Source of the DNA: Bacteroides sp.
GTDB taxonomy: Bacteria > Bacteroidota > Bacteroidia > Bacteroidales > Bacteroidaceae
Reading direction: 5' to 3'
Assembly: GCA_017471925.1 (NCBI GenBank)
Contig: JAFURM010000048.1
Location: forward strand, 1 to 45,470
DNA length: 45,470 bases
A program made the translations under genes and the position numbers. Below, piece by piece: positions 1-45,470 of this stretch. Under the pieces are notes generated by a model that saw only the letters and a program-made list of their open reading frames with translations, was not told the origin of the DNA and did no database searches. Position 1 is the first letter of the stretch. Each line of letters opens with the position of its first letter.

Positions 1-1
1 T

Positions 2-346
2 AATGTAGTTTCTCTATTTGAAAAAGGATTGTTGGAAGGGGATATAACAGATTACCGCATTTCTATTGATGTGGCTAAAAAGACTCGCCAATTACCGGAA
101 TACACTCGAAACAAGGGACTTGATAAGGCAAAGATTCAGCACATGATTATACAATATTTGCAGAATGCAGGTCCTATAGGAGCAAAGCGTGATGCCATTC
201 TCGAATATCTGAAAGAAGTATTGCCTCAGAATAAGACACATGAGCAACAAGAACGTATGTTGGGTCATATTCTTTCTGATATGAGGGAAAATAAGATAAT
301 ATCAATAGAAGGCAGAACTTGGTATATAAATTATGACCAATTATGA
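2..346 (+). CDS. C-terminal end of a probable AlbA_2/AAA-4 type DNA-binding regulator (5' end outside window)
   Basis: The reading frame is open from the first bases of the window, so this is the last ~114 residues of a larger protein. The visible part reads as a phosphate-free helical segment followed by a winged-helix-like module (YLQNAGPIGAKRDAILEYLK, then a GHILSDMRENKIISIEG stretch). This resembles the C-terminal domain of Bacteroidota proteins with an N-terminal Schlafen AlbA_2 / divergent AAA-4 domain, which are usually accessory or mobile-element borne. The match is from memory of the family pattern and the N-terminal domain is not visible. The gene is AT-rich compared with the genes from 794 onward. 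Its stop codon (344-346) lies inside a 10-bp triplicate repeat. It could instead belong to another winged-helix family. Confidence 0.5.
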   Translation, partial: NVVSLFEKGLLEGDITDYRISIDVAKKTRQLPEYTRNKGLDKAKIQHMIIQYLQNAGPIGAKRDAILEYLKEVLPQNKTHEQQERMLGHILSDMRENKIISIEGRTWYINYDQL

Positions 347-359
347 CCAATTATGACCA
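330..359. repeat. Three tandem copies of a 10-bp unit (attatgacca) at the stop codon
   Basis: Bases 330-339, 340-349 and 350-359 are identical 10-mers. Because the unit is not a multiple of three, each copy presents its TGA in a different frame. The gene ending at 346 stops in the second copy. Length changes here would alter the C-terminus of the upstream protein by a few residues only. Confidence 0.9.
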
Positions 360-376
360 TAAAATGGAATTATAAC

Positions 377-428
377 TACAAAAGTAGCCAAACTCTTTGC
401 TCAATCAAGGAATTTGGCTACTTTTGTA
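377..428 (+). terminator. Strong hairpin, probable transcription terminator
   Basis: Perfect 16-bp inverted repeat (377-392 and 413-428, arms reading tacaaaagtagccaaa and its complement) with a 20-nt loop, 30 bp after the stop of the first gene. The second arm contains a TTTT run, and the A-rich first arm would give the same on the other strand. Confidence 0.75.
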
Positions 429-690
429 TCAGAGCTATTTGACAAAGACAGTGCAAACCAAGAGCAGAATAAAACTTGTTTTAATTATGCCGAGGTGTAG
501 CCTGTTTATTTAAAGCATAACGCAGAAACTTGGTACAATCTTGAAATCGCCCAATCGTTACCAACAACTTTCTACCATAGCATTCGCTATTTGTGTATCA
601 AGCAGATACGAAATAATTGATTATCAGTAATAAAGATACAATAAAAAGTTGTAATAATGAGCATTTACAGGCTATTTATTCCTATTTCCG
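429..690. other. AT-rich intergenic stretch without a recognisable gene
   Basis: I see no convincing reading frame here. A weak imperfect stem can be drawn around 588-616 (tatttgtgtatc ... gatacgaaata). Base composition is like the accessory gene at 2-346, not like the symporter that follows, so the boundary between accessory and core DNA probably lies in this stretch. Confidence 0.5.
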
Positions 691-720
691 TTGATTATTC
701 CGGCGTTTTCTGTACCTTTG
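691..720 (+). promoter_or_regulatory. Bacteroidota-type promoter for the symporter gene
   Basis: A -33 TTG at 691-693 is followed, after 19 nt, by the -7 element TAccTTTG at 713-720. The start codon is at 794, leaving a leader of about 65-70 nt. Confidence 0.65.
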
Positions 721-793
721 GCCTCGGAGAATGCAGCTTAATCGCTAAAGCTACAGTTTGATTACACCTTATTATATATATAGACATATCATC

Positions 794-1971
794 ATGAAAA
801 AGAAAATCCGCATCGGCCTGCTGCCGCGCATCATCATCGCCATCCTGCTGGGTGTCCTGCTGGGCAACATCATGCCTGCACCGCTGGTACGCCTGTTCAT
901 TACCTTCAACGGCATCTTCAGTGAGTTCCTGAATTTCTCCATCCCGCTGATTATCGTGGGACTCGTGACAGTGGCCATTGCCGACATCGGACGCGGAGCC
1001 GGACGGATGCTGGTTGTCACCACACTGATAGCCTATGCCGCCACACTGATTTCGGGCTTCCTCTCCTACTTCACGGGAACTCTCTGCTTCCCGTCGCTGA
1101 TAGAGACGGGGGTACCGCTGGAAGAGGTGAGCCAGGCACAAGGTCTCCTGCCCTACTTCTCTGTGGAGATTCCGCCGCTGATGGGAGTCATGACCGCCCT
1201 GATATTGGCCTTCACCCTGGGACTGGGTCTTTCCCGCCTGAAGAGCGAGACGTTGAAACAGGCAGCACGTGACTTTCAGGAGATTATCGTGGGAATGATT
1301 TCGGCTGTCATCCTGCCGCTACTCCCCTTCTACATCTTCGGCATCTTCCTGAACATGACCCACTCGGGACAAGTCTTCGCCATTCTGCTGGTCTTCATCA
1401 AGATTATCGGAATCATCTTCCTGCTGCACATCGCCGTGCTGCTCCTGCAATATGGCATAGCGGCCCTCTTCGTCAAGCGGAATCCTTTCCGCCTGCTGGG
1501 GCGGATGATGCCGGCCTACTTCACGGCACTGGGCACACAGTCCTCGGCTGCCACCATACCGGTGACCCTGGAGCAGACCAAGCGCAACGGTGTGTCCGAC
1601 GAAGTGGCCGGATTCGTCATCCACTCTGTGCCACCATCCACCTCAGCGGCAGCACGCTGAAGATTGTGGCCTGTGCCCTAGCCCTGATGATGATGCAGGG
1701 CATGCCCTATGACTTTCCCCTCTTCTGCGGGTTCATCTTCATGCTGGGCATCACGATGGTAGCCGCTCCCGGTGTGCCGGGCGGTGCCATCATGGCCTCC
1801 ATAGGTATTCTCCAGTCCATCCTGGGCTTCGACGAGTCGGCTCAGGCCCTGATGATTGCCCTCTACATCGCCATGGACAGTTTCGGCACCGCCTGCAACG
1901 TGACGGGCGACGGAGCCATCGCCTTGATTATAGACAAGGTAATGGGCAAGAAAAATTTGGCTATTTCATAG
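794..1971 (+). pseudogene. Dicarboxylate/amino acid:cation symporter (DAACS family), frameshifted
   Basis: Inner-membrane Na+ or H+ coupled symporter of the glutamate/neurotransmitter transporter fold. The first part (794-1660) holds the N-terminal helices and the serine-rich hairpin motif TQSSAATIPVTL. The second part (to 1971) holds the second hairpin (AAPGVPGGA) and the last helix with DSFGTACNVTGD. The two parts are in different frames. The family sequence expected after GFVI is PLCATIHLSGS, and it is restored by adding one C in the CC at about 1620-1622 (atc cca ctc instead of atc cac tct). Repaired, the protein is about 392 aa, a normal family length. The start at 794 (MKKKIRIG) is preferred over the upstream codon at 758 because it puts a basic tail before the first helix. 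The last-helix motif has Gly where acidic-substrate members have Arg. The frameshift may be real or a sequencing error. Confidence 0.85.
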
Positions 1972-1979
1972 GAAATAGC
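1960..1979 (+). terminator. Small hairpin overlapping the symporter stop codon
   Basis: Perfect 8-bp stem (1960-1967 gctatttc, 1972-1979 gaaatagc) with a 4-nt loop that contains the TAG stop, followed by a short T-rich run. It could be a weak terminator. It also lies just upstream of the next start codon, so it may instead affect that gene. Confidence 0.4.
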
Positions 1980-2011
1980 GACTTTTGCAGCCGAATAAAC
2001 CAATACGACTT

Positions 2012-3085
2012 ATGGAAAAGAATGCCAAAATCTATGTAGCCGGTCATCGCGGCTTGGTGGGTTCGGCCATCTGGAAGAACCTGCAAGAGAAAGGATATAC
2101 CAACCTGGTTGGCAAAACCCACAAAGAACTTGACTTGTTAGACGCCGTTGCCGTGCGTCGTTTCTTTGACGAAGAGCAGCCCGAATATGTGTTCCTGGCC
2201 GCCGCCTTCGTGGGAGGCATCATGGCCAACAGCATCTATCGTGCCGACTTCATCTACAAGAACCTGCAAATACAACAGAATGTCATCGGCGAAAGCTATC
2301 GCCACGGCGTGAAGAAACTGCTCTTCCTGGGAAGCACCTGCATCTATCCGCGTGATGCCGAGCAACCAATGAAAGAGGAGGTGCTGCTCACCTCCCCCCT
2401 CGAGTACACCAACGAACCTTATGCCATTGCCAAGATTGCGGGCCTGAAGATGTGCGAAAGCTTCAACCTGCAGTATGGCACCAACTATATTGCCGTGATG
2501 CCTACCAACCTCTACGGTCCCAACGACAACTTCGACCTGGAGCGCAGCCATGTGCTTCCCGCCATGATTCGCAAGATTCATCTGGCCCACTGTCTGAAGG
2601 AAGGAAACTGGGAGGCCGTATGCAACGACCTGAACAAACGTCCGGTGGAAGGCATCAGCGGTGCCAACAGCCGCGAAGAGATTTTGGCCATCCTGAAGAA
2701 GTATGGCATCGACGGTGAAGAGGTACGCCTGTGGGGTACGGGTACACCGCTGCGCGAATTTCTGTGGAGCGAGGAGATGGCCGATGCAAGCGTCTTCGTC
2801 ATGGAGCATGTGGACTTCAAGGACACCTACAAGGCCGGCGACAAGGACATCCGCAACTGTCACATCAACATCGGCACCGGCAAGGAAATCACTATCCGTG
2901 GCGTGGCCGAACTCATCGTGAAGGCCGTGGGCTATCAGGGCCGGCTGACCTTTGACAGCACCAAGCCCGATGGCACCATGCGCAAGCTGACCGACCCGAG
3001 CAAGCTGCACGCCCTGGGCTGGCACCACAAGATAGACATCGAAGAAGGCGTAGAGCGCATGTACCGCTGGTACCTGAGCGAATAG
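2012..3085 (+). CDS. fcl: GDP-L-fucose synthase (GDP-4-keto-6-deoxy-mannose epimerase/reductase)
   Basis: Cytoplasmic NADPH-dependent enzyme that converts GDP-4-keto-6-deoxy-D-mannose to GDP-L-fucose, the donor for fucosylated capsule and glycoproteins in Bacteroides. The N-terminal Rossmann motif is GHRGLVGSAIW. The SDR active-site pair is visible as EPYAIAKIAG (Tyr-x3-Lys), and the family-typical STCIYPRDAEQP follows the conserved Ser. An insert of about 50 residues (KEGNWEAVCNDLNKR ... ILKKYGIDG) before the LWGTGTPLREF motif is longer than in the E. coli enzyme, and I recall the same in Bacteroidales homologues. The ATG at 2012 gives 357 aa and starts right before the Rossmann strand. No GDP-mannose dehydratase gene (gmd) is adjacent, so that partner must be elsewhere. 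Confidence 0.93.
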   Translation: MEKNAKIYVAGHRGLVGSAIWKNLQEKGYTNLVGKTHKELDLLDAVAVRRFFDEEQPEYVFLAAAFVGGIMANSIYRADFIYKNLQIQQNVIGESYRHGVKKLLFLGSTCIYPRDAEQPMKEEVLLTSPLEYTNEPYAIAKIAGLKMCESFNLQYGTNYIAVMPTNLYGPNDNFDLERSHVLPAMIRKIHLAHCLKEGNWEAVCNDLNKRPVEGISGANSREEILAILKKYGIDGEEVRLWGTGTPLREFLWSEEMADASVFVMEHVDFKDTYKAGDKDIRNCHINIGTGKEITIRGVAELIVKAVGYQGRLTFDSTKPDGTMRKLTDPSKLHALGWHHKIDIEEGVERMYRWYLSE

Positions 3086-3121
3086 CCTCCAAACGATAGC
3101 AACGGAACATCAAAAGTCCGG

Positions 3122-3165
3122 AAAGGCTCCTCATTAAAAGGCTGAAAGTTTCAAAACAGATGCTT
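3122..3165 (+). repeat. Dispersed palindromic element, copy D (degenerate right part)
   Basis: aaaggctcctcattaaaagg and the following ctgaaagtttcaaaacagatgct match, with several changes, the right arm of the element at 14866-15039. It lies between fcl and the acyl-CoA synthetase promoter. No left half is present. Confidence 0.65.
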
Positions 3166-3189
3166 AGAAAACGTTTTTCTCACGAAAAG

Positions 3190-3220
3190 TTTGCATTCTC
3201 TATAGAAAGCGTTATATTTG
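3190..3220 (+). promoter_or_regulatory. Promoter of the acyl-CoA synthetase gene
   Basis: TTTG at 3190-3193 and TATATTTG at 3213-3220, separated by 19 nt, is an excellent match to the Bacteroidota consensus. The start codon at 3249 is 28 nt downstream. Confidence 0.8.
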
Positions 3221-3248
3221 CACAGAATCTAACTAAATGTGCAACACT

Positions 3249-4907
3249 ATGGAACAAAGTTTCATTGCCTATATCGAGAAGAGCATCAAGGAAAATTGGG
3301 ATTTGGATGCCCTGACCGACTATAAAGGAGCCACCCTGCAATACAAGGACGTGGCCCGCAAGATAGAAAAACTACACCTCATCTTTGAAGCCGGAGGAAT
3401 CCGGGAGGGAGACAAGATAGCCGTGTGCGGCCGTAACTGTTCCCATTGGGGTGTAACTTTTCTCGCTACACTGACCTATGGGGCAGTCATCGTACCCATT
3501 CTCCATGAGTTCAAGGCCGACAACGTACACAACATCGTGAACCACTCCGAAGCCAAACTGCTCTTTGTGGGTGATCAGGTGTGGGAGAACCTGAACGAAA
3601 CGGCCATGCCCAATCTGGAAGGTATCATCCTGATGAACGACTTCTCCCTGCTGGTGTCGCGCAGCGAGAAACTGGACTATGCCCGCGAACACCTCAACGA
3701 ACTTTTCGGCAAGAAGTTTCCCAAGAACTTCCGGAAGGAACATATTGACTATCACAAGGACCAGCCCGAGGAACTAGCCGTACTGAACTACACATCGGGT
3801 ACCACCAGCTACTCCAAGGGAGTCATGTTGCCCTACCGTGCCCTGTGGTCCAACACAAAGTTTGCCTTCGAAGTGCTCCACATGAATCCGGGCGACAAGA
3901 TTGTCTCCATGCTCCCCATGGCCCACATGTATGGCTTGGCCTTTGAATTCCTCTACGAGTTCTCTGTGGGATGCCACATCTTCTTCCTCACGCGCATGCC
4001 CAGCCCCAAAATCATCCTTCAGGCCTTCGCCGAGGTGAAGCCCAATCTGGTGATTGCCGTGCCGCTCATCATCGAGAAAATCATCAAGAAGAACGTCCTG
4101 CCCAAGCTGGAGACCCCCACCATGAAGCTGTTGCTGAAGGTACCCTATATCAACGACAAGATCAAAGCCACCGTGCGCGAGAAGATGATGCAAGCCTTTG
4201 GCGGCAACTTCTACGAAATCATTGTGGGCGGAGCGGCCTTCAATCAGGAAGTGGAGCAAGTGCTCCGCATGATAGAGTTCCCCTACACCGTGGGCTACGG
4301 CATGACCGAGTGTGCTCCCATCATCAGCTATGAAGACTGGAAGCGCTTCAAGCAAGGCTCTTGCGGCAAGGCAGCCCCGCGTATGGAGGTGAAGGTGCTC
4401 TCCGATGACCCCGAACACATACCGGGCGAGATTGTCTGCCGCGGTCCCAACGTCATGCTTGGCTACTTCAAGAACGAAGAGGCCACCCAACAGGTGATAG
4501 ACGCCGACGGCTGGCTCCACACCGGTGACCTGGGCCTCATCGATGCCGAGGGCAACATCACCATCAAGGGACGCAGCAAGAACATGCTTCTGGGCCCCAG
4601 CGGACAGAACATCTATCCCGAGGAGATAGAAGACAAGCTGAACAACCTGCCCTACGTATCGGAAAGCATCATCGTGCAGCAAAACAACAAGCTCGTGGGA
4701 CTCGTCTACCCCGACTTCGACGATGCCTTTGCCCACGGTCTGAAGAACGAAGACATTGAGCGCGTAATGGAAGAGAACCGTGTGGCACTGAACGCCATGC
4801 TGCCCGCCTACAGCCAGATACAGAAGATGAAGATTTATCCCGAAGAGTTCGAGAAGACTCCCAAGAAGAGCATCAAGCGTTTCCTGTATCAGGAGGCCAA
4901 AGGCTAA
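3249..4907 (+). CDS. AMP-binding long-chain acyl-CoA synthetase (FadD-like)
   Basis: Adenylate-forming enzyme that activates a fatty acid to its CoA (or another acyl) thioester. Visible core motifs, in order: the phosphate-binding loop YTSGTTSYSKGV (A3), GYGMTEC (A5), GWLHTGDLG (A7), NMLLGPSGQNIYPEEIE (A8) and the C-terminal lysine region KTPKKSIKR (A10). All catalytic motifs are intact. At 552 aa the length fits bacterial acyl-CoA synthetases. The start at 3249 (MEQSF) is preferred, but an in-frame ATG at 3237 is also possible. The next gene begins 33 bp downstream on the same strand, so the two may be co-transcribed. Substrate chain length cannot be read from the sequence. Confidence 0.88.
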   Translation: MEQSFIAYIEKSIKENWDLDALTDYKGATLQYKDVARKIEKLHLIFEAGGIREGDKIAVCGRNCSHWGVTFLATLTYGAVIVPILHEFKADNVHNIVNHSEAKLLFVGDQVWENLNETAMPNLEGIILMNDFSLLVSRSEKLDYAREHLNELFGKKFPKNFRKEHIDYHKDQPEELAVLNYTSGTTSYSKGVMLPYRALWSNTKFAFEVLHMNPGDKIVSMLPMAHMYGLAFEFLYEFSVGCHIFFLTRMPSPKIILQAFAEVKPNLVIAVPLIIEKIIKKNVLPKLETPTMKLLLKVPYINDKIKATVREKMMQAFGGNFYEIIVGGAAFNQEVEQVLRMIEFPYTVGYGMTECAPIISYEDWKRFKQGSCGKAAPRMEVKVLSDDPEHIPGEIVCRGPNVMLGYFKNEEATQQVIDADGWLHTGDLGLIDAEGNITIKGRSKNMLLGPSGQNIYPEEIEDKLNNLPYVSESIIVQQNNKLVGLVYPDFDDAFAHGLKNEDIERVMEENRVALNAMLPAYSQIQKMKIYPEEFEKTPKKSIKRFLYQEAKG

Positions 4908-4940
4908 GACCACTCTCCCCGCAACCTCATCCCGAACATC

Positions 4941-6101
4941 ATGAAGCATAGAATACTATCTACTCTCTTGTCCCTGCTCCTCGTCGGTGCAGGGACTGTT
5001 TTTTCCCAAGACAGGAAATCGGGAGGTGTCAACCTCTCCATCTGGAAGAACATCGCCACGCAACGCACCGACACCACCGGAAGCACATGTCTCAACATCG
5101 GAATCTTCTCCATGCAGAACCGCCTGAACGGTATCGGCATAAACCTCATGGGTGCCACAACCCATCAGGAGGTGAAGGGCATACAGCTGGCAGGCATCTA
5201 CAACGTGAACGGCAGCAGCATGAACGGCATACAGATGGCCGGCATCACCAACGTGAATGGAGGAGAGACGAACGGTCTGTCGTTCAGCGGATTGGTGAAC
5301 ATCACCGGAGGAAGCAGCCGGGGCATGCTCTTCAGCGGACTGACCAACATTGTAGGCGGTGAAGCAAAAGGTGTGGTGATGGGTGGACTGATGAACATCA
5401 CCACAGGTAATTCTTCGGGCCTGCACATGGCCGGCTTGGCCCATATCGCCGGCGATAGCTTCAGCGGTCTGCAGTTCTCCGGTCTTCTGAACATCACGGG
5501 CGGTGACCTTAACGGCCTGCAACTGTCAGGCATCGGCAACATCACGGCCGGCACGGCACGCGGCGTGCAGCTTGCACCCTTCAACGTTGCGGTTCGGGGC
5601 AAGGGATTGCAAATAGGTCTGGTCAACTATTATCGGGAGAAGCTGGACGGATTCCAGTTGGGACTGGTGAACGCCAACCCCGACACACGCGTACAACTGA
5701 TGCTCTTCGGGGGCAACACAACGAGAGCCAACATCGCCGCCCGCTTCAAGAACCGCCTCTTCTACACCATCCTCGGCACAGGTGCCTGGCAACAGGGCGT
5801 TGACGAGAAGTTCTCGACCGCCTTCTTCTATCGTGCCGGATTGGAACTTCCCTTGAACAAACGGTTCTTCATCAGTGGTGACCTGGGCTACCAGCACATT
5901 GAAACTTTCAAGAACAAGGACCTCGGCCTGCCTGCCCGCCTCTATGCCCTGCAGGCACGTGCCAACCTGGAATACCGCCTGACGGAAACCTTCGGACTCT
6001 TCGTCAGCGGTGGCTATGGCACCAGTCGCCACTATAACCGTGACGCCACTTTCGACAAAGGTATTATCGTGGAAGGAGGCATCGTGCTGTTCAAGTACTA
6101 A
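4941..6101 (+). CDS. Secreted surface protein with 16-residue repeats (LA_2272-type) and a C-terminal barrel-like domain
   Basis: Begins with a signal peptide (MKHRILSTLLSLLLVGAGTVFSQ, cut after about residue 22). From about residue 64 to 208 (5130-5562) it carries nine near-perfect 16-residue repeats of the pattern G-[IL]-x-[LMF]-[AS]-G-[IL]-x-N-[IV]-x-G-G-x-x-x, then shorter variants (GLQIGLVNYY, GFQLGLVNAN). The last ~140 residues have alternating aromatic/hydrophobic strands and end in FKY, as in outer-membrane barrels. This is the repeat type annotated as LA_2272-family surface repeat. The repeats could form a beta-solenoid or extra barrel strands. Function unknown. It follows the acyl-CoA synthetase by 33 bp and ends at a strong bidirectional hairpin. 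Confidence 0.75.
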   Translation: MKHRILSTLLSLLLVGAGTVFSQDRKSGGVNLSIWKNIATQRTDTTGSTCLNIGIFSMQNRLNGIGINLMGATTHQEVKGIQLAGIYNVNGSSMNGIQMAGITNVNGGETNGLSFSGLVNITGGSSRGMLFSGLTNIVGGEAKGVVMGGLMNITTGNSSGLHMAGLAHIAGDSFSGLQFSGLLNITGGDLNGLQLSGIGNITAGTARGVQLAPFNVAVRGKGLQIGLVNYYREKLDGFQLGLVNANPDTRVQLMLFGGNTTRANIAARFKNRLFYTILGTGAWQQGVDEKFSTAFFYRAGLELPLNKRFFISGDLGYQHIETFKNKDLGLPARLYALQARANLEYRLTETFGLFVSGGYGTSRHYNRDATFDKGIIVEGGIVLFKY

Positions 6102-6126
6102 AAGACAAAAGCCTCGGGCACAAAAA

Positions 6127-6172
6127 AAACAAGAACATATGTTCAGCAGCACTTGAACATATGTTCTTGTTT
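6127..6172. terminator. Bidirectional terminator between convergent genes
   Basis: Perfect 19-bp inverted repeat (6127-6145 and 6154-6172) with an 8-nt loop, flanked by an A-run on the left and TTGTTT on the right. It lies between the stop of the repeat protein (6101) and the stop of the opposing lipoprotein gene (6184), so it can serve both. Confidence 0.85.
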
Positions 6173-6183
6173 CAGGTCTCTCA

Positions 6184-6954
6184 TTACTTGTTCTGACGTT
6201 CCTTCTCCTGCTCGGCAGCCACGATGGCATTCTCCTGCAAGCGTTGCTGCTCCTCCATGAGGTGCATGTTCTCTTTGGCACGGGACAGGAACTCCTTCAC
6301 GAAAGGATGTTCCTTGAAGGTAGTGGGAGCCGTGAGCATCAGTTCCTTCACTAAGGGAGTCATCACGGGATAGGGCATGGAGCTGCACACCATCATGAAT
6401 ACGCCTGCGCCTAAGGGATTCTCGTAGTTGCCGCTGATGAAGGTCTTCACGTAGTCGTTCATCTCCTTCACCAAGACCTCGGCCTCCTTGGTGAGTTCGG
6501 CACGCACCTCGTCGATGTTGGCTCCTTCCAGCACCATTCTTGCCTCCTTGCGCTCCAGTTCGGCCAGGCGTGCCTCCTGCTCGTTGCGTTTGTCAATAAA
6601 CTCATAGAGAGCATCATTCAGGGGAGTTCCCTCGGCCCTTAATTGAGTATTGGAGATGGTGAGCTTTATCTTTCCGTGTTCCAGCACCAGAGGCATCAGT
6701 CCCTCATCGTTCATGAAGAGAGTCACCAGGCAGGCCGTGTCGGCCTTTCCTTCCATGGCAAACAGGCCATGAAGCACCTCGGCCGAGTCTACCGCTATCC
6801 ATTCTTCTCCCTGAAGAGTCTTCAGATAGAGCATTCTTCCGTCTATGCTGGGCACTGAACTGTTGCCCTCCACCTTGTATTTCCGGCTGCAGGAAGTAAG
6901 CAGCAGAAGCAGGACCAAGAGGGAAAACAGGGCATTTACATTCATTTTGTTCAT
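6184..6954 (-). CDS. DUF4369-like lipoprotein
   Basis: Predicted lipoprotein: a hydrophobic signal ends in LLLTSC-S, a good lipobox, at about residue 20. The next ~110 residues ([39 protein letters not shown]) follow the DUF4369 pattern, the N-terminal domain that precedes thioredoxin-like TlpA proteins in Bacteroides. No thioredoxin domain or CxxC follows here. The rest is a charged helical region ([29 protein letters not shown]) ending in a polar QEKERQNK tail, so this is the DUF4369-only form. The frame is open well upstream, but the start at 6954 (or 6945) places the signal peptide correctly. It diverges from the dpp7-like gene and shares a 118-bp promoter region with it. Confidence 0.75.
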
Positions 6955-6977
6955 AAACAAACCGTTTTTATCGGGGG

Positions 6978-6985
6978 CAAAGGTA
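6978..6985 (-). promoter_or_regulatory. -7 element for the DUF4369 lipoprotein gene
   Basis: The minus strand reads TACCTTTG 24 nt upstream of the start at 6954. No good -33 TTTG is visible at the usual distance. Confidence 0.5.
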
Positions 6986-7038
6986 TTAATAATCCTTATA
7001 ATGAACCTAAGAAGAAAGGTATTTTCATTTGCTTTACG

Positions 7039-7046
7039 TATTTTTG
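7039..7046 (+). promoter_or_regulatory. -7 element for the dpp7-like/dpp11-like pair
   Basis: TATTTTTG, 26 nt upstream of the start at 7073. The -33 element is weak. Confidence 0.5.
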
Positions 7047-7072
7047 CACATAAATTAAGCATTGAAACACGT

Positions 7073-9232
7073 ATGAAAATCAAAAAGTATTTAGTAGCGG
7101 CCTTTGCCGCATGTTTCGCCTTCAACACCGCCCAAGCGGACGAGGGCATGTGGTTGCTGCAGCTGATGAAGCAACAGAATTCCATCGACATGATGAAGAA
7201 AGCCGGTCTGAAACTGGAGGCCGACGAGATTTACAACCCCGAGGGAGTCTCCCTGAAGGATGCCGTGGGCATCTTCGGTGGCGGATGCACCGGCGAAATC
7301 ATCTCGCCCGAAGGCTTGATTCTGACCAATCACCACTGTGGCTACAGTGCCATCCAGCAACACTCCAGCGTGGAGCATGACTACCTGAAGGACGGCTTTT
7401 GGGCCATGACACGCGAGCAGGAGATACCCACTCCGGGCCTGCAGTTCCGCTTCGTACATCGCATCGTGGACATCACCGACCTGGTGAACGCCAAGATACA
7501 GTCCGGTGAGACCGACGAAGTGAAAGCCATGACCAACCGTTTCCTGAACCAGCTGGCCAAGGCCGAACTGGCCAAGAGCGACCTGAACGGCAAGCCGGGC
7601 ATCGAGGTGCGTGCACTTCCCTTCTATGCCGGCAACAAGTTCTACCTTTTTTATTATAAGGTGTACAGCGACGTGCGCATGGTGGCCGCACCTCCCTCAT
7701 CAGTAGGCAAGTTTGGCGGTGAGACCGACAACTGGATGTGGCCGCGCCACACGGGTGACTTCTCCATGTTCCGCATCTATGCCGACAAGAACGGCGAGCC
7801 TGCCAAGTACAGTGCCGACAATGTGCCCCTGAAGACTCCCAAGTATCTCTCCATATCCATCAAGGGACTGACCGACGGTGACTATGCCATGATTATGGGC
7901 TTCCCCGGCAGCACCAGCCGCTACCTGACGGTGAGCGAAGTGAAGTCACGCATGGAGGCCGAGAACGAGCCGCGCATCAACATCCGTGGTGCCCGACTGG
8001 CCGTGCTGCGCGAAGTGATGGAAGCCAGCGACAAGGTGCGCATCCAGTATGCCAGCAAGTTCGCACAGAGCAGCAACTACTGGAAAAACTCCATCGGCAT
8101 GAACAAGGCCATCCTGGACAATGACGTGCTGGGCACCAAGGCCGAGATAGAGAAACAGTTCATTGAATTTGCCAAGGGCAAGCCCGAATACGAAGGTGTA
8201 GTGGAGAAAATCAACGCTGCTGCCGAGGCTGAACAGCCCGTGCTGCGCCAGCTCATGTACTTCAACGAAGCGTTCATGCGGGCCATCGAGTTCAGGACAT
8301 CCAACCGCATCATGAAGAATCTGGAGAAGGCACTGGAAGAGAAGAACGACTCCCTGAAGGAGGCTTCACTGGCCGAACTGCAGCAGAACTTCAAAACCCT
8401 TCACAACAAGGACTACGACCACGAAGTGGACCGCAAGGTGGCCAAGGCCGTCATCGCTGCCTATGCCGAATACATCCCGGCCGAGCAGCGTCCTGCCATC
8501 TATGACATCATCAACAAGGAATTCAAGGGCGACATCAACGCCTATGTGGACGACCTCTATGACAACTCCATCGTAGCCAGCCAGGCCAACCTGGAGAAGT
8601 TCATGAAGAAGCCCACCCTGAAAGCCATCAAGAACGACCCTGCCACCCGCTACATCCGTGCCATCGGTGAGAAGTATCACGACATCATGAAGACCGGCCA
8701 GCAGTTGGAGACTACCGAACTGGAGCACAAGGCTTTCATACGCGGCCTGGGCGAAATGAAACAGCCCGTACCCTCCTACCCCGATGCCAACTTCACCATG
8801 CGCCTCACCTACGGCAACGTGAAGTCCTACAGTCCCAAGGACGGTGTGCGCTACAACTACTTCACCACCACCGACGGTATCCTGGAGAAGGAAGACCCCA
8901 CAAGCTCCGAGTTCGTGGTGCCCGCCAAACTGAAGGAACTCATCCTGAACAAGGACTTCGGACGCTATGCCATGGCCGATGGCAGTATGCCCGTCTGCTT
9001 CCTGACCACCAATGACATCACCGGCGGCAACTCCGGCTCACCCGTCATCAACGGCGAAGGCCACCTCATCGGTACAGCCTTCGACGGCAACTGGGAGTCA
9101 CTGAGCGGCGACATCAACTTCGACAACGACCTGCAACGCTGCATCGCACTGGACATCCGCTACGTGCTCTTCATCCTGGAGAAGCTGGGCGGCTGCCAGC
9201 ACCTGATTGACGAGATGACCATCATTGAATAA
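7073..9232 (+). CDS. dpp7: S46 family dipeptidyl-peptidase, DPP7-like
   Basis: Periplasmic serine exopeptidase that removes dipeptides from the N-terminus of peptides. Signal peptide [22 protein letters not shown]. The catalytic His lies in LTNHHCGY (about residues 87-88) and the nucleophile is Ser654 in GGNSGSPV. Eighteen residues after the Ser, in AFDGNW, stands Gly672. The equivalent position is Gly673 in P. gingivalis DPP7, which prefers hydrophobic/aliphatic P1 residues, and Arg in DPP11, so DPP7 specificity is expected. Length is 719 aa, as usual for S46. The frame is open far upstream, but only the start at 7073 gives a signal peptide. A second S46 gene follows after 22 bp, presumably in the same transcript. 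Such enzymes serve amino-acid-fermenting, asaccharolytic metabolism. Confidence 0.93.
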
Positions 9233-9254
9233 TCAACGACGTTCCATCAGCACT

Positions 9255-11414
9255 ATGAAACGAACATTACTCTCCCTATTCCTGGCATCCACACTGCTCA
9301 CGGCCCACGCCGATGAGGGCATGTGGATGCTCACCGACCTGCAGAAGCAGAACGAGGTGGCCATGACCGAACTGGGACTGCTCATTCCCATCCATGAAGT
9401 CTACAACCCCGACGGCATCTCCCTGAAGGATGCCGTGGTACACTTCGGACGCGGATGTACCGGTGAAGTCATCTCGGCCGAAGGACTGGTGCTTACCAAC
9501 CACCACTGCGGCTATGGTTCCATCCAGCAGCTGAGCAGCGTGGAGCACGACTACCTGACCGACGGTTTCTGGGCCATGAGTCGTGAAGAGGAACTGCCCT
9601 GCAAGGGACTCACCATCACCTACATCGACCAGATTATGGACGTGACCGACTATGTGGAGCAACAGCTGCAGATAGACGAAGACCCGCATGGCACCAACTA
9701 CCTTTCACCCAAGTACCTATCCAAGGTGTGCGACCGCTTCCTCTCCGAGCAGGGACTGGTGCTTGAAGATGGGCATACGGCGGAACTGAAAGCCTTCTAT
9801 GGCGGTAACCGCTACTACCTCTTCCTGAAGACTACTTATAGCGACATCCGCATGGTGGGTGCACCACCCAGTTCCATCGGCAAGTTTGGTGCAGACACAG
9901 ACAACTGGATGTGGACACGCCACACGGGAGACTTCTCCCTCTTCCGCATCTATGCTGACCGAGACGGTAAGCCGGCCAAGTACAGTGCCGACAATGTTCC
10001 CCTGAAGGTGAAGAAACACCTCACCATCAGTCTCAGCGGCTACAAGAAAGAAGACTTCACCTTCGTCATGGGCTTCCCCGGACGCAACTGGCGCTACATG
10101 ATCAGTGATGAGGTGGAGGAACGCATGGAGACCACCAACTTCATGCGCCATCACGTGCGCGATGCCCGCCAACGAGTGCTCATGGAGCAGATGCTGAAAG
10201 ATGATGCCGTGCGCATACACTATGCCAGCAAGTACGCTTCCAGTGCCAACTATTGGAAGAACGCCATCGGCATGAACGAAGGGCTTGTACGCCTCCGCGT
10301 GCTGGACACCAAGCGCAAGCAGCAGGAGGAACTCCTGGAGCGTGGACGACAGACGGGCGACAGCAGCTATCAGCAGGCTTTCAACCAGATTCGTCACATC
10401 GTGACCCAGCGACGTTCGGCACTCTATCATCAGCAGGCCATCCAGGAAGCCCTGGTCACGGCACTCGACTTCATGGCTATCCCCTCCACCGCCGCACTGA
10501 CCAAGGCCCTGAAGGAGAAAGACAAGGCAAAGATTGCCGAAGAAACGGAAAAGCTGAAGAAGGCGGCTGACAGATATTTCGCCTCCATCCCCCACCCCGA
10601 AGTGGAACGCCTGGTAGGCAAGGAGATGATGCGCACCTACATGCAATACATCCCCCGCGAAGAGCGTATCGGCATCTGCCAGGTAATAGAGAGCCGATTC
10701 AAGGGTGACAGTGACAAGTTCATCGACGCCTGCTTCGACTACTCCATCTTCGGCAGCCGGGAGAACTTTGACAAGTTCATCGCCAAGCCCAAGCTCTACA
10801 AGCTGAACAGCGATTGGATGGTGCTCTTCAAGTACTCCATCACCGACGGACTTATGAAAACGGCCATCACTATGTCCCAGTACAACAAGTCCTACAACGC
10901 TGCCCACAAGACCTGGGTGCGCGGCATGATGGAACTGAAGCAATCCAAGGGACAGCCCATCTATCCCGATGCCAACTCCACACTGCGCCTCACCTATGGC
11001 ACCGTGCAGCCCTACTCTCCTGCCGACGGCATCGACTATGAATACTACACCACGCTGAAGGGTGTGATGGAAAAGGAAGACCCCGATAACTGGGAATTCG
11101 TTGTGCCGGAGAAGCTGAAGCAACTCTATCGCACCAAGAACTACGGACGCTATGCTCTGCCAAACGGTGAAATGCCGGTGAACTTCATCGTGAACACCGA
11201 CAACACCGGAGGCAACAGCGGCTCGCCCGTCTTCAATGCCAAGGGACAACTCATCGGAACAGGCTTCGACCGCAACTACGAAGGACTGACCGGAGACATC
11301 GCCTTCCGTCCCTCTTCACAGCGTGCCATTTGTGTAGACATCCGCTACACCTTATTTATTATAGAGAAGTACGCAGGCGCCAAGCACATCATCGATGAGC
11401 TGACGATAGAATAA
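9255..11414 (+). CDS. dpp11: S46 family dipeptidyl-peptidase, DPP11-like (Asp/Glu-specific)
   Basis: Paralogue of the preceding gene with the same architecture: signal peptide ending ...LTAHA, catalytic His in LTNHHCGY, nucleophile Ser655 in GGNSGSPV, total 719 aa. The S1-subsite residue 18 positions after the Ser is Arg673 (GFDRNY). In P. gingivalis DPP11 this Arg673 binds acidic P1 side chains, and even the numbering coincides. The pair therefore covers hydrophobic and acidic dipeptides. The ATG at 9255 is chosen because it starts the signal peptide. It is 22 bp from the upstream stop. A strong hairpin follows the gene. Confidence 0.93.
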   Translation: MKRTLLSLFLASTLLTAHADEGMWMLTDLQKQNEVAMTELGLLIPIHEVYNPDGISLKDAVVHFGRGCTGEVISAEGLVLTNHHCGYGSIQQLSSVEHDYLTDGFWAMSREEELPCKGLTITYIDQIMDVTDYVEQQLQIDEDPHGTNYLSPKYLSKVCDRFLSEQGLVLEDGHTAELKAFYGGNRYYLFLKTTYSDIRMVGAPPSSIGKFGADTDNWMWTRHTGDFSLFRIYADRDGKPAKYSADNVPLKVKKHLTISLSGYKKEDFTFVMGFPGRNWRYMISDEVEERMETTNFMRHHVRDARQRVLMEQMLKDDAVRIHYASKYASSANYWKNAIGMNEGLVRLRVLDTKRKQQEELLERGRQTGDSSYQQAFNQIRHIVTQRRSALYHQQAIQEALVTALDFMAIPSTAALTKALKEKDKAKIAEETEKLKKAADRYFASIPHPEVERLVGKEMMRTYMQYIPREERIGICQVIESRFKGDSDKFIDACFDYSIFGSRENFDKFIAKPKLYKLNSDWMVLFKYSITDGLMKTAITMSQYNKSYNAAHKTWVRGMMELKQSKGQPIYPDANSTLRLTYGTVQPYSPADGIDYEYYTTLKGVMEKEDPDNWEFVVPEKLKQLYRTKNYGRYALPNGEMPVNFIVNTDNTGGNSGSPVFNAKGQLIGTGFDRNYEGLTGDIAFRPSSQRAICVDIRYTLFIIEKYAGAKHIIDELTIE

Positions 11415-11441
11415 AAGTTGAAGAGGCAGTGCCACATAATA

Positions 11442-11507
11442 TTAGGCACGGATTACACGGACTTTCACGGGAGTAAAACCCGTTTCATCCGTGTAATCCG
11501 TGCCTAA
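11442..11507. terminator. Long hairpin after dpp11; dispersed-type inverted repeat
   Basis: Perfect 20-bp inverted repeat (11442-11461 and 11488-11507, arm ttaggcacggattacacgga) enclosing a second small stem (cacggg / cccgt). It lies between two convergent genes (stops at 11414 and 11534), so it can terminate both. The 'ggattacacgga' wording recurs, in variant form, in the hairpin at 13568-13638. Confidence 0.75.
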
Positions 11508-11533
11508 AATGTATTCAAGTCCCTTATCAAGAC

Positions 11534-12523
11534 TTAAAGTTTTCCCAGAATCTTGTCCATCACCCAGTTAGTAAGTGTGGCACTTTCACCGTCGCAGCCG
11601 CAGACACTCTTGCCCAGCAGATGGTCCACCACGGCCTGAATCAAAGGCTGTTGCACATAGGTAGGATTCTCCACCATTATCTCCTCGCGCCCGCGCTCCG
11701 TGTGCAAGGCAATGGGGTCATAGGTGTAGACCGAAAAGCAAATCATCCCCTTGTCTCCGATAATCTCTATGCGGTCCTCACGTGCCGACTCATGAGCCAC
11801 GAAGCACCAGGAGCCGCTACCCACCAGTCCGTTCTCAAACTGGAAACAGGCACTCAGCGTATCCTCGGCCGCATACAGTTTGCCGCGGTTGCTCTTATAT
11901 CCGCTGGCCTCCAGAATACAACCGAACATCTCCTGCAACAGGTCAATCTGATGGGGAGCCAAGTCATAGAAATAACCACCTCCTGAAATATCGGGCTGCA
12001 CACGCCAGGGCAGGCTCGACTTGTTATAGTCCAGGTCGCGTGGCGGCTGGGCAAAACGTACCTGCAAGTTGATGACACGTCCAATGGCCCCCTCCTCTAC
12101 CAACTGCTTCACCTTTTGGAAATAAGGCAGGTAGCGGCGATAGTAAGCCACAAAGCAGGGCACACCCGTTTCGTGGGAGACACGGTTGATGCGGCAACAA
12201 TCTTCATAGGTCACAGCCATAGGCTTCTCTATGTAAACAGGTTTACCGGCCTTCATGGCCATAATGGCATATGTAGCGTGGGAAGAAGGCGGAGTGGCAA
12301 TGTAGACCGCATTCACCTCGGCATCATTCACCAGTTGCTGGGCATCGTCATACCACTTGGCAATACCACGCTCACGGGCATAGGTCTGCGCCTTCTGCAG
12401 GTCACGGCTCATCACAGCCACCACCTCCGAGTTCTCAATCTTCTGGAAGGCAGGCCCGCTCTTGTACTTGGTCACCTCACCGCAGCCGATGAATCCCCAC
12501 CTGATTATCTTGTCGTTGTCCAT
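11534..12523 (-). CDS. Gfo/Idh/MocA family oxidoreductase
   Basis: NAD(P)-dependent oxidoreductase, probably acting on a sugar or inositol-like substrate. The N-terminal Rossmann fold has WGFIGCGEVT. The family lysine motif is EKPMAVTYEDC (about residue 100), and the second-domain motif GGGYFYDLAPHQIDLL contains the usual catalytic Asp-x3-His. At 329 aa it is standard length with no signal peptide, so cytoplasmic. It starts 6 bp after the S4 RNA-binding gene and is probably co-transcribed with it and pth. No sugar-specific genes adjoin it, so the substrate cannot be inferred. Confidence 0.88.
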   Translation of the reverse strand: MDNDKIIRWGFIGCGEVTKYKSGPAFQKIENSEVVAVMSRDLQKAQTYARERGIAKWYDDAQQLVNDAEVNAVYIATPPSSHATYAIMAMKAGKPVYIEKPMAVTYEDCCRINRVSHETGVPCFVAYYRRYLPYFQKVKQLVEEGAIGRVINLQVRFAQPPRDLDYNKSSLPWRVQPDISGGGYFYDLAPHQIDLLQEMFGCILEASGYKSNRGKLYAAEDTLSACFQFENGLVGSGSWCFVAHESAREDRIEIIGDKGMICFSVYTYDPIALHTERGREEIMVENPTYVQQPLIQAVVDHLLGKSVCGCDGESATLTNWVMDKILGKL

Positions 12524-12529
12524 ACCGCG

Positions 12530-12958
12530 TCACTCCTCCTCATCATCGTCAAAGTCAAAATCGAAATCCGCATCATCCATGAACTGAGGTGCGGTGAACT
12601 CTTCCAGGTCGCGGCGGTCCTTCTTCGTAGGCCGTCCGGTACCCTTGGCACGGTTCACGAAACCACTGATGCGGCTCATCTCCAGCAGTTCATACTGGTC
12701 GGGAGTCGTGACATTCTCCATCACCTCGGGCAGCAGCTTCGCCCCTACCCGCTTCTCTATGGCCTGCAACACCTTGAACGACCAAGTCACGGGCGGTTTG
12801 CGCACCTGCACCACGTCACCCGGCTTCACCGTTCGTGAAGCCTTGGCTTGTGCACCATTGATACATACACGCCCCTTCTTGCAAGCCTCGGCCGCAATGG
12901 TGCGTGTCTTGAAAATGCGGGCAGCCCACATCCACTTGTCAATTCTTGCTTCGCCCAT
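12530..12958 (-). CDS. hslR: S4-domain RNA-binding protein, Hsp15-like
   Basis: Small protein with an N-terminal S4 RNA-binding domain (ARIDKWMWAARIFKTRTIAAEACKKGRVCING, then VKPGDVVQVRK), as in E. coli Hsp15, which binds free 50S subunits carrying nascent chains. It continues with a basic segment (GTGRPTKKDRRDLEEF) and a very acidic tail (DDADFDFDFDDDEEE). The ATG at 12958 is preferred; an in-frame GTG at 12964 overlaps the pth stop. Only 2 bp separate it from the pth stop codon, so translational coupling is likely. Its neighbours pth and L25 fit a role in stalled-ribosome or nascent-chain handling. Confidence 0.85.
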   Translation of the reverse strand: MGEARIDKWMWAARIFKTRTIAAEACKKGRVCINGAQAKASRTVKPGDVVQVRKPPVTWSFKVLQAIEKRVGAKLLPEVMENVTTPDQYELLEMSRISGFVNRAKGTGRPTKKDRRDLEEFTAPQFMDDADFDFDFDDDEEE

Positions 12959-12960
12959 CT

Positions 12961-13524
12961 TCACCTCTTGTTATATTGGTTCATCGTAATGTTGATGCCG
13001 GCCAGGCAGAAACTCTTCACAATCTCCCCAGCCACCTCTATACGCTGCGGCATGAGTTTCATGTCGTCCTCCGTAAAGTGTCCCAGCACATAGTCAATCT
13101 GTGTTCCGCGCGGAAAGTCATTGCCGATACCAAAGCGCAACCGGGCATAGTTCTGCGTGCCCAGTGTGGCAGCGATATGCTTCAGGCCGTTGTGTCCGGC
13201 ATCGCTTCCCTTCCCCTTCAACCGCAAGGCACCGAAAGGCAGAGCCAAGTCGTCCACCACCACCAGCAGGTTCTCCAAGGGAATGTTCTCCTTCTGCATC
13301 CAATAGCGCACGGCATTTCCACTGAGATTCATGAAGGTGGAAGGCTTCAGCAGCAGCAGTTGGCGTCCCTTGACCGAAAGCGTCGTGGTAAATCCATACC
13401 TGCCGTCACGGAAAGAGACCCCGGCCGCCTTGGCCAGTTCATCCACTACCATAAAGCCGATATTATGCCGCGTCTCATGATACTCGGGGCCGATATTCCC
13501 CAATCCTACAATCAGATACTTCAT
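12961..13524 (-). CDS. pth: Peptidyl-tRNA hydrolase
   Basis: Hydrolyses peptidyl-tRNA released from stalled ribosomes. The family signature opens the protein: [22 protein letters not shown], containing the Asn and catalytic His. The lid region FMNLSGNAV and the [11 protein letters not shown] motif ([15 protein letters not shown]) follow. At 187 aa it is normal length. It lies downstream of L25 (rplY) on the same strand, an order I recall in Bacteroidota. Confidence 0.95.
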
Positions 13525-13567
13525 TTCTTAGAAAATTGATGTTGAAAGTCCCCCAAACAATAAAAAA

Positions 13568-13638
13568 GGAGACGCCGATTATCGCAGTCGCGGATTGCCT
13601 GAATTTGCATCTGCGTATCTGCGTTAATCCGCGTCTCC
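13568..13638 (-). terminator. Hairpin between L25 and pth
   Basis: A 13-bp stem with one mismatch (13568-13580 and 13626-13638, ggagacgc-ggatt type). A run of A on the plus strand (13562-13567) becomes a T-run downstream of the hairpin on the minus strand. It fits a terminator or attenuator after rplY, which could separate L25 expression from pth. Confidence 0.6.
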
Positions 13639-13661
13639 GTCACTCTATGTATGAGCCTATA

Positions 13662-14252
13662 TTATTTTGCGGCAGCGGCAGCAGCACCTCTTGCGGCACG
13701 TGTCAGCTTCACTGCACATACAACGGCTTCCTTAGCATTCAGCAGTTCCAAGCCCTCATAGCTCAACTCACCAACCTTGACAGTCTTGCCCAGTCCCAGG
13801 TGAGAAACGTTGATAATCAGTTTCTCGGGGATAGCTGTGTAGAGAGCCTTCACTTTCAGCTTGCGGATTTGCAGTGCCAGCTTACCACCGGCCTTCACAC
13901 CTTCTGCCAAGCCTTCCAACTGTACAGGTACCTCCATAACGATGGGCTTCTCTTCGTTGATTTGGTAGAAGTCTACGTGCAGGATAGTATCCTTCACGGG
14001 GTGGAACTGGATATCCTTCATGATGGCCTTCACCTGCTTGTCATCTACGGTGAGGTTCACCACGTGAATGTGGGGAGTGTATACCAGTCCGCGCAGAGCG
14101 TCTGCAGTCACGGTGAAGTGAACATTTTCGCCACCGCCATACAGTACGCAGGGTACACCGTTGTCTTTACGAATAGCCTTCAGGGCTCTTGCCTGTTCCG
14201 AAGAACGTTCTGCAATTGTTCTTGCAGTTCCTTTCAAATCGAATGTCTTCAT
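13662..14252 (-). CDS. rplY: 50S ribosomal protein L25/general stress protein Ctc
   Basis: 5S rRNA-binding ribosomal protein of the long (CTC/TL5) type: an N-terminal L25 domain (LKGTARTIAERSSEQARALKAIRKDNGVPCVLYGG) and a C-terminal beta domain (VPVQLEGLAEGVKAGGKLALQIRKLKVKALYTAIPEKLIINVSHL). The C-terminus ends in Ala-rich RAARGAAAAAAK. At 196 aa it is typical. A good promoter lies about 115 bp upstream, leaving a leader long enough for regulation. Confidence 0.95.
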   Translation of the reverse strand: MKTFDLKGTARTIAERSSEQARALKAIRKDNGVPCVLYGGGENVHFTVTADALRGLVYTPHIHVVNLTVDDKQVKAIMKDIQFHPVKDTILHVDFYQINEEKPIVMEVPVQLEGLAEGVKAGGKLALQIRKLKVKALYTAIPEKLIINVSHLGLGKTVKVGELSYEGLELLNAKEAVVCAVKLTRAARGAAAAAAK

Positions 14253-14366
14253 TGTTCTGAAAAATTTTGTGTTACTCTAAAATTAAGTTTCTTTTGTGCT
14301 TAATCTACCATCACACACATGCCTTACCCATTCAGGCCGACACGATGTTTTGCCAAAAAAGCGGCG

Positions 14367-14398
14367 CAAAGGTACACATACTTTTTGAAACAAGCAAA
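14367..14398 (-). promoter_or_regulatory. Promoter of rplY
   Basis: On the minus strand, -33 TTTG (14398-14395) and -7 TACCTTTG (14374-14367) with a 20-nt spacer. The leader to the start codon is about 105 nt. Confidence 0.75.
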
Positions 14399-14477
14399 TA
14401 ATTCCAATCATTAGTGGCATATTCAACGTCCGCCAGCCCGATAAATCTTCCTTTTCCCACGGAAGCATACAGCTCAA

Positions 14478-14675
14478 TTTATTTTACATAAGCAAGTATC
14501 CATTCCACATCTTAAGCCATACCACAAGTACAGACTTTTTACCTCAGCAACAAGGTTTATAACAGCCTAATAATCAACACATTACAAAATCACTTAATAA
14601 ACGTCCAGTTTCTCACTGGCAATCGGGCGATTGCCAGTGAGAAACACCCCGATTGCCAGTGAGAAAATTTTGCTG
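14478..14675 (+). repeat. Dispersed ~195-bp element, copy 1: conserved flank plus 3-unit inverted array
   Basis: From 14478 (ttattttacat...) to about 14675 the sequence is recognisably homologous to 43731-43925. Shared blocks include cacatcttaagcc, aacaaggtttataaca, taataatcaa, cacttaataa and cgtcc. It ends in a cluster of three copies of cgattgccagtgagaaa: one inverted at 14609-14625, two direct at 14628-14644 and 14650-14666, the direct pair spaced 22 bp. The first two form a perfect 17-bp palindrome with a GG centre. No coding frame. It sits about 80 bp upstream of the rplY promoter. Confidence 0.85.
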
Positions 14676-14808
14676 TCACAAAAGCAGAATACACTCATAT
14701 TATCCACTTACCCACAAAACAATACAATTATTTATACAATATCACAAACAATCCCAATCTGTTTAAGATACTTTTTTTGAGGCACCTTTGAGCTGTGAGC
14801 GTACAAGC
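14676..14808. other. AT-rich intergenic stretch, no gene seen
   Basis: Nothing coding is convincing. A -7-like hexamer without its TA (cacctttg, 14783-14790) precedes the hairpin at 14809. A short transcript of about 50 nt ending at that hairpin is conceivable but unsupported. Confidence 0.4.
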
Positions 14809-14847
14809 AAAAGGAGGACATATCGCAGACGGACATATCCTCCTTTT
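14809..14847. terminator. Terminator-like hairpin
   Basis: A 16-bp imperfect stem (14809-14824 aaaaggaggacatatc; 14832-14847) with two internal mismatches and a T-run at 14844-14848. The A-run at the left end makes it usable by minus-strand transcripts, so it may be a back-up terminator for gdhA. Confidence 0.55.
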
Positions 14848-14865
14848 TATACTATGGCTACTCTA

Positions 14866-15039
14866 AGAGTCTGTTTTGAATTTATTCCATTCTTTTATTA
14901 TTCGCTTTCCATGAGTCTCTTTTCGGCTCTTCTGCCCGTTCTTTCTCGTCACATAGCCCGCTATGCCCCTTGAAAGAACAAACAAAATATCTCGAAAAGA
15001 CTCCTCATAAAAAGGCGGAATAAATTCAAAACAGACTCT
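14866..15039 (+). repeat. Dispersed palindromic element, copy A (complete, 174 bp)
   Basis: Bounded by perfect 22-bp terminal inverted repeats (14866-14887 agagtctgttttgaatttat..., and 15018-15039). Most of the interior is also an imperfect palindrome (gagtctcttttcggc ... ctcgaaaagactc; ccgttctttctcg ... ctttgaaagaac), so the whole unit could fold as one long hairpin. It lies 15 bp after the gdhA stop codon. The short frame at 14788-14973 lies over it and is not a gene. See copy B (23594-23756) and partial copies C (24595-24653) and D (3122-3165). Confidence 0.85.
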
Positions 15040-15054
15040 AAAATAATCTTTCGC

Positions 15055-16392
15055 TTACACGATGCCTTGAGCCATCATGGCGTTGGCCACCTTCATAAAG
15101 CCGGCAATGTTGGCACCCTTCACGTAGTTCACGTAACCATCGGCCTCGGTACCGTACTTCACGCAGTTTTGATGAATGTTCTCCATGATGTAGTGCAACT
15201 TGGCATCCACCTCTTCGGAACTCCAGGAAATGCGCTCGGAGTTCTGAGTCATTTCCAGACCGGACACTGATACACCACCGGCATTGGCAGCCTTGCCCGG
15301 TGCATAGAGTATCTTGGCATCCTGGAAAACCTTGATGGCTTCAGGAGTAGAAGGCATGTTGGCACCCTCGGACACTGCCATCACTCCATTGGCTACCAAC
15401 TGACGGGCATGGTCACCGTTCAGTTCGTTCTGAGTAGCGGAAGGCAGTGCGATGTCGGCTTTCTCACCCCAAGGCTTGGCACCTTCCACATACTTCACGC
15501 CCGGATATTGCTCGGCATATTCACGGATGCGGCCACGATAGAGGTTCTTCAACTCCATGATGTAATCCAACTTTTCGCGATCGATGCCGTCGGGGTCGTA
15601 CACATAACCGTCGGAGTCGGACATCGTGAGCACCTTGCCACCCAACTGCAGCACCTTCTCGGCCGTGTACTGCGCTACGTTTCCGGAACCGGAGATAAGC
15701 ACAGTCTTTCCCTTCAGGTCCTGACCTTTGGTCTTCAGCATCTCCATCAGGAAGTAAACATTACCGTAACCGGTTGCTTCGGGACGAATCAGTGAGCCGC
15801 CAAACTCACGGCCCTTACCGGTAAATGTGCCCGTAAACTCACGGGTCAGTTTCTTATACATACCGAACATGAAGCCCACTTCACGGCCACCCACACCGAT
15901 ATCACCGGCGGGAACGTCCATATCGGGACCTACATGACGCCACAGTTCCAGCATGAAGGCCTGGCAGAAACGCATCACCTCGGCACTGCTCTTGCCACGC
16001 GGAGAGAAATCGGAACCTCCCTTGCCACCACCCATAGGCAATGTGGTCAACGAGTTCTTGAATGTCTGCTCAAAAGCAAGGAACTTCAAGATGCCCAAGT
16101 TCACAGAGGAGTGGAAACGGATACCGCCCTTATAGGGACCGATGGCGTTGTTATGCTGCACGCGATAGCCCATATTGGTCTGCACGTTGCCTTTATCGTC
16201 CACCCAAGTGACACGGAACTGGAACACCCTGTCGGGAATACAGAGACGTTCTATCAAGTTCACCTTATCAAATTCGGGATGTTTGTTGTACTCTTCTTCG
16301 ATAGTTCCTAAAACTTCTTCTACTGCCTGATGATACTCCGGTTCATTGGGGAATCTTCTTTTCAGGTCTTCTAATACCTTAGCTGCATTCAT
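15055..16392 (-). CDS. gdhA: NADP-type glutamate dehydrogenase
   Basis: Hexameric cytoplasmic enzyme that interconverts 2-oxoglutarate plus ammonia and glutamate, the main ammonia-assimilation step in Bacteroides. The substrate-binding lysines are visible in GPYKGGIRF and TFKNS, and the catalytic Lys124 in PMGGGKGGSDF. The PAGDIGVGGREVGFM segment and the Rossmann motif VLISGSGNVAQYTAEK follow. At 445 aa from the ATG at 16392 it matches the family; the frame is open further upstream but carries no family sequence. A promoter with correct spacing lies at 16442-16472. The palindromic element at 14866-15039 follows the stop codon. Confidence 0.95.
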   Translation of the reverse strand: MNAAKVLEDLKRRFPNEPEYHQAVEEVLGTIEEEYNKHPEFDKVNLIERLCIPDRVFQFRVTWVDDKGNVQTNMGYRVQHNNAIGPYKGGIRFHSSVNLGILKFLAFEQTFKNSLTTLPMGGGKGGSDFSPRGKSSAEVMRFCQAFMLELWRHVGPDMDVPAGDIGVGGREVGFMFGMYKKLTREFTGTFTGKGREFGGSLIRPEATGYGNVYFLMEMLKTKGQDLKGKTVLISGSGNVAQYTAEKVLQLGGKVLTMSDSDGYVYDPDGIDREKLDYIMELKNLYRGRIREYAEQYPGVKYVEGAKPWGEKADIALPSATQNELNGDHARQLVANGVMAVSEGANMPSTPEAIKVFQDAKILYAPGKAANAGGVSVSGLEMTQNSERISWSSEEVDAKLHYIMENIHQNCVKYGTEADGYVNYVKGANIAGFMKVANAMMAQGIV

Positions 16393-16441
16393 AAACTTTA
16401 TTTCTTTATATTGGTTTATAATCCGTTTTTGATTTCGCTTG

Positions 16442-16472
16442 CAAAAGTACACATAAAAATCAAACCAACAAA
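16442..16472 (-). promoter_or_regulatory. Promoter of gdhA
   Basis: Minus strand: -33 TTTG (16472-16469), 19 nt, -7 TACTTTTG (16449-16442). The leader to the ATG at 16392 is about 40-45 nt. Confidence 0.8.
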
Positions 16473-16490
16473 CATTTTATAAGAAAAATA

Positions 16491-16523
16491 CGTGATAAAA
16501 CAACATTTTTCTGTTTTATCGCG
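16491..16523 (-). terminator. Hairpin between the ferredoxin operon and gdhA promoter
   Basis: 12-bp stem with one G-T type mismatch (16491-16502 cgtgataaaaca, 16512-16523). It lies between the stop of the small membrane protein (16576) and the gdhA promoter, so it may end the upstream operon. An operator role just upstream of the gdhA -33 element is the alternative. Confidence 0.45.
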
Positions 16524-16575
16524 CAAAAATGAATAAAAAGACAAAATATATACTCATTTTATGGTTCTATACGCT

Positions 16576-16749
16576 CTATTCCTTCTTCCGACTCTTGTAG
16601 ATGGGCAGGAAGATAAAGGCACTGGCCAACAGGAGCGTCACGATGACCGGACCATCCACACGCTCGGCACCGGTCAGCACAATGTAACACAATGCCGCCC
16701 AAAGCAGCACAATGCAGACCAGTTGGGTCTTGGAGAGTTTTCTTTTCAT
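16576..16749 (-). CDS. Small two-helix membrane protein (57 aa)
   Basis: A short frame on the minus strand, starting at the ATG at 16749 and ending at TAG 16576-16578. The protein begins MKRKLSKTQ and has two hydrophobic segments (LVCIVLLWAALCYIVL at about 10-25 and PVIVTLLLASAFIFLPIY at about 34-51). It ends with a basic tail KSRKKE. The positive-inside pattern puts both ends in the cytoplasm. Codon use matches the neighbouring genes and the hydrophobic pattern is unlike noise. It starts 19 bp after the EFR1-type ferredoxin gene, so it is probably co-transcribed. I do not recognise a family. Confidence 0.7.
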   Translation of the reverse strand: MKRKLSKTQLVCIVLLWAALCYIVLTGAERVDGPVIVTLLLASAFIFLPIYKSRKKE

Positions 16750-16768
16750 AAGTCACAATATGGATTCG

Positions 16769-17605
16769 TCAAAGTATCGTTTTGTTGGCTTTCGGCCGAT
16801 TGAAGTTGGCAGAAAGTAACGGAGCAAAGGGTGTATCGAAACGACGGGCCTGACGGGGACAACACTTGACGCAGGCACAACATCTGGTGCATCGCTCCTG
16901 AATCGTGTTGCACTCATCTCCCTCCACAATAGCAGCATTGGGACACGACTTCACACAAAGGCCGCAATGCGTGCAACGTCCGGCATCGGTTTGCGGCATA
17001 CGCGGAAAGACCGCTCCGCTCTTGCGCCATTTGGCAATCCGGTAGATAAACTTCAGCATGGGCCAAATGGGTTGTTTGGGACGGGGAATACGGGAGACAT
17101 CCACCCCATAGAGGTGCTCCATGTCGGTAGCGGCGGCTATCTTCCCGGCCACACTGCGTCCGAAGGCTTCGGCAAAAGCCAGGTCATCGGCATCAGGACG
17201 CCCCACGGCAATGGGATGCTCTGGTGTGCAGTAGGAGTGTTCGCCAATAAAGGTGCCTCCCGCAATCACCTTGAAGCCCTTCCGACAGGCCCAAGCATCC
17301 AGTTGCGTCAAGGCCGTTTCATAAGCCCGGTTACCATAGACCACCACCAGAGCGGCCGGTCCTCCAGCGGAACTTACCGTCTCCAACCGTTGCATGGCCA
17401 GCGGAGCGACCTTGCCGCCATATACTGGCACAGCAATGACCGTCAATGTCTCAGCGGCAATTTCCAACGGAGCAGGGAGTGGAGCCAATGTCAAATCGGC
17501 AATTTCCACATTATCCTCCCCCACTCCGCGAACAATAGCCTCTCCTATTTGTTGGGAAGTATGGGTAGGCGAAAACGTTATCAAATGTACTTTCTCAACC
17601 TTCAT
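16769..17605 (-). CDS. EFR1-type flavodoxin/ferredoxin fusion
   Basis: Probable electron-transfer protein. The first ~150 residues look flavodoxin-like: the FMN phosphate loop resembles TFSPTHTSQQIGEAIVRG, followed by AVPVYGGKVAPLAM and VVVYGNRAYETAL. The C-terminal part (about residues 215-265) carries two [4Fe-4S] sites, CTHCGLCVKSCP and CTRCCACVKCCP. This arrangement is that of EFR1-family ferredoxins. The start at 17605 (MKVEKVHLITF) begins directly at the first strand. Partner unknown; the small membrane protein 19 bp downstream is a candidate. It is transcribed divergently from rho. Confidence 0.85.
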   Translation of the reverse strand: MKVEKVHLITFSPTHTSQQIGEAIVRGVGEDNVEIADLTLAPLPAPLEIAAETLTVIAVPVYGGKVAPLAMQRLETVSSAGGPAALVVVYGNRAYETALTQLDAWACRKGFKVIAGGTFIGEHSYCTPEHPIAVGRPDADDLAFAEAFGRSVAGKIAAATDMEHLYGVDVSRIPRPKQPIWPMLKFIYRIAKWRKSGAVFPRMPQTDAGRCTHCGLCVKSCPNAAIVEGDECNTIQERCTRCCACVKCCPRQARRFDTPFAPLLSANFNRPKANKTIL

Positions 17606-17655
17606 CGTGATAATTTTAATTATATATATAATAAGGTATATAGTTGCTTCCACAG

Positions 17656-17663
17656 CAAAGATA
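17656..17663 (-). promoter_or_regulatory. -7 element for the ferredoxin gene
   Basis: The minus strand reads TATCTTTG about 50 nt upstream of the start at 17605. The nearest CAAA on the plus strand (17676-17679) is only 12 nt away, so the -33 element is unclear. Confidence 0.45.
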
Positions 17664-17689
17664 AGGCTTTATTAGCAAAAAAAGAACGA

Positions 17690-17724
17690 TTTGTTTATGA
17701 AAACCAAAATATTTCCTATCTTTG
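17690..17724 (+). promoter_or_regulatory. Promoter of rho
   Basis: TTTG at 17690-17693 and TATCTTTG at 17717-17724, with a 23-nt spacer at the long end of the usual range. The leader to the start at 17850 is about 120 nt, long enough for autoregulation as in other rho genes, but I see no specific structure. Confidence 0.65.
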
Positions 17725-17849
17725 CACCGCTGAAACCATCCGTTTTCCTACGGCAAGGAGAAATGACAAGACGGACTTCCGGTTCAGCCGACAACAAGTA
17801 CCCCCAAACAACATAGTGAATAACAGAATCAAACTCACACATATACTGT

Positions 17850-19937
17850 ATGTATAATATCATTCAATTAAACGACAAAAGTTTGCCGGAGCTGCAAGCT
17901 ATTGCCCAAGAATTGGGAATCAAAAAGACTGATTCACTGAAGAAAGAAGACCTGGTCTACAAAATTCTGGACGAACAGGCCATAGCCGGAGCCACCAAGA
18001 AAGTGGCCGCCGACAAGCTGAAAGAAGAGCGTAAGGCCGAGAAGCAGAAGCGTACACGCACCAAGAAGGAAGACGCGAAAGCCGACACCAAGGAAAAGAC
18101 TGCAAAGACAAACGACAACGCGACGAAGACGTCCAAGAAAGCCAAAACACCTAAGGCGGCAGCGACTCAAGAGACTACAGCCGTGACAACAGAGCCTGTA
18201 GCTGCAGCCACTACAACAGAGGCTTCAGACAAGAAGAGCAGCGACGAGAGCAAGCCGACTGCTACAGTCCAACCCGAAACCGCCCCTCAGCAGGAAGCAG
18301 TTCCCCAAAAGCGCAAGCCGGGACGTCCGCGCAAGAAACAACCGGAACCGGTCGCTGCCACACAGGAGACAACTCCCAAGACTGAATCGCCCAAAGCCGA
18401 GCAACAGCCTACAGAACAACCCGTAGCCGCACAGCAAGAAGTACCTGCCACACAGGCCACCCCCACAGAAGAGAAGAAAGAGGAGGCCGTCCCTGTAGCA
18501 GAAGAGAAGAAAACAGTCATTGAGCCGGGCGACGACTTCATTCCCATAGAAGACCTGCCCACCGAGAAGGTCGACCTGCCCACCGAGTTAATCGGCAAGT
18601 TCGAGGCAACCAAGGCAGAGGCACCGGCCATTCCCCAACAGCCCGAAGGTCAAGGCAAGCGCCAGCGCCAACGCATCAATAACAACAACCGTAACAATCC
18701 CAACAACAATAATAACCAACAGCGCCAGCAACAACAACGCCAGGCACAACCCGGCAACAATGTTCCCGAAGCCAGCAGCATGCCCGAGCGCAAGCCGCAG
18801 GAAAAGGCTTATGACTTTGAGGACATCCTGGGAGGTGTAGGTGTACTGGAAATCATGCCCGACGGTTACGGTTTCCTCCGCTCGTCCGACTATAACTACC
18901 TCTCCTCACCCGATGACATCTACGTGTCACAATCGCAAGTGAAACTCTTCGGTCTGAAGACCGGTGACGTAGTGGACGGCGTTATCCGCCCGCCCAAGGA
19001 GGGTGAGAAGTACTTCCCGTTGGTGAAGGTGAACAAGATCAACGGACGTGACCCCGGCTTTGTGCGCGACCGTGTTCCCTTTGAACACCTCACTCCCCTC
19101 TTCCCCGACGAGAAGTTCAAGCTCTGCAAGGGAGGCTACAGCGACTCCCTCTCCGCCCGTGTGGTAGACCTTTTCTCTCCCATCGGCAAGGGACAGCGTG
19201 CCCTCATCGTGGCCCAGCCCAAGACCGGTAAGACCATCCTGATGAAAGACATCGCCAATGCCATTGCAGCCAACCATCCCGAGGTCTACATGATTATGCT
19301 GCTCATTGACGAACGTCCGGAGGAAGTGACCGACATGGCCCGCACCGTCAACGCCGAGGTCATCGCCTCCACCTTTGACGAACCCGCCGAGCGTCACGTC
19401 AAGATTGCCGGTATCGTATTGGAAAAGGCCAAGCGCATGGTAGAGTGCGGACACGATGTGGTCATCTTCCTGGACTCCATTACCCGACTGGCCCGTGCTT
19501 ACAACACCGTCTCTCCGGCTTCGGGCAAGGTGCTCTCCGGTGGTGTGGATGCCAACGCCCTGCACAAGCCCAAACGCTTCTTCGGTGCTGCCCGCAACAT
19601 TGAAGGAGGCGGCTCGCTCACCATTCTGGCCACTGCACTCATAGACACCGGCTCCAAGATGGACGAAGTGATTTTCGAAGAGTTCAAGGGCACAGGAAAC
19701 ATGGAACTGCAGCTCGACCGCGGCCTGAGCAACAAGCGCATCTTCCCTGCCGTGAACATCATTGCATCCAGCACCCGTCGCGACGACCTCCTGCAAGACA
19801 AGACGACCCTCGACCGCATGTGGATTCTCCGCAAGTACCTGGCCGACATGAATCCGCTGGAGGCTATGGAGTTCGTGAAAGACCGTCTGGAGAAGACCAA
19901 GGACAACGACGAGTTCCTGATGAGCATGAATGGATAA
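17850..19937 (+). CDS. rho: Transcription termination factor Rho with a long disordered N-terminal insert
   Basis: RNA-dependent ATPase hexamer that ends transcription. The N-terminal Rho_N helices are at residues ~1-45 ([20 protein letters not shown]). An insert of ~270 residues follows: Lys/Glu/Ala/Thr/Pro-rich to ~230, containing an AT-hook-like RKPGRPRKK, then Asn/Gln-rich ([23 protein letters not shown]) at ~270-305. The RNA-binding cold-shock-like domain starts at [24 protein letters not shown]. Walker A is residues 455-462 (AQPKTGKT) and Walker B is [16 protein letters not shown]. The total of 695 aa compares with 419 in E. coli. Published work on Bacteroides thetaiotaomicron Rho links such an insert to phase separation and gut fitness. 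ffh follows 34 bp downstream. Confidence 0.95.
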
Positions 19938-19971
19938 ATACATAATTCACAATTCATAATTATTCTGCATC

Positions 19972-21303
19972 ATGTTTGACAATCTTAGTGAAAGATTAGA
20001 ACGTTCATTCAAAATATTGAAAGGTGAAGGAAAAATCACCGAAATCAATGTGGCCGAAACCTTGAAAGACGTGCGCAAGGCTCTGCTCGATGCCGACGTC
20101 AACTACAAGGTAGCCAAGAACTTCACCGATACCGTAAAGGAGAAGGCATTGGGACAGAACGTACTCACAGCCGTGAAGCCCAGCCAGTTGATGGTGAAGA
20201 TAGTACACGATGAGCTCACCGTCCTGATGGGTGGCGAGACCGCCGAAATCAACATTGACAGCAAGCCCGCCGTCATCCTGATGTCCGGTCTGCAAGGTTC
20301 GGGTAAAACCACCTTCTCCGGCAAACTGGCCCGCATGCTGAAGACCAAGAAGAACCGCAAGCCGTTGCTCGTGGCCTGTGACGTCTATCGTCCTGCCGCC
20401 ATTGAGCAGCTGCGCGTGTTGGCCGAACAGATTGGCGTGCCCATGTATAGCGAACCGGAAAGCAAGAATCCCGTACAGATAGCACAGAACGCCATCCAAG
20501 AGGCCAAGGCCAAGGGTTACGACCTGGTCATCGTCGATACAGCCGGTCGTCTGGCCGTGGACGAGGAGATGATGAACGAGATTGCCGCCATCAAGGAGGC
20601 CATCCATCCCAATGAAATTCTCTTCGTAGTGGATGCCATGACCGGTCAGGATGCCGTGAACACGGCCCGCGAGTTCAATGAACGGCTGGACTTCAACGGT
20701 GTCGTACTGACCAAGCTGGACGGTGACACCCGTGGCGGTGCCGCTCTCTCCATCCGCACAGTGGTCAACAAGCCCATCAAGTTTGTAGGTACCGGTGAGA
20801 AGTTGGAAGCCATCGACCAGTTCCACCCCTCACGTATGGCCGACCGTATCCTCGGCATGGGCGACATCGTTTCATTGGTGGAACGTGCCCAGGAACAGTA
20901 TGACGAGGAAGAAGCCAAACGCCTGCAGCGCAAGATCCAGAAAAACCAGTTCGACTTCAACGATTTCATGGCCCAAATCCAACAAATCAAGAGAATGGGT
21001 AACCTGAAAGATCTCGCCTCCATGATTCCCGGTGTAGGCAAGGCACTCAAGGACATAGATATCGATGACAATGCTTTCAAGAGCATCGAGGCCATCATCA
21101 ACTCCATGACCCCCAAGGAGCGTACCAATCCTGAGATATTGAACGGCAGCCGCCGCCAGCGTATCGCCAAAGGCAGTGGAACCAACATCCAGGAAGTGAA
21201 CCGTCTCCTGAAGCAGTTCGACCAGACTCGCAAGATGATGAAGATGGTCACCGGCAGCAAGATGGGCAAGATGATGGGAGGCATGCCGAGAATGAAACGA
21301 TAA
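19972..21303 (+). CDS. ffh: Signal recognition particle protein Ffh (SRP54)
   Basis: GTPase that binds signal sequences and 4.5S RNA and targets nascent membrane proteins to FtsY. The N domain is MFDNLSERLERSFKILKG. The G domain has G1 GLQGSGKTTFSGKLA (about residue 103), DTAGRLAVDEEMM and TKLDGDTRGGAALSI. The methionine-rich M domain ends in KMMKMVTGSKMGKMMGGMPRMKR. All 443 residues fit the family. It lies between rho and folD on one strand with short gaps. Confidence 0.96.
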   Translation: MFDNLSERLERSFKILKGEGKITEINVAETLKDVRKALLDADVNYKVAKNFTDTVKEKALGQNVLTAVKPSQLMVKIVHDELTVLMGGETAEINIDSKPAVILMSGLQGSGKTTFSGKLARMLKTKKNRKPLLVACDVYRPAAIEQLRVLAEQIGVPMYSEPESKNPVQIAQNAIQEAKAKGYDLVIVDTAGRLAVDEEMMNEIAAIKEAIHPNEILFVVDAMTGQDAVNTAREFNERLDFNGVVLTKLDGDTRGGAALSIRTVVNKPIKFVGTGEKLEAIDQFHPSRMADRILGMGDIVSLVERAQEQYDEEEAKRLQRKIQKNQFDFNDFMAQIQQIKRMGNLKDLASMIPGVGKALKDIDIDDNAFKSIEAIINSMTPKERTNPEILNGSRRQRIAKGSGTNIQEVNRLLKQFDQTRKMMKMVTGSKMGKMMGGMPRMKR

Positions 21304-21324
21304 TCCCCAAGCAACGATAGAACC

Positions 21325-22206
21325 ATGCAGATTATTGACGGAAAAGCCATCTCCGAGCAGGTGAAGCAGGAGATTGCAGCAGAAGTGGCAGAGATTGTGG
21401 CAGCAGGAGGCAAACGTCCTCACCTGGCAGCCATCCTCGTAGGCCATGATGGCGGCAGCGAGACCTATGTGGCCGCCAAGGTGAAAGCGTGTGAAGTATG
21501 CGGATTCAAGTCATCACTCATCCGCTATGAGGCCGATGTGACCGAAGAGGAGCTCCTGGCCAAGGTGCGCGAACTGAATGACGACAACGACGTGGACGGC
21601 TTCATTGTACAGTTACCCTTGCCCAAACACATCTCCGAGCAGAAGGTCATCGAGACCATCGACTACCGCAAGGACGTGGACGGCTTCCACCCCATCAACG
21701 TGGGACGCATGAGCATCGGCCTGCCCTGCTACGTGTCAGCCACCCCTAACGGCATCCTGGAACTGCTGAAACGCTATAACATCGAAACGCAAGGCAAGAA
21801 ATGTGTCGTCCTGGGCCGCAGCAACATCGTGGGCAAGCCGATGGCCAGCCTGATGATGCAGAAAGCCTATCCGGGCGATGCCACAGTGACCGTTTGCCAC
21901 AGCCGCAGCAAAGACCTGGTGAAGGAATGCCAGGAGGCGGACATCATCATTGCCGCATTGGGCCAGCCCAACTTTGTAAAGGCCGACATGGTGAAGCCCG
22001 GAGCAGTCATCATCGACGTAGGTACCACCCGAGTGCCCGATGCCACCCGCAAGAGCGGTTTCAAGCTGACCGGTGACGTGAAGTTTGATGAAGTGGCCGA
22101 GAAATGCTCTTATATCACCCCCGTACCCGGCGGCGTAGGTCCCATGACCATCGTTTCTCTGATGAAGAACACGCTGTTGGCCGGAAAGAAGGCCATCTAC
22201 AAGTAA
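21325..22206 (+). CDS. folD: Bifunctional methylenetetrahydrofolate dehydrogenase/cyclohydrolase
   Basis: Interconverts 5,10-methylene-, methenyl- and 10-formyl-tetrahydrofolate. The active-site Tyr-x3-Lys is in [13 protein letters not shown]. The signatures [33 protein letters not shown] and [16 protein letters not shown] are intact. 293 aa, normal. Its stop (TAA 22204-22206) overlaps the ATG of the next gene by one base, implying coupled translation. ffh is 21 bp upstream. Confidence 0.96.
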
Positions 22207-23351
22207 TGAGAAGCATTCTTTTACTCCTCACCTTATTATATAATGCGCTGCTGCCTGCCCAGCAGCGCATTACTTTATTGTTTGCAGGCGACCTGATGCA
22301 ACACCAGGCACAGATAGACGCCGCACGCACAGCCGACGGACGTTATGACTATTCCGGCTGCTTCGCTTCAGTGAAGGAGCAAATAGAAGCCGCCGATATT
22401 GCCATCGGCAATCTGGAGGTGACTCTCGGCGGAAAGCCCTATCGTGGCTATCCCGCCTTCTCCGCACCCGATGAATATCTCATGGCCATTCGTGACGCCG
22501 GTTTTGACGTGCTGCTCACGGCCAACAACCACTGCCTGGACAGAGGAAGAAAAGGACTGGAGCGCACACTCTCCCAACTCGACTCCCTCGGCATACCATG
22601 TGCAGGCACCTACCGTCATACCGCAGAGCGCACCCTGCGCTACCCACTGCTCATTGAGAAGAAAGGTTTCCGCATCGCTCTGCTCAACTACACCTACGGC
22701 ACAAACGGAATCCGCCCCTCCGCTCCCAACCACGTGAACTACATCAACAAGGAGGAGATGCAGGCAGACATCCGTGCCGCCCATGCCCTACGTCCCGATG
22801 CCATCATTGCCTGTATGCACTGGGGAGAGGAATACAAGTCTCTGCCCAACCGCGAACAGAAAGAACTGGTCGATTGGCTATTGGCACGGGGAGTGACCCA
22901 CATCATCGGAGCACATCCCCACGTCATCCAGCCGATGGAGCTGCGCGAGGCAGGCACCCGCCAACATGTAGTGGCCTACTCACTCGGCAATTTCTTCTCC
23001 AACATGAGTGCCCTTCACACCGATGGAGGCCTCCTCTTCACCTTGGAACTGGAGAAGTATCCCCTCCCCCAACCCATTGCACCCCAATTCCTTCAGGAAC
23101 TCCGTCCGCCCACGCTGGAATCCGCCTTCGTCCTGCCCACCGGTTGCCGGGTAAGCCATTGCCACTATTCCCTCGTCTGGACGCTCCGCCCCAAGCAAAG
23201 CGGTGAGAAGAACTTCCGTCTCCTTCCCGTCTCCTATCCTGCCGACTCACTTCCCACAACTGCGCGTAACAGTCTGAAAATCTTCACCAAGAACGCCCGT
23301 ACTCTGCTGGGGAGACATAACATCGGCATCGGTGAAACCAACAAAAAGTGA
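22206..23351 (+). CDS. CapA/PgsA-like metallophosphatase-fold protein
   Basis: Secreted or periplasmic protein of the CapA (poly-gamma-glutamate synthesis) family. A short signal peptide ([19 protein letters not shown]) precedes the domain. Metal-site motifs visible in order: LLFAGDLMQHQ, NLEVTLGG, LLTANNHCLDRG, HWGEEYK, IIGAHPHVIQPMEL and SLGNFFSN, all as expected for the PGA_cap fold. At 381 aa it is normal length. The ATG at 22206 overlaps the folD stop; the open frame further upstream lies over folD and is not used. No other polyglutamate genes are nearby, so a polyglutamate role is uncertain and the exact reaction is unknown. Confidence 0.85.
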   Translation: MRSILLLLTLLYNALLPAQQRITLLFAGDLMQHQAQIDAARTADGRYDYSGCFASVKEQIEAADIAIGNLEVTLGGKPYRGYPAFSAPDEYLMAIRDAGFDVLLTANNHCLDRGRKGLERTLSQLDSLGIPCAGTYRHTAERTLRYPLLIEKKGFRIALLNYTYGTNGIRPSAPNHVNYINKEEMQADIRAAHALRPDAIIACMHWGEEYKSLPNREQKELVDWLLARGVTHIIGAHPHVIQPMELREAGTRQHVVAYSLGNFFSNMSALHTDGGLLFTLELEKYPLPQPIAPQFLQELRPPTLESAFVLPTGCRVSHCHYSLVWTLRPKQSGEKNFRLLPVSYPADSLPTTARNSLKIFTKNARTLLGRHNIGIGETNKK

Positions 23352-23379
23352 TTTTCTTGCAAAATAAATCCCCAAAACG

Positions 23380-23411
23380 TTTGCAATATCAGAAATAACC
23401 TCTATCTTTGC
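23380..23411 (+). promoter_or_regulatory. Promoter of the tRNA-His gene
   Basis: TTTG at 23380-23383, 20 nt, TATCTTTG at 23404-23411. The tRNA begins 28 nt downstream. Confidence 0.8.
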
Positions 23412-23438
23412 ACCGCATTTGAGAAATGCACTAACATG

Positions 23439-23516
23439 GTGACTATAGTTCAGTCGGTTAGAGCGTCAGATTGTGGTTCTGAATGTCGTGGGTTCGAATC
23501 CCACTAGTCACCCCAA
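23439..23516 (+). tRNA. tRNA-His (anticodon GTG)
   Basis: Cloverleaf is complete: acceptor gtgacta (23440-23446) pairs with tagtcac (23506-23512), the anticodon loop ttgtggt carries GTG at 23474-23476, and the T arm is gtggg-ttcgaat-cccac. The extra G-1 typical of tRNA-His is at 23439 and pairs with C73 (23513). CCA (23514-23516) is encoded. The downstream region holds accessory-gene remnants, so the tRNA may have served as an integration site. Confidence 0.97.
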
Positions 23517-23521
23517 GTTAA

Positions 23522-23556
23522 AATCCTAAGTAGTTCAAAATAAACTGCTTAGGATT
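23522..23556 (+). terminator. Rho-independent terminator of tRNA-His
   Basis: 14-bp stem with one mismatch (23522-23535 aatcctaagtagtt; 23543-23556), a 7-nt loop and a run of T at 23555-23560. Confidence 0.85.
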
Positions 23557-23593
23557 TTTTATAAAAATCCCGTCAGATTCCCGTCTTACTTTA

Positions 23594-23756
23594 AGAAACT
23601 GTTTTGATTTTATTTATGCATTCTTTTAAGGAGTCTTTTCACGGATGTTTTCCTTCTCTTTCAAGGAGCATAGCGGGCTATGTGACGAGAAAGAACGGGC
23701 AAAATATCTCGAAAAGACTCCTCATAAAAAGGCTGAATAATTTCAAAACAGACTCT
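23594..23756 (+). repeat. Dispersed palindromic element, copy B (complete, ~163 bp)
   Basis: Same unit as 14866-15039, same right-arm orientation. The right end (23735-23756) is nearly identical to that of copy A. The left end (agaaactgttttgattttat) is diverged. The interior keeps ggagtcttttc / gaaaagactcc, agcgggctat and gacgagaaagaacgggcaaa. It lies 38 bp after the tRNA-His terminator. Confidence 0.85.
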
Positions 23757-23791
23757 CAATGGAGTATGATTCTGGGTCTAAAAAGACTAAT

Positions 23792-24098
23792 TTAGGAACC
23801 GAGTCAGTCACTAAGTACTCATCAAGTAATCGTTAAGCTGTCCCTAAGTATTCCAAACATTTATGCACTGCTACAAAAGATGGTTTCTCCTATGTCTGCT
23901 AAAGACATGCGCAATCTTTGTGGACAGAAAGACTCTTCCTATTTCAAGACCAAAGTCATAGATTCTCTTATTGCAGAGGGTTTGGTAGCTATGACCCAGC
24001 CCGATTCACCTAAAAGCCCTACGCAAAAGTATTACATGACAGACTTAGGAAAAACTTTGCTCAAGAACGAAACAATTGAAAAAACTTCCTATATGTAA
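23792..24098 (+). pseudogene. Degraded 3' end of an accessory regulator with a winged-helix C-terminus
   Basis: The last part (from about 23880) reads SAKDMRNLCGQKDSSYFKTK then VIDSLIAEGLVAMTQPDSPKSPTQKYYMTDLGK. This is the winged-helix tail found in Bacteroidota AlbA_2/AAA-4 and Fic-type proteins ('MTxPDxPxSxxQKYxLTxxG'). Just upstream, in a different frame, LGTESVTKYSSSNR ends in a stop at 23834-23836 and resembles the linker that normally precedes this domain. The gene is therefore truncated and frameshifted. It is AT-rich, unlike its neighbours. Confidence 0.6.
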
Positions 24099-24327
24099 GG
24101 CAAAAATATATGAAGGTCCAAATACGGAGTATAGACTAATTAATGAGCAGCATCTGCTATATTCAAACATCTTTAACATGAAAGATGAAGGAGATGGATT
24201 GGGACTGGCAATGATGCGTGATATTAAGTTCTACTATCCTGATGATAAAGACTTCCGTTACGTCAAACTAGTTGTGGACAGAATGGAACAGACAGAAAGT
24301 GAAATTGATACGATTGTTAAAATGTAA
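24076..24327 (+). CDS. Small AT-rich frame, unknown; possible remnant
   Basis: Up to 83 codons from a TTG at 24076, overlapping the end of the preceding remnant; an internal ATG at 24178 would give 49 aa (MKDEGDGLGLAMMRDIKFYY...). The sequence is soluble and mixed in charge, with aromatic residues and no low-complexity bias, so it may be a real domain or fragment. I do not recognise it. Its position between a degraded gene and a repeat array argues for a remnant. Confidence 0.35.
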   Translation: MKKLPICKAKIYEGPNTEYRLINEQHLLYSNIFNMKDEGDGLGLAMMRDIKFYYPDDKDFRYVKLVVDRMEQTESEIDTIVKM

Positions 24328-24492
24328 TTGCGCTAACATATTTGTGTGACCTGTTGCAAAATTAATTTAGTGTGTACTTAATTCCGCCAACAGATTGTTA
24401 AGCTCAAAGAAGAATGTTAAACGTTAGTATTAAAGCCTGCCTATCCGCCTCGGATAAGTTGGCTTTCTTCATTTAGTATTTTTTTGTCTGAC
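24328..24492. other. AT-rich intergenic stretch with one hairpin
   Basis: No gene seen. It contains the terminator-like hairpin listed at 24432-24466. Confidence 0.5.
24432..24466 (+). terminator. Terminator-like hairpin
   Basis: 16-bp stem with three mismatch or wobble positions (24432-24447 aaagcctgcctatccg; 24451-24466), a 3-nt loop, followed by T-rich sequence that ends in a T7 run at about 24479. Confidence 0.6.
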
Positions 24493-24573
24493 GCAGTATA
24501 TATTCATTGGCACTTGAAGTATATATTACTTTGCCATCGCAGTATATATTAAATGGGGGATGAAGTATATCTT
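24493..24573. repeat. Four 12-bp units at exact 23-bp period
   Basis: gcagtatatatt (24493), gaagtatatatt (24516), gcagtatatatt (24539) and gaagtatatctt (24562) are each 23 bp apart, with three different 11-bp spacers. The second base alternates c/a. It has the geometry of iterons or stacked operator sites. No coding frame. See the findings for three other arrays with a similar period. Confidence 0.85.
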
Positions 24574-24594
24574 TAGTCTTTTCCTGATTTCAGC

Positions 24595-24653
24595 GAACAA
24601 AATCTCGAAAAAGACTCCTCATAAAAAGGCTGAATAAATTCAAAACAGACTCT
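24595..24653 (+). repeat. Dispersed palindromic element, copy C (right part only)
   Basis: gaacaaaatctcgaaaaaga and the next ~39 bp to gactct match the right arm of copies A and B nearly base for base. The left half is absent. It ends 49 bp before the glnS -7 element. Confidence 0.8.
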
Positions 24654-24701
24654 TGGTTTCTGAAAAAAGCGTTTTTCCAAGGATAGATGAAAAAATATCG
24701 C

Positions 24702-24709
24702 TATTTTTG
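24702..24709 (+). promoter_or_regulatory. -7 element of glnS
   Basis: TATTTTTG, 29 nt before the start at 24739. The -33 region is only T-rich (about 24672-24676). Confidence 0.55.
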
Positions 24710-24738
24710 TGCCCCAAACAACGTATATCAACTGCACT

Positions 24739-26478
24739 ATGGAAGAAATAAAGAACGAAGAAAAGGTGGAGAAAAAGAGCCTGAACTTCATTGAACAGAT
24801 TGTAGAGAACGACCTGAAAGAGGGCAAGAACGACGGACGTGTGCAAACCCGCTTTCCGCCGGAGCCTAACGGATACCTGCATATCGGTCATGCCAAGGCC
24901 ATCTGCATGGACTTTGGTATCGCTGCCAAGCATGGTGGCGTGTGCAACCTGCGTTTTGACGACACCAACCCCACCAAGGAGGATGTGGAATATGTGGAAG
25001 CCATCAAGGAAGATATCCAATGGCTGGGCTATCAGTGGGGCAACGAATATTATGCCTCCGACTATTTCCAACAGCTGTGGGACTTTGCCATACAGCTCAT
25101 CCAGGAGGGGAAAGCCTATATAGACGAACAGACCAGCGAACAGATTGCCGCCCAAAAGGGCACGCCGACACAGCCGGGCACTGAGAGTCCCTATCGCAAC
25201 CGTTCCATCGAGGAGAGTCTGGAACTTTTCAAGAAGATGAATACCGGCGAAATCGAAGAGGGAGCCATGGTACTGCGTGCCAAGATTGACATGGCCAACC
25301 CGAACATGCACTTCCGCGACCCCATCATCTATCGCGTCGTGAAGCATCCCCATCACCGCACCGGCACCACGTGGAAAGCCTACCCGATGTATGACTTTGC
25401 CCACGGACAGAGCGACTTCTTTGAAGGAGTGACACACTCCCTGTGTACACTGGAGTTCGTGGTGCACCGTCCGCTCTATGACCTGTTCGTGGACTGGCTG
25501 AAGAAAGGGGAAGACCTGAACGACCACCGTCCGCGCCAATATGAGTTCAACAAACTGAACCTGAGCTATACGCTGATGAGCAAGCGCAACCTGCTGACAC
25601 TCGTCAAGGAGGGACTCGTGAACGGATGGGACGACCCGCGCATGCCGACAATCTGCGGATTCCGCCGCCGAGGCTACTCGCCCGAGTCCATCCACAAGTT
25701 CATCGACAAGATTGGCTACACTACCTATGACGCCCTGAACGAGTTTGCCCTGCTGGAAAGTGCTGTGCGCGAAGACCTGAATGAACGTGCCACACGTGTT
25801 TCTGCCGTGCTGAACCCCGTGAGATGCATCATCACCAACTATCCAGAAGGAGAAGTGGAAGAGATGGAGGCCGTAAACAACCCCGAACGTCCGGAAGAGG
25901 GTACCCACAAGATTGAATTCAGCCGGGAACTCTGGATTGAGCGTGACGACTTCATGGAAGATGCCCCCAAGAAATACTTCCGCATGACTCCCGGTCAGGA
26001 AGTACGTCTGAAGAGTGCTTACATCGTGAAGTGTACCGGATGCAAGAAGAACGAAGCCGGCGAGGTGGTGGAAGTGTATTGCGAATACGACCCCGAAAGC
26101 AAGAGCGGCCTCCCCGGAGCCAACCGCAAGGTGAAAGGCACCATCCACTGGGTGAGCTGTAAGCACTGCCTGCAGGCAGAGGTCCGTCTCTATGACCGCC
26201 TGTGGAAGGTGGAGAACCCACGCGACGAACTGGCTGCCATACGCGAGGAGAAGCAGTGTGATGCCCTGACCGCCATGAAGGAAATCATCAACCCCGACTC
26301 CCTGCATGTGCAGCCCTGCTGCTACATAGAAAAGTTTGCCGCTACGATGAAACCACTGGCCTACCTCCAGTTCCAACGTATCGGTTACTTCAACGTGGAC
26401 AAAGACTCCACGCCTGAGAAGATGGTGTTCAACCGCACCGTAGGACTGAAGGACACCTGGGGAAAAATCAACAAATAG
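24739..26478 (+). CDS. glnS: Glutaminyl-tRNA synthetase
   Basis: Class I aminoacyl-tRNA synthetase charging tRNA-Gln. The HIGH motif is FPPEPNGYLHIGHAKAI, the KMSKS-equivalent is LMSKRNL, and the GlnRS-specific RFDDTNPTKEDVEYV is present. The C-terminal anticodon-binding barrels end at KDTWGKINK. 579 aa, normal for bacterial GlnRS. The ATG at 24739 (MEEIKNEEK) follows the -7 element by 29 nt; in-frame codons upstream fall at or before it. A large antisense frame covers the gene but is a codon-usage shadow. Confidence 0.96.
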   Translation: MEEIKNEEKVEKKSLNFIEQIVENDLKEGKNDGRVQTRFPPEPNGYLHIGHAKAICMDFGIAAKHGGVCNLRFDDTNPTKEDVEYVEAIKEDIQWLGYQWGNEYYASDYFQQLWDFAIQLIQEGKAYIDEQTSEQIAAQKGTPTQPGTESPYRNRSIEESLELFKKMNTGEIEEGAMVLRAKIDMANPNMHFRDPIIYRVVKHPHHRTGTTWKAYPMYDFAHGQSDFFEGVTHSLCTLEFVVHRPLYDLFVDWLKKGEDLNDHRPRQYEFNKLNLSYTLMSKRNLLTLVKEGLVNGWDDPRMPTICGFRRRGYSPESIHKFIDKIGYTTYDALNEFALLESAVREDLNERATRVSAVLNPVRCIITNYPEGEVEEMEAVNNPERPEEGTHKIEFSRELWIERDDFMEDAPKKYFRMTPGQEVRLKSAYIVKCTGCKKNEAGEVVEVYCEYDPESKSGLPGANRKVKGTIHWVSCKHCLQAEVRLYDRLWKVENPRDELAAIREEKQCDALTAMKEIINPDSLHVQPCCYIEKFAATMKPLAYLQFQRIGYFNVDKDSTPEKMVFNRTVGLKDTWGKINK

Positions 26479-26498
26479 TCTATTACATATATAATAAT

Positions 26499-26505
26499 AA
26501 GGAGG
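26499..26505 (+). promoter_or_regulatory. Strong Shine-Dalgarno sequence
   Basis: aaggagg, 9 nt before the ATG at 26515. Strong SD sites are uncommon in Bacteroidota, and the other starts in this window lack one. Confidence 0.7.
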
Positions 26506-26514
26506 AGCTGATAT

Positions 26515-27954
26515 ATGGGATATAACAATCTCTTATCTGGCCGGGACAAAGAGATGTATGAATTGGCCCAACAGTATGAGGCACACCTGAGTGACGGGAC
26601 GCCGCTATATCTGGAAGCCGAGGATTTCATAGATATAGCCCACTGGTATTCCCACGACTACCGCTTCATCAATGCCCACGAAGTGATGGAATATGCCCTG
26701 AAGCTGCATCCCGAGGACACCTATCTGCACTTGGAGCAGACCTATCTGTATTTGGAAGAGGGCAGGATTGAGGAGGCTCAGAAAAGCATGGAGCAGATAA
26801 AGGACAACACACTGGACGAGGTGAAAATCCTGAAAGCCAATCTGCTCTTCGCCCAGGAAAAGGAGGACGAGGCCAACCAAATGCTGGACAGCATTGCAGA
26901 CAAGGAGGAGGTGAGCAACCTCATCGACATGGCCTATATGTATATGCAGGTGAACAAAGCCGCCAAGGCCAAGGAGTGCATCGACAAACTGCCGGAAAAG
27001 GAGAAGGACGACATCTCCTGCCTGGCCGTACAGGCCGACTTCTATTATGCGACCAAAGAGTTGGAGAAGGCCATCGTCTTCTTCAACAAGCTGATAGACA
27101 CCGACCCCTACTCCACCTGCTACTGGATTGGATTGGCACGCTGCTACTTCGAACTGGGCGAGTACAACAAAGCCATAGATGCCTGCGAGTACGCCCTCGT
27201 TTCTAACGATACCTTATTGGAGCCCTATAACATCCGAGGAAACAGCTTCATGAGACTGGGCAACATAGAGAAGGCCCGCGAGAATTTTGAGCAGGCCATA
27301 GAACGTAAAGTGCTCTCTCCCCTGTTCATGGAGAACATGAAAGCCATGAACAATATTCTGGAAGGGAAATGGGAAGAGGCTCTGAAGACGCTCAACTTTA
27401 TCATCGAATCCAACGACCCGAACTTCAGACTGGAGGGAGCATATGCCAACATGGCTTTCTGCTGCATGAACCTGAAAAGATGGGAAGAGGCTCTAGAGTA
27501 TTGCCAGAAGGCTCACGAAGAAGATGAAGAGGAGGTAGCCGTATACCTCATAGAGGGACGTGCCCACTTGGAAAAGGGAGAGATAAAAGAGGCCCGCACC
27601 GCTTGGGAGAAAGCAGTGGAGCTTGCCCCCTATGAAGACACGTGGTACGAAATCGGTAACCACTGCATGGAATGCGGCCAGTTGGAAAACAGCAAAGTGG
27701 CTTTCCTGAAGGCCAAGGAAATAGAACCAGAATACCTTGACGTCAACGAGAAGCTGGCCCTCCTCTGCATGATGACCAAGGACATGGAGAAATTCTGGCA
27801 ATATAATGCCCTGTGCAGATTTCCCCTGACCGAGCAACAGGCCCAGGAGGTGATGGACGCTCTGAAGAACCTGCCCACAGAAAACATATCCCTATCATTC
27901 ACCCATATAATCAAAAATTGGGGTGACAACGCTGATAACGATTTACCCTATTAA
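26515..27954 (+). CDS. Tetratricopeptide repeat protein
   Basis: Cytoplasmic protein of 479 aa made almost wholly of TPR-like helical pairs. Examples: INAHEVMEYALKLHPEDTYLHLEQTYLYLEEG, LEKAIVFFNKLIDTDPYSTCYWIGLARCYFELGEYNKAIDACEYAL and LEKGEIKEARTAWEKAVELAPYEDTWYEIGNHCMECGQLENSKVAFLKA. No signal peptide or membrane segment. Probably a scaffold; no enzymatic motif. It starts 36 bp after glnS with an unusually strong SD and is followed 18 bp later by a dedA gene, so the three may form an operon. Confidence 0.88.
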   Translation: MGYNNLLSGRDKEMYELAQQYEAHLSDGTPLYLEAEDFIDIAHWYSHDYRFINAHEVMEYALKLHPEDTYLHLEQTYLYLEEGRIEEAQKSMEQIKDNTLDEVKILKANLLFAQEKEDEANQMLDSIADKEEVSNLIDMAYMYMQVNKAAKAKECIDKLPEKEKDDISCLAVQADFYYATKELEKAIVFFNKLIDTDPYSTCYWIGLARCYFELGEYNKAIDACEYALVSNDTLLEPYNIRGNSFMRLGNIEKARENFEQAIERKVLSPLFMENMKAMNNILEGKWEEALKTLNFIIESNDPNFRLEGAYANMAFCCMNLKRWEEALEYCQKAHEEDEEEVAVYLIEGRAHLEKGEIKEARTAWEKAVELAPYEDTWYEIGNHCMECGQLENSKVAFLKAKEIEPEYLDVNEKLALLCMMTKDMEKFWQYNALCRFPLTEQQAQEVMDALKNLPTENISLSFTHIIKNWGDNADNDLPY

Positions 27955-27972
27955 TATCTTTCAAACAAAAGC

Positions 27973-28614
27973 ATGGAATCTGTAGCCTTTATACAATGGT
28001 GCCTGGAGCACCTGAACTATTGGACCATCACTCTGCTGATGGCCATCGAAAGTTCGTTCATCCCCTTTCCGTCGGAAGTCGTCGTACCTCCGGCCGCATG
28101 GAAAGCTGCACAGGACGACGGTCTGAACATCTATCTGGTTGTCCTGTTCGCCACCTTGGGAGCCAACATCGGCGCCCTCATCAACTACTACCTGGCCAAG
28201 TGGTTGGGACGTCCCATCATCTATAAGTTCGCCAACAGCCGCATCGGACACATGTGTCTCATAGACGAAGCCAAGGTGCAGCATGCCGAGGAATACTTTG
28301 ACAAGCACGGCGCACTCTCCACCTTCATCGGACGACTCATCCCTGCCGTGAGACAACTGATTTCCATCCCAGCAGGACTGGCCCGCATGAAGATGACCAC
28401 CTTCTTGCTCTACACGACACTGGGAGCCGGCATCTGGAATGCCATACTGGCCGTCATCGGCTACTACCTCTCCACCGTTCCCGGCATCGAGACAGAAGAG
28501 CAGCTGCTCTCCAAGGTTTCCGAGTACAGCCACGAAATCGGCTATGTCTTTATCGGCATCGGTATCTTTGTGGTTGCCTTCCTGGTCTACAAGGGGATGA
28601 AGAAGAAAGAATGA
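27973..28614 (+). CDS. DedA family membrane protein
   Basis: Inner-membrane protein of the DedA/SNARE-associated family, implicated in envelope lipid flipping and membrane-potential homeostasis. The motifs ESSFIPFPSEVVVPPAA and FIGRLIPAVRQLISIPAGLARM (with the conserved acidic and Arg residues) are intact. There are about four to five hydrophobic segments in 213 aa, and it ends in the basic tail KGMKKKE. It is convergent with tpx; only 13 bp separate the two stop codons. Confidence 0.93.
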   Translation: MESVAFIQWCLEHLNYWTITLLMAIESSFIPFPSEVVVPPAAWKAAQDDGLNIYLVVLFATLGANIGALINYYLAKWLGRPIIYKFANSRIGHMCLIDEAKVQHAEEYFDKHGALSTFIGRLIPAVRQLISIPAGLARMKMTTFLLYTTLGAGIWNAILAVIGYYLSTVPGIETEEQLLSKVSEYSHEIGYVFIGIGIFVVAFLVYKGMKKKE

Positions 28615-28627
28615 GTTCCAACAACTT

Positions 28628-29167
28628 CTAAAAGAAAGCGAAACTGAGTTTCCCGCCATTCACCCGCTTATGGATAGCAGACATAGCCTTTTCATAATCG
28701 GGTTCTTGCGTAATCTCCGGTACCAGTTCCGTATAGGCCACTCTCCCATCGCAGCCAATGACCACAACGGCACGGGCCAGCAAACCACGCAAAGGGCCAT
28801 CGGCCATAAGCAGACCATAGCTGCTGTCGAAATCGGAGATGCGGTAGTCCGAGAGTGGAATGAGGTTGGCAATACCCTCTGTCGTACAGAAGCGCGTATG
28901 AGCGAAAGGCAGGTCCTTGGATATGGCCAGCACCACCGTATTGGGCAGGCGGGCCGCCAACTGGTTGAACTTACGTACCGACATGGCACACACCTCGGTA
29001 TCCAGACTTGGAAAGATGTTGAGCAGTACATTCTTGCCGGCCAGTTCCCTCAGTCGGAAAGAGGTCAGGTCGGTTTTCACCAATTCAAAATCGGGGGCTA
29101 TGCTGCCTGGCTTGATGAGCTCGCCGATGAGCCTCACCGGAGATCCTTTAAAATTTGTTGTAGCCAT
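28628..29167 (-). CDS. tpx: Thiol peroxidase (atypical 2-Cys peroxiredoxin)
   Basis: Reduces hydroperoxides with thioredoxin. The peroxidatic Cys is in FPSLDTEVCAMSVRKFN and the resolving Cys in KDLPFAHTRFCTTEGI, the spacing typical of Tpx. The N-terminus carries FKGSPVRLIGELIKPGSIAPDFEL. The start at 29167 (MATTNF) gives 179 aa; upstream in-frame codons add residues not found in the family. A short inverted repeat lies immediately before the start codon. Confidence 0.94.
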   Translation of the reverse strand: MATTNFKGSPVRLIGELIKPGSIAPDFELVKTDLTSFRLRELAGKNVLLNIFPSLDTEVCAMSVRKFNQLAARLPNTVVLAISKDLPFAHTRFCTTEGIANLIPLSDYRISDFDSSYGLLMADGPLRGLLARAVVVIGCDGRVAYTELVPEITQEPDYEKAMSAIHKRVNGGKLSFAFF

Positions 29168-29187
29168 AATCATACATTTATATGATT
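29168..29187 (-). promoter_or_regulatory. Inverted repeat immediately upstream of tpx
   Basis: aatcata (29168-29174) and tatgatt (29181-29187), 7-bp arms with a 6-nt centre, ending at the base before the tpx start codon. It could be an operator or a leader hairpin controlling translation. Confidence 0.35.
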
Positions 29188-29258
29188 CCCTAACACGCCA
29201 CACACCGGGAATGTTTGAAGAATCATGCAGATAATTCCACCATCAAACGTCATTCATC

Positions 29259-30512
29259 ATGAACTATCAAGAAACACTGACCTACCTATACAACAGTGCC
29301 CCCCTGTTCCAACACGTGGGAGGGGATGCCTATAAAGAGGGGCTGGAGAACACCTTGACCCTGGATGCCCACTTCGGCCATCCACACCGACGGTTCCGCT
29401 CCATCCATGTGGCGGGAACCAACGGCAAGGGTTCCTGTTCGCACACCCTGGCCGCCATTCTGCAAAAGGCCGGCTATAGAGTGGGACTCTACACCTCCCC
29501 CCATCTGGTAGACTTCAGGGAGCGCATCCGCGTGAATGGCATTCCCATACCTGAAGAGCGTGTCATCCGGTTTGTGGAAGAGGAACGGGCTTTCTTCGAA
29601 CCCCTCCACCCCTCGTTCTTTGAACTGACGACGGCCCTGGCCTTCTGCCATTTTGCAGAGCAACAGGTAGACGTGGCGGTCATTGAAGTGGGACTGGGCG
29701 GACGATTAGACTGCACCAACATCATCCATCCGGACCTGTGCCTCATTACCAATATCAGTATAGACCATGTGCAGTTTCTGGGCCACACACCGGCCCGGAT
29801 AGCTCAGGAGAAAGCAGGCATCATCAAGCCCGGCATTCCCGTCGTAATCGGTGAAAGTACCGAAGAGACCCGTCCGGTCTTTATCCGGAAGGCCGAAGAG
29901 GTCCATGCACCGATATATTTTGCCGAAGAGAACGAAGAAGAATGCTATCCCAATCTGGAGTTTGAGTTGAAAGGAAGCTATCAGCAGAAGAACAAGCGCA
30001 CCCTGCTCACCGTTCTCCCACTGCTGGAACAGGCCGGCTATCACCTGGAGGAGCGGGACATACGTGAAGGATTTGCACACGTCTGTGAACTGACCGGCCT
30101 GCAAGGACGGTGGCAGAAACTGCAAGAGGGGCCGACACTGGTCTGCGACACCGGACACAATGTAGGGGGCATCACCTATGTGGCCGAACAACTCAGGCAA
30201 CAGCCTTGCCGGCAGTTGCACATCGTGGTGGGCATGGTGAACGACAAAGACATTCGTGGTGTGCTGGCACTGCTTCCCAAGAAAGCTGTCTACTACTTCA
30301 CCCGAGCCAGCGTGAAGCGTGCACTACCTGAAGAAGAAGTGAAACGACTGGCCGGAGAAGCCGGTCTGCAGGGAGAATGCTATCCGGACGTACCGTCGGC
30401 CGTAAAGGCTGCACAAGAAAAAAGCCTCCCGGAAGACTTCATCTTCGTGGGAGGCAGTAGCTTTATTGTAGCCGACCTGTTAGCGAACCGCGATGCACTC
30501 AATCTCCACTAA
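29259..30512 (+). CDS. folC: Folylpolyglutamate synthase/dihydrofolate synthase
   Basis: Mur-ligase-fold enzyme that adds glutamate to dihydropteroate and folates. The ATP loop is HVAGTNGKGSCSHTLAAIL, followed by GLYTSPHLVDFRERIRVNG, EVGLGGRLDCTN and ITNISIDHVQFLGHT. 417 aa. The C-terminal 33 bp overlap the end of the opposing ridA gene (30480-30512). Confidence 0.95.
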   Translation: MNYQETLTYLYNSAPLFQHVGGDAYKEGLENTLTLDAHFGHPHRRFRSIHVAGTNGKGSCSHTLAAILQKAGYRVGLYTSPHLVDFRERIRVNGIPIPEERVIRFVEEERAFFEPLHPSFFELTTALAFCHFAEQQVDVAVIEVGLGGRLDCTNIIHPDLCLITNISIDHVQFLGHTPARIAQEKAGIIKPGIPVVIGESTEETRPVFIRKAEEVHAPIYFAEENEEECYPNLEFELKGSYQQKNKRTLLTVLPLLEQAGYHLEERDIREGFAHVCELTGLQGRWQKLQEGPTLVCDTGHNVGGITYVAEQLRQQPCRQLHIVVGMVNDKDIRGVLALLPKKAVYYFTRASVKRALPEEEVKRLAGEAGLQGECYPDVPSAVKAAQEKSLPEDFIFVGGSSFIVADLLANRDALNLH

Positions 30513-30854
30513 CGCATCCTTAGGCAGAGCTTTCACGGCAACGGCAGAGCGTGCAGGGAAAGCACCGTCAAAATAGGTCGCATACACCTTGTTCATATCG
30601 GCAAACAGTGACATATCGGCCAGGAAGACCGTTGTCTTCACGATGTTGGCCATAGAGAGTCCGGCCTCTTCCAGAATATGCTTCAGGTTTTCCAAAGACT
30701 GACGGGCCTGTGCCTCGGCCCCCTCGGGCATGACACCCGTAGCGGCATCAATAGGAAGTTGGCCGGAAACAAACACCATTCCGTTGGCCTCAATGGCCTG
30801 GCTATAAGGCCCGATGGCTCCCGGAGCCTTGGGGCTGCAAATCACTTTCTTCAT
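30480..30854 (-). CDS. ridA: RidA family enamine/imine deaminase
   Basis: Trimeric cytosolic enzyme that hydrolyses reactive 2-aminoacrylate and related enamines. The family pattern is complete: SPKAPGAIGPYSQAIEANGMVFVSGQLPID, the conserved Arg in FPARSAVAVKALPKDA and the final VEIECIAV. 124 aa, normal. It is the last gene after the pseudo-protease/TPR gene (43 bp away) on the minus strand, and its 3' end overlaps folC. Confidence 0.94.
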   Translation of the reverse strand: MKKVICSPKAPGAIGPYSQAIEANGMVFVSGQLPIDAATGVMPEGAEAQARQSLENLKHILEEAGLSMANIVKTTVFLADMSLFADMNKVYATYFDGAFPARSAVAVKALPKDALVEIECIAVR

Positions 30855-30897
30855 TTCTTCTTCTGTTTTTGGTTAATATATAGTGACGTTTACTTTA

Positions 30898-32604
30898 TCA
30901 CTTGCAATGTCGCTCTATCAGTTCGTCCACATTGGGATCGCCCAGTTCCTTGGCTTTGGCAAAACTGTCGCAGGCTGCGGCCTTGTCTTTCATCTGAATA
31001 TAGGCCAGTCCGCTCAGGCGATAGAGTTCTGAATAGTTCGGGTCAATGGCCTTGGCCGCTTCCAGCACCTTCAATGCCTCCTCGTTGCGTCCCACCCGGA
31101 TATTGACCACCGCCAGTTCTGCCCGATAGGTCAAATCCGTCGGATTCAGTTCGATGGCTTTCTCCAGGTCGTCCAAAGCACGCTGATACTGTTTGGCCTT
31201 CAAGGCTGCCTGCTCACGCATGTAATAGAAGACATCATTCACCTTGCCATTCACCGTCGTATAATAGGCATTATAATCCTGCACGGCCAGGCGGGCCTGT
31301 CCGGCTTCCATGTGATAGCGGGCACGTTCCAGCAAGTATGGTGCGGCAGCTTCCGTATATGGCTGCGGGAAGCGGGCCATGCAACTGTCCACCAAAGCAA
31401 GGACTTCTTCCATCGGAGCTTTCAGCATCTCCTTGGCACGTGCCGCACTGAAGAAGGTGGCGGGAGAGGCCAGTTCACTCTTGTTCACAGTCTCATAGCA
31501 CTGCAATGCTGAAGCAAAATCCTGTTTGGCATAGTGGATATCTCCCTGCAGCTGGACATACACCGACAACGGATTCTGAGCTATGGCCTGACCTATCTCC
31601 TGCAACGCCTTGTCATAGCTCCAGTCCTTATAGACTTTATCCTCCGGAGTCTGCAACAGATAGTTGTAAATCATCTTGGCCCGGTTGTAGTAGATGTCAT
31701 CCAGTTTACCTCCTACAGCTACAGCCTTGTCCATATCGGCCACAACCTTGTCCAACGACTCCTCGTCCTGCGAGAGATAGAGTTGCTGGGCAGCCCTGCG
31801 CATATAGCCGTCCGCACAGTTGGGATATTGGGCTATAAAATTCTCCAACAGTTCGGCATACTTCTCCTGAGAGACTTGCGAAGAGGCCATGAAGAGATAG
31901 ACAAGAGCCTGTTCTTCCGTATCGGGCAGTGCTTTTTTGATGCCAATACTGTTCAGAGCCATATCGTTGATGGAGAGCGGAGAGATGGTTTGCGACAAGG
32001 CGAATCGGGCATCCACTCCGTAACAAATGGTAGCCGTATCCTGTCCCATTGCTTTCTGGGCAAGGGCAAACACCTTACCCTCAGCGGTCATCAACGGACA
32101 ACTCACCCGCTTCTCACGCAACTGCAGGTTCAGGGTATAATAGCGATAATCGCCACTCACCTTGTCCGCTTCCTTGACAGGACCGCTGGGACAGGTGCGT
32201 CCCTTCTCTGTGGAATAGGGCAAGAGATAGACCGTGCTTCCCACCTCCGGAACAGTCTCTGCGACAGCGAGTGCCGGAACTTTCTTTCCGGTAATGGCCA
32301 CCCGGAACTTGATGACGTCATACATGTCATCTGCACCCATCACAGCCTCTACCGGCATCTGCGTCCCTTCCGAGTTGATGATGATGGCACGTGCTGCCCC
32401 CTTAAAGAGCGAATAGTCAGACAACGCCACACCATTCTCTGAGACGAAAAAGCCGTTTCCCGTATTCAGAATCTTATTGTTGGCGTCATAGGTCACCACC
32501 GAGAAGACGGCACGCTTGGCTTTTTCCGCCCACTTGGGGGATTGTGCTCCTGCCCACTGAGCCAATAAACAGAAGGCAAGCAACAAGATACAATTCTTTC
32601 TCAT
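30898..32604 (-). CDS. Secreted trypsin-like pseudo-protease fused to TPR repeats
   Basis: Signal peptide MRKNCILLLAFCLLAQWAGA. Residues ~25-210 follow the trypsin-like (HtrA-type) fold: SVVTYDANNKILNTGNGFFVSENGVALSDYSLFKGA. The catalytic His position ('TNYHV') is Ser65 (SDYSLF), and the nucleophile motif GNSGGPL is replaced by KRVSCPLMTAEG, so Ser is missing too; only an Asp (about 96, DVIKFRV) remains. From ~225 to 568 it is TPR repeats (AASCADSFAKAKELGDPN-type helices). Most likely a periplasmic binding or scaffold protein. It lies 7 bp downstream of rlmB in the dnaN operon. Confidence 0.8.
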   Translation of the reverse strand: MRKNCILLLAFCLLAQWAGAQSPKWAEKAKRAVFSVVTYDANNKILNTGNGFFVSENGVALSDYSLFKGAARAIIINSEGTQMPVEAVMGADDMYDVIKFRVAITGKKVPALAVAETVPEVGSTVYLLPYSTEKGRTCPSGPVKEADKVSGDYRYYTLNLQLREKRVSCPLMTAEGKVFALAQKAMGQDTATICYGVDARFALSQTISPLSINDMALNSIGIKKALPDTEEQALVYLFMASSQVSQEKYAELLENFIAQYPNCADGYMRRAAQQLYLSQDEESLDKVVADMDKAVAVGGKLDDIYYNRAKMIYNYLLQTPEDKVYKDWSYDKALQEIGQAIAQNPLSVYVQLQGDIHYAKQDFASALQCYETVNKSELASPATFFSAARAKEMLKAPMEEVLALVDSCMARFPQPYTEAAAPYLLERARYHMEAGQARLAVQDYNAYYTTVNGKVNDVFYYMREQAALKAKQYQRALDDLEKAIELNPTDLTYRAELAVVNIRVGRNEEALKVLEAAKAIDPNYSELYRLSGLAYIQMKDKAAACDSFAKAKELGDPNVDELIERHCK

Positions 32605-32611
32605 ATCATCT

Positions 32612-33364
32612 TCATTCTATATTCATTCTTTGCTTGACGGCCTCATATATCAGGATGCCAGCGGCAACCGATACGTTCAGCGATTCTATGGTGCCCAACA
32701 TGGGGATTTTGACCCACTCGTCACACAGGGCCAGATTGTCATAGGAGACGCCCTTATCCTCTGCACCCATGATGATGCACATCGGTCCCGTATAGTCGGC
32801 CTTGGTATAGTCATAATCCCCTTTCTCGGTGGCGGCGACTATCCTGAATCCACACTCCTTCAGGAAACGCAGGGTCTGTGTAAGGTTCTGCTCCCGACAG
32901 ACGGGCAGGGTGTGTAAGGCACCGGCCGATGTCTTTATGGCATCGGCATTCACCGAGGCACTGTTCTTGGCAGGAATGACAACAGCATCCACAGCCGCAC
33001 ACTCGCAGGTACGGGCAATGGCTCCGAAATTACGCACATCGGTTACTCCATCAAGCACGACAAACAGCGGATTCTTTCCCTGTTCGAAAAGGAAAGGAAC
33101 CAGTTGCTCACACTTCTGGTAGGTGATGGCTGAAATGAAGGCTATCACTCCCTGATGGTTTTTGCGGGTAATGCGATTGATACGCTCCACCGGTACCCGT
33201 TGAACGGGTATGGAAGTTCCTTTCAGAGCAGCAAACAGTTCCTTGGAGAGTTCGCTTTGGATATCCTTCTTCACCAATATCTTGTCTATCTCCTTCCCGG
33301 CCTGAATGGCTTCTATCACGGCTCTTACACCGAATATCATTTCACTTTTTTCAGTCACTGTCAT
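32612..33364 (-). CDS. rlmB: 23S rRNA (guanosine-2'-O-)-methyltransferase RlmB
   Basis: SPOUT-class SAM-dependent enzyme expected to methylate G2251. An N-terminal substrate-binding domain (MIFGVRAVIEAIQAGKEIDKILVKK) is followed by motifs DGVTDVRNFGAIARTCECAAVDAVV, GAEDKGVS and the knot LNVSVAAGILIYEAV. 250 aa from 33364; an internal ATG eight codons in is possible. It is 19 bp from recN and 7 bp from the pseudo-protease gene. Confidence 0.93.
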   Translation of the reverse strand: MTVTEKSEMIFGVRAVIEAIQAGKEIDKILVKKDIQSELSKELFAALKGTSIPVQRVPVERINRITRKNHQGVIAFISAITYQKCEQLVPFLFEQGKNPLFVVLDGVTDVRNFGAIARTCECAAVDAVVIPAKNSASVNADAIKTSAGALHTLPVCREQNLTQTLRFLKECGFRIVAATEKGDYDYTKADYTGPMCIIMGAEDKGVSYDNLALCDEWVKIPMLGTIESLNVSVAAGILIYEAVKQRMNIE

Positions 33365-33383
33365 TGGATTTCAGTTTATGGAT

Positions 33384-35054
33384 TTATAATGACGAGTCCA
33401 TCCCCAGCAATGCCCTTGCATTGTTAAGGGCCGCTTCCGTAAGCGTGGCTCCACTCAGCATGTGGGCTACCTCTTCCACCCGCTCCCGGTCGGTCAGGCG
33501 ACGGATGTGGCTGTTGGTCTCGGTCTCGTTGTCTTGTTTGTAAACTTTATAGTGGGCACGTCCTCTTGCCGCTATCTGCGGTAAATGGGTGATGCTGATG
33601 ACCTGACGGCTATGGTCTCCCATCTCCTGCATAATATCGGCCATGCGGTCGGCAATCTCCCCGGACACTCCGGTGTCTATCTCATCAAAAATAATGGTAG
33701 GCAGCTTGACGGCTCCGGCTATCATGGCCTTGACAGAGAGCATGACACGGGCTATTTCACCTCCGGAAGCCACGGAAGAGATGTTTTGCAGCGTTCCGTT
33801 CTTGTTGGCGGAAAAGAGGAAGCTTACCGTATCTGCGCCATGCAGTCCAGGCTCCTTCCGTTTTCCCATTTCTACCACAAAGCGCACGTTGGGCATTCCT
33901 AAGGGCACCAGTCTCTCAGCCATCTGTTGTTCCACGATACGTGCTGCCGCACGGCGACGGTTGGTCAGAATGGCGGCCTGCTCTTCCACCTTATTATATA
34001 TAGCTTCACAGGCAGCCTTCACTTCTTCAATACGGGAATCGGAAGAGGTGATGCCGTTCAGACGTTCAGCATACTCATCGCTCAAGGCTATCAGTTCTTC
34101 CACCGTAGACACGCGATGCTTCTGCTGCAGGGAATAAATCTGGTTCAGACGTTCATTCACCTCCTGAAGTCTCTCAGGATTAAACTCCACCTCTTCGCCT
34201 CTGTCCGCAACCTCTTGGGAAATATCCTTCAGTTCGATATAGGTACTCTCCAGGCGTTCCGTCAATTCTACAGCCGGCTGATAGACCCGTTGCAGTCCCT
34301 GCAAGGTATGGAGACATTCCTTCATGGCGGCCAACACGGCACCTTCGTCCGAGGCCAACAGATTGTCCGTCCTGAAAAGTGCCGCCTTGATGTCTTCGGC
34401 ATGGGTCAAGGTCTCTGCCTCCTGTTCCAGCTCTTCCTGCATGCCGGGGAGCAGACGAGCTTCCTCCAGTTGTTGCAACTGGAAACGGATATAATCCTCA
34501 TCGGCCTTGGCCTTTTCGGCATGCTCGACAAGTGCTTCCAACTGTTGCTGCGTCTGTTTCCATTCGCGATAGAGCGCGGTATAACTGTTCAGTGCCTCAT
34601 CGTTGTAGGCAATGATGTCCAAGACATTGAGTTGGAAGCCCTCCTTGTTCAGCAGAAGATTCTGATGCTGGGAGTGCACGTCAATCAGCAATTCGCCCAA
34701 CTCCCTCATCTGTGTCAGTGCGGCCGGCGTATCATTGATGAAAGCACGGCTCTTGCCTGCGGCAGAGAGTTCCCGACGCAGTATACATTCATCCTCATAC
34801 TCCAATTCATGCTCCTCAAAGAAAGGGCGCAGGTTATAGCCCGCAATATCGAAACGGGCCTCAATGACACACTTGGCCGCTCCCCGACGGATTGCCTTCA
34901 CGTCAGCACGCTGTCCCAGGAGCAACCCTATAGCCCCCAGAATGATGGACTTTCCCGCACCGGTCTCACCGGTTATCACGGAGAATCCCGATGTGAAATC
35001 AATGTCCAGTTTCTCAATGAGGGCATAATTCTGTATGTATAGTGACTGCAGCAT
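33384..35054 (-). CDS. recN: DNA repair protein RecN
   Basis: SMC-like ATPase of recombinational double-strand-break repair. Walker A GETGAGKSIILGAIGLLLGQRA is near the N-terminus, with long coiled-coil regions in the middle (residues ~150-350). The C-terminal half carries the signature SVASGGEIARVMLSVK and Walker B TIIFDEIDTGVSG. 556 aa, usual length. The start is 2 bp after the coaBC stop, so translation is probably coupled. Confidence 0.95.
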   Translation of the reverse strand: MLQSLYIQNYALIEKLDIDFTSGFSVITGETGAGKSIILGAIGLLLGQRADVKAIRRGAAKCVIEARFDIAGYNLRPFFEEHELEYEDECILRRELSAAGKSRAFINDTPAALTQMRELGELLIDVHSQHQNLLLNKEGFQLNVLDIIAYNDEALNSYTALYREWKQTQQQLEALVEHAEKAKADEDYIRFQLQQLEEARLLPGMQEELEQEAETLTHAEDIKAALFRTDNLLASDEGAVLAAMKECLHTLQGLQRVYQPAVELTERLESTYIELKDISQEVADRGEEVEFNPERLQEVNERLNQIYSLQQKHRVSTVEELIALSDEYAERLNGITSSDSRIEEVKAACEAIYNKVEEQAAILTNRRRAAARIVEQQMAERLVPLGMPNVRFVVEMGKRKEPGLHGADTVSFLFSANKNGTLQNISSVASGGEIARVMLSVKAMIAGAVKLPTIIFDEIDTGVSGEIADRMADIMQEMGDHSRQVISITHLPQIAARGRAHYKVYKQDNETETNSHIRRLTDRERVEEVAHMLSGATLTEAALNNARALLGMDSSL

Positions 35055-35056
35055 AA

Positions 35057-36286
35057 TTACGGTCTGTTTTTCAGTTCCTCCACCAGATGGTCTATAATGT
35101 CTGCGGCAACAGCTGCCTTGGACTTCAACGGATATTCCCGGGTTCCGTCTGCATCAACAATACTGATTTTATTGGTATCATGACGGAATCCGGCCCCTTT
35201 GTCATTCAAGGAATTGAGCACGATGAAATCCAGATTCTTGCGACACCGCTTGTCTTGGGCATTATGCAATTCGTCAGTCGTCTCCAATGCAAACCCCACC
35301 AGCAGTTGTCTCTTGCCATTCATACCCTTTAGACGGCCCAGCGTAGCGGCAATATCCTGCGTAGGAACCAGTCGCAGTTCCATAGGACCGGTCTTCTCAC
35401 GCTTGATTTTCTCGGAAGCCACCACCTCCGGAGTATAATCGGCCACGGCTGCAGCAAGAATGGCAGCATCTGCTTCGGGGAAACAGGCTGTGGCAGCCTC
35501 ATACATCTCGGCAGCAGATTCCACCTTGATAAGACGGGCCACGGGATAGTAAGTCTCTTGTTGCACCGGCCCGGAAACAAGTGTCACCGATGCACCGCGC
35601 GAGGTACACTCGTCAGCCAGTGCGCAACCCATTTTTCCGGAAGAATAATTGCCGATGAAGCGCACCGGGTCTATCTTTTCAAACGTAGGCCCGGTAGTAA
35701 TCAGGATATGTTTTCCTCTGAGGTCACCGTCACGCCGTGCAAAAAACTCTTCTATATGTCTGATAATGATTTCAGGTTCTTCCATGCGTCCTTTTCCCAC
35801 CAGGTGGCTGGCCAGTTCGCCCGTAGCCGGCTCTATGATATAATTGCCATAGGAACGGAGAGTCTCCAGGTTATGCTGGGTGGAAGGATGGGCATACATG
35901 TCAAGATCCATTGCCGGTGCTATAAAGACGGGAGCCTTGGCCGAGAGATAGGTGGTTATCAGCATGTTGTCGGCTATGCCGTTGGCCATTTTGCCTATCG
36001 TGCTCGCTGTGGCCGGAGCAATCAGCATGGCATCGGCCCAGAGTCCCAGGTCCACATGACTGTTCCATGTCCCGTCACGTTGGGCGAAGAACTCGCTGAT
36101 TACCGGTTTGCTGGTCAATGCGGAGAGGGTGATGGGAGTGATGAATTCCTTGCCTGCCGGCGTGATGACCACCTGGACTTCCGCCCCCTTCTTCACCAGT
36201 CCTCTGATGATGTGGCAGGCTTTATAGGCGGCGATACTGCCTGTAATGCCCAGGACTATCTTCTTACCTTTCAATACGTTTGCCAT
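35057..36286 (-). CDS. coaBC: Bifunctional phosphopantothenoylcysteine decarboxylase/phosphopantothenate-cysteine ligase
   Basis: Two consecutive steps of coenzyme A synthesis. The N-terminal flavoprotein domain (CoaC) shows LGITGSIAAYKACHIIRGL, the catalytic His77 in WNSHVDLGLWAD and the PATASTIGKMANGIADN loop. The C-terminal CoaB domain has ILITTGPTFEKIDPVRFIGNYSSGKMG. The numbering runs +2 from E. coli Dfp: His75 matches His77, but Asn125 corresponds to Asp127 (PAMDLDMY) and Cys158 to Ser160 (GELASHLVGKGRM). Both substitutions look like the form I recall in Bacteroidota rather than decay, since the rest is intact (409 aa). It is 9 bp after the exonuclease and 2 bp before recN. Confidence 0.94.
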   Translation of the reverse strand: MANVLKGKKIVLGITGSIAAYKACHIIRGLVKKGAEVQVVITPAGKEFITPITLSALTSKPVISEFFAQRDGTWNSHVDLGLWADAMLIAPATASTIGKMANGIADNMLITTYLSAKAPVFIAPAMDLDMYAHPSTQHNLETLRSYGNYIIEPATGELASHLVGKGRMEEPEIIIRHIEEFFARRDGDLRGKHILITTGPTFEKIDPVRFIGNYSSGKMGCALADECTSRGASVTLVSGPVQQETYYPVARLIKVESAAEMYEAATACFPEADAAILAAAVADYTPEVVASEKIKREKTGPMELRLVPTQDIAATLGRLKGMNGKRQLLVGFALETTDELHNAQDKRCRKNLDFIVLNSLNDKGAGFRHDTNKISIVDADGTREYPLKSKAAVAADIIDHLVEELKNRP

Positions 36287-36295
36287 ATCAGGAGA

Positions 36296-37069
36296 TTATT
36301 TTTGACTCAATTCGCGCAGACGAATCTTGGTCAGCATATTCTTGGTGTTCAGCGTGAAGTCACTGCTCAGAATCCAGCTGTAATAACCGGGGTCACGCTT
36401 CAGAACCTCCGCTACCGACATTCCTTTATATTTTCCGAAATTGAAGATTTCCACTCCATTCTCGTCATAGACCATGCGACCGGCAAAGTCCACGTTCTTG
36501 TTGAATGTGGAGTAGTCAGCCAGGAAGGCAATGTCATTCTGCAGGGCTTCGGGATAACGGTCCAGCTGGGCCATCAGCACTTCATAGGTAGCCCGTGTAT
36601 CCGCCTCGGCAGTATGGGCATCTTCCAGATTGCGGCCGCAATAGAATTTATAGGCGGCAGACAGCGTGCGCTGTTCCAGTTTGTGGTAGATGACCTGCAC
36701 GTCTACAAACTTACGTCGGGACATGTCGATATCCACCCCTGCACGCAGAAATTCCTCGGCCAACAGGGGGACATCAAAACGATTGGAGTTGAATCCGGCA
36801 ATGTCACAGCCCTCTATTTCAGCGGCAATGCTCTTGGCCACCGTCTTGAATGTGGGACAGTCGGCTACATCGGCGTCATATATGCCATGCACAGCCGATG
36901 CTTCTGCCGGGATGGGCATTTCGGGGTTGATACGCAAGGTCTTGGCCGATTCGTTGCCATTGGGCCACACTTTCAGGTAACAGATTTCCACGATGCGGTC
37001 CGTATTGATGTTCGTTCCCGTTGTCTCCAGGTCAAAGAAGACGATAGGGTTCTTCAGGTTCAGTTTCAT
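36296..37069 (-). CDS. DEDDh 3'-5' exonuclease, DNA polymerase III epsilon-like
   Basis: Exonuclease of the DnaQ superfamily. The motifs are FFDLETTGTN (ExoI, Asp-x-Glu), FNSNRFDVPLLAEEF (ExoII) and EDAHTAEADTRATYEV (ExoIII with His). A C-terminal segment after residue ~215 (FGKYKGMSVAEVLKRDPGYYSWILSSDF) is the exonuclease-associated 'X-T' type module seen in Bacteroidota DnaQ-like proteins. The start at 37069 (MKLNLKNP) gives 257 aa. It lies between dnaN and coaBC, and the dnaN linkage suggests a proofreading or repair role. Confidence 0.9.
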   Translation of the reverse strand: MKLNLKNPIVFFDLETTGTNINTDRIVEICYLKVWPNGNESAKTLRINPEMPIPAEASAVHGIYDADVADCPTFKTVAKSIAAEIEGCDIAGFNSNRFDVPLLAEEFLRAGVDIDMSRRKFVDVQVIYHKLEQRTLSAAYKFYCGRNLEDAHTAEADTRATYEVLMAQLDRYPEALQNDIAFLADYSTFNKNVDFAGRMVYDENGVEIFNFGKYKGMSVAEVLKRDPGYYSWILSSDFTLNTKNMLTKIRLRELSQK

Positions 37070-37106
37070 TGTATACCGTTTATAAGTTATCAAGTCATGC
37101 ACAAGA

Positions 37107-37137
37107 AAGCGAGGGTGTATATGGCACATCCCCGCTT
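37107..37137 (-). terminator. Weak hairpin between dnaN and the exonuclease gene
   Basis: 12-bp stem with two mismatches (37107-37118 aagcgagggtgt; 37126-37137). No clear T-run. It may attenuate or only separate the genes. Confidence 0.3.
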
Positions 37138-37163
37138 GCCCGGCATTATCATTTTAAGATGGA

Positions 37164-38288
37164 TTAATCGTTCAGCATCATCGGCATCAGCAGCATCAGC
37201 AAGTCTTCGTTCTCTTCCTGATCCACGGGAATGATTACGCCTGCGCGACTGGGATCGGCCAACTCGATGGTGATTTCCTGAGCAGAAATATTGTTCAGGA
37301 TGTCGATCAGGAAGGTGGACTTGAAGCCGATGCTCATGGCATTGCCGGTATATTGGCAGTTCTGAGTCTCCTCGGCAGAGGTAGAGAAGTCAATATCCTG
37401 AGCCGACACGGTGATCTGATTTCCCTGCAGACGGAGCTTGATCAAGCTGCTGGCCTGGGAAGAGAAGATGGAAACGCGGCGTAATGCACCAAGAAGCTGT
37501 TGACGGTCAATGATGACCTTATAGGGGTTGTTCTGCGGAATGACTGAGTTATAGTTGGGATAGCGTCCTTCTATCAGGCGGCACACCATGCGATAGTTTT
37601 CCAAAGTGAAGACGGCATTGCGCTCATCGAAAGAGATTTCCACCTGACCCTGTTCCTTAGGCAGAAGGCTCTTCAAGAGATTGGCCGGTTTCTTGGGCAG
37701 GATGAAGGCGGCACGCTCATTGCCCTTGGCGGCCAGCGTTCTGCAACGCACCAGCTTGTGACCGTCGGAGGCTACCAGAGTAATGTCTTCCGTAGTGATG
37801 TCAAAGTAGATACCGTTCATGACAGGACGCAACTCATCATCGGCTGTAGCGAAGACCGAGCGGTTAATGCCTGCCAGCAACACCTGTGCATCAATCTCCA
37901 CACGCACTGCGTTGTCACCCAAAACGGCAGACTGGGGGAACTCGTCTGCATTCTGTCCCATAAGGCTGTATTTACCGTTCTGATAGAGCACGGTGGTTTC
38001 CAGCGTGTTCATGTTCACTTCAAAGGTCAACGGCTGCTCGGGAATTTCCTTCAATGCATCTAAGAGGGTACGTGCACTGATGGCAAAACGCCCGTTGGCG
38101 TCACTTTCATTGACTTCTAACGTAGTGACCATGGTTGTCTCGCTGTCGGATACGGTAACCGAAAGGACGTTGTCCTGCAAGTCAAACAGGAAGCAATCCA
38201 GAATGGGAAGTGCATTTTTGGAGTTGATGACACGGCTGATAGCCTGAAGATGGCTGGAGAGCACGGTGCTTGAAACGATAAATTTCAT
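37164..38288 (-). CDS. dnaN: DNA polymerase III beta sliding clamp
   Basis: Ring-shaped processivity clamp. 374 aa with three repeated domains. The start MKFIVSSTVLSSHLQAISRVINSKNALPILDCFLF and the C-terminal pattern ending in IIPVDQEENEDLLMLLMPMMLN are typical. The hydrophobic-pocket region (PMM near the C-terminus) is present. It leads a minus-strand operon of DNA repair, CoA and rRNA-methylation genes. A promoter is visible at 38358-38389. Confidence 0.95.
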   Translation of the reverse strand: MKFIVSSTVLSSHLQAISRVINSKNALPILDCFLFDLQDNVLSVTVSDSETTMVTTLEVNESDANGRFAISARTLLDALKEIPEQPLTFEVNMNTLETTVLYQNGKYSLMGQNADEFPQSAVLGDNAVRVEIDAQVLLAGINRSVFATADDELRPVMNGIYFDITTEDITLVASDGHKLVRCRTLAAKGNERAAFILPKKPANLLKSLLPKEQGQVEISFDERNAVFTLENYRMVCRLIEGRYPNYNSVIPQNNPYKVIIDRQQLLGALRRVSIFSSQASSLIKLRLQGNQITVSAQDIDFSTSAEETQNCQYTGNAMSIGFKSTFLIDILNNISAQEITIELADPSRAGVIIPVDQEENEDLLMLLMPMMLND

Positions 38289-38357
38289 AGATTCTATATT
38301 TTAAAGTTTTTATTTATATTCACGCCATGGACGGAACTGCCGTCTCAAAGTATCGGA

Positions 38358-38389
38358 CAAAGTTAACAAAAGTATTTACGACAGCCAAG
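38358..38389 (-). promoter_or_regulatory. Promoter of the dnaN operon
   Basis: Minus strand: -7 TAACTTTG (38365-38358) with a -33 CTTG (38389-38386), 20-nt spacer. A second -7-like TACTTTTG overlaps at 38374-38367 but lacks a -33 at the right distance. Confidence 0.5.
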
Positions 38390-38440
38390 AATCTCAAGGA
38401 AAAATAGCCACATCGCCCCACTTTTCTTTATCCAGGAGGA

Positions 38441-39361
38441 CTATCTCAACTTCAGCCGATCACCGATTTCGGGTATATAGTCGCCGTTCTTCTTGTTCAT
38501 CTTATAAAGATTCTTCAAACGGATACCATAGATTTGTGAGATGGAGTGCATGGATTCACCGCTTCTCACGATGTGATATTCGTGCCCCTTGACAGCCTTC
38601 TTGTTCTTCTGCTTCAAGTAGATGATGTCACCGGCCTCCAAGGTGTAGTCCTTGTGCAGGTCATTATATTTCACCAGTTTTTTCCATGCGATGCCAAACT
38701 CTCCCGCAAGGTGGCGGAAGGTGTCGCCATCGCGGGCCACCACATAAGCCAGTCCGTTGGCAATATATACCTGATGGGGGCGGACGAGCCACGGTTTCTT
38801 CTTCACCTCCTTCTCCCAGCGGCGTGCCTCCCGTTTGCTCATGCCCTGGCGGTCATACTTGTACAGTTCATAGTCCTCAACAATCGAAATCAGCCGATTG
38901 GCATAGGAGGGATCGGTGGCATATCCAGCCTTCTTCAGGCCGCGCGCCCACCCTTTATAATCCGTAATCTTCAGTTTGAAAAGAGAGGCATAACGGGTGC
39001 CTTGCACCAGAAAGGTTGAATGGTCCTCATAAGAGTCCTTGGGATTGCTGTACGCCCGAAAGCACTCTCCCTTGGCATCATCGTCATAGTAGACCTTCCG
39101 TCCCCGCCAGTTCTTGTGACACTTGATGCCGAAATGATTGTTGCTCTTGCGGGCCAGTTGGCTCATCCCCGCCCCGCTCTCCAGGAGTCCTTGGGCCAGC
39201 GTGATACTGGCCGGAATCTTGTGTTTCTGCATCTGTGCGACGGCAAGGGGAGCATATTGCTTGATGTAGGCATTATATCGGGCATTGCGGCGCTGGGCAT
39301 GCACGGCCGTAGCCAGCAAGAGGAACACCACCCATAGAGTCAGTCTGATAGTTTGCTTCAT
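38441..39361 (-). CDS. Secreted glucosaminidase-domain protein with LysM repeat
   Basis: Probable peptidoglycan hydrolase. Signal peptide MKQTIRLTLWVVFLLLATAVHA. The catalytic glucosaminidase domain (about 30-170) has the Glu in ASITLAQGLLESGAGMSQLA, then FGIKCH and the core around DDHSTFLV-like EDHSTFLVQGTRY. At least one clear LysM-type peptidoglycan-binding motif is at the C-terminus (YHIVRSGESMHSISQIYGIRLKNLYKMN), and a second, weaker one precedes it (YVVARDGDTFRHLAGEFGIAWKKLVKYND). 306 aa. It is divergent from the cytidine deaminase gene. Confidence 0.9.
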   Translation of the reverse strand: MKQTIRLTLWVVFLLLATAVHAQRRNARYNAYIKQYAPLAVAQMQKHKIPASITLAQGLLESGAGMSQLARKSNNHFGIKCHKNWRGRKVYYDDDAKGECFRAYSNPKDSYEDHSTFLVQGTRYASLFKLKITDYKGWARGLKKAGYATDPSYANRLISIVEDYELYKYDRQGMSKREARRWEKEVKKKPWLVRPHQVYIANGLAYVVARDGDTFRHLAGEFGIAWKKLVKYNDLHKDYTLEAGDIIYLKQKNKKAVKGHEYHIVRSGESMHSISQIYGIRLKNLYKMNKKNGDYIPEIGDRLKLR

Positions 39362-39401
39362 GCTTCATTTTTTGAGTTCGATACAAAAGTCTGCAAAAGA
39401 A

Positions 39402-39431
39402 TTGAGATTTCCAATTTCTTCGCTATCTTTG
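39402..39431 (+). promoter_or_regulatory. Promoter of the cytidine deaminase gene
   Basis: TTG at 39402-39404, 19 nt, TATCTTTG at 39424-39431, about 30 nt before the start at 39462. Confidence 0.7.
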
Positions 39432-39461
39432 TGCATACAATTTCACTTAATACATTGCTGC

Positions 39462-39944
39462 ATGAAAGACAAGACCCTACAGATTGCTATAAAAGTGTAC
39501 GATTTTTCCGAACTGCCTGCGGAAGACCAATCCCTGCTCCACATGGCCAAGGAGGCCACCTATCGGAGCTATGCCCCCTATTCCCATTTCTCTGTAGGTG
39601 CGGCAGCCCTGTTAGAGAATGGCGAGACGGTCAGTGGAAGCAACCAGGAGAATGCGGCCTACCCTTCCGGCATCTGTGCAGAGCGCACCACCCTCTTCTA
39701 TGCCAACTCACGCTATCCCGACCAGGCGGTCACCACCCTTGCCATAGCGGCACGCAACGAGCGTGGAGAGTTTCTTCCCACTCCTATTCCTCCTTGCGGA
39801 GCCTGTCGCCAGGTGATGCTTGAGACCGAAGCACGCGCCCGACGTCCCATGCGCATCCTGCTCTATGGCACAGCAGAAGTCTATGAACTGCAAGGAGTCT
39901 CTTCCCTGCTTCCGCTCTCCTTCAGCGCTTCGGCCATGCAATGA
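39462..39944 (+). CDS. cdd: Cytidine deaminase
   Basis: Zinc enzyme of pyrimidine salvage converting cytidine/deoxycytidine to uridine/deoxyuridine. The zinc ligands and catalytic Glu are in AAYPSGICAERTTLFYAN (Cys-Ala-Glu) and PPCGACRQVM (Cys-x2-Cys). The substrate segment YAPYSHFSVGAAALLENG is intact. 160 aa. The start at 39462 is chosen because it follows the promoter by about 30 nt; the frame extends further upstream. Its last 23 bp overlap the end of the opposing gene (39922). Confidence 0.94.
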   Translation: MKDKTLQIAIKVYDFSELPAEDQSLLHMAKEATYRSYAPYSHFSVGAAALLENGETVSGSNQENAAYPSGICAERTTLFYANSRYPDQAVTTLAIAARNERGEFLPTPIPPCGACRQVMLETEARARRPMRILLYGTAEVYELQGVSSLLPLSFSASAMQ

Positions 39945-40395
39945 GGTTTTCAGAGGCCGAATAAGATTTCAGGAGGGTCAATGTGCGTTCCCGCTGTTTC
40001 CTTCTGTTGAATTGCCAGAACTCCCTGGTAAACAGCAGCATCAGGTCATACCCTTTCGGTGCATGACCATCCTGTATTTTCCGGTGCAACCCGAGCAACA
40101 GGTTAGGATCTATGCCATAGTGTCTGAGCGTAAGCACTTCGGTACGGATATCCTTCTTGACTTGGGGCAGCGAAGCGTCATAGGCCAGCCAGGGCTTGTA
40201 CTCCACGGGCAGAGGAACGACCTCGGGCAGTTCCACCCCCATCTCTTTCAGGGCCTTGGCGTTCAACTTTATCTCTCCCTCACTCTGCAACAGTTCTTGC
40301 AGGCGCAAGGAGTCCTCCGCATTCCACTCTTGTGCACAAAGACCGGCAAAGGCCATAAGCGACACTCCCATCAACAGGAACAGACGTCTCACCAT
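39922..40395 (-). CDS. Secreted protein of unknown function, last gene of the sigma operon
   Basis: A hydrophobic N-terminus (MVRRLFLLMGVSLMAFAGLCAQ) reads as a signal peptide. The mature part is basic and mixed, about 135 residues (EWNAEDSLRLQELLQSEGEIKLNAKALKEMG, GYDLMLLFTREFWQF). It may be one of the Bacteroides-only DUF families, but I cannot assign the number. The start at 40395 is chosen over 40431 because it begins the signal peptide and lies 8 bp after the upstream stop (40404). The 3' end overlaps cdd by 23 bp. Confidence 0.65.
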   Translation of the reverse strand: MVRRLFLLMGVSLMAFAGLCAQEWNAEDSLRLQELLQSEGEIKLNAKALKEMGVELPEVVPLPVEYKPWLAYDASLPQVKKDIRTEVLTLRHYGIDPNLLLGLHRKIQDGHAPKGYDLMLLFTREFWQFNRRKQRERTLTLLKSYSASENLIAWPKR

Positions 40396-40403
40396 ACCAC
40401 TCA

Positions 40404-40967
40404 CTACCACCACATATAACCGCTTCCACACAAAGGTTCGTCATAGCACGGATCTACCGTCCACATGGTTCGGGGCAGTTTACGCCCTTCCCACCAACGC
40501 CGATAACGCTCTGCCGCATCCCTGACCTCGGCATCCGAGAGGAAATAGATTCCTTCATAATTGTCTGCATCCGTATGCACCATCTTGCACCCCATAGAGG
40601 CGAAGCGTCCTAAGCGGATAGTCTCTATCGTCCATAAGATGCACTCCCCCAGCCTCAGTTTGCCCCCTGCCGAATAGGAGACGGGAGCCAAAGGGAAGGA
40701 GGAAATCAGTGTCATGTCTTCTGCATGCTCCAGCAGATACTCAATATCATCCATGGTGAAATGAGGAATGTGGTTCACGCCGTCACTTCCCTGAACGCTA
40801 TACTTGCCGCTCTTCAACTGTTTCACGAAGAGGGCGGCATCGGGATGGTTGTAGTCCAGCATCTCCTCATGGCATGCACTTCCCAAGAGGGCCATGCACA
40901 CCAGCAAAGCAACGAGTCCCCAACGGGCCGTCAGATGACGATTTAGGCGATATGGCTGTTTCATCAT
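40404..40967 (-). CDS. Predicted lipoprotein of unknown function
   Basis: 187 aa with a hydrophobic signal ending LLGSAC-H, a lipobox-like site at about residue 32. The mature protein contains MDDIEYLLEHAEDMTLISSFPL and a Trp-rich end (YRRWWEGRKLPRTMWTVDPCYDEPLCGSGYMWW). It is probably a Bacteroides-specific DUF protein that I cannot name securely. It lies between the membrane/barrel gene and another secreted protein in the ECF sigma operon, so an envelope role is likely. Confidence 0.65.
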   Translation of the reverse strand: MMKQPYRLNRHLTARWGLVALLVCMALLGSACHEEMLDYNHPDAALFVKQLKSGKYSVQGSDGVNHIPHFTMDDIEYLLEHAEDMTLISSFPLAPVSYSAGGKLRLGECILWTIETIRLGRFASMGCKMVHTDADNYEGIYFLSDAEVRDAAERYRRWWEGRKLPRTMWTVDPCYDEPLCGSGYMWW

Positions 40968-40984
40968 TCTATCTCCTTATTTAT

Positions 40985-42061
40985 TTAATATACCATACGT
41001 ACTCCGCACAACAGGTTCATATTGGCCGGACGTTCCGTATGCAGTGTACGCAAATCCGAATCCGTGTCAAAATGGTAGGCCAACGATGGCTCCGCAAAAA
41101 ACGCAATCCGTTCATTCAACTTATAGCGGACTCCCACTCCGGCCATAGCCGACAACTGCACCGGTTCTCCTCCCCGCCCCTTGCCGACTGCTTTCTCCAG
41201 TGCACCACCCACTGTTGCATAGAAGTCCACCTTGGAAGAGGTGGCCAACGTGGCATCCAGCCTGACCGGAAGAGAGAGAGTATGCAACTGTCCGCTTCCC
41301 TCCATCGGCAGCCTGTTATATTGCAATCCGGCTTCCAAGGCCCAGGTCTTGTCCAACCTGCGCTCCAGCATCACCCCCACAGCCAGCGGCATTCCGAAAT
41401 CGCCCTTGGGAAGTGAGGCCCCCACCGCAGCCTTGATGGCCCACTTGGCATCTTCTCCCGTCACTCGCTTTTTCTCTTCGTTCTCCTCCTCTCTGGAGTC
41501 TTCTGCCGATGAGCCATAGTCAGAAACACGCTGACCGGCCTTATTGTTCTAGCCATAAGCGGCATATCCGGCCTCGTTATCGGAAGAAGGATAGCCTCTT
41601 TGGGATATCGTGATGGAGAGATGGAGCGATATGGACTCCGCCTCCTCTTCCGCCTCTCCGGATGCCTGCGTGGCACGCTGTATCGGAAGCGGGACAAATG
41701 AAGTCGGAGCGGCAGCAACAGAAGAAGAAGAGGTTTCGGCCGGGGAAGAGTAAGGAGAGTTCGTTTCACCTGAGGCCGTTTCTCCCTGAGGAGCCAGAAC
41801 TGCCACCTGCGTAAAGGCTTCCTTTATCTCCTCGCGAGGCGAAAAGTACCACAATGAAGCAGAAGCCACCCCCAACAAAAGAGCCACTGATGCCACAGCC
41901 ATACAATGGCGGAAGCGCACCACCACAGCCCGGCCAGCCTTGCCGCCCTCCTGCAGCAGGCTTCCCTGCAATTCTTCCCAGAAGTTATCACGCACCTCCA
42001 GTTCGGCTCCCTGAAGGCGGTTTCTGAACAAATTCTCCATACTGTTGTCTCTATTCTTCAT
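40985..42061 (-). pseudogene. Membrane-anchored barrel-like protein downstream of ECF sigma, interrupted by an in-frame TAG
   Basis: Two frames, 42061-41549 and 41464-40985, are in the same phase and are separated only by the TAG codon at 41549-41551. Between them the sequence reads on as NNKAGQRVSDYGSSAEDS then REEENEEKKRVTGEDAKWAIK. The N-terminus (about 1-51) looks like an anti-sigma cytoplasmic part (ENLFRNRLQGAELEVRDNFWEEL). Next come one membrane helix (residues 52-73, CMAVASVALLLGVASASLWYF), a Ser/Thr/Pro/Glu linker, and ~150 residues with barrel-like alternation ending in MVY. Read through, it has 358 positions. Either a point mutation (for instance CAG to TAG), a sequencing error, or suppression. 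The first part overlaps the sigma gene by 11 bp, or starts at 42040 (MENLF). Confidence 0.75.
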
Positions 42062-42644
42062 GATTGATATATGCTTTTATCCGTTTTGCTAACAAACACT
42101 TGGCCCTGCTGAGTTGGGAGGTGGACGAATGCTCTCTGATGCCCAGCATTTCGGCAATCTCCTTATGCGACTTCTCTTCAAAGACAAAGAGGTTGAACAC
42201 CGTCCTGCACCCTTGGGGCAACTCTGCCACAAACTTCATCAAGACCTCCTCCGAGAGGCGTTCCGCTTCCTCCATTGGCAGTGATTCATCAGCCACCTCG
42301 GGAAGCAGCTCTTCATGCAGCATCATTTTTTCAAAACGCTGCAGCCTTCTCAGGTGATCGATGGCCTGCGTCACCATCACCCTCGTCATCCAAGTGGCCA
42401 AGGCACATTCGCCCCGAAACGTGAAGTGCGTGAATATCTTGACAAAGCCATCATGCAACACATCATGAGCGGCATCCATATCACCGGTATAGCGGTAACA
42501 AACGGCCAACAACCGCTTGGAGAAGAGGGTGTACAACTCCCTTCGGGCAGCTTCTTTTCCTGCCCGGCAGCCTTCAACCAATGCCATCTCATTTTCCAAT
42601 ATTGTCCGTGTTTTTATGGACGCTTCAATGCGTCGTTTGTCCAT
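42051..42644 (-). CDS. ECF-type RNA polymerase sigma factor
   Basis: Sigma-70 family, regions 2 and 4 only. Region 2 is ELYTLFSKRLLAVCYRYTGDMDAAHDVLHDGFVKIF and TFRGECALATWMTRVMVTQAIDHLRR. Region 4 is ELPQGCRTVFNLFVFEEKSHKEIAEMLGIREHSSTSQLSRAK. The start may be 42644 (MDKRR) or 42587 (MALVEGC). The order sigma, membrane-anchored barrel protein, lipoprotein, secreted protein suggests a self-contained envelope-signalling operon with the second gene as its anti-sigma. No TonB receptor or PUL genes are attached. Confidence 0.88.
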   Translation of the reverse strand: MDKRRIEASIKTRTILENEMALVEGCRAGKEAARRELYTLFSKRLLAVCYRYTGDMDAAHDVLHDGFVKIFTHFTFRGECALATWMTRVMVTQAIDHLRRLQRFEKMMLHEELLPEVADESLPMEEAERLSEEVLMKFVAELPQGCRTVFNLFVFEEKSHKEIAEMLGIREHSSTSQLSRAKCLLAKRIKAYINHEE

Positions 42645-42705
42645 TAGACGAGAGTTTTCCGCCAATGCTGCAAGGGGAAGCATAAAAAGATGTTAATTCA
42701 CAAAA

Positions 42706-42752
42706 AACTCCCCATGAGTCCGTCCATCGTGTGGCCATCCTCATGGGGAGTT
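42706..42752 (-). terminator. Rho-independent terminator of nadC
   Basis: Perfect 13-bp stem (42706-42718 aactccccatgag; 42740-42752) downstream of the nadC stop at 42770, followed on the minus strand by a T-run (plus-strand a at 42702-42707). Confidence 0.8.
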
Positions 42753-42769
42753 CCTTTCAGAGTCTGTTG

Positions 42770-43618
42770 TCAGCAAGCCTTGAAACTCATGTCCAGTCCC
42801 TTCACCGAATGAGTCAATGCACCGACCGATATAAAGTCTACGCCACATTCGGCATAGTCACGCAATGTATCGAAAGTGATGCCGCCCGAAGACTCGGTTT
42901 CATAACGCCCGGCCACCATCTCTACCGCCTTTCTGGTCATCTCGGGAGTGAAATTGTCAAACATGATGCGATCCACGCCTCCCAAGTCGAGCACCTGTTG
43001 CAGTTCGTCGAAGTTGCGCACCTCAATCTCTATCTTCAGGTCCTTACCCTTGGCCCGGCAATACTCCTTGGCTCTTGTTATCGCCTTGTCTATGCCTCCG
43101 GCAAAGTCCACATGATTGTCCTTCAAGAGAATCATATCAAAGAGACCGATGCGGTGGTTCACTCCGCCTCCAATCTTCACGGCCATCTTCTCTAAGATGC
43201 GCATGCCGGGAGTCGTCTTGCGAGTGTCCAAGACACGGGTTTTCGTACCCTGCAGACGTTCCGCATACTTATGGGTCATGGTAGCTATACCACTCATGCG
43301 TTGCATGATGTTCAGCATCAGTCGTTCTGTCTGCAACAAGGACTGCACCTTGCCTTCCACCACCATAGCCACATCACCCGGTTTCACGGCCGCCCCGTCC
43401 TGGATGAATACCTCCACCTTCATTTCGGAATCAAAACGGCGGAACACCTCCTTGGCTATCTCTATGCCGGCCAGGATTCCCTCCTCCTTTATCAAGAGTT
43501 TGGACTTTCCCATCGCAGTGTCAGGGATGCACGAAAGGGTCGTATGGTCTCCATCACCAATATCTTCGGCAAACGACAAGTCAATCAGCCTGTCAATCAA
43601 TTCTTCTTCTTTATTCAT
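42770..43618 (-). CDS. nadC: Nicotinate-nucleotide pyrophosphorylase (carboxylating)
   Basis: Converts quinolinate plus PRPP to nicotinate mononucleotide in NAD synthesis. The motifs are ERLMLNIMQRMSGIATMTHKYAERLQGTKTRVLDTRKTTPGMR, VKIGGGVNHRIGLFDMILLKDNH and ESSGGITFDTLRDYAECGVDFISVGALTHS. 282 aa, complete. It stands alone, bounded by its own terminator and by the repeat element upstream. Confidence 0.95.
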   Translation of the reverse strand: MNKEEELIDRLIDLSFAEDIGDGDHTTLSCIPDTAMGKSKLLIKEEGILAGIEIAKEVFRRFDSEMKVEVFIQDGAAVKPGDVAMVVEGKVQSLLQTERLMLNIMQRMSGIATMTHKYAERLQGTKTRVLDTRKTTPGMRILEKMAVKIGGGVNHRIGLFDMILLKDNHVDFAGGIDKAITRAKEYCRAKGKDLKIEIEVRNFDELQQVLDLGGVDRIMFDNFTPEMTRKAVEMVAGRYETESSGGITFDTLRDYAECGVDFISVGALTHSVKGLDMSFKAC

Positions 43619-43643
43619 TTGTCTCTTTGTTTGTTATGACACG

Positions 43644-43651
43644 CAAAGGTA
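43644..43651 (-). promoter_or_regulatory. -7 element of nadC
   Basis: The minus strand reads TACCTTTG 26 nt before the start at 43618. The -33 element is weak (CTTG at 43674-43671 is the best at the right distance). Confidence 0.55.
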
Positions 43652-43730
43652 ACTCATTTATCACAAAAAACAAGGGCTTTCATCAAATTCAGTGCTGTTT
43701 TTCTCCATTCCGACCGCAGCCAACAAACCA

Positions 43731-43925
43731 TTTTATTTTACACAAACAAGCACCAGCACCACATCTTAAGCCCACCACAGATACGGATTTTTACTCAAAC
43801 AACAGGTTTTATAACAATTTAATAATCAATGGATTACCAAACCACTTAATAATCGTCCGGTTTCTCACTGGCAATCGACCCGATTGCCAGTGAGAATCGG
43901 AGCGATTGCCAGTGACAAATTTTCA
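43731..43925 (+). repeat. Dispersed ~195-bp element, copy 2, ending in hipA
   Basis: Homologous to 14478-14675, with the same order of blocks (ttattttaca, cacatcttaagcc, acaggttttataaca, taataatcaa, cacttaataa, cgtcc). The array has an inverted unit tttctcactggcaatcg at 43861-43877 and direct copies beginning at 43881 and 43903 (22 bp apart); the third ends in gtgaca. The right end, about 43925, coincides with the breakpoint of the hipA gene. Confidence 0.85.
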
Positions 43926-44418
43926 CTGACTGCATTGTCAAAGACTCATCGGGCATAATCTTTGCATGTTCGCGTTCCAAAAATATCTTTTGAGCCAATA
44001 ATGTCAAAGCCTTCAGGTTGAGCCGCTCCGTCTTTTTCATTCCTGATGATTCGGGCATAAACTCCAATGCCCCCATAGTTCGCTTCCCAATAAATGACAA
44101 TATATCGAGTGGGGTAATCTCCTGATTGCGTATATTATTCTGAATACGCCAACACTCGAATACCTGATTTCCCCAAGCATCGGGAAGAGAATCGGCAAGA
44201 AAAGGCGGAAGCTTGCGATACAACTTTGTTTCTTTATCTCCCACGATAGGTCTTTTACTGATAGGAGAACTCGTTGAAGCAATCAATGGGAACGGATTGA
44301 TGGCACTATTGAGAAATTCCTTGTTGTATTCAAAATAGGCAACACCTTTTCTTGGGTCCCAAGATAATCGGCCCAATTCCTTTCCCCAAAGTAATATTTT
44401 CAGCGCACTGGTAATCAT
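43846..44418 (-). pseudogene. hipA: Truncated HipA-like kinase toxin (N-terminal part only)
   Basis: The first 163 residues match the N-terminal region of Bacteroidota HipA-type Ser/Thr kinases: KILLWGKELGRLSWDPRKGVAYFEYN, the conserved LPPFLADSLPDAWGNQV and ERLNLKALTLLAQKI, ending at PDESLTMQ. The segment that should follow (beginning with the GTSAGG ATP-site region) and the whole kinase domain are missing. After Gln163 (codon 43930-43932) the frame runs ~27 codons through the repeat element (SLAIGSIASEKPDDY). HipA proteins are usually above 400 aa. No kinase activity is expected. It overlaps hipB by 4 bp (44415-44418), so the antitoxin-toxin coupling is retained. Confidence 0.85.
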
Positions 44419-44726
44419 GGCTTTTTATGCCTTATTCGTTGCACTTTCTTTTGGTTGTCTTTTATCAAATAGGCCGATTCCGGAAGTTCGGGCATCAATT
44501 CGTCCAAGCTGTCTATTTGGCCGATAGCTTTCATAAGCGACAAAAACGTTCCCAATGACATATTGCCAGCCAGGCCATTCTCAAATTTATGAATGGTAAC
44601 GATGGTTATTCCCGCTTGTTCTGCCACATCTTTCTGCGTCATTTGTGAGCGAAGGCGATAATCCTTGAATCGACTACCAAGTAGTTTAATCAATTCCGGT
44701 ATTGAATATTCATAATAATCAATCAT
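44415..44726 (-). CDS. hipB: HipB-like helix-turn-helix antitoxin/autorepressor
   Basis: 103-aa Xre/Cro-type protein. The HTH is RFKDYRLRSQMTQKDVAEQAGITIVTIHKFENG, followed by LDELMPELPESAYL and a basic tail KKVQRIRHKKP. It normally binds its own operator and neutralises HipA. It lies directly before hipA with a 4-bp overlap. Because the partner has lost its kinase domain, the antitoxin may be an orphan repressor. AT-rich like the surrounding accessory DNA. Confidence 0.85.
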   Translation of the reverse strand: MIDYYEYSIPELIKLLGSRFKDYRLRSQMTQKDVAEQAGITIVTIHKFENGLAGNMSLGTFLSLMKAIGQIDSLDELMPELPESAYLIKDNQKKVQRIRHKKP

Positions 44727-44974
44727 ACATAAATTATATTATACTATATGTTATACTCAAATAAGCCACTTTATTTATACTGCGCTTATATTTACGATAT
44801 AAAGATGCACTTTTATTAATTAAAAACAATTCCCCAACTAATAAATTCACCATTTGTATGCACCATATTCATTTCTTGCCAATCTATCTGTTGCAATCAC
44901 CATTACATTATGCAGTATCCAATTTATGTTTTCAAATCCGGCACTCCAGTATCCTTTTTCAAAAACGCAAAGTG
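44727..44974. other. AT-rich intergenic stretch
   Basis: No gene is supported. The start region of hipB presumably contains the hipBA operator, but I could not pick a convincing palindrome. Confidence 0.4.
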
Positions 44975-45085
44975 ATACTGCAGTACCACATAGCTGGTAC
45001 TGCAGTTTTTCCTATGTGGTACTGCGGTACCACTTATGTGTGACTGGCATGTTACTTATATGTGTTGAAAGGCAACTTATATGTG
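44975..45085. repeat. Degenerate array with ~22-bp period upstream of a truncated recombinase
   Basis: tactgcagta (44976), tactgcagtt (44998) and tactgcggta (45020) are each 22 bp apart. An overlapping series acttatgtg (45032), acttatatgtg (45054) and acttatatgtg (45075) continues at 22 and 21 bp. The first units are also arranged as inverted repeats: 44975-44993 is nearly the reverse complement of 45012-45030. The array ends 3 bp before the first recombinase residues I can align. The frame across it is open but not family-like. Confidence 0.75.
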
Positions 45086-45470
45086 AACAATCCCGATTTA
45101 GAGTTGGCAAGAGATTTATTCGTATTCGGTTGTTGGACGGGAATATCATTCATTGATATTAAGAATCTTACAACGGAGAATATCACAATGTTGGGTGGCT
45201 CACCTTGGATTGTATCGAAACGGCAAAAGACAGGAGTAGCTTTTCAAATCAAATTGATGGATATTCCTATGCAGATTATCAAGCGATATGAACCATACAG
45301 AATTAGCAACAATCTATTCAACATCGGTAGCCACGACACGATAAACAAACGCATCAAGGAGGTAGCCAAGATGTGCGGTATTGAGAAGCGAACTTCGTTC
45401 CATCTGAGTAGGCACACATTCGCAGTGTTAGCCTTGAACTATGGTATGCCGATAGAGAGTGTAAGCAAGA
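45044..45470 (+). pseudogene. 5'-truncated tyrosine recombinase (integrase), runs off window
   Basis: From about 45089 the frame encodes the catalytic domain of a Bacteroidota integrase: DLELARDLFVFGCWTGISFIDIKNLTTENI, WIVSKRQKTGVAFQI, DTINKRIKEVAKMCGIEK and HLSRHTFAVLALNYGMPIESVSK, the last with the His-x2-Arg pair. The N-terminal arm-binding and core-binding domains (about 200 residues in the family) are absent; a stop at 45041-45043 and the repeat array precede it. The first catalytic Arg position is Ser (TGISFID), as in IntDOT-like members. The catalytic Tyr would lie beyond the window, so the 3' part may be complete. Confidence 0.75.

Follow-up and report, generated by a model that had tools for sequence, protein, structure and literature searches.

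A paper by Subirana and Messeguer, reportedly published in J Bacteriol in 2020, dealt with constant-size bacterial tandem repeats. In the available part of another account by them, repeats of 20-23 nt, constant in size and variable in sequence, form several families per species, and their function is given as unknown (PMC8161180). BrickBuilt of Porphyromonas gingivalis is, in the available text, a minisatellite of 23 nt lying within a MITE (PMC4596501), and the text on IS21 places the end repeats of the element 23 bp apart (PMC10122671).

The window analysed here, a stretch of 45,470 bp from a Bacteroides sp. genome (contig JAFURM010000048.1), contains four short arrays. They are members of three or more dispersed families of non-coding repeats. 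These families occur among many other words, all spaced at 21-23 bp. Direct reading located the arrays where the earlier note had placed them, with small corrections at the ends. For instance, the start of array 3 (43861) was retained, and its end moved from 43917 to 43919. Arrays 2, 3 and 4 were also detected by TRF. Rfam gave no match at the arrays and tRNA-His was its sole match in the window, so a known RNA was rejected as the identity of the arrays.

Table 1. Features of the window; positions of single units were read from the sequence.
Feature	Position	Strand	Description
Family A element copy, shared flank and array 1	14454-14675	+	Alignment of 10 family A loci
Array 1, family A	14609-14666	+	Units tttctcactggcaatcg / cgattgccagtgagaaa; 1 inverted (14609-14625) and 2 direct (14628-14644, 14650-14666); direct spacing 22 bp
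Array 2, family B	24493-24573	+	4 units, exactly 23 bp; agtatatatt at 24495, 24518 and 24541, agtatatctt at 24564
Family A element copy that includes array 3	43708-43928	+	Alignment of 10 family A loci
Array 3, family A	43861-43919	+	1 inverted (43861-43877) and 2 direct units, which start at 43881 and 43903, 22 bp apart
Truncated hipA, Couple_hipA domain only	43928-44415	-	Matches intact relatives up to 8 bp from array 3
HTH (HipB-like) gene, between arrays 3 and 4	44415-44726	-
Array 4, family C	about 44972-45085	+	Palindromic GGTACTGCAGTACC-type units (tactgcagt-type), then ACTTATATGTG units (acttatgtg/acttatatgtg at 45032, 45054 and 45075; steps 22 and 21), 21-22 bp
Tyrosine recombinase, C-terminal part	45084-45470	+	Homology to full-length relatives starts at array edge

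Array families in the genome and its relatives

Arrays 1 and 3 carry one word, as had been noted before, and both are copies of family A, which occupies 10 distinct loci in the source genome. Alignment of these loci revealed flanks common to most copies on both sides, and the two element copies in the window match without gaps at 74-82%. Family A copies feature one inverted unit facing a variable number of direct units, from one to five; arrays 1 and 3 have three units in all, and another copy has six (L008). Arrays 2 and 4 have four to five units.

Family B, represented by array 2, was found at 18 distinct loci. Many copies consist of a bare block of about 75 bp, in which the sequences between the words, unlike CRISPR spacers, recur from copy to copy. 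They also keep their order, which indicates that whole blocks were copied. About eight near-identical copies sit in a longer element, in most cases cut by a contig end; the complete copy L035 has, by eye, the inverted ends GGCTCTTCTGCAATTT, which point to an element family other than the IS21/Mu/Tn7 kind. Family C (array 4) is present at four loci. The earlier view that the arrays form one dispersed family, the word of which changes while the spacing is kept, stands in part. A class with kept spacing and differing words is supported by the scans reported below, but arrays 1 and 3 belong to a single family, of which they are two copies with flanks in common.

Arrays were scored against chance as three or more copies of an 8-mer spaced equally, 12-60 bp apart. 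The sample comprised the window and 20 stretches of 20 kb from the same genome (445 kb, about 15% of the genome). Eight arrays were found, with periods of 21, 22, 22, 23, 23, 23, 33 and 44 bp (21-23 or 44 bp in seven of the eight), and none in Markov shuffles, three per stretch. The comparison with shuffled DNA suggested in the earlier note thus came out in favour of the spacing. In TRF profiles of the same sample, 24 of the 66 arrays with 2.4 or more copies fall in a peak at 21-23 bp, the next commonest periods being 7 (12 arrays), 9 and 14 (seven each). Words other than those of families A, B and C were also found at 21-23 bp in the roughly 15% of the genome scanned. Among non-coding arrays with a period of at least 18, as defined with a simple ORF caller, 11 of 12 have a period of 20-24 bp.

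Units or arrays have, in part, dyad symmetry, either as palindromic units or as an inverted unit facing direct ones. For 29 words, hand-listed from the TRF output, some of them adjusted and those of IS21 excluded, palindromy was tested against shuffles. It reached p<0.05 in eleven, with a combined p of about 1e-9. By the same measure, the words of families A and B are not themselves palindromic.

Family A is present in one of 61 genomes, that of the window, and was found in none of the 60 relatives, 36 of which belong to the same genus. A pattern search with its hairpin gave no match in the genome contig collection. The family A 17-mer has single matches in two viral contigs, with no array in the stretches read, and the 24-mer of family B matched no viral contig; phage or plasmid cargo was rejected on these results. 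In one uncultured Bacteroidales MAG, the family B 24-mer occurs in three contigs. In an attempted empty-site comparison, the three contigs of this second genome match our sample at the array only.

The survey of relatives covered eight species of the genus, with 100 kb apiece. It yielded 25 non-coding arrays with a period of at least 9. Fourteen have a period of at least 18, and 10 of these, spread over six species, a period of 20-24 bp. Non-coding arrays of 22-24 bp occur in six of the eight sampled species, with words other than those of the source genome; none was found in the 100 kb of G031 or of G086. IS21 ends account for two of the 10 arrays with a period of 20-24 bp. Upstream of glnS, where the source genome has its array at -226, 22-bp arrays with other words are found at -185 to -207 in three of 29 relatives, along with one 1.9-copy, 23-bp pair at -49. 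This does not exceed expectation, given that 38 of 493 relative genes have arrays of 20-24 bp within 500 bp, and word turnover at this locus was set aside.

Gene breakpoints and possible mechanisms

Two genes are truncated at array edges. The two closest relatives of the hipA piece (82% and 77%) are open frames of 499 residues, whereas the piece in the window matches Couple_hipA and no kinase family. The truncation reported before is thus real, and DNA homology stops at 43928, 8 bp from array 3 rather than about 12. The recombinase is likewise truncated: in a 98% identical relative (L304) the frame is open over 403 residues. Homology starts at 45084, at the final two bases of array 4 and not about 3 bp beyond it. 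At neither breakpoint is the missing gene part found on the far side of the array, and hence both look like deletions ending at the array, rather than insertions. The arrays may be recombination hotspots or remnants of integration, as the earlier note suggested, insofar as two broken genes do adjoin their edges.

The two-turn spacing and the dyad symmetry suggest that the arrays are stacked protein sites on DNA. The earlier reading of 22-23 bp, about two helical turns, as stacked binding sites would fit both the kept spacing and the palindromic words. Each array could thus be a stack of sites on one DNA face for an oligomeric DNA-binding protein, with one word per protein, and the blocks (about 75 bp in family B, about 200 bp in family A) may have spread as small non-autonomous elements. 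The protein would most likely be an IS21/Mu/Tn7-type transposase that acts in trans on arrays resembling transposon ends, and its cleavage could have left the deletions that start at array edges in hipA and the integrase.

With slightly less than even confidence, we favour this picture of small non-autonomous elements made of stacked two-turn sites and most like IS21/Mu/Tn7 transposon ends. It is favoured by the dispersed copies with shared blocks, the peak at 21-23 bp, the palindromy, the breakpoints at arrays 3 and 4, and the fact that IS21 ends carry repeats of their own word at 23-24 bp. Seven IS21 regions were fetched, and ends were resolved in four, NCBIfam confirming IS21 for two. The four elements, from sister species, have four different words, repeated at both ends with a spacing, by eye, of 23-24 bp. 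Families A-C would be linked to an IS21 transposase by geometry only. In the source genome, IS21 was seen solely as a piece at the end of a contig, with end words that, read by eye, are not those of A, B or C. Among the best 25 of 60 families, no transposase stands out in the 45 array-neighbour proteins (45 of 49 ORFs were scanned), and no IS21 gene lies beside a copy of A, B or C. Inspected by eye, the satellites have no IS21-type termini and no target duplication. Classically, IS21/Mu/Tn7 sites are not known to consist of palindromic units. The transposon-end reading is weakened by the palindromic units and the GGCTCTTCTGCAATTT ends, as by the lack of a neighbour transposase, the other IS21 words and the missing IS21 termini.

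Alternatively, the arrays may be REP/BIME-like sites for a host protein, either a regulator or an organiser of the nucleoid, which would polymerise in steps of two turns, their spread being secondary. This is the reading given in the available part of Subirana and Messeguer (PMC8161180), and palindromic words agree with it, as does placement. Arrays appear to lie mostly between convergent or tandem genes: of 21 loci in the source genome with a gene on both sides, nine are convergent, 11 tandem and one divergent, and 14 loci in genomes G084 and G017 include five, eight and one, respectively. However, divergent (promoter) regions are seldom occupied, words change between species, family A being absent from all 60 relatives, and the many words per genome would require as many proteins. 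We regard host-protein sites as rather unlikely.

Neutral minisatellites, arising by slippage with the 22 bp period set by a replication or repair bias, would account for the variable number of direct units in family A, but neither for dispersal nor for palindromy, and the kept order within family B blocks argues for copying of whole blocks; this explanation is improbable.

A role at the RNA level, as hairpins or terminators at gene 3' ends, finds some support in the GACGGTTGCA family, in which eight of 14 copies in G084/G017 have a terminator-like hairpin beside them. However, the same scan gave none beside the 24 copies of A, B and C in the source genome, the overall count is nine of 39 arrays against 14 of 150 random placements, and Rfam matched none of the arrays. 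A terminator was thus rejected as a general array partner, being a feature of one family in G084/G017, and RNA-level elements appear very improbable. A helper element for the GACGGTTGCA family was sought as well: no two of its 14 loci in the two genomes lie within 10 kb, and no partner was found.

It is least probable of all that the arrays are sites of AAA_14-DUF4143 ATPases, the promoters of which have phased repeats: array-neighbour proteins belong to DUF4143 more often than to any other family (five of 45, within the best 25 of 60 families), and arrays of 20-24 bp lie within 500 bp of five of 12 such genes against 39 of 263 genes in the source genome (p 0.028) and of nine of 43 against 38 of 493 in relatives (p 0.008), but this enrichment, uncontrolled for intergenic length, partly consists of the promoter arrays themselves (L166, L182 and L203), and the promoter words were found nowhere else, as dispersed arrays or otherwise, in the 445 kb sample, which led us to reject these putative operators as the source of the satellites.

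Promoter repeats of AAA_14-DUF4143 genes

We identified 12 AAA_14-DUF4143 genes above the Pfam cut-off in the source genome and 43 in 10 of 12 relatives. Four places below the cut-off were dropped (L174, L185, L186 and L194), and six more were left out. A TRF array is present within 100 bp upstream of the start in 14 of the 55 genes, against 16 of 748 sampled genes. The periods of the 14 arrays are 19, 23 (three arrays), 32, 33 (seven) and 40 (two). Periods of 30-35 occur in eight of 55 DUF4143 genes and one of 748, this one being a DUF4143 gene of the set. Among AlbA_2 genes, used as a control with three of 27 loci dropped as having no ORF, only one of 24 (L229) has such an array.

Within 150 bp upstream, 9-mers repeated in direct orientation show the same trend (29 of 54 distinct DUF4143 promoters against 38 of 361 control genes with an upstream gap of at least 100 bp). 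They occur in three of 23 AlbA_2 promoters, and shuffled DUF4143 promoters gave a mean of 5.1 of 54, with a maximum of 10. Spacings cluster at 22-23, 32-33, 40-42 and 66. Homologues from plasmids of other genera and phyla have repeats at 33 or 66 bp in five of nine cases (Segatella, Parabacteroides twice, Vescimonas and Agathobacter), and the other four have none. Solved AAA ATPases, 2fna among them, are matched weakly by an alignment profile of AAA_14-DUF4143.

Promoters of AAA_14-DUF4143 genes have private repeats spaced at 22, 33 or 40 bp, an observation that looks newer than that of the arrays; a literature search returned no paper joining DUF4143 with direct repeats. Each gene seems to bear its own phased operator, and the ATPase may regulate its own expression. 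The repeats offer a first concrete handle on a large family of uncharacterised ATPases. It is also conceivable, though distinctly improbable, that a genus-wide word-switching system exists, in which a fast-evolving class of DNA-binding proteins would read stacked sites at whole helical turns, specificity and words changing together between species. The two-turn arrays dispersed in the genome and the private promoter arrays of two, three and four turns would then be two faces of one kind of protein.

Comparison with known systems

REP and REPIN sequences with their RAYT transposase are likewise short, palindromic, dispersed intergenic repeats composed into blocks, but the window arrays differ in their strict two-turn tandem spacing. 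No Y1_Tnp gene was found at E<=0.001 in the source genome, which is 89% complete, and a REP/RAYT identity was rejected on this basis; papers on these elements include PMC3733652 and PMC6006769. IS21 ends, as described in the available part of PMC10122671, resemble the window arrays in having direct repeats of their own word at a spacing of 22-24 bp. IS21 repeats are inverted at the two element ends, with IstA/IstB between them; the window arrays have neither a transposase nor matching termini. The transposon-end mechanism is our best guess.

The earlier note knew of no named family with these features; in the texts available, two published precedents were found, the constant-size satellites (PMC8161180) and BrickBuilt (PMC4596501). 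BrickBuilt, as far as the available text goes, shares a two-turn unit (23 nt in BrickBuilt), dispersed intergenic copies and a Bacteroidales host, and its 'leader' and 'tail' are matched by the shared flanks of family A. The word differs, and the arrays described here have fewer units. IS5-type terminal inverted repeats (GAGACC...), a BrickBuilt feature, were not seen by eye in the TIR-bounded copy of family B, which reads GGCTCTTCTGCAATTT, and none were seen for A or C.

Constant-size satellites, in the available part of PMC8161180, have a two-turn unit, are non-coding and form several families per genome without sequence conservation between species, as the window arrays do. The present arrays are non-coding repeats of 20-23 nt in several species-specific families of one length. 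Most have three to five units, compared with a cut-off of four in that text, which does not name Bacteroidales in the part available; about one third of their words are palindromic, and they sit in longer shared blocks. Satellites of fixed two-turn size and free sequence have been reported from many bacteria without a function, and this genus offers a testable system, with many words per genome, the geometry of sister-species IS21 ends, dyad-symmetric units and breakpoints at array edges. The window arrays are real, dispersed and two-turn spaced, new members of a published but unexplained kind. They belong with the constant-size satellites and work much like BrickBuilt, of which they are not members.

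Direct repeats upstream of ATPase genes

Promoters of AAA_14-DUF4143 ATPase genes, which were identified in the Bacteroides sp. genome (L162-L173), in its relatives (L175-L220) and on plasmids (L322-L330), feature gene-specific direct repeats spaced by approximately two, three or four helical turns. Direct repeats over the promoter were found in 29 of 54 AAA_14-DUF4143 promoters, compared with 38/361 control genes (upstream gap of at least 100 bp). Among the plasmid homologues, 5/9 have a repeat spacing of 33 or 66 bp, and two of these five are from Clostridia. Of the 32-, 33- and 40-bp arrays located immediately upstream of DUF4143 genes in the Bacteroides sp. genome, the longest spans 6.8 units.

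Repeats associated with the short arrays

A second dispersed repeat, AAAAGACTCCTCATAAAAAGGC...CAAAACAGACTCT, is located near arrays 1 and 2 in the window, and also adjoins L004, a copy of family A (the dispersed repeats that include array 1). A further word family, GAACATATGTTC, which has a 22 bp spacing, adjoins copies of families A and B, the latter including array 2. In the related genomes G017 and G084, a terminator-like hairpin is part of the same block as a 22-bp array family.

Locations of the repeats and arrays
Feature	Location
AAAAGACTCCTCATAAAAAGGC...CAAAACAGACTCT copies	window 14940-15042, 23657-23759, 24609-24653
AAAAGACTCCTCATAAAAAGGC...CAAAACAGACTCT, inverted copy	window 14865-14898
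GAACATATGTTC word family	flanks of L006 and L037
22-bp array + hairpin AAGGGAGAAGT..ACTTCTCCCTTTTTTT	L280, L282, L284-L286, L288-L290 (G017/G084)
32-, 33- and 40-bp arrays, immediately 5' of DUF4143 genes (Bacteroides sp.)	L165:711-801, L169:561-784, L173:2602-2706

Paralogous genes and a partial IS21 element

Two large paralogous genes lie side by side in the window (7091-9232 and 9225-11414), and share long stretches of ~70-82% DNA identity. Elsewhere in the genome, a partial IS21 element (L254) is cut at the end of contig C22, and belongs to the same family as the IS21 element of G064, a related genome.
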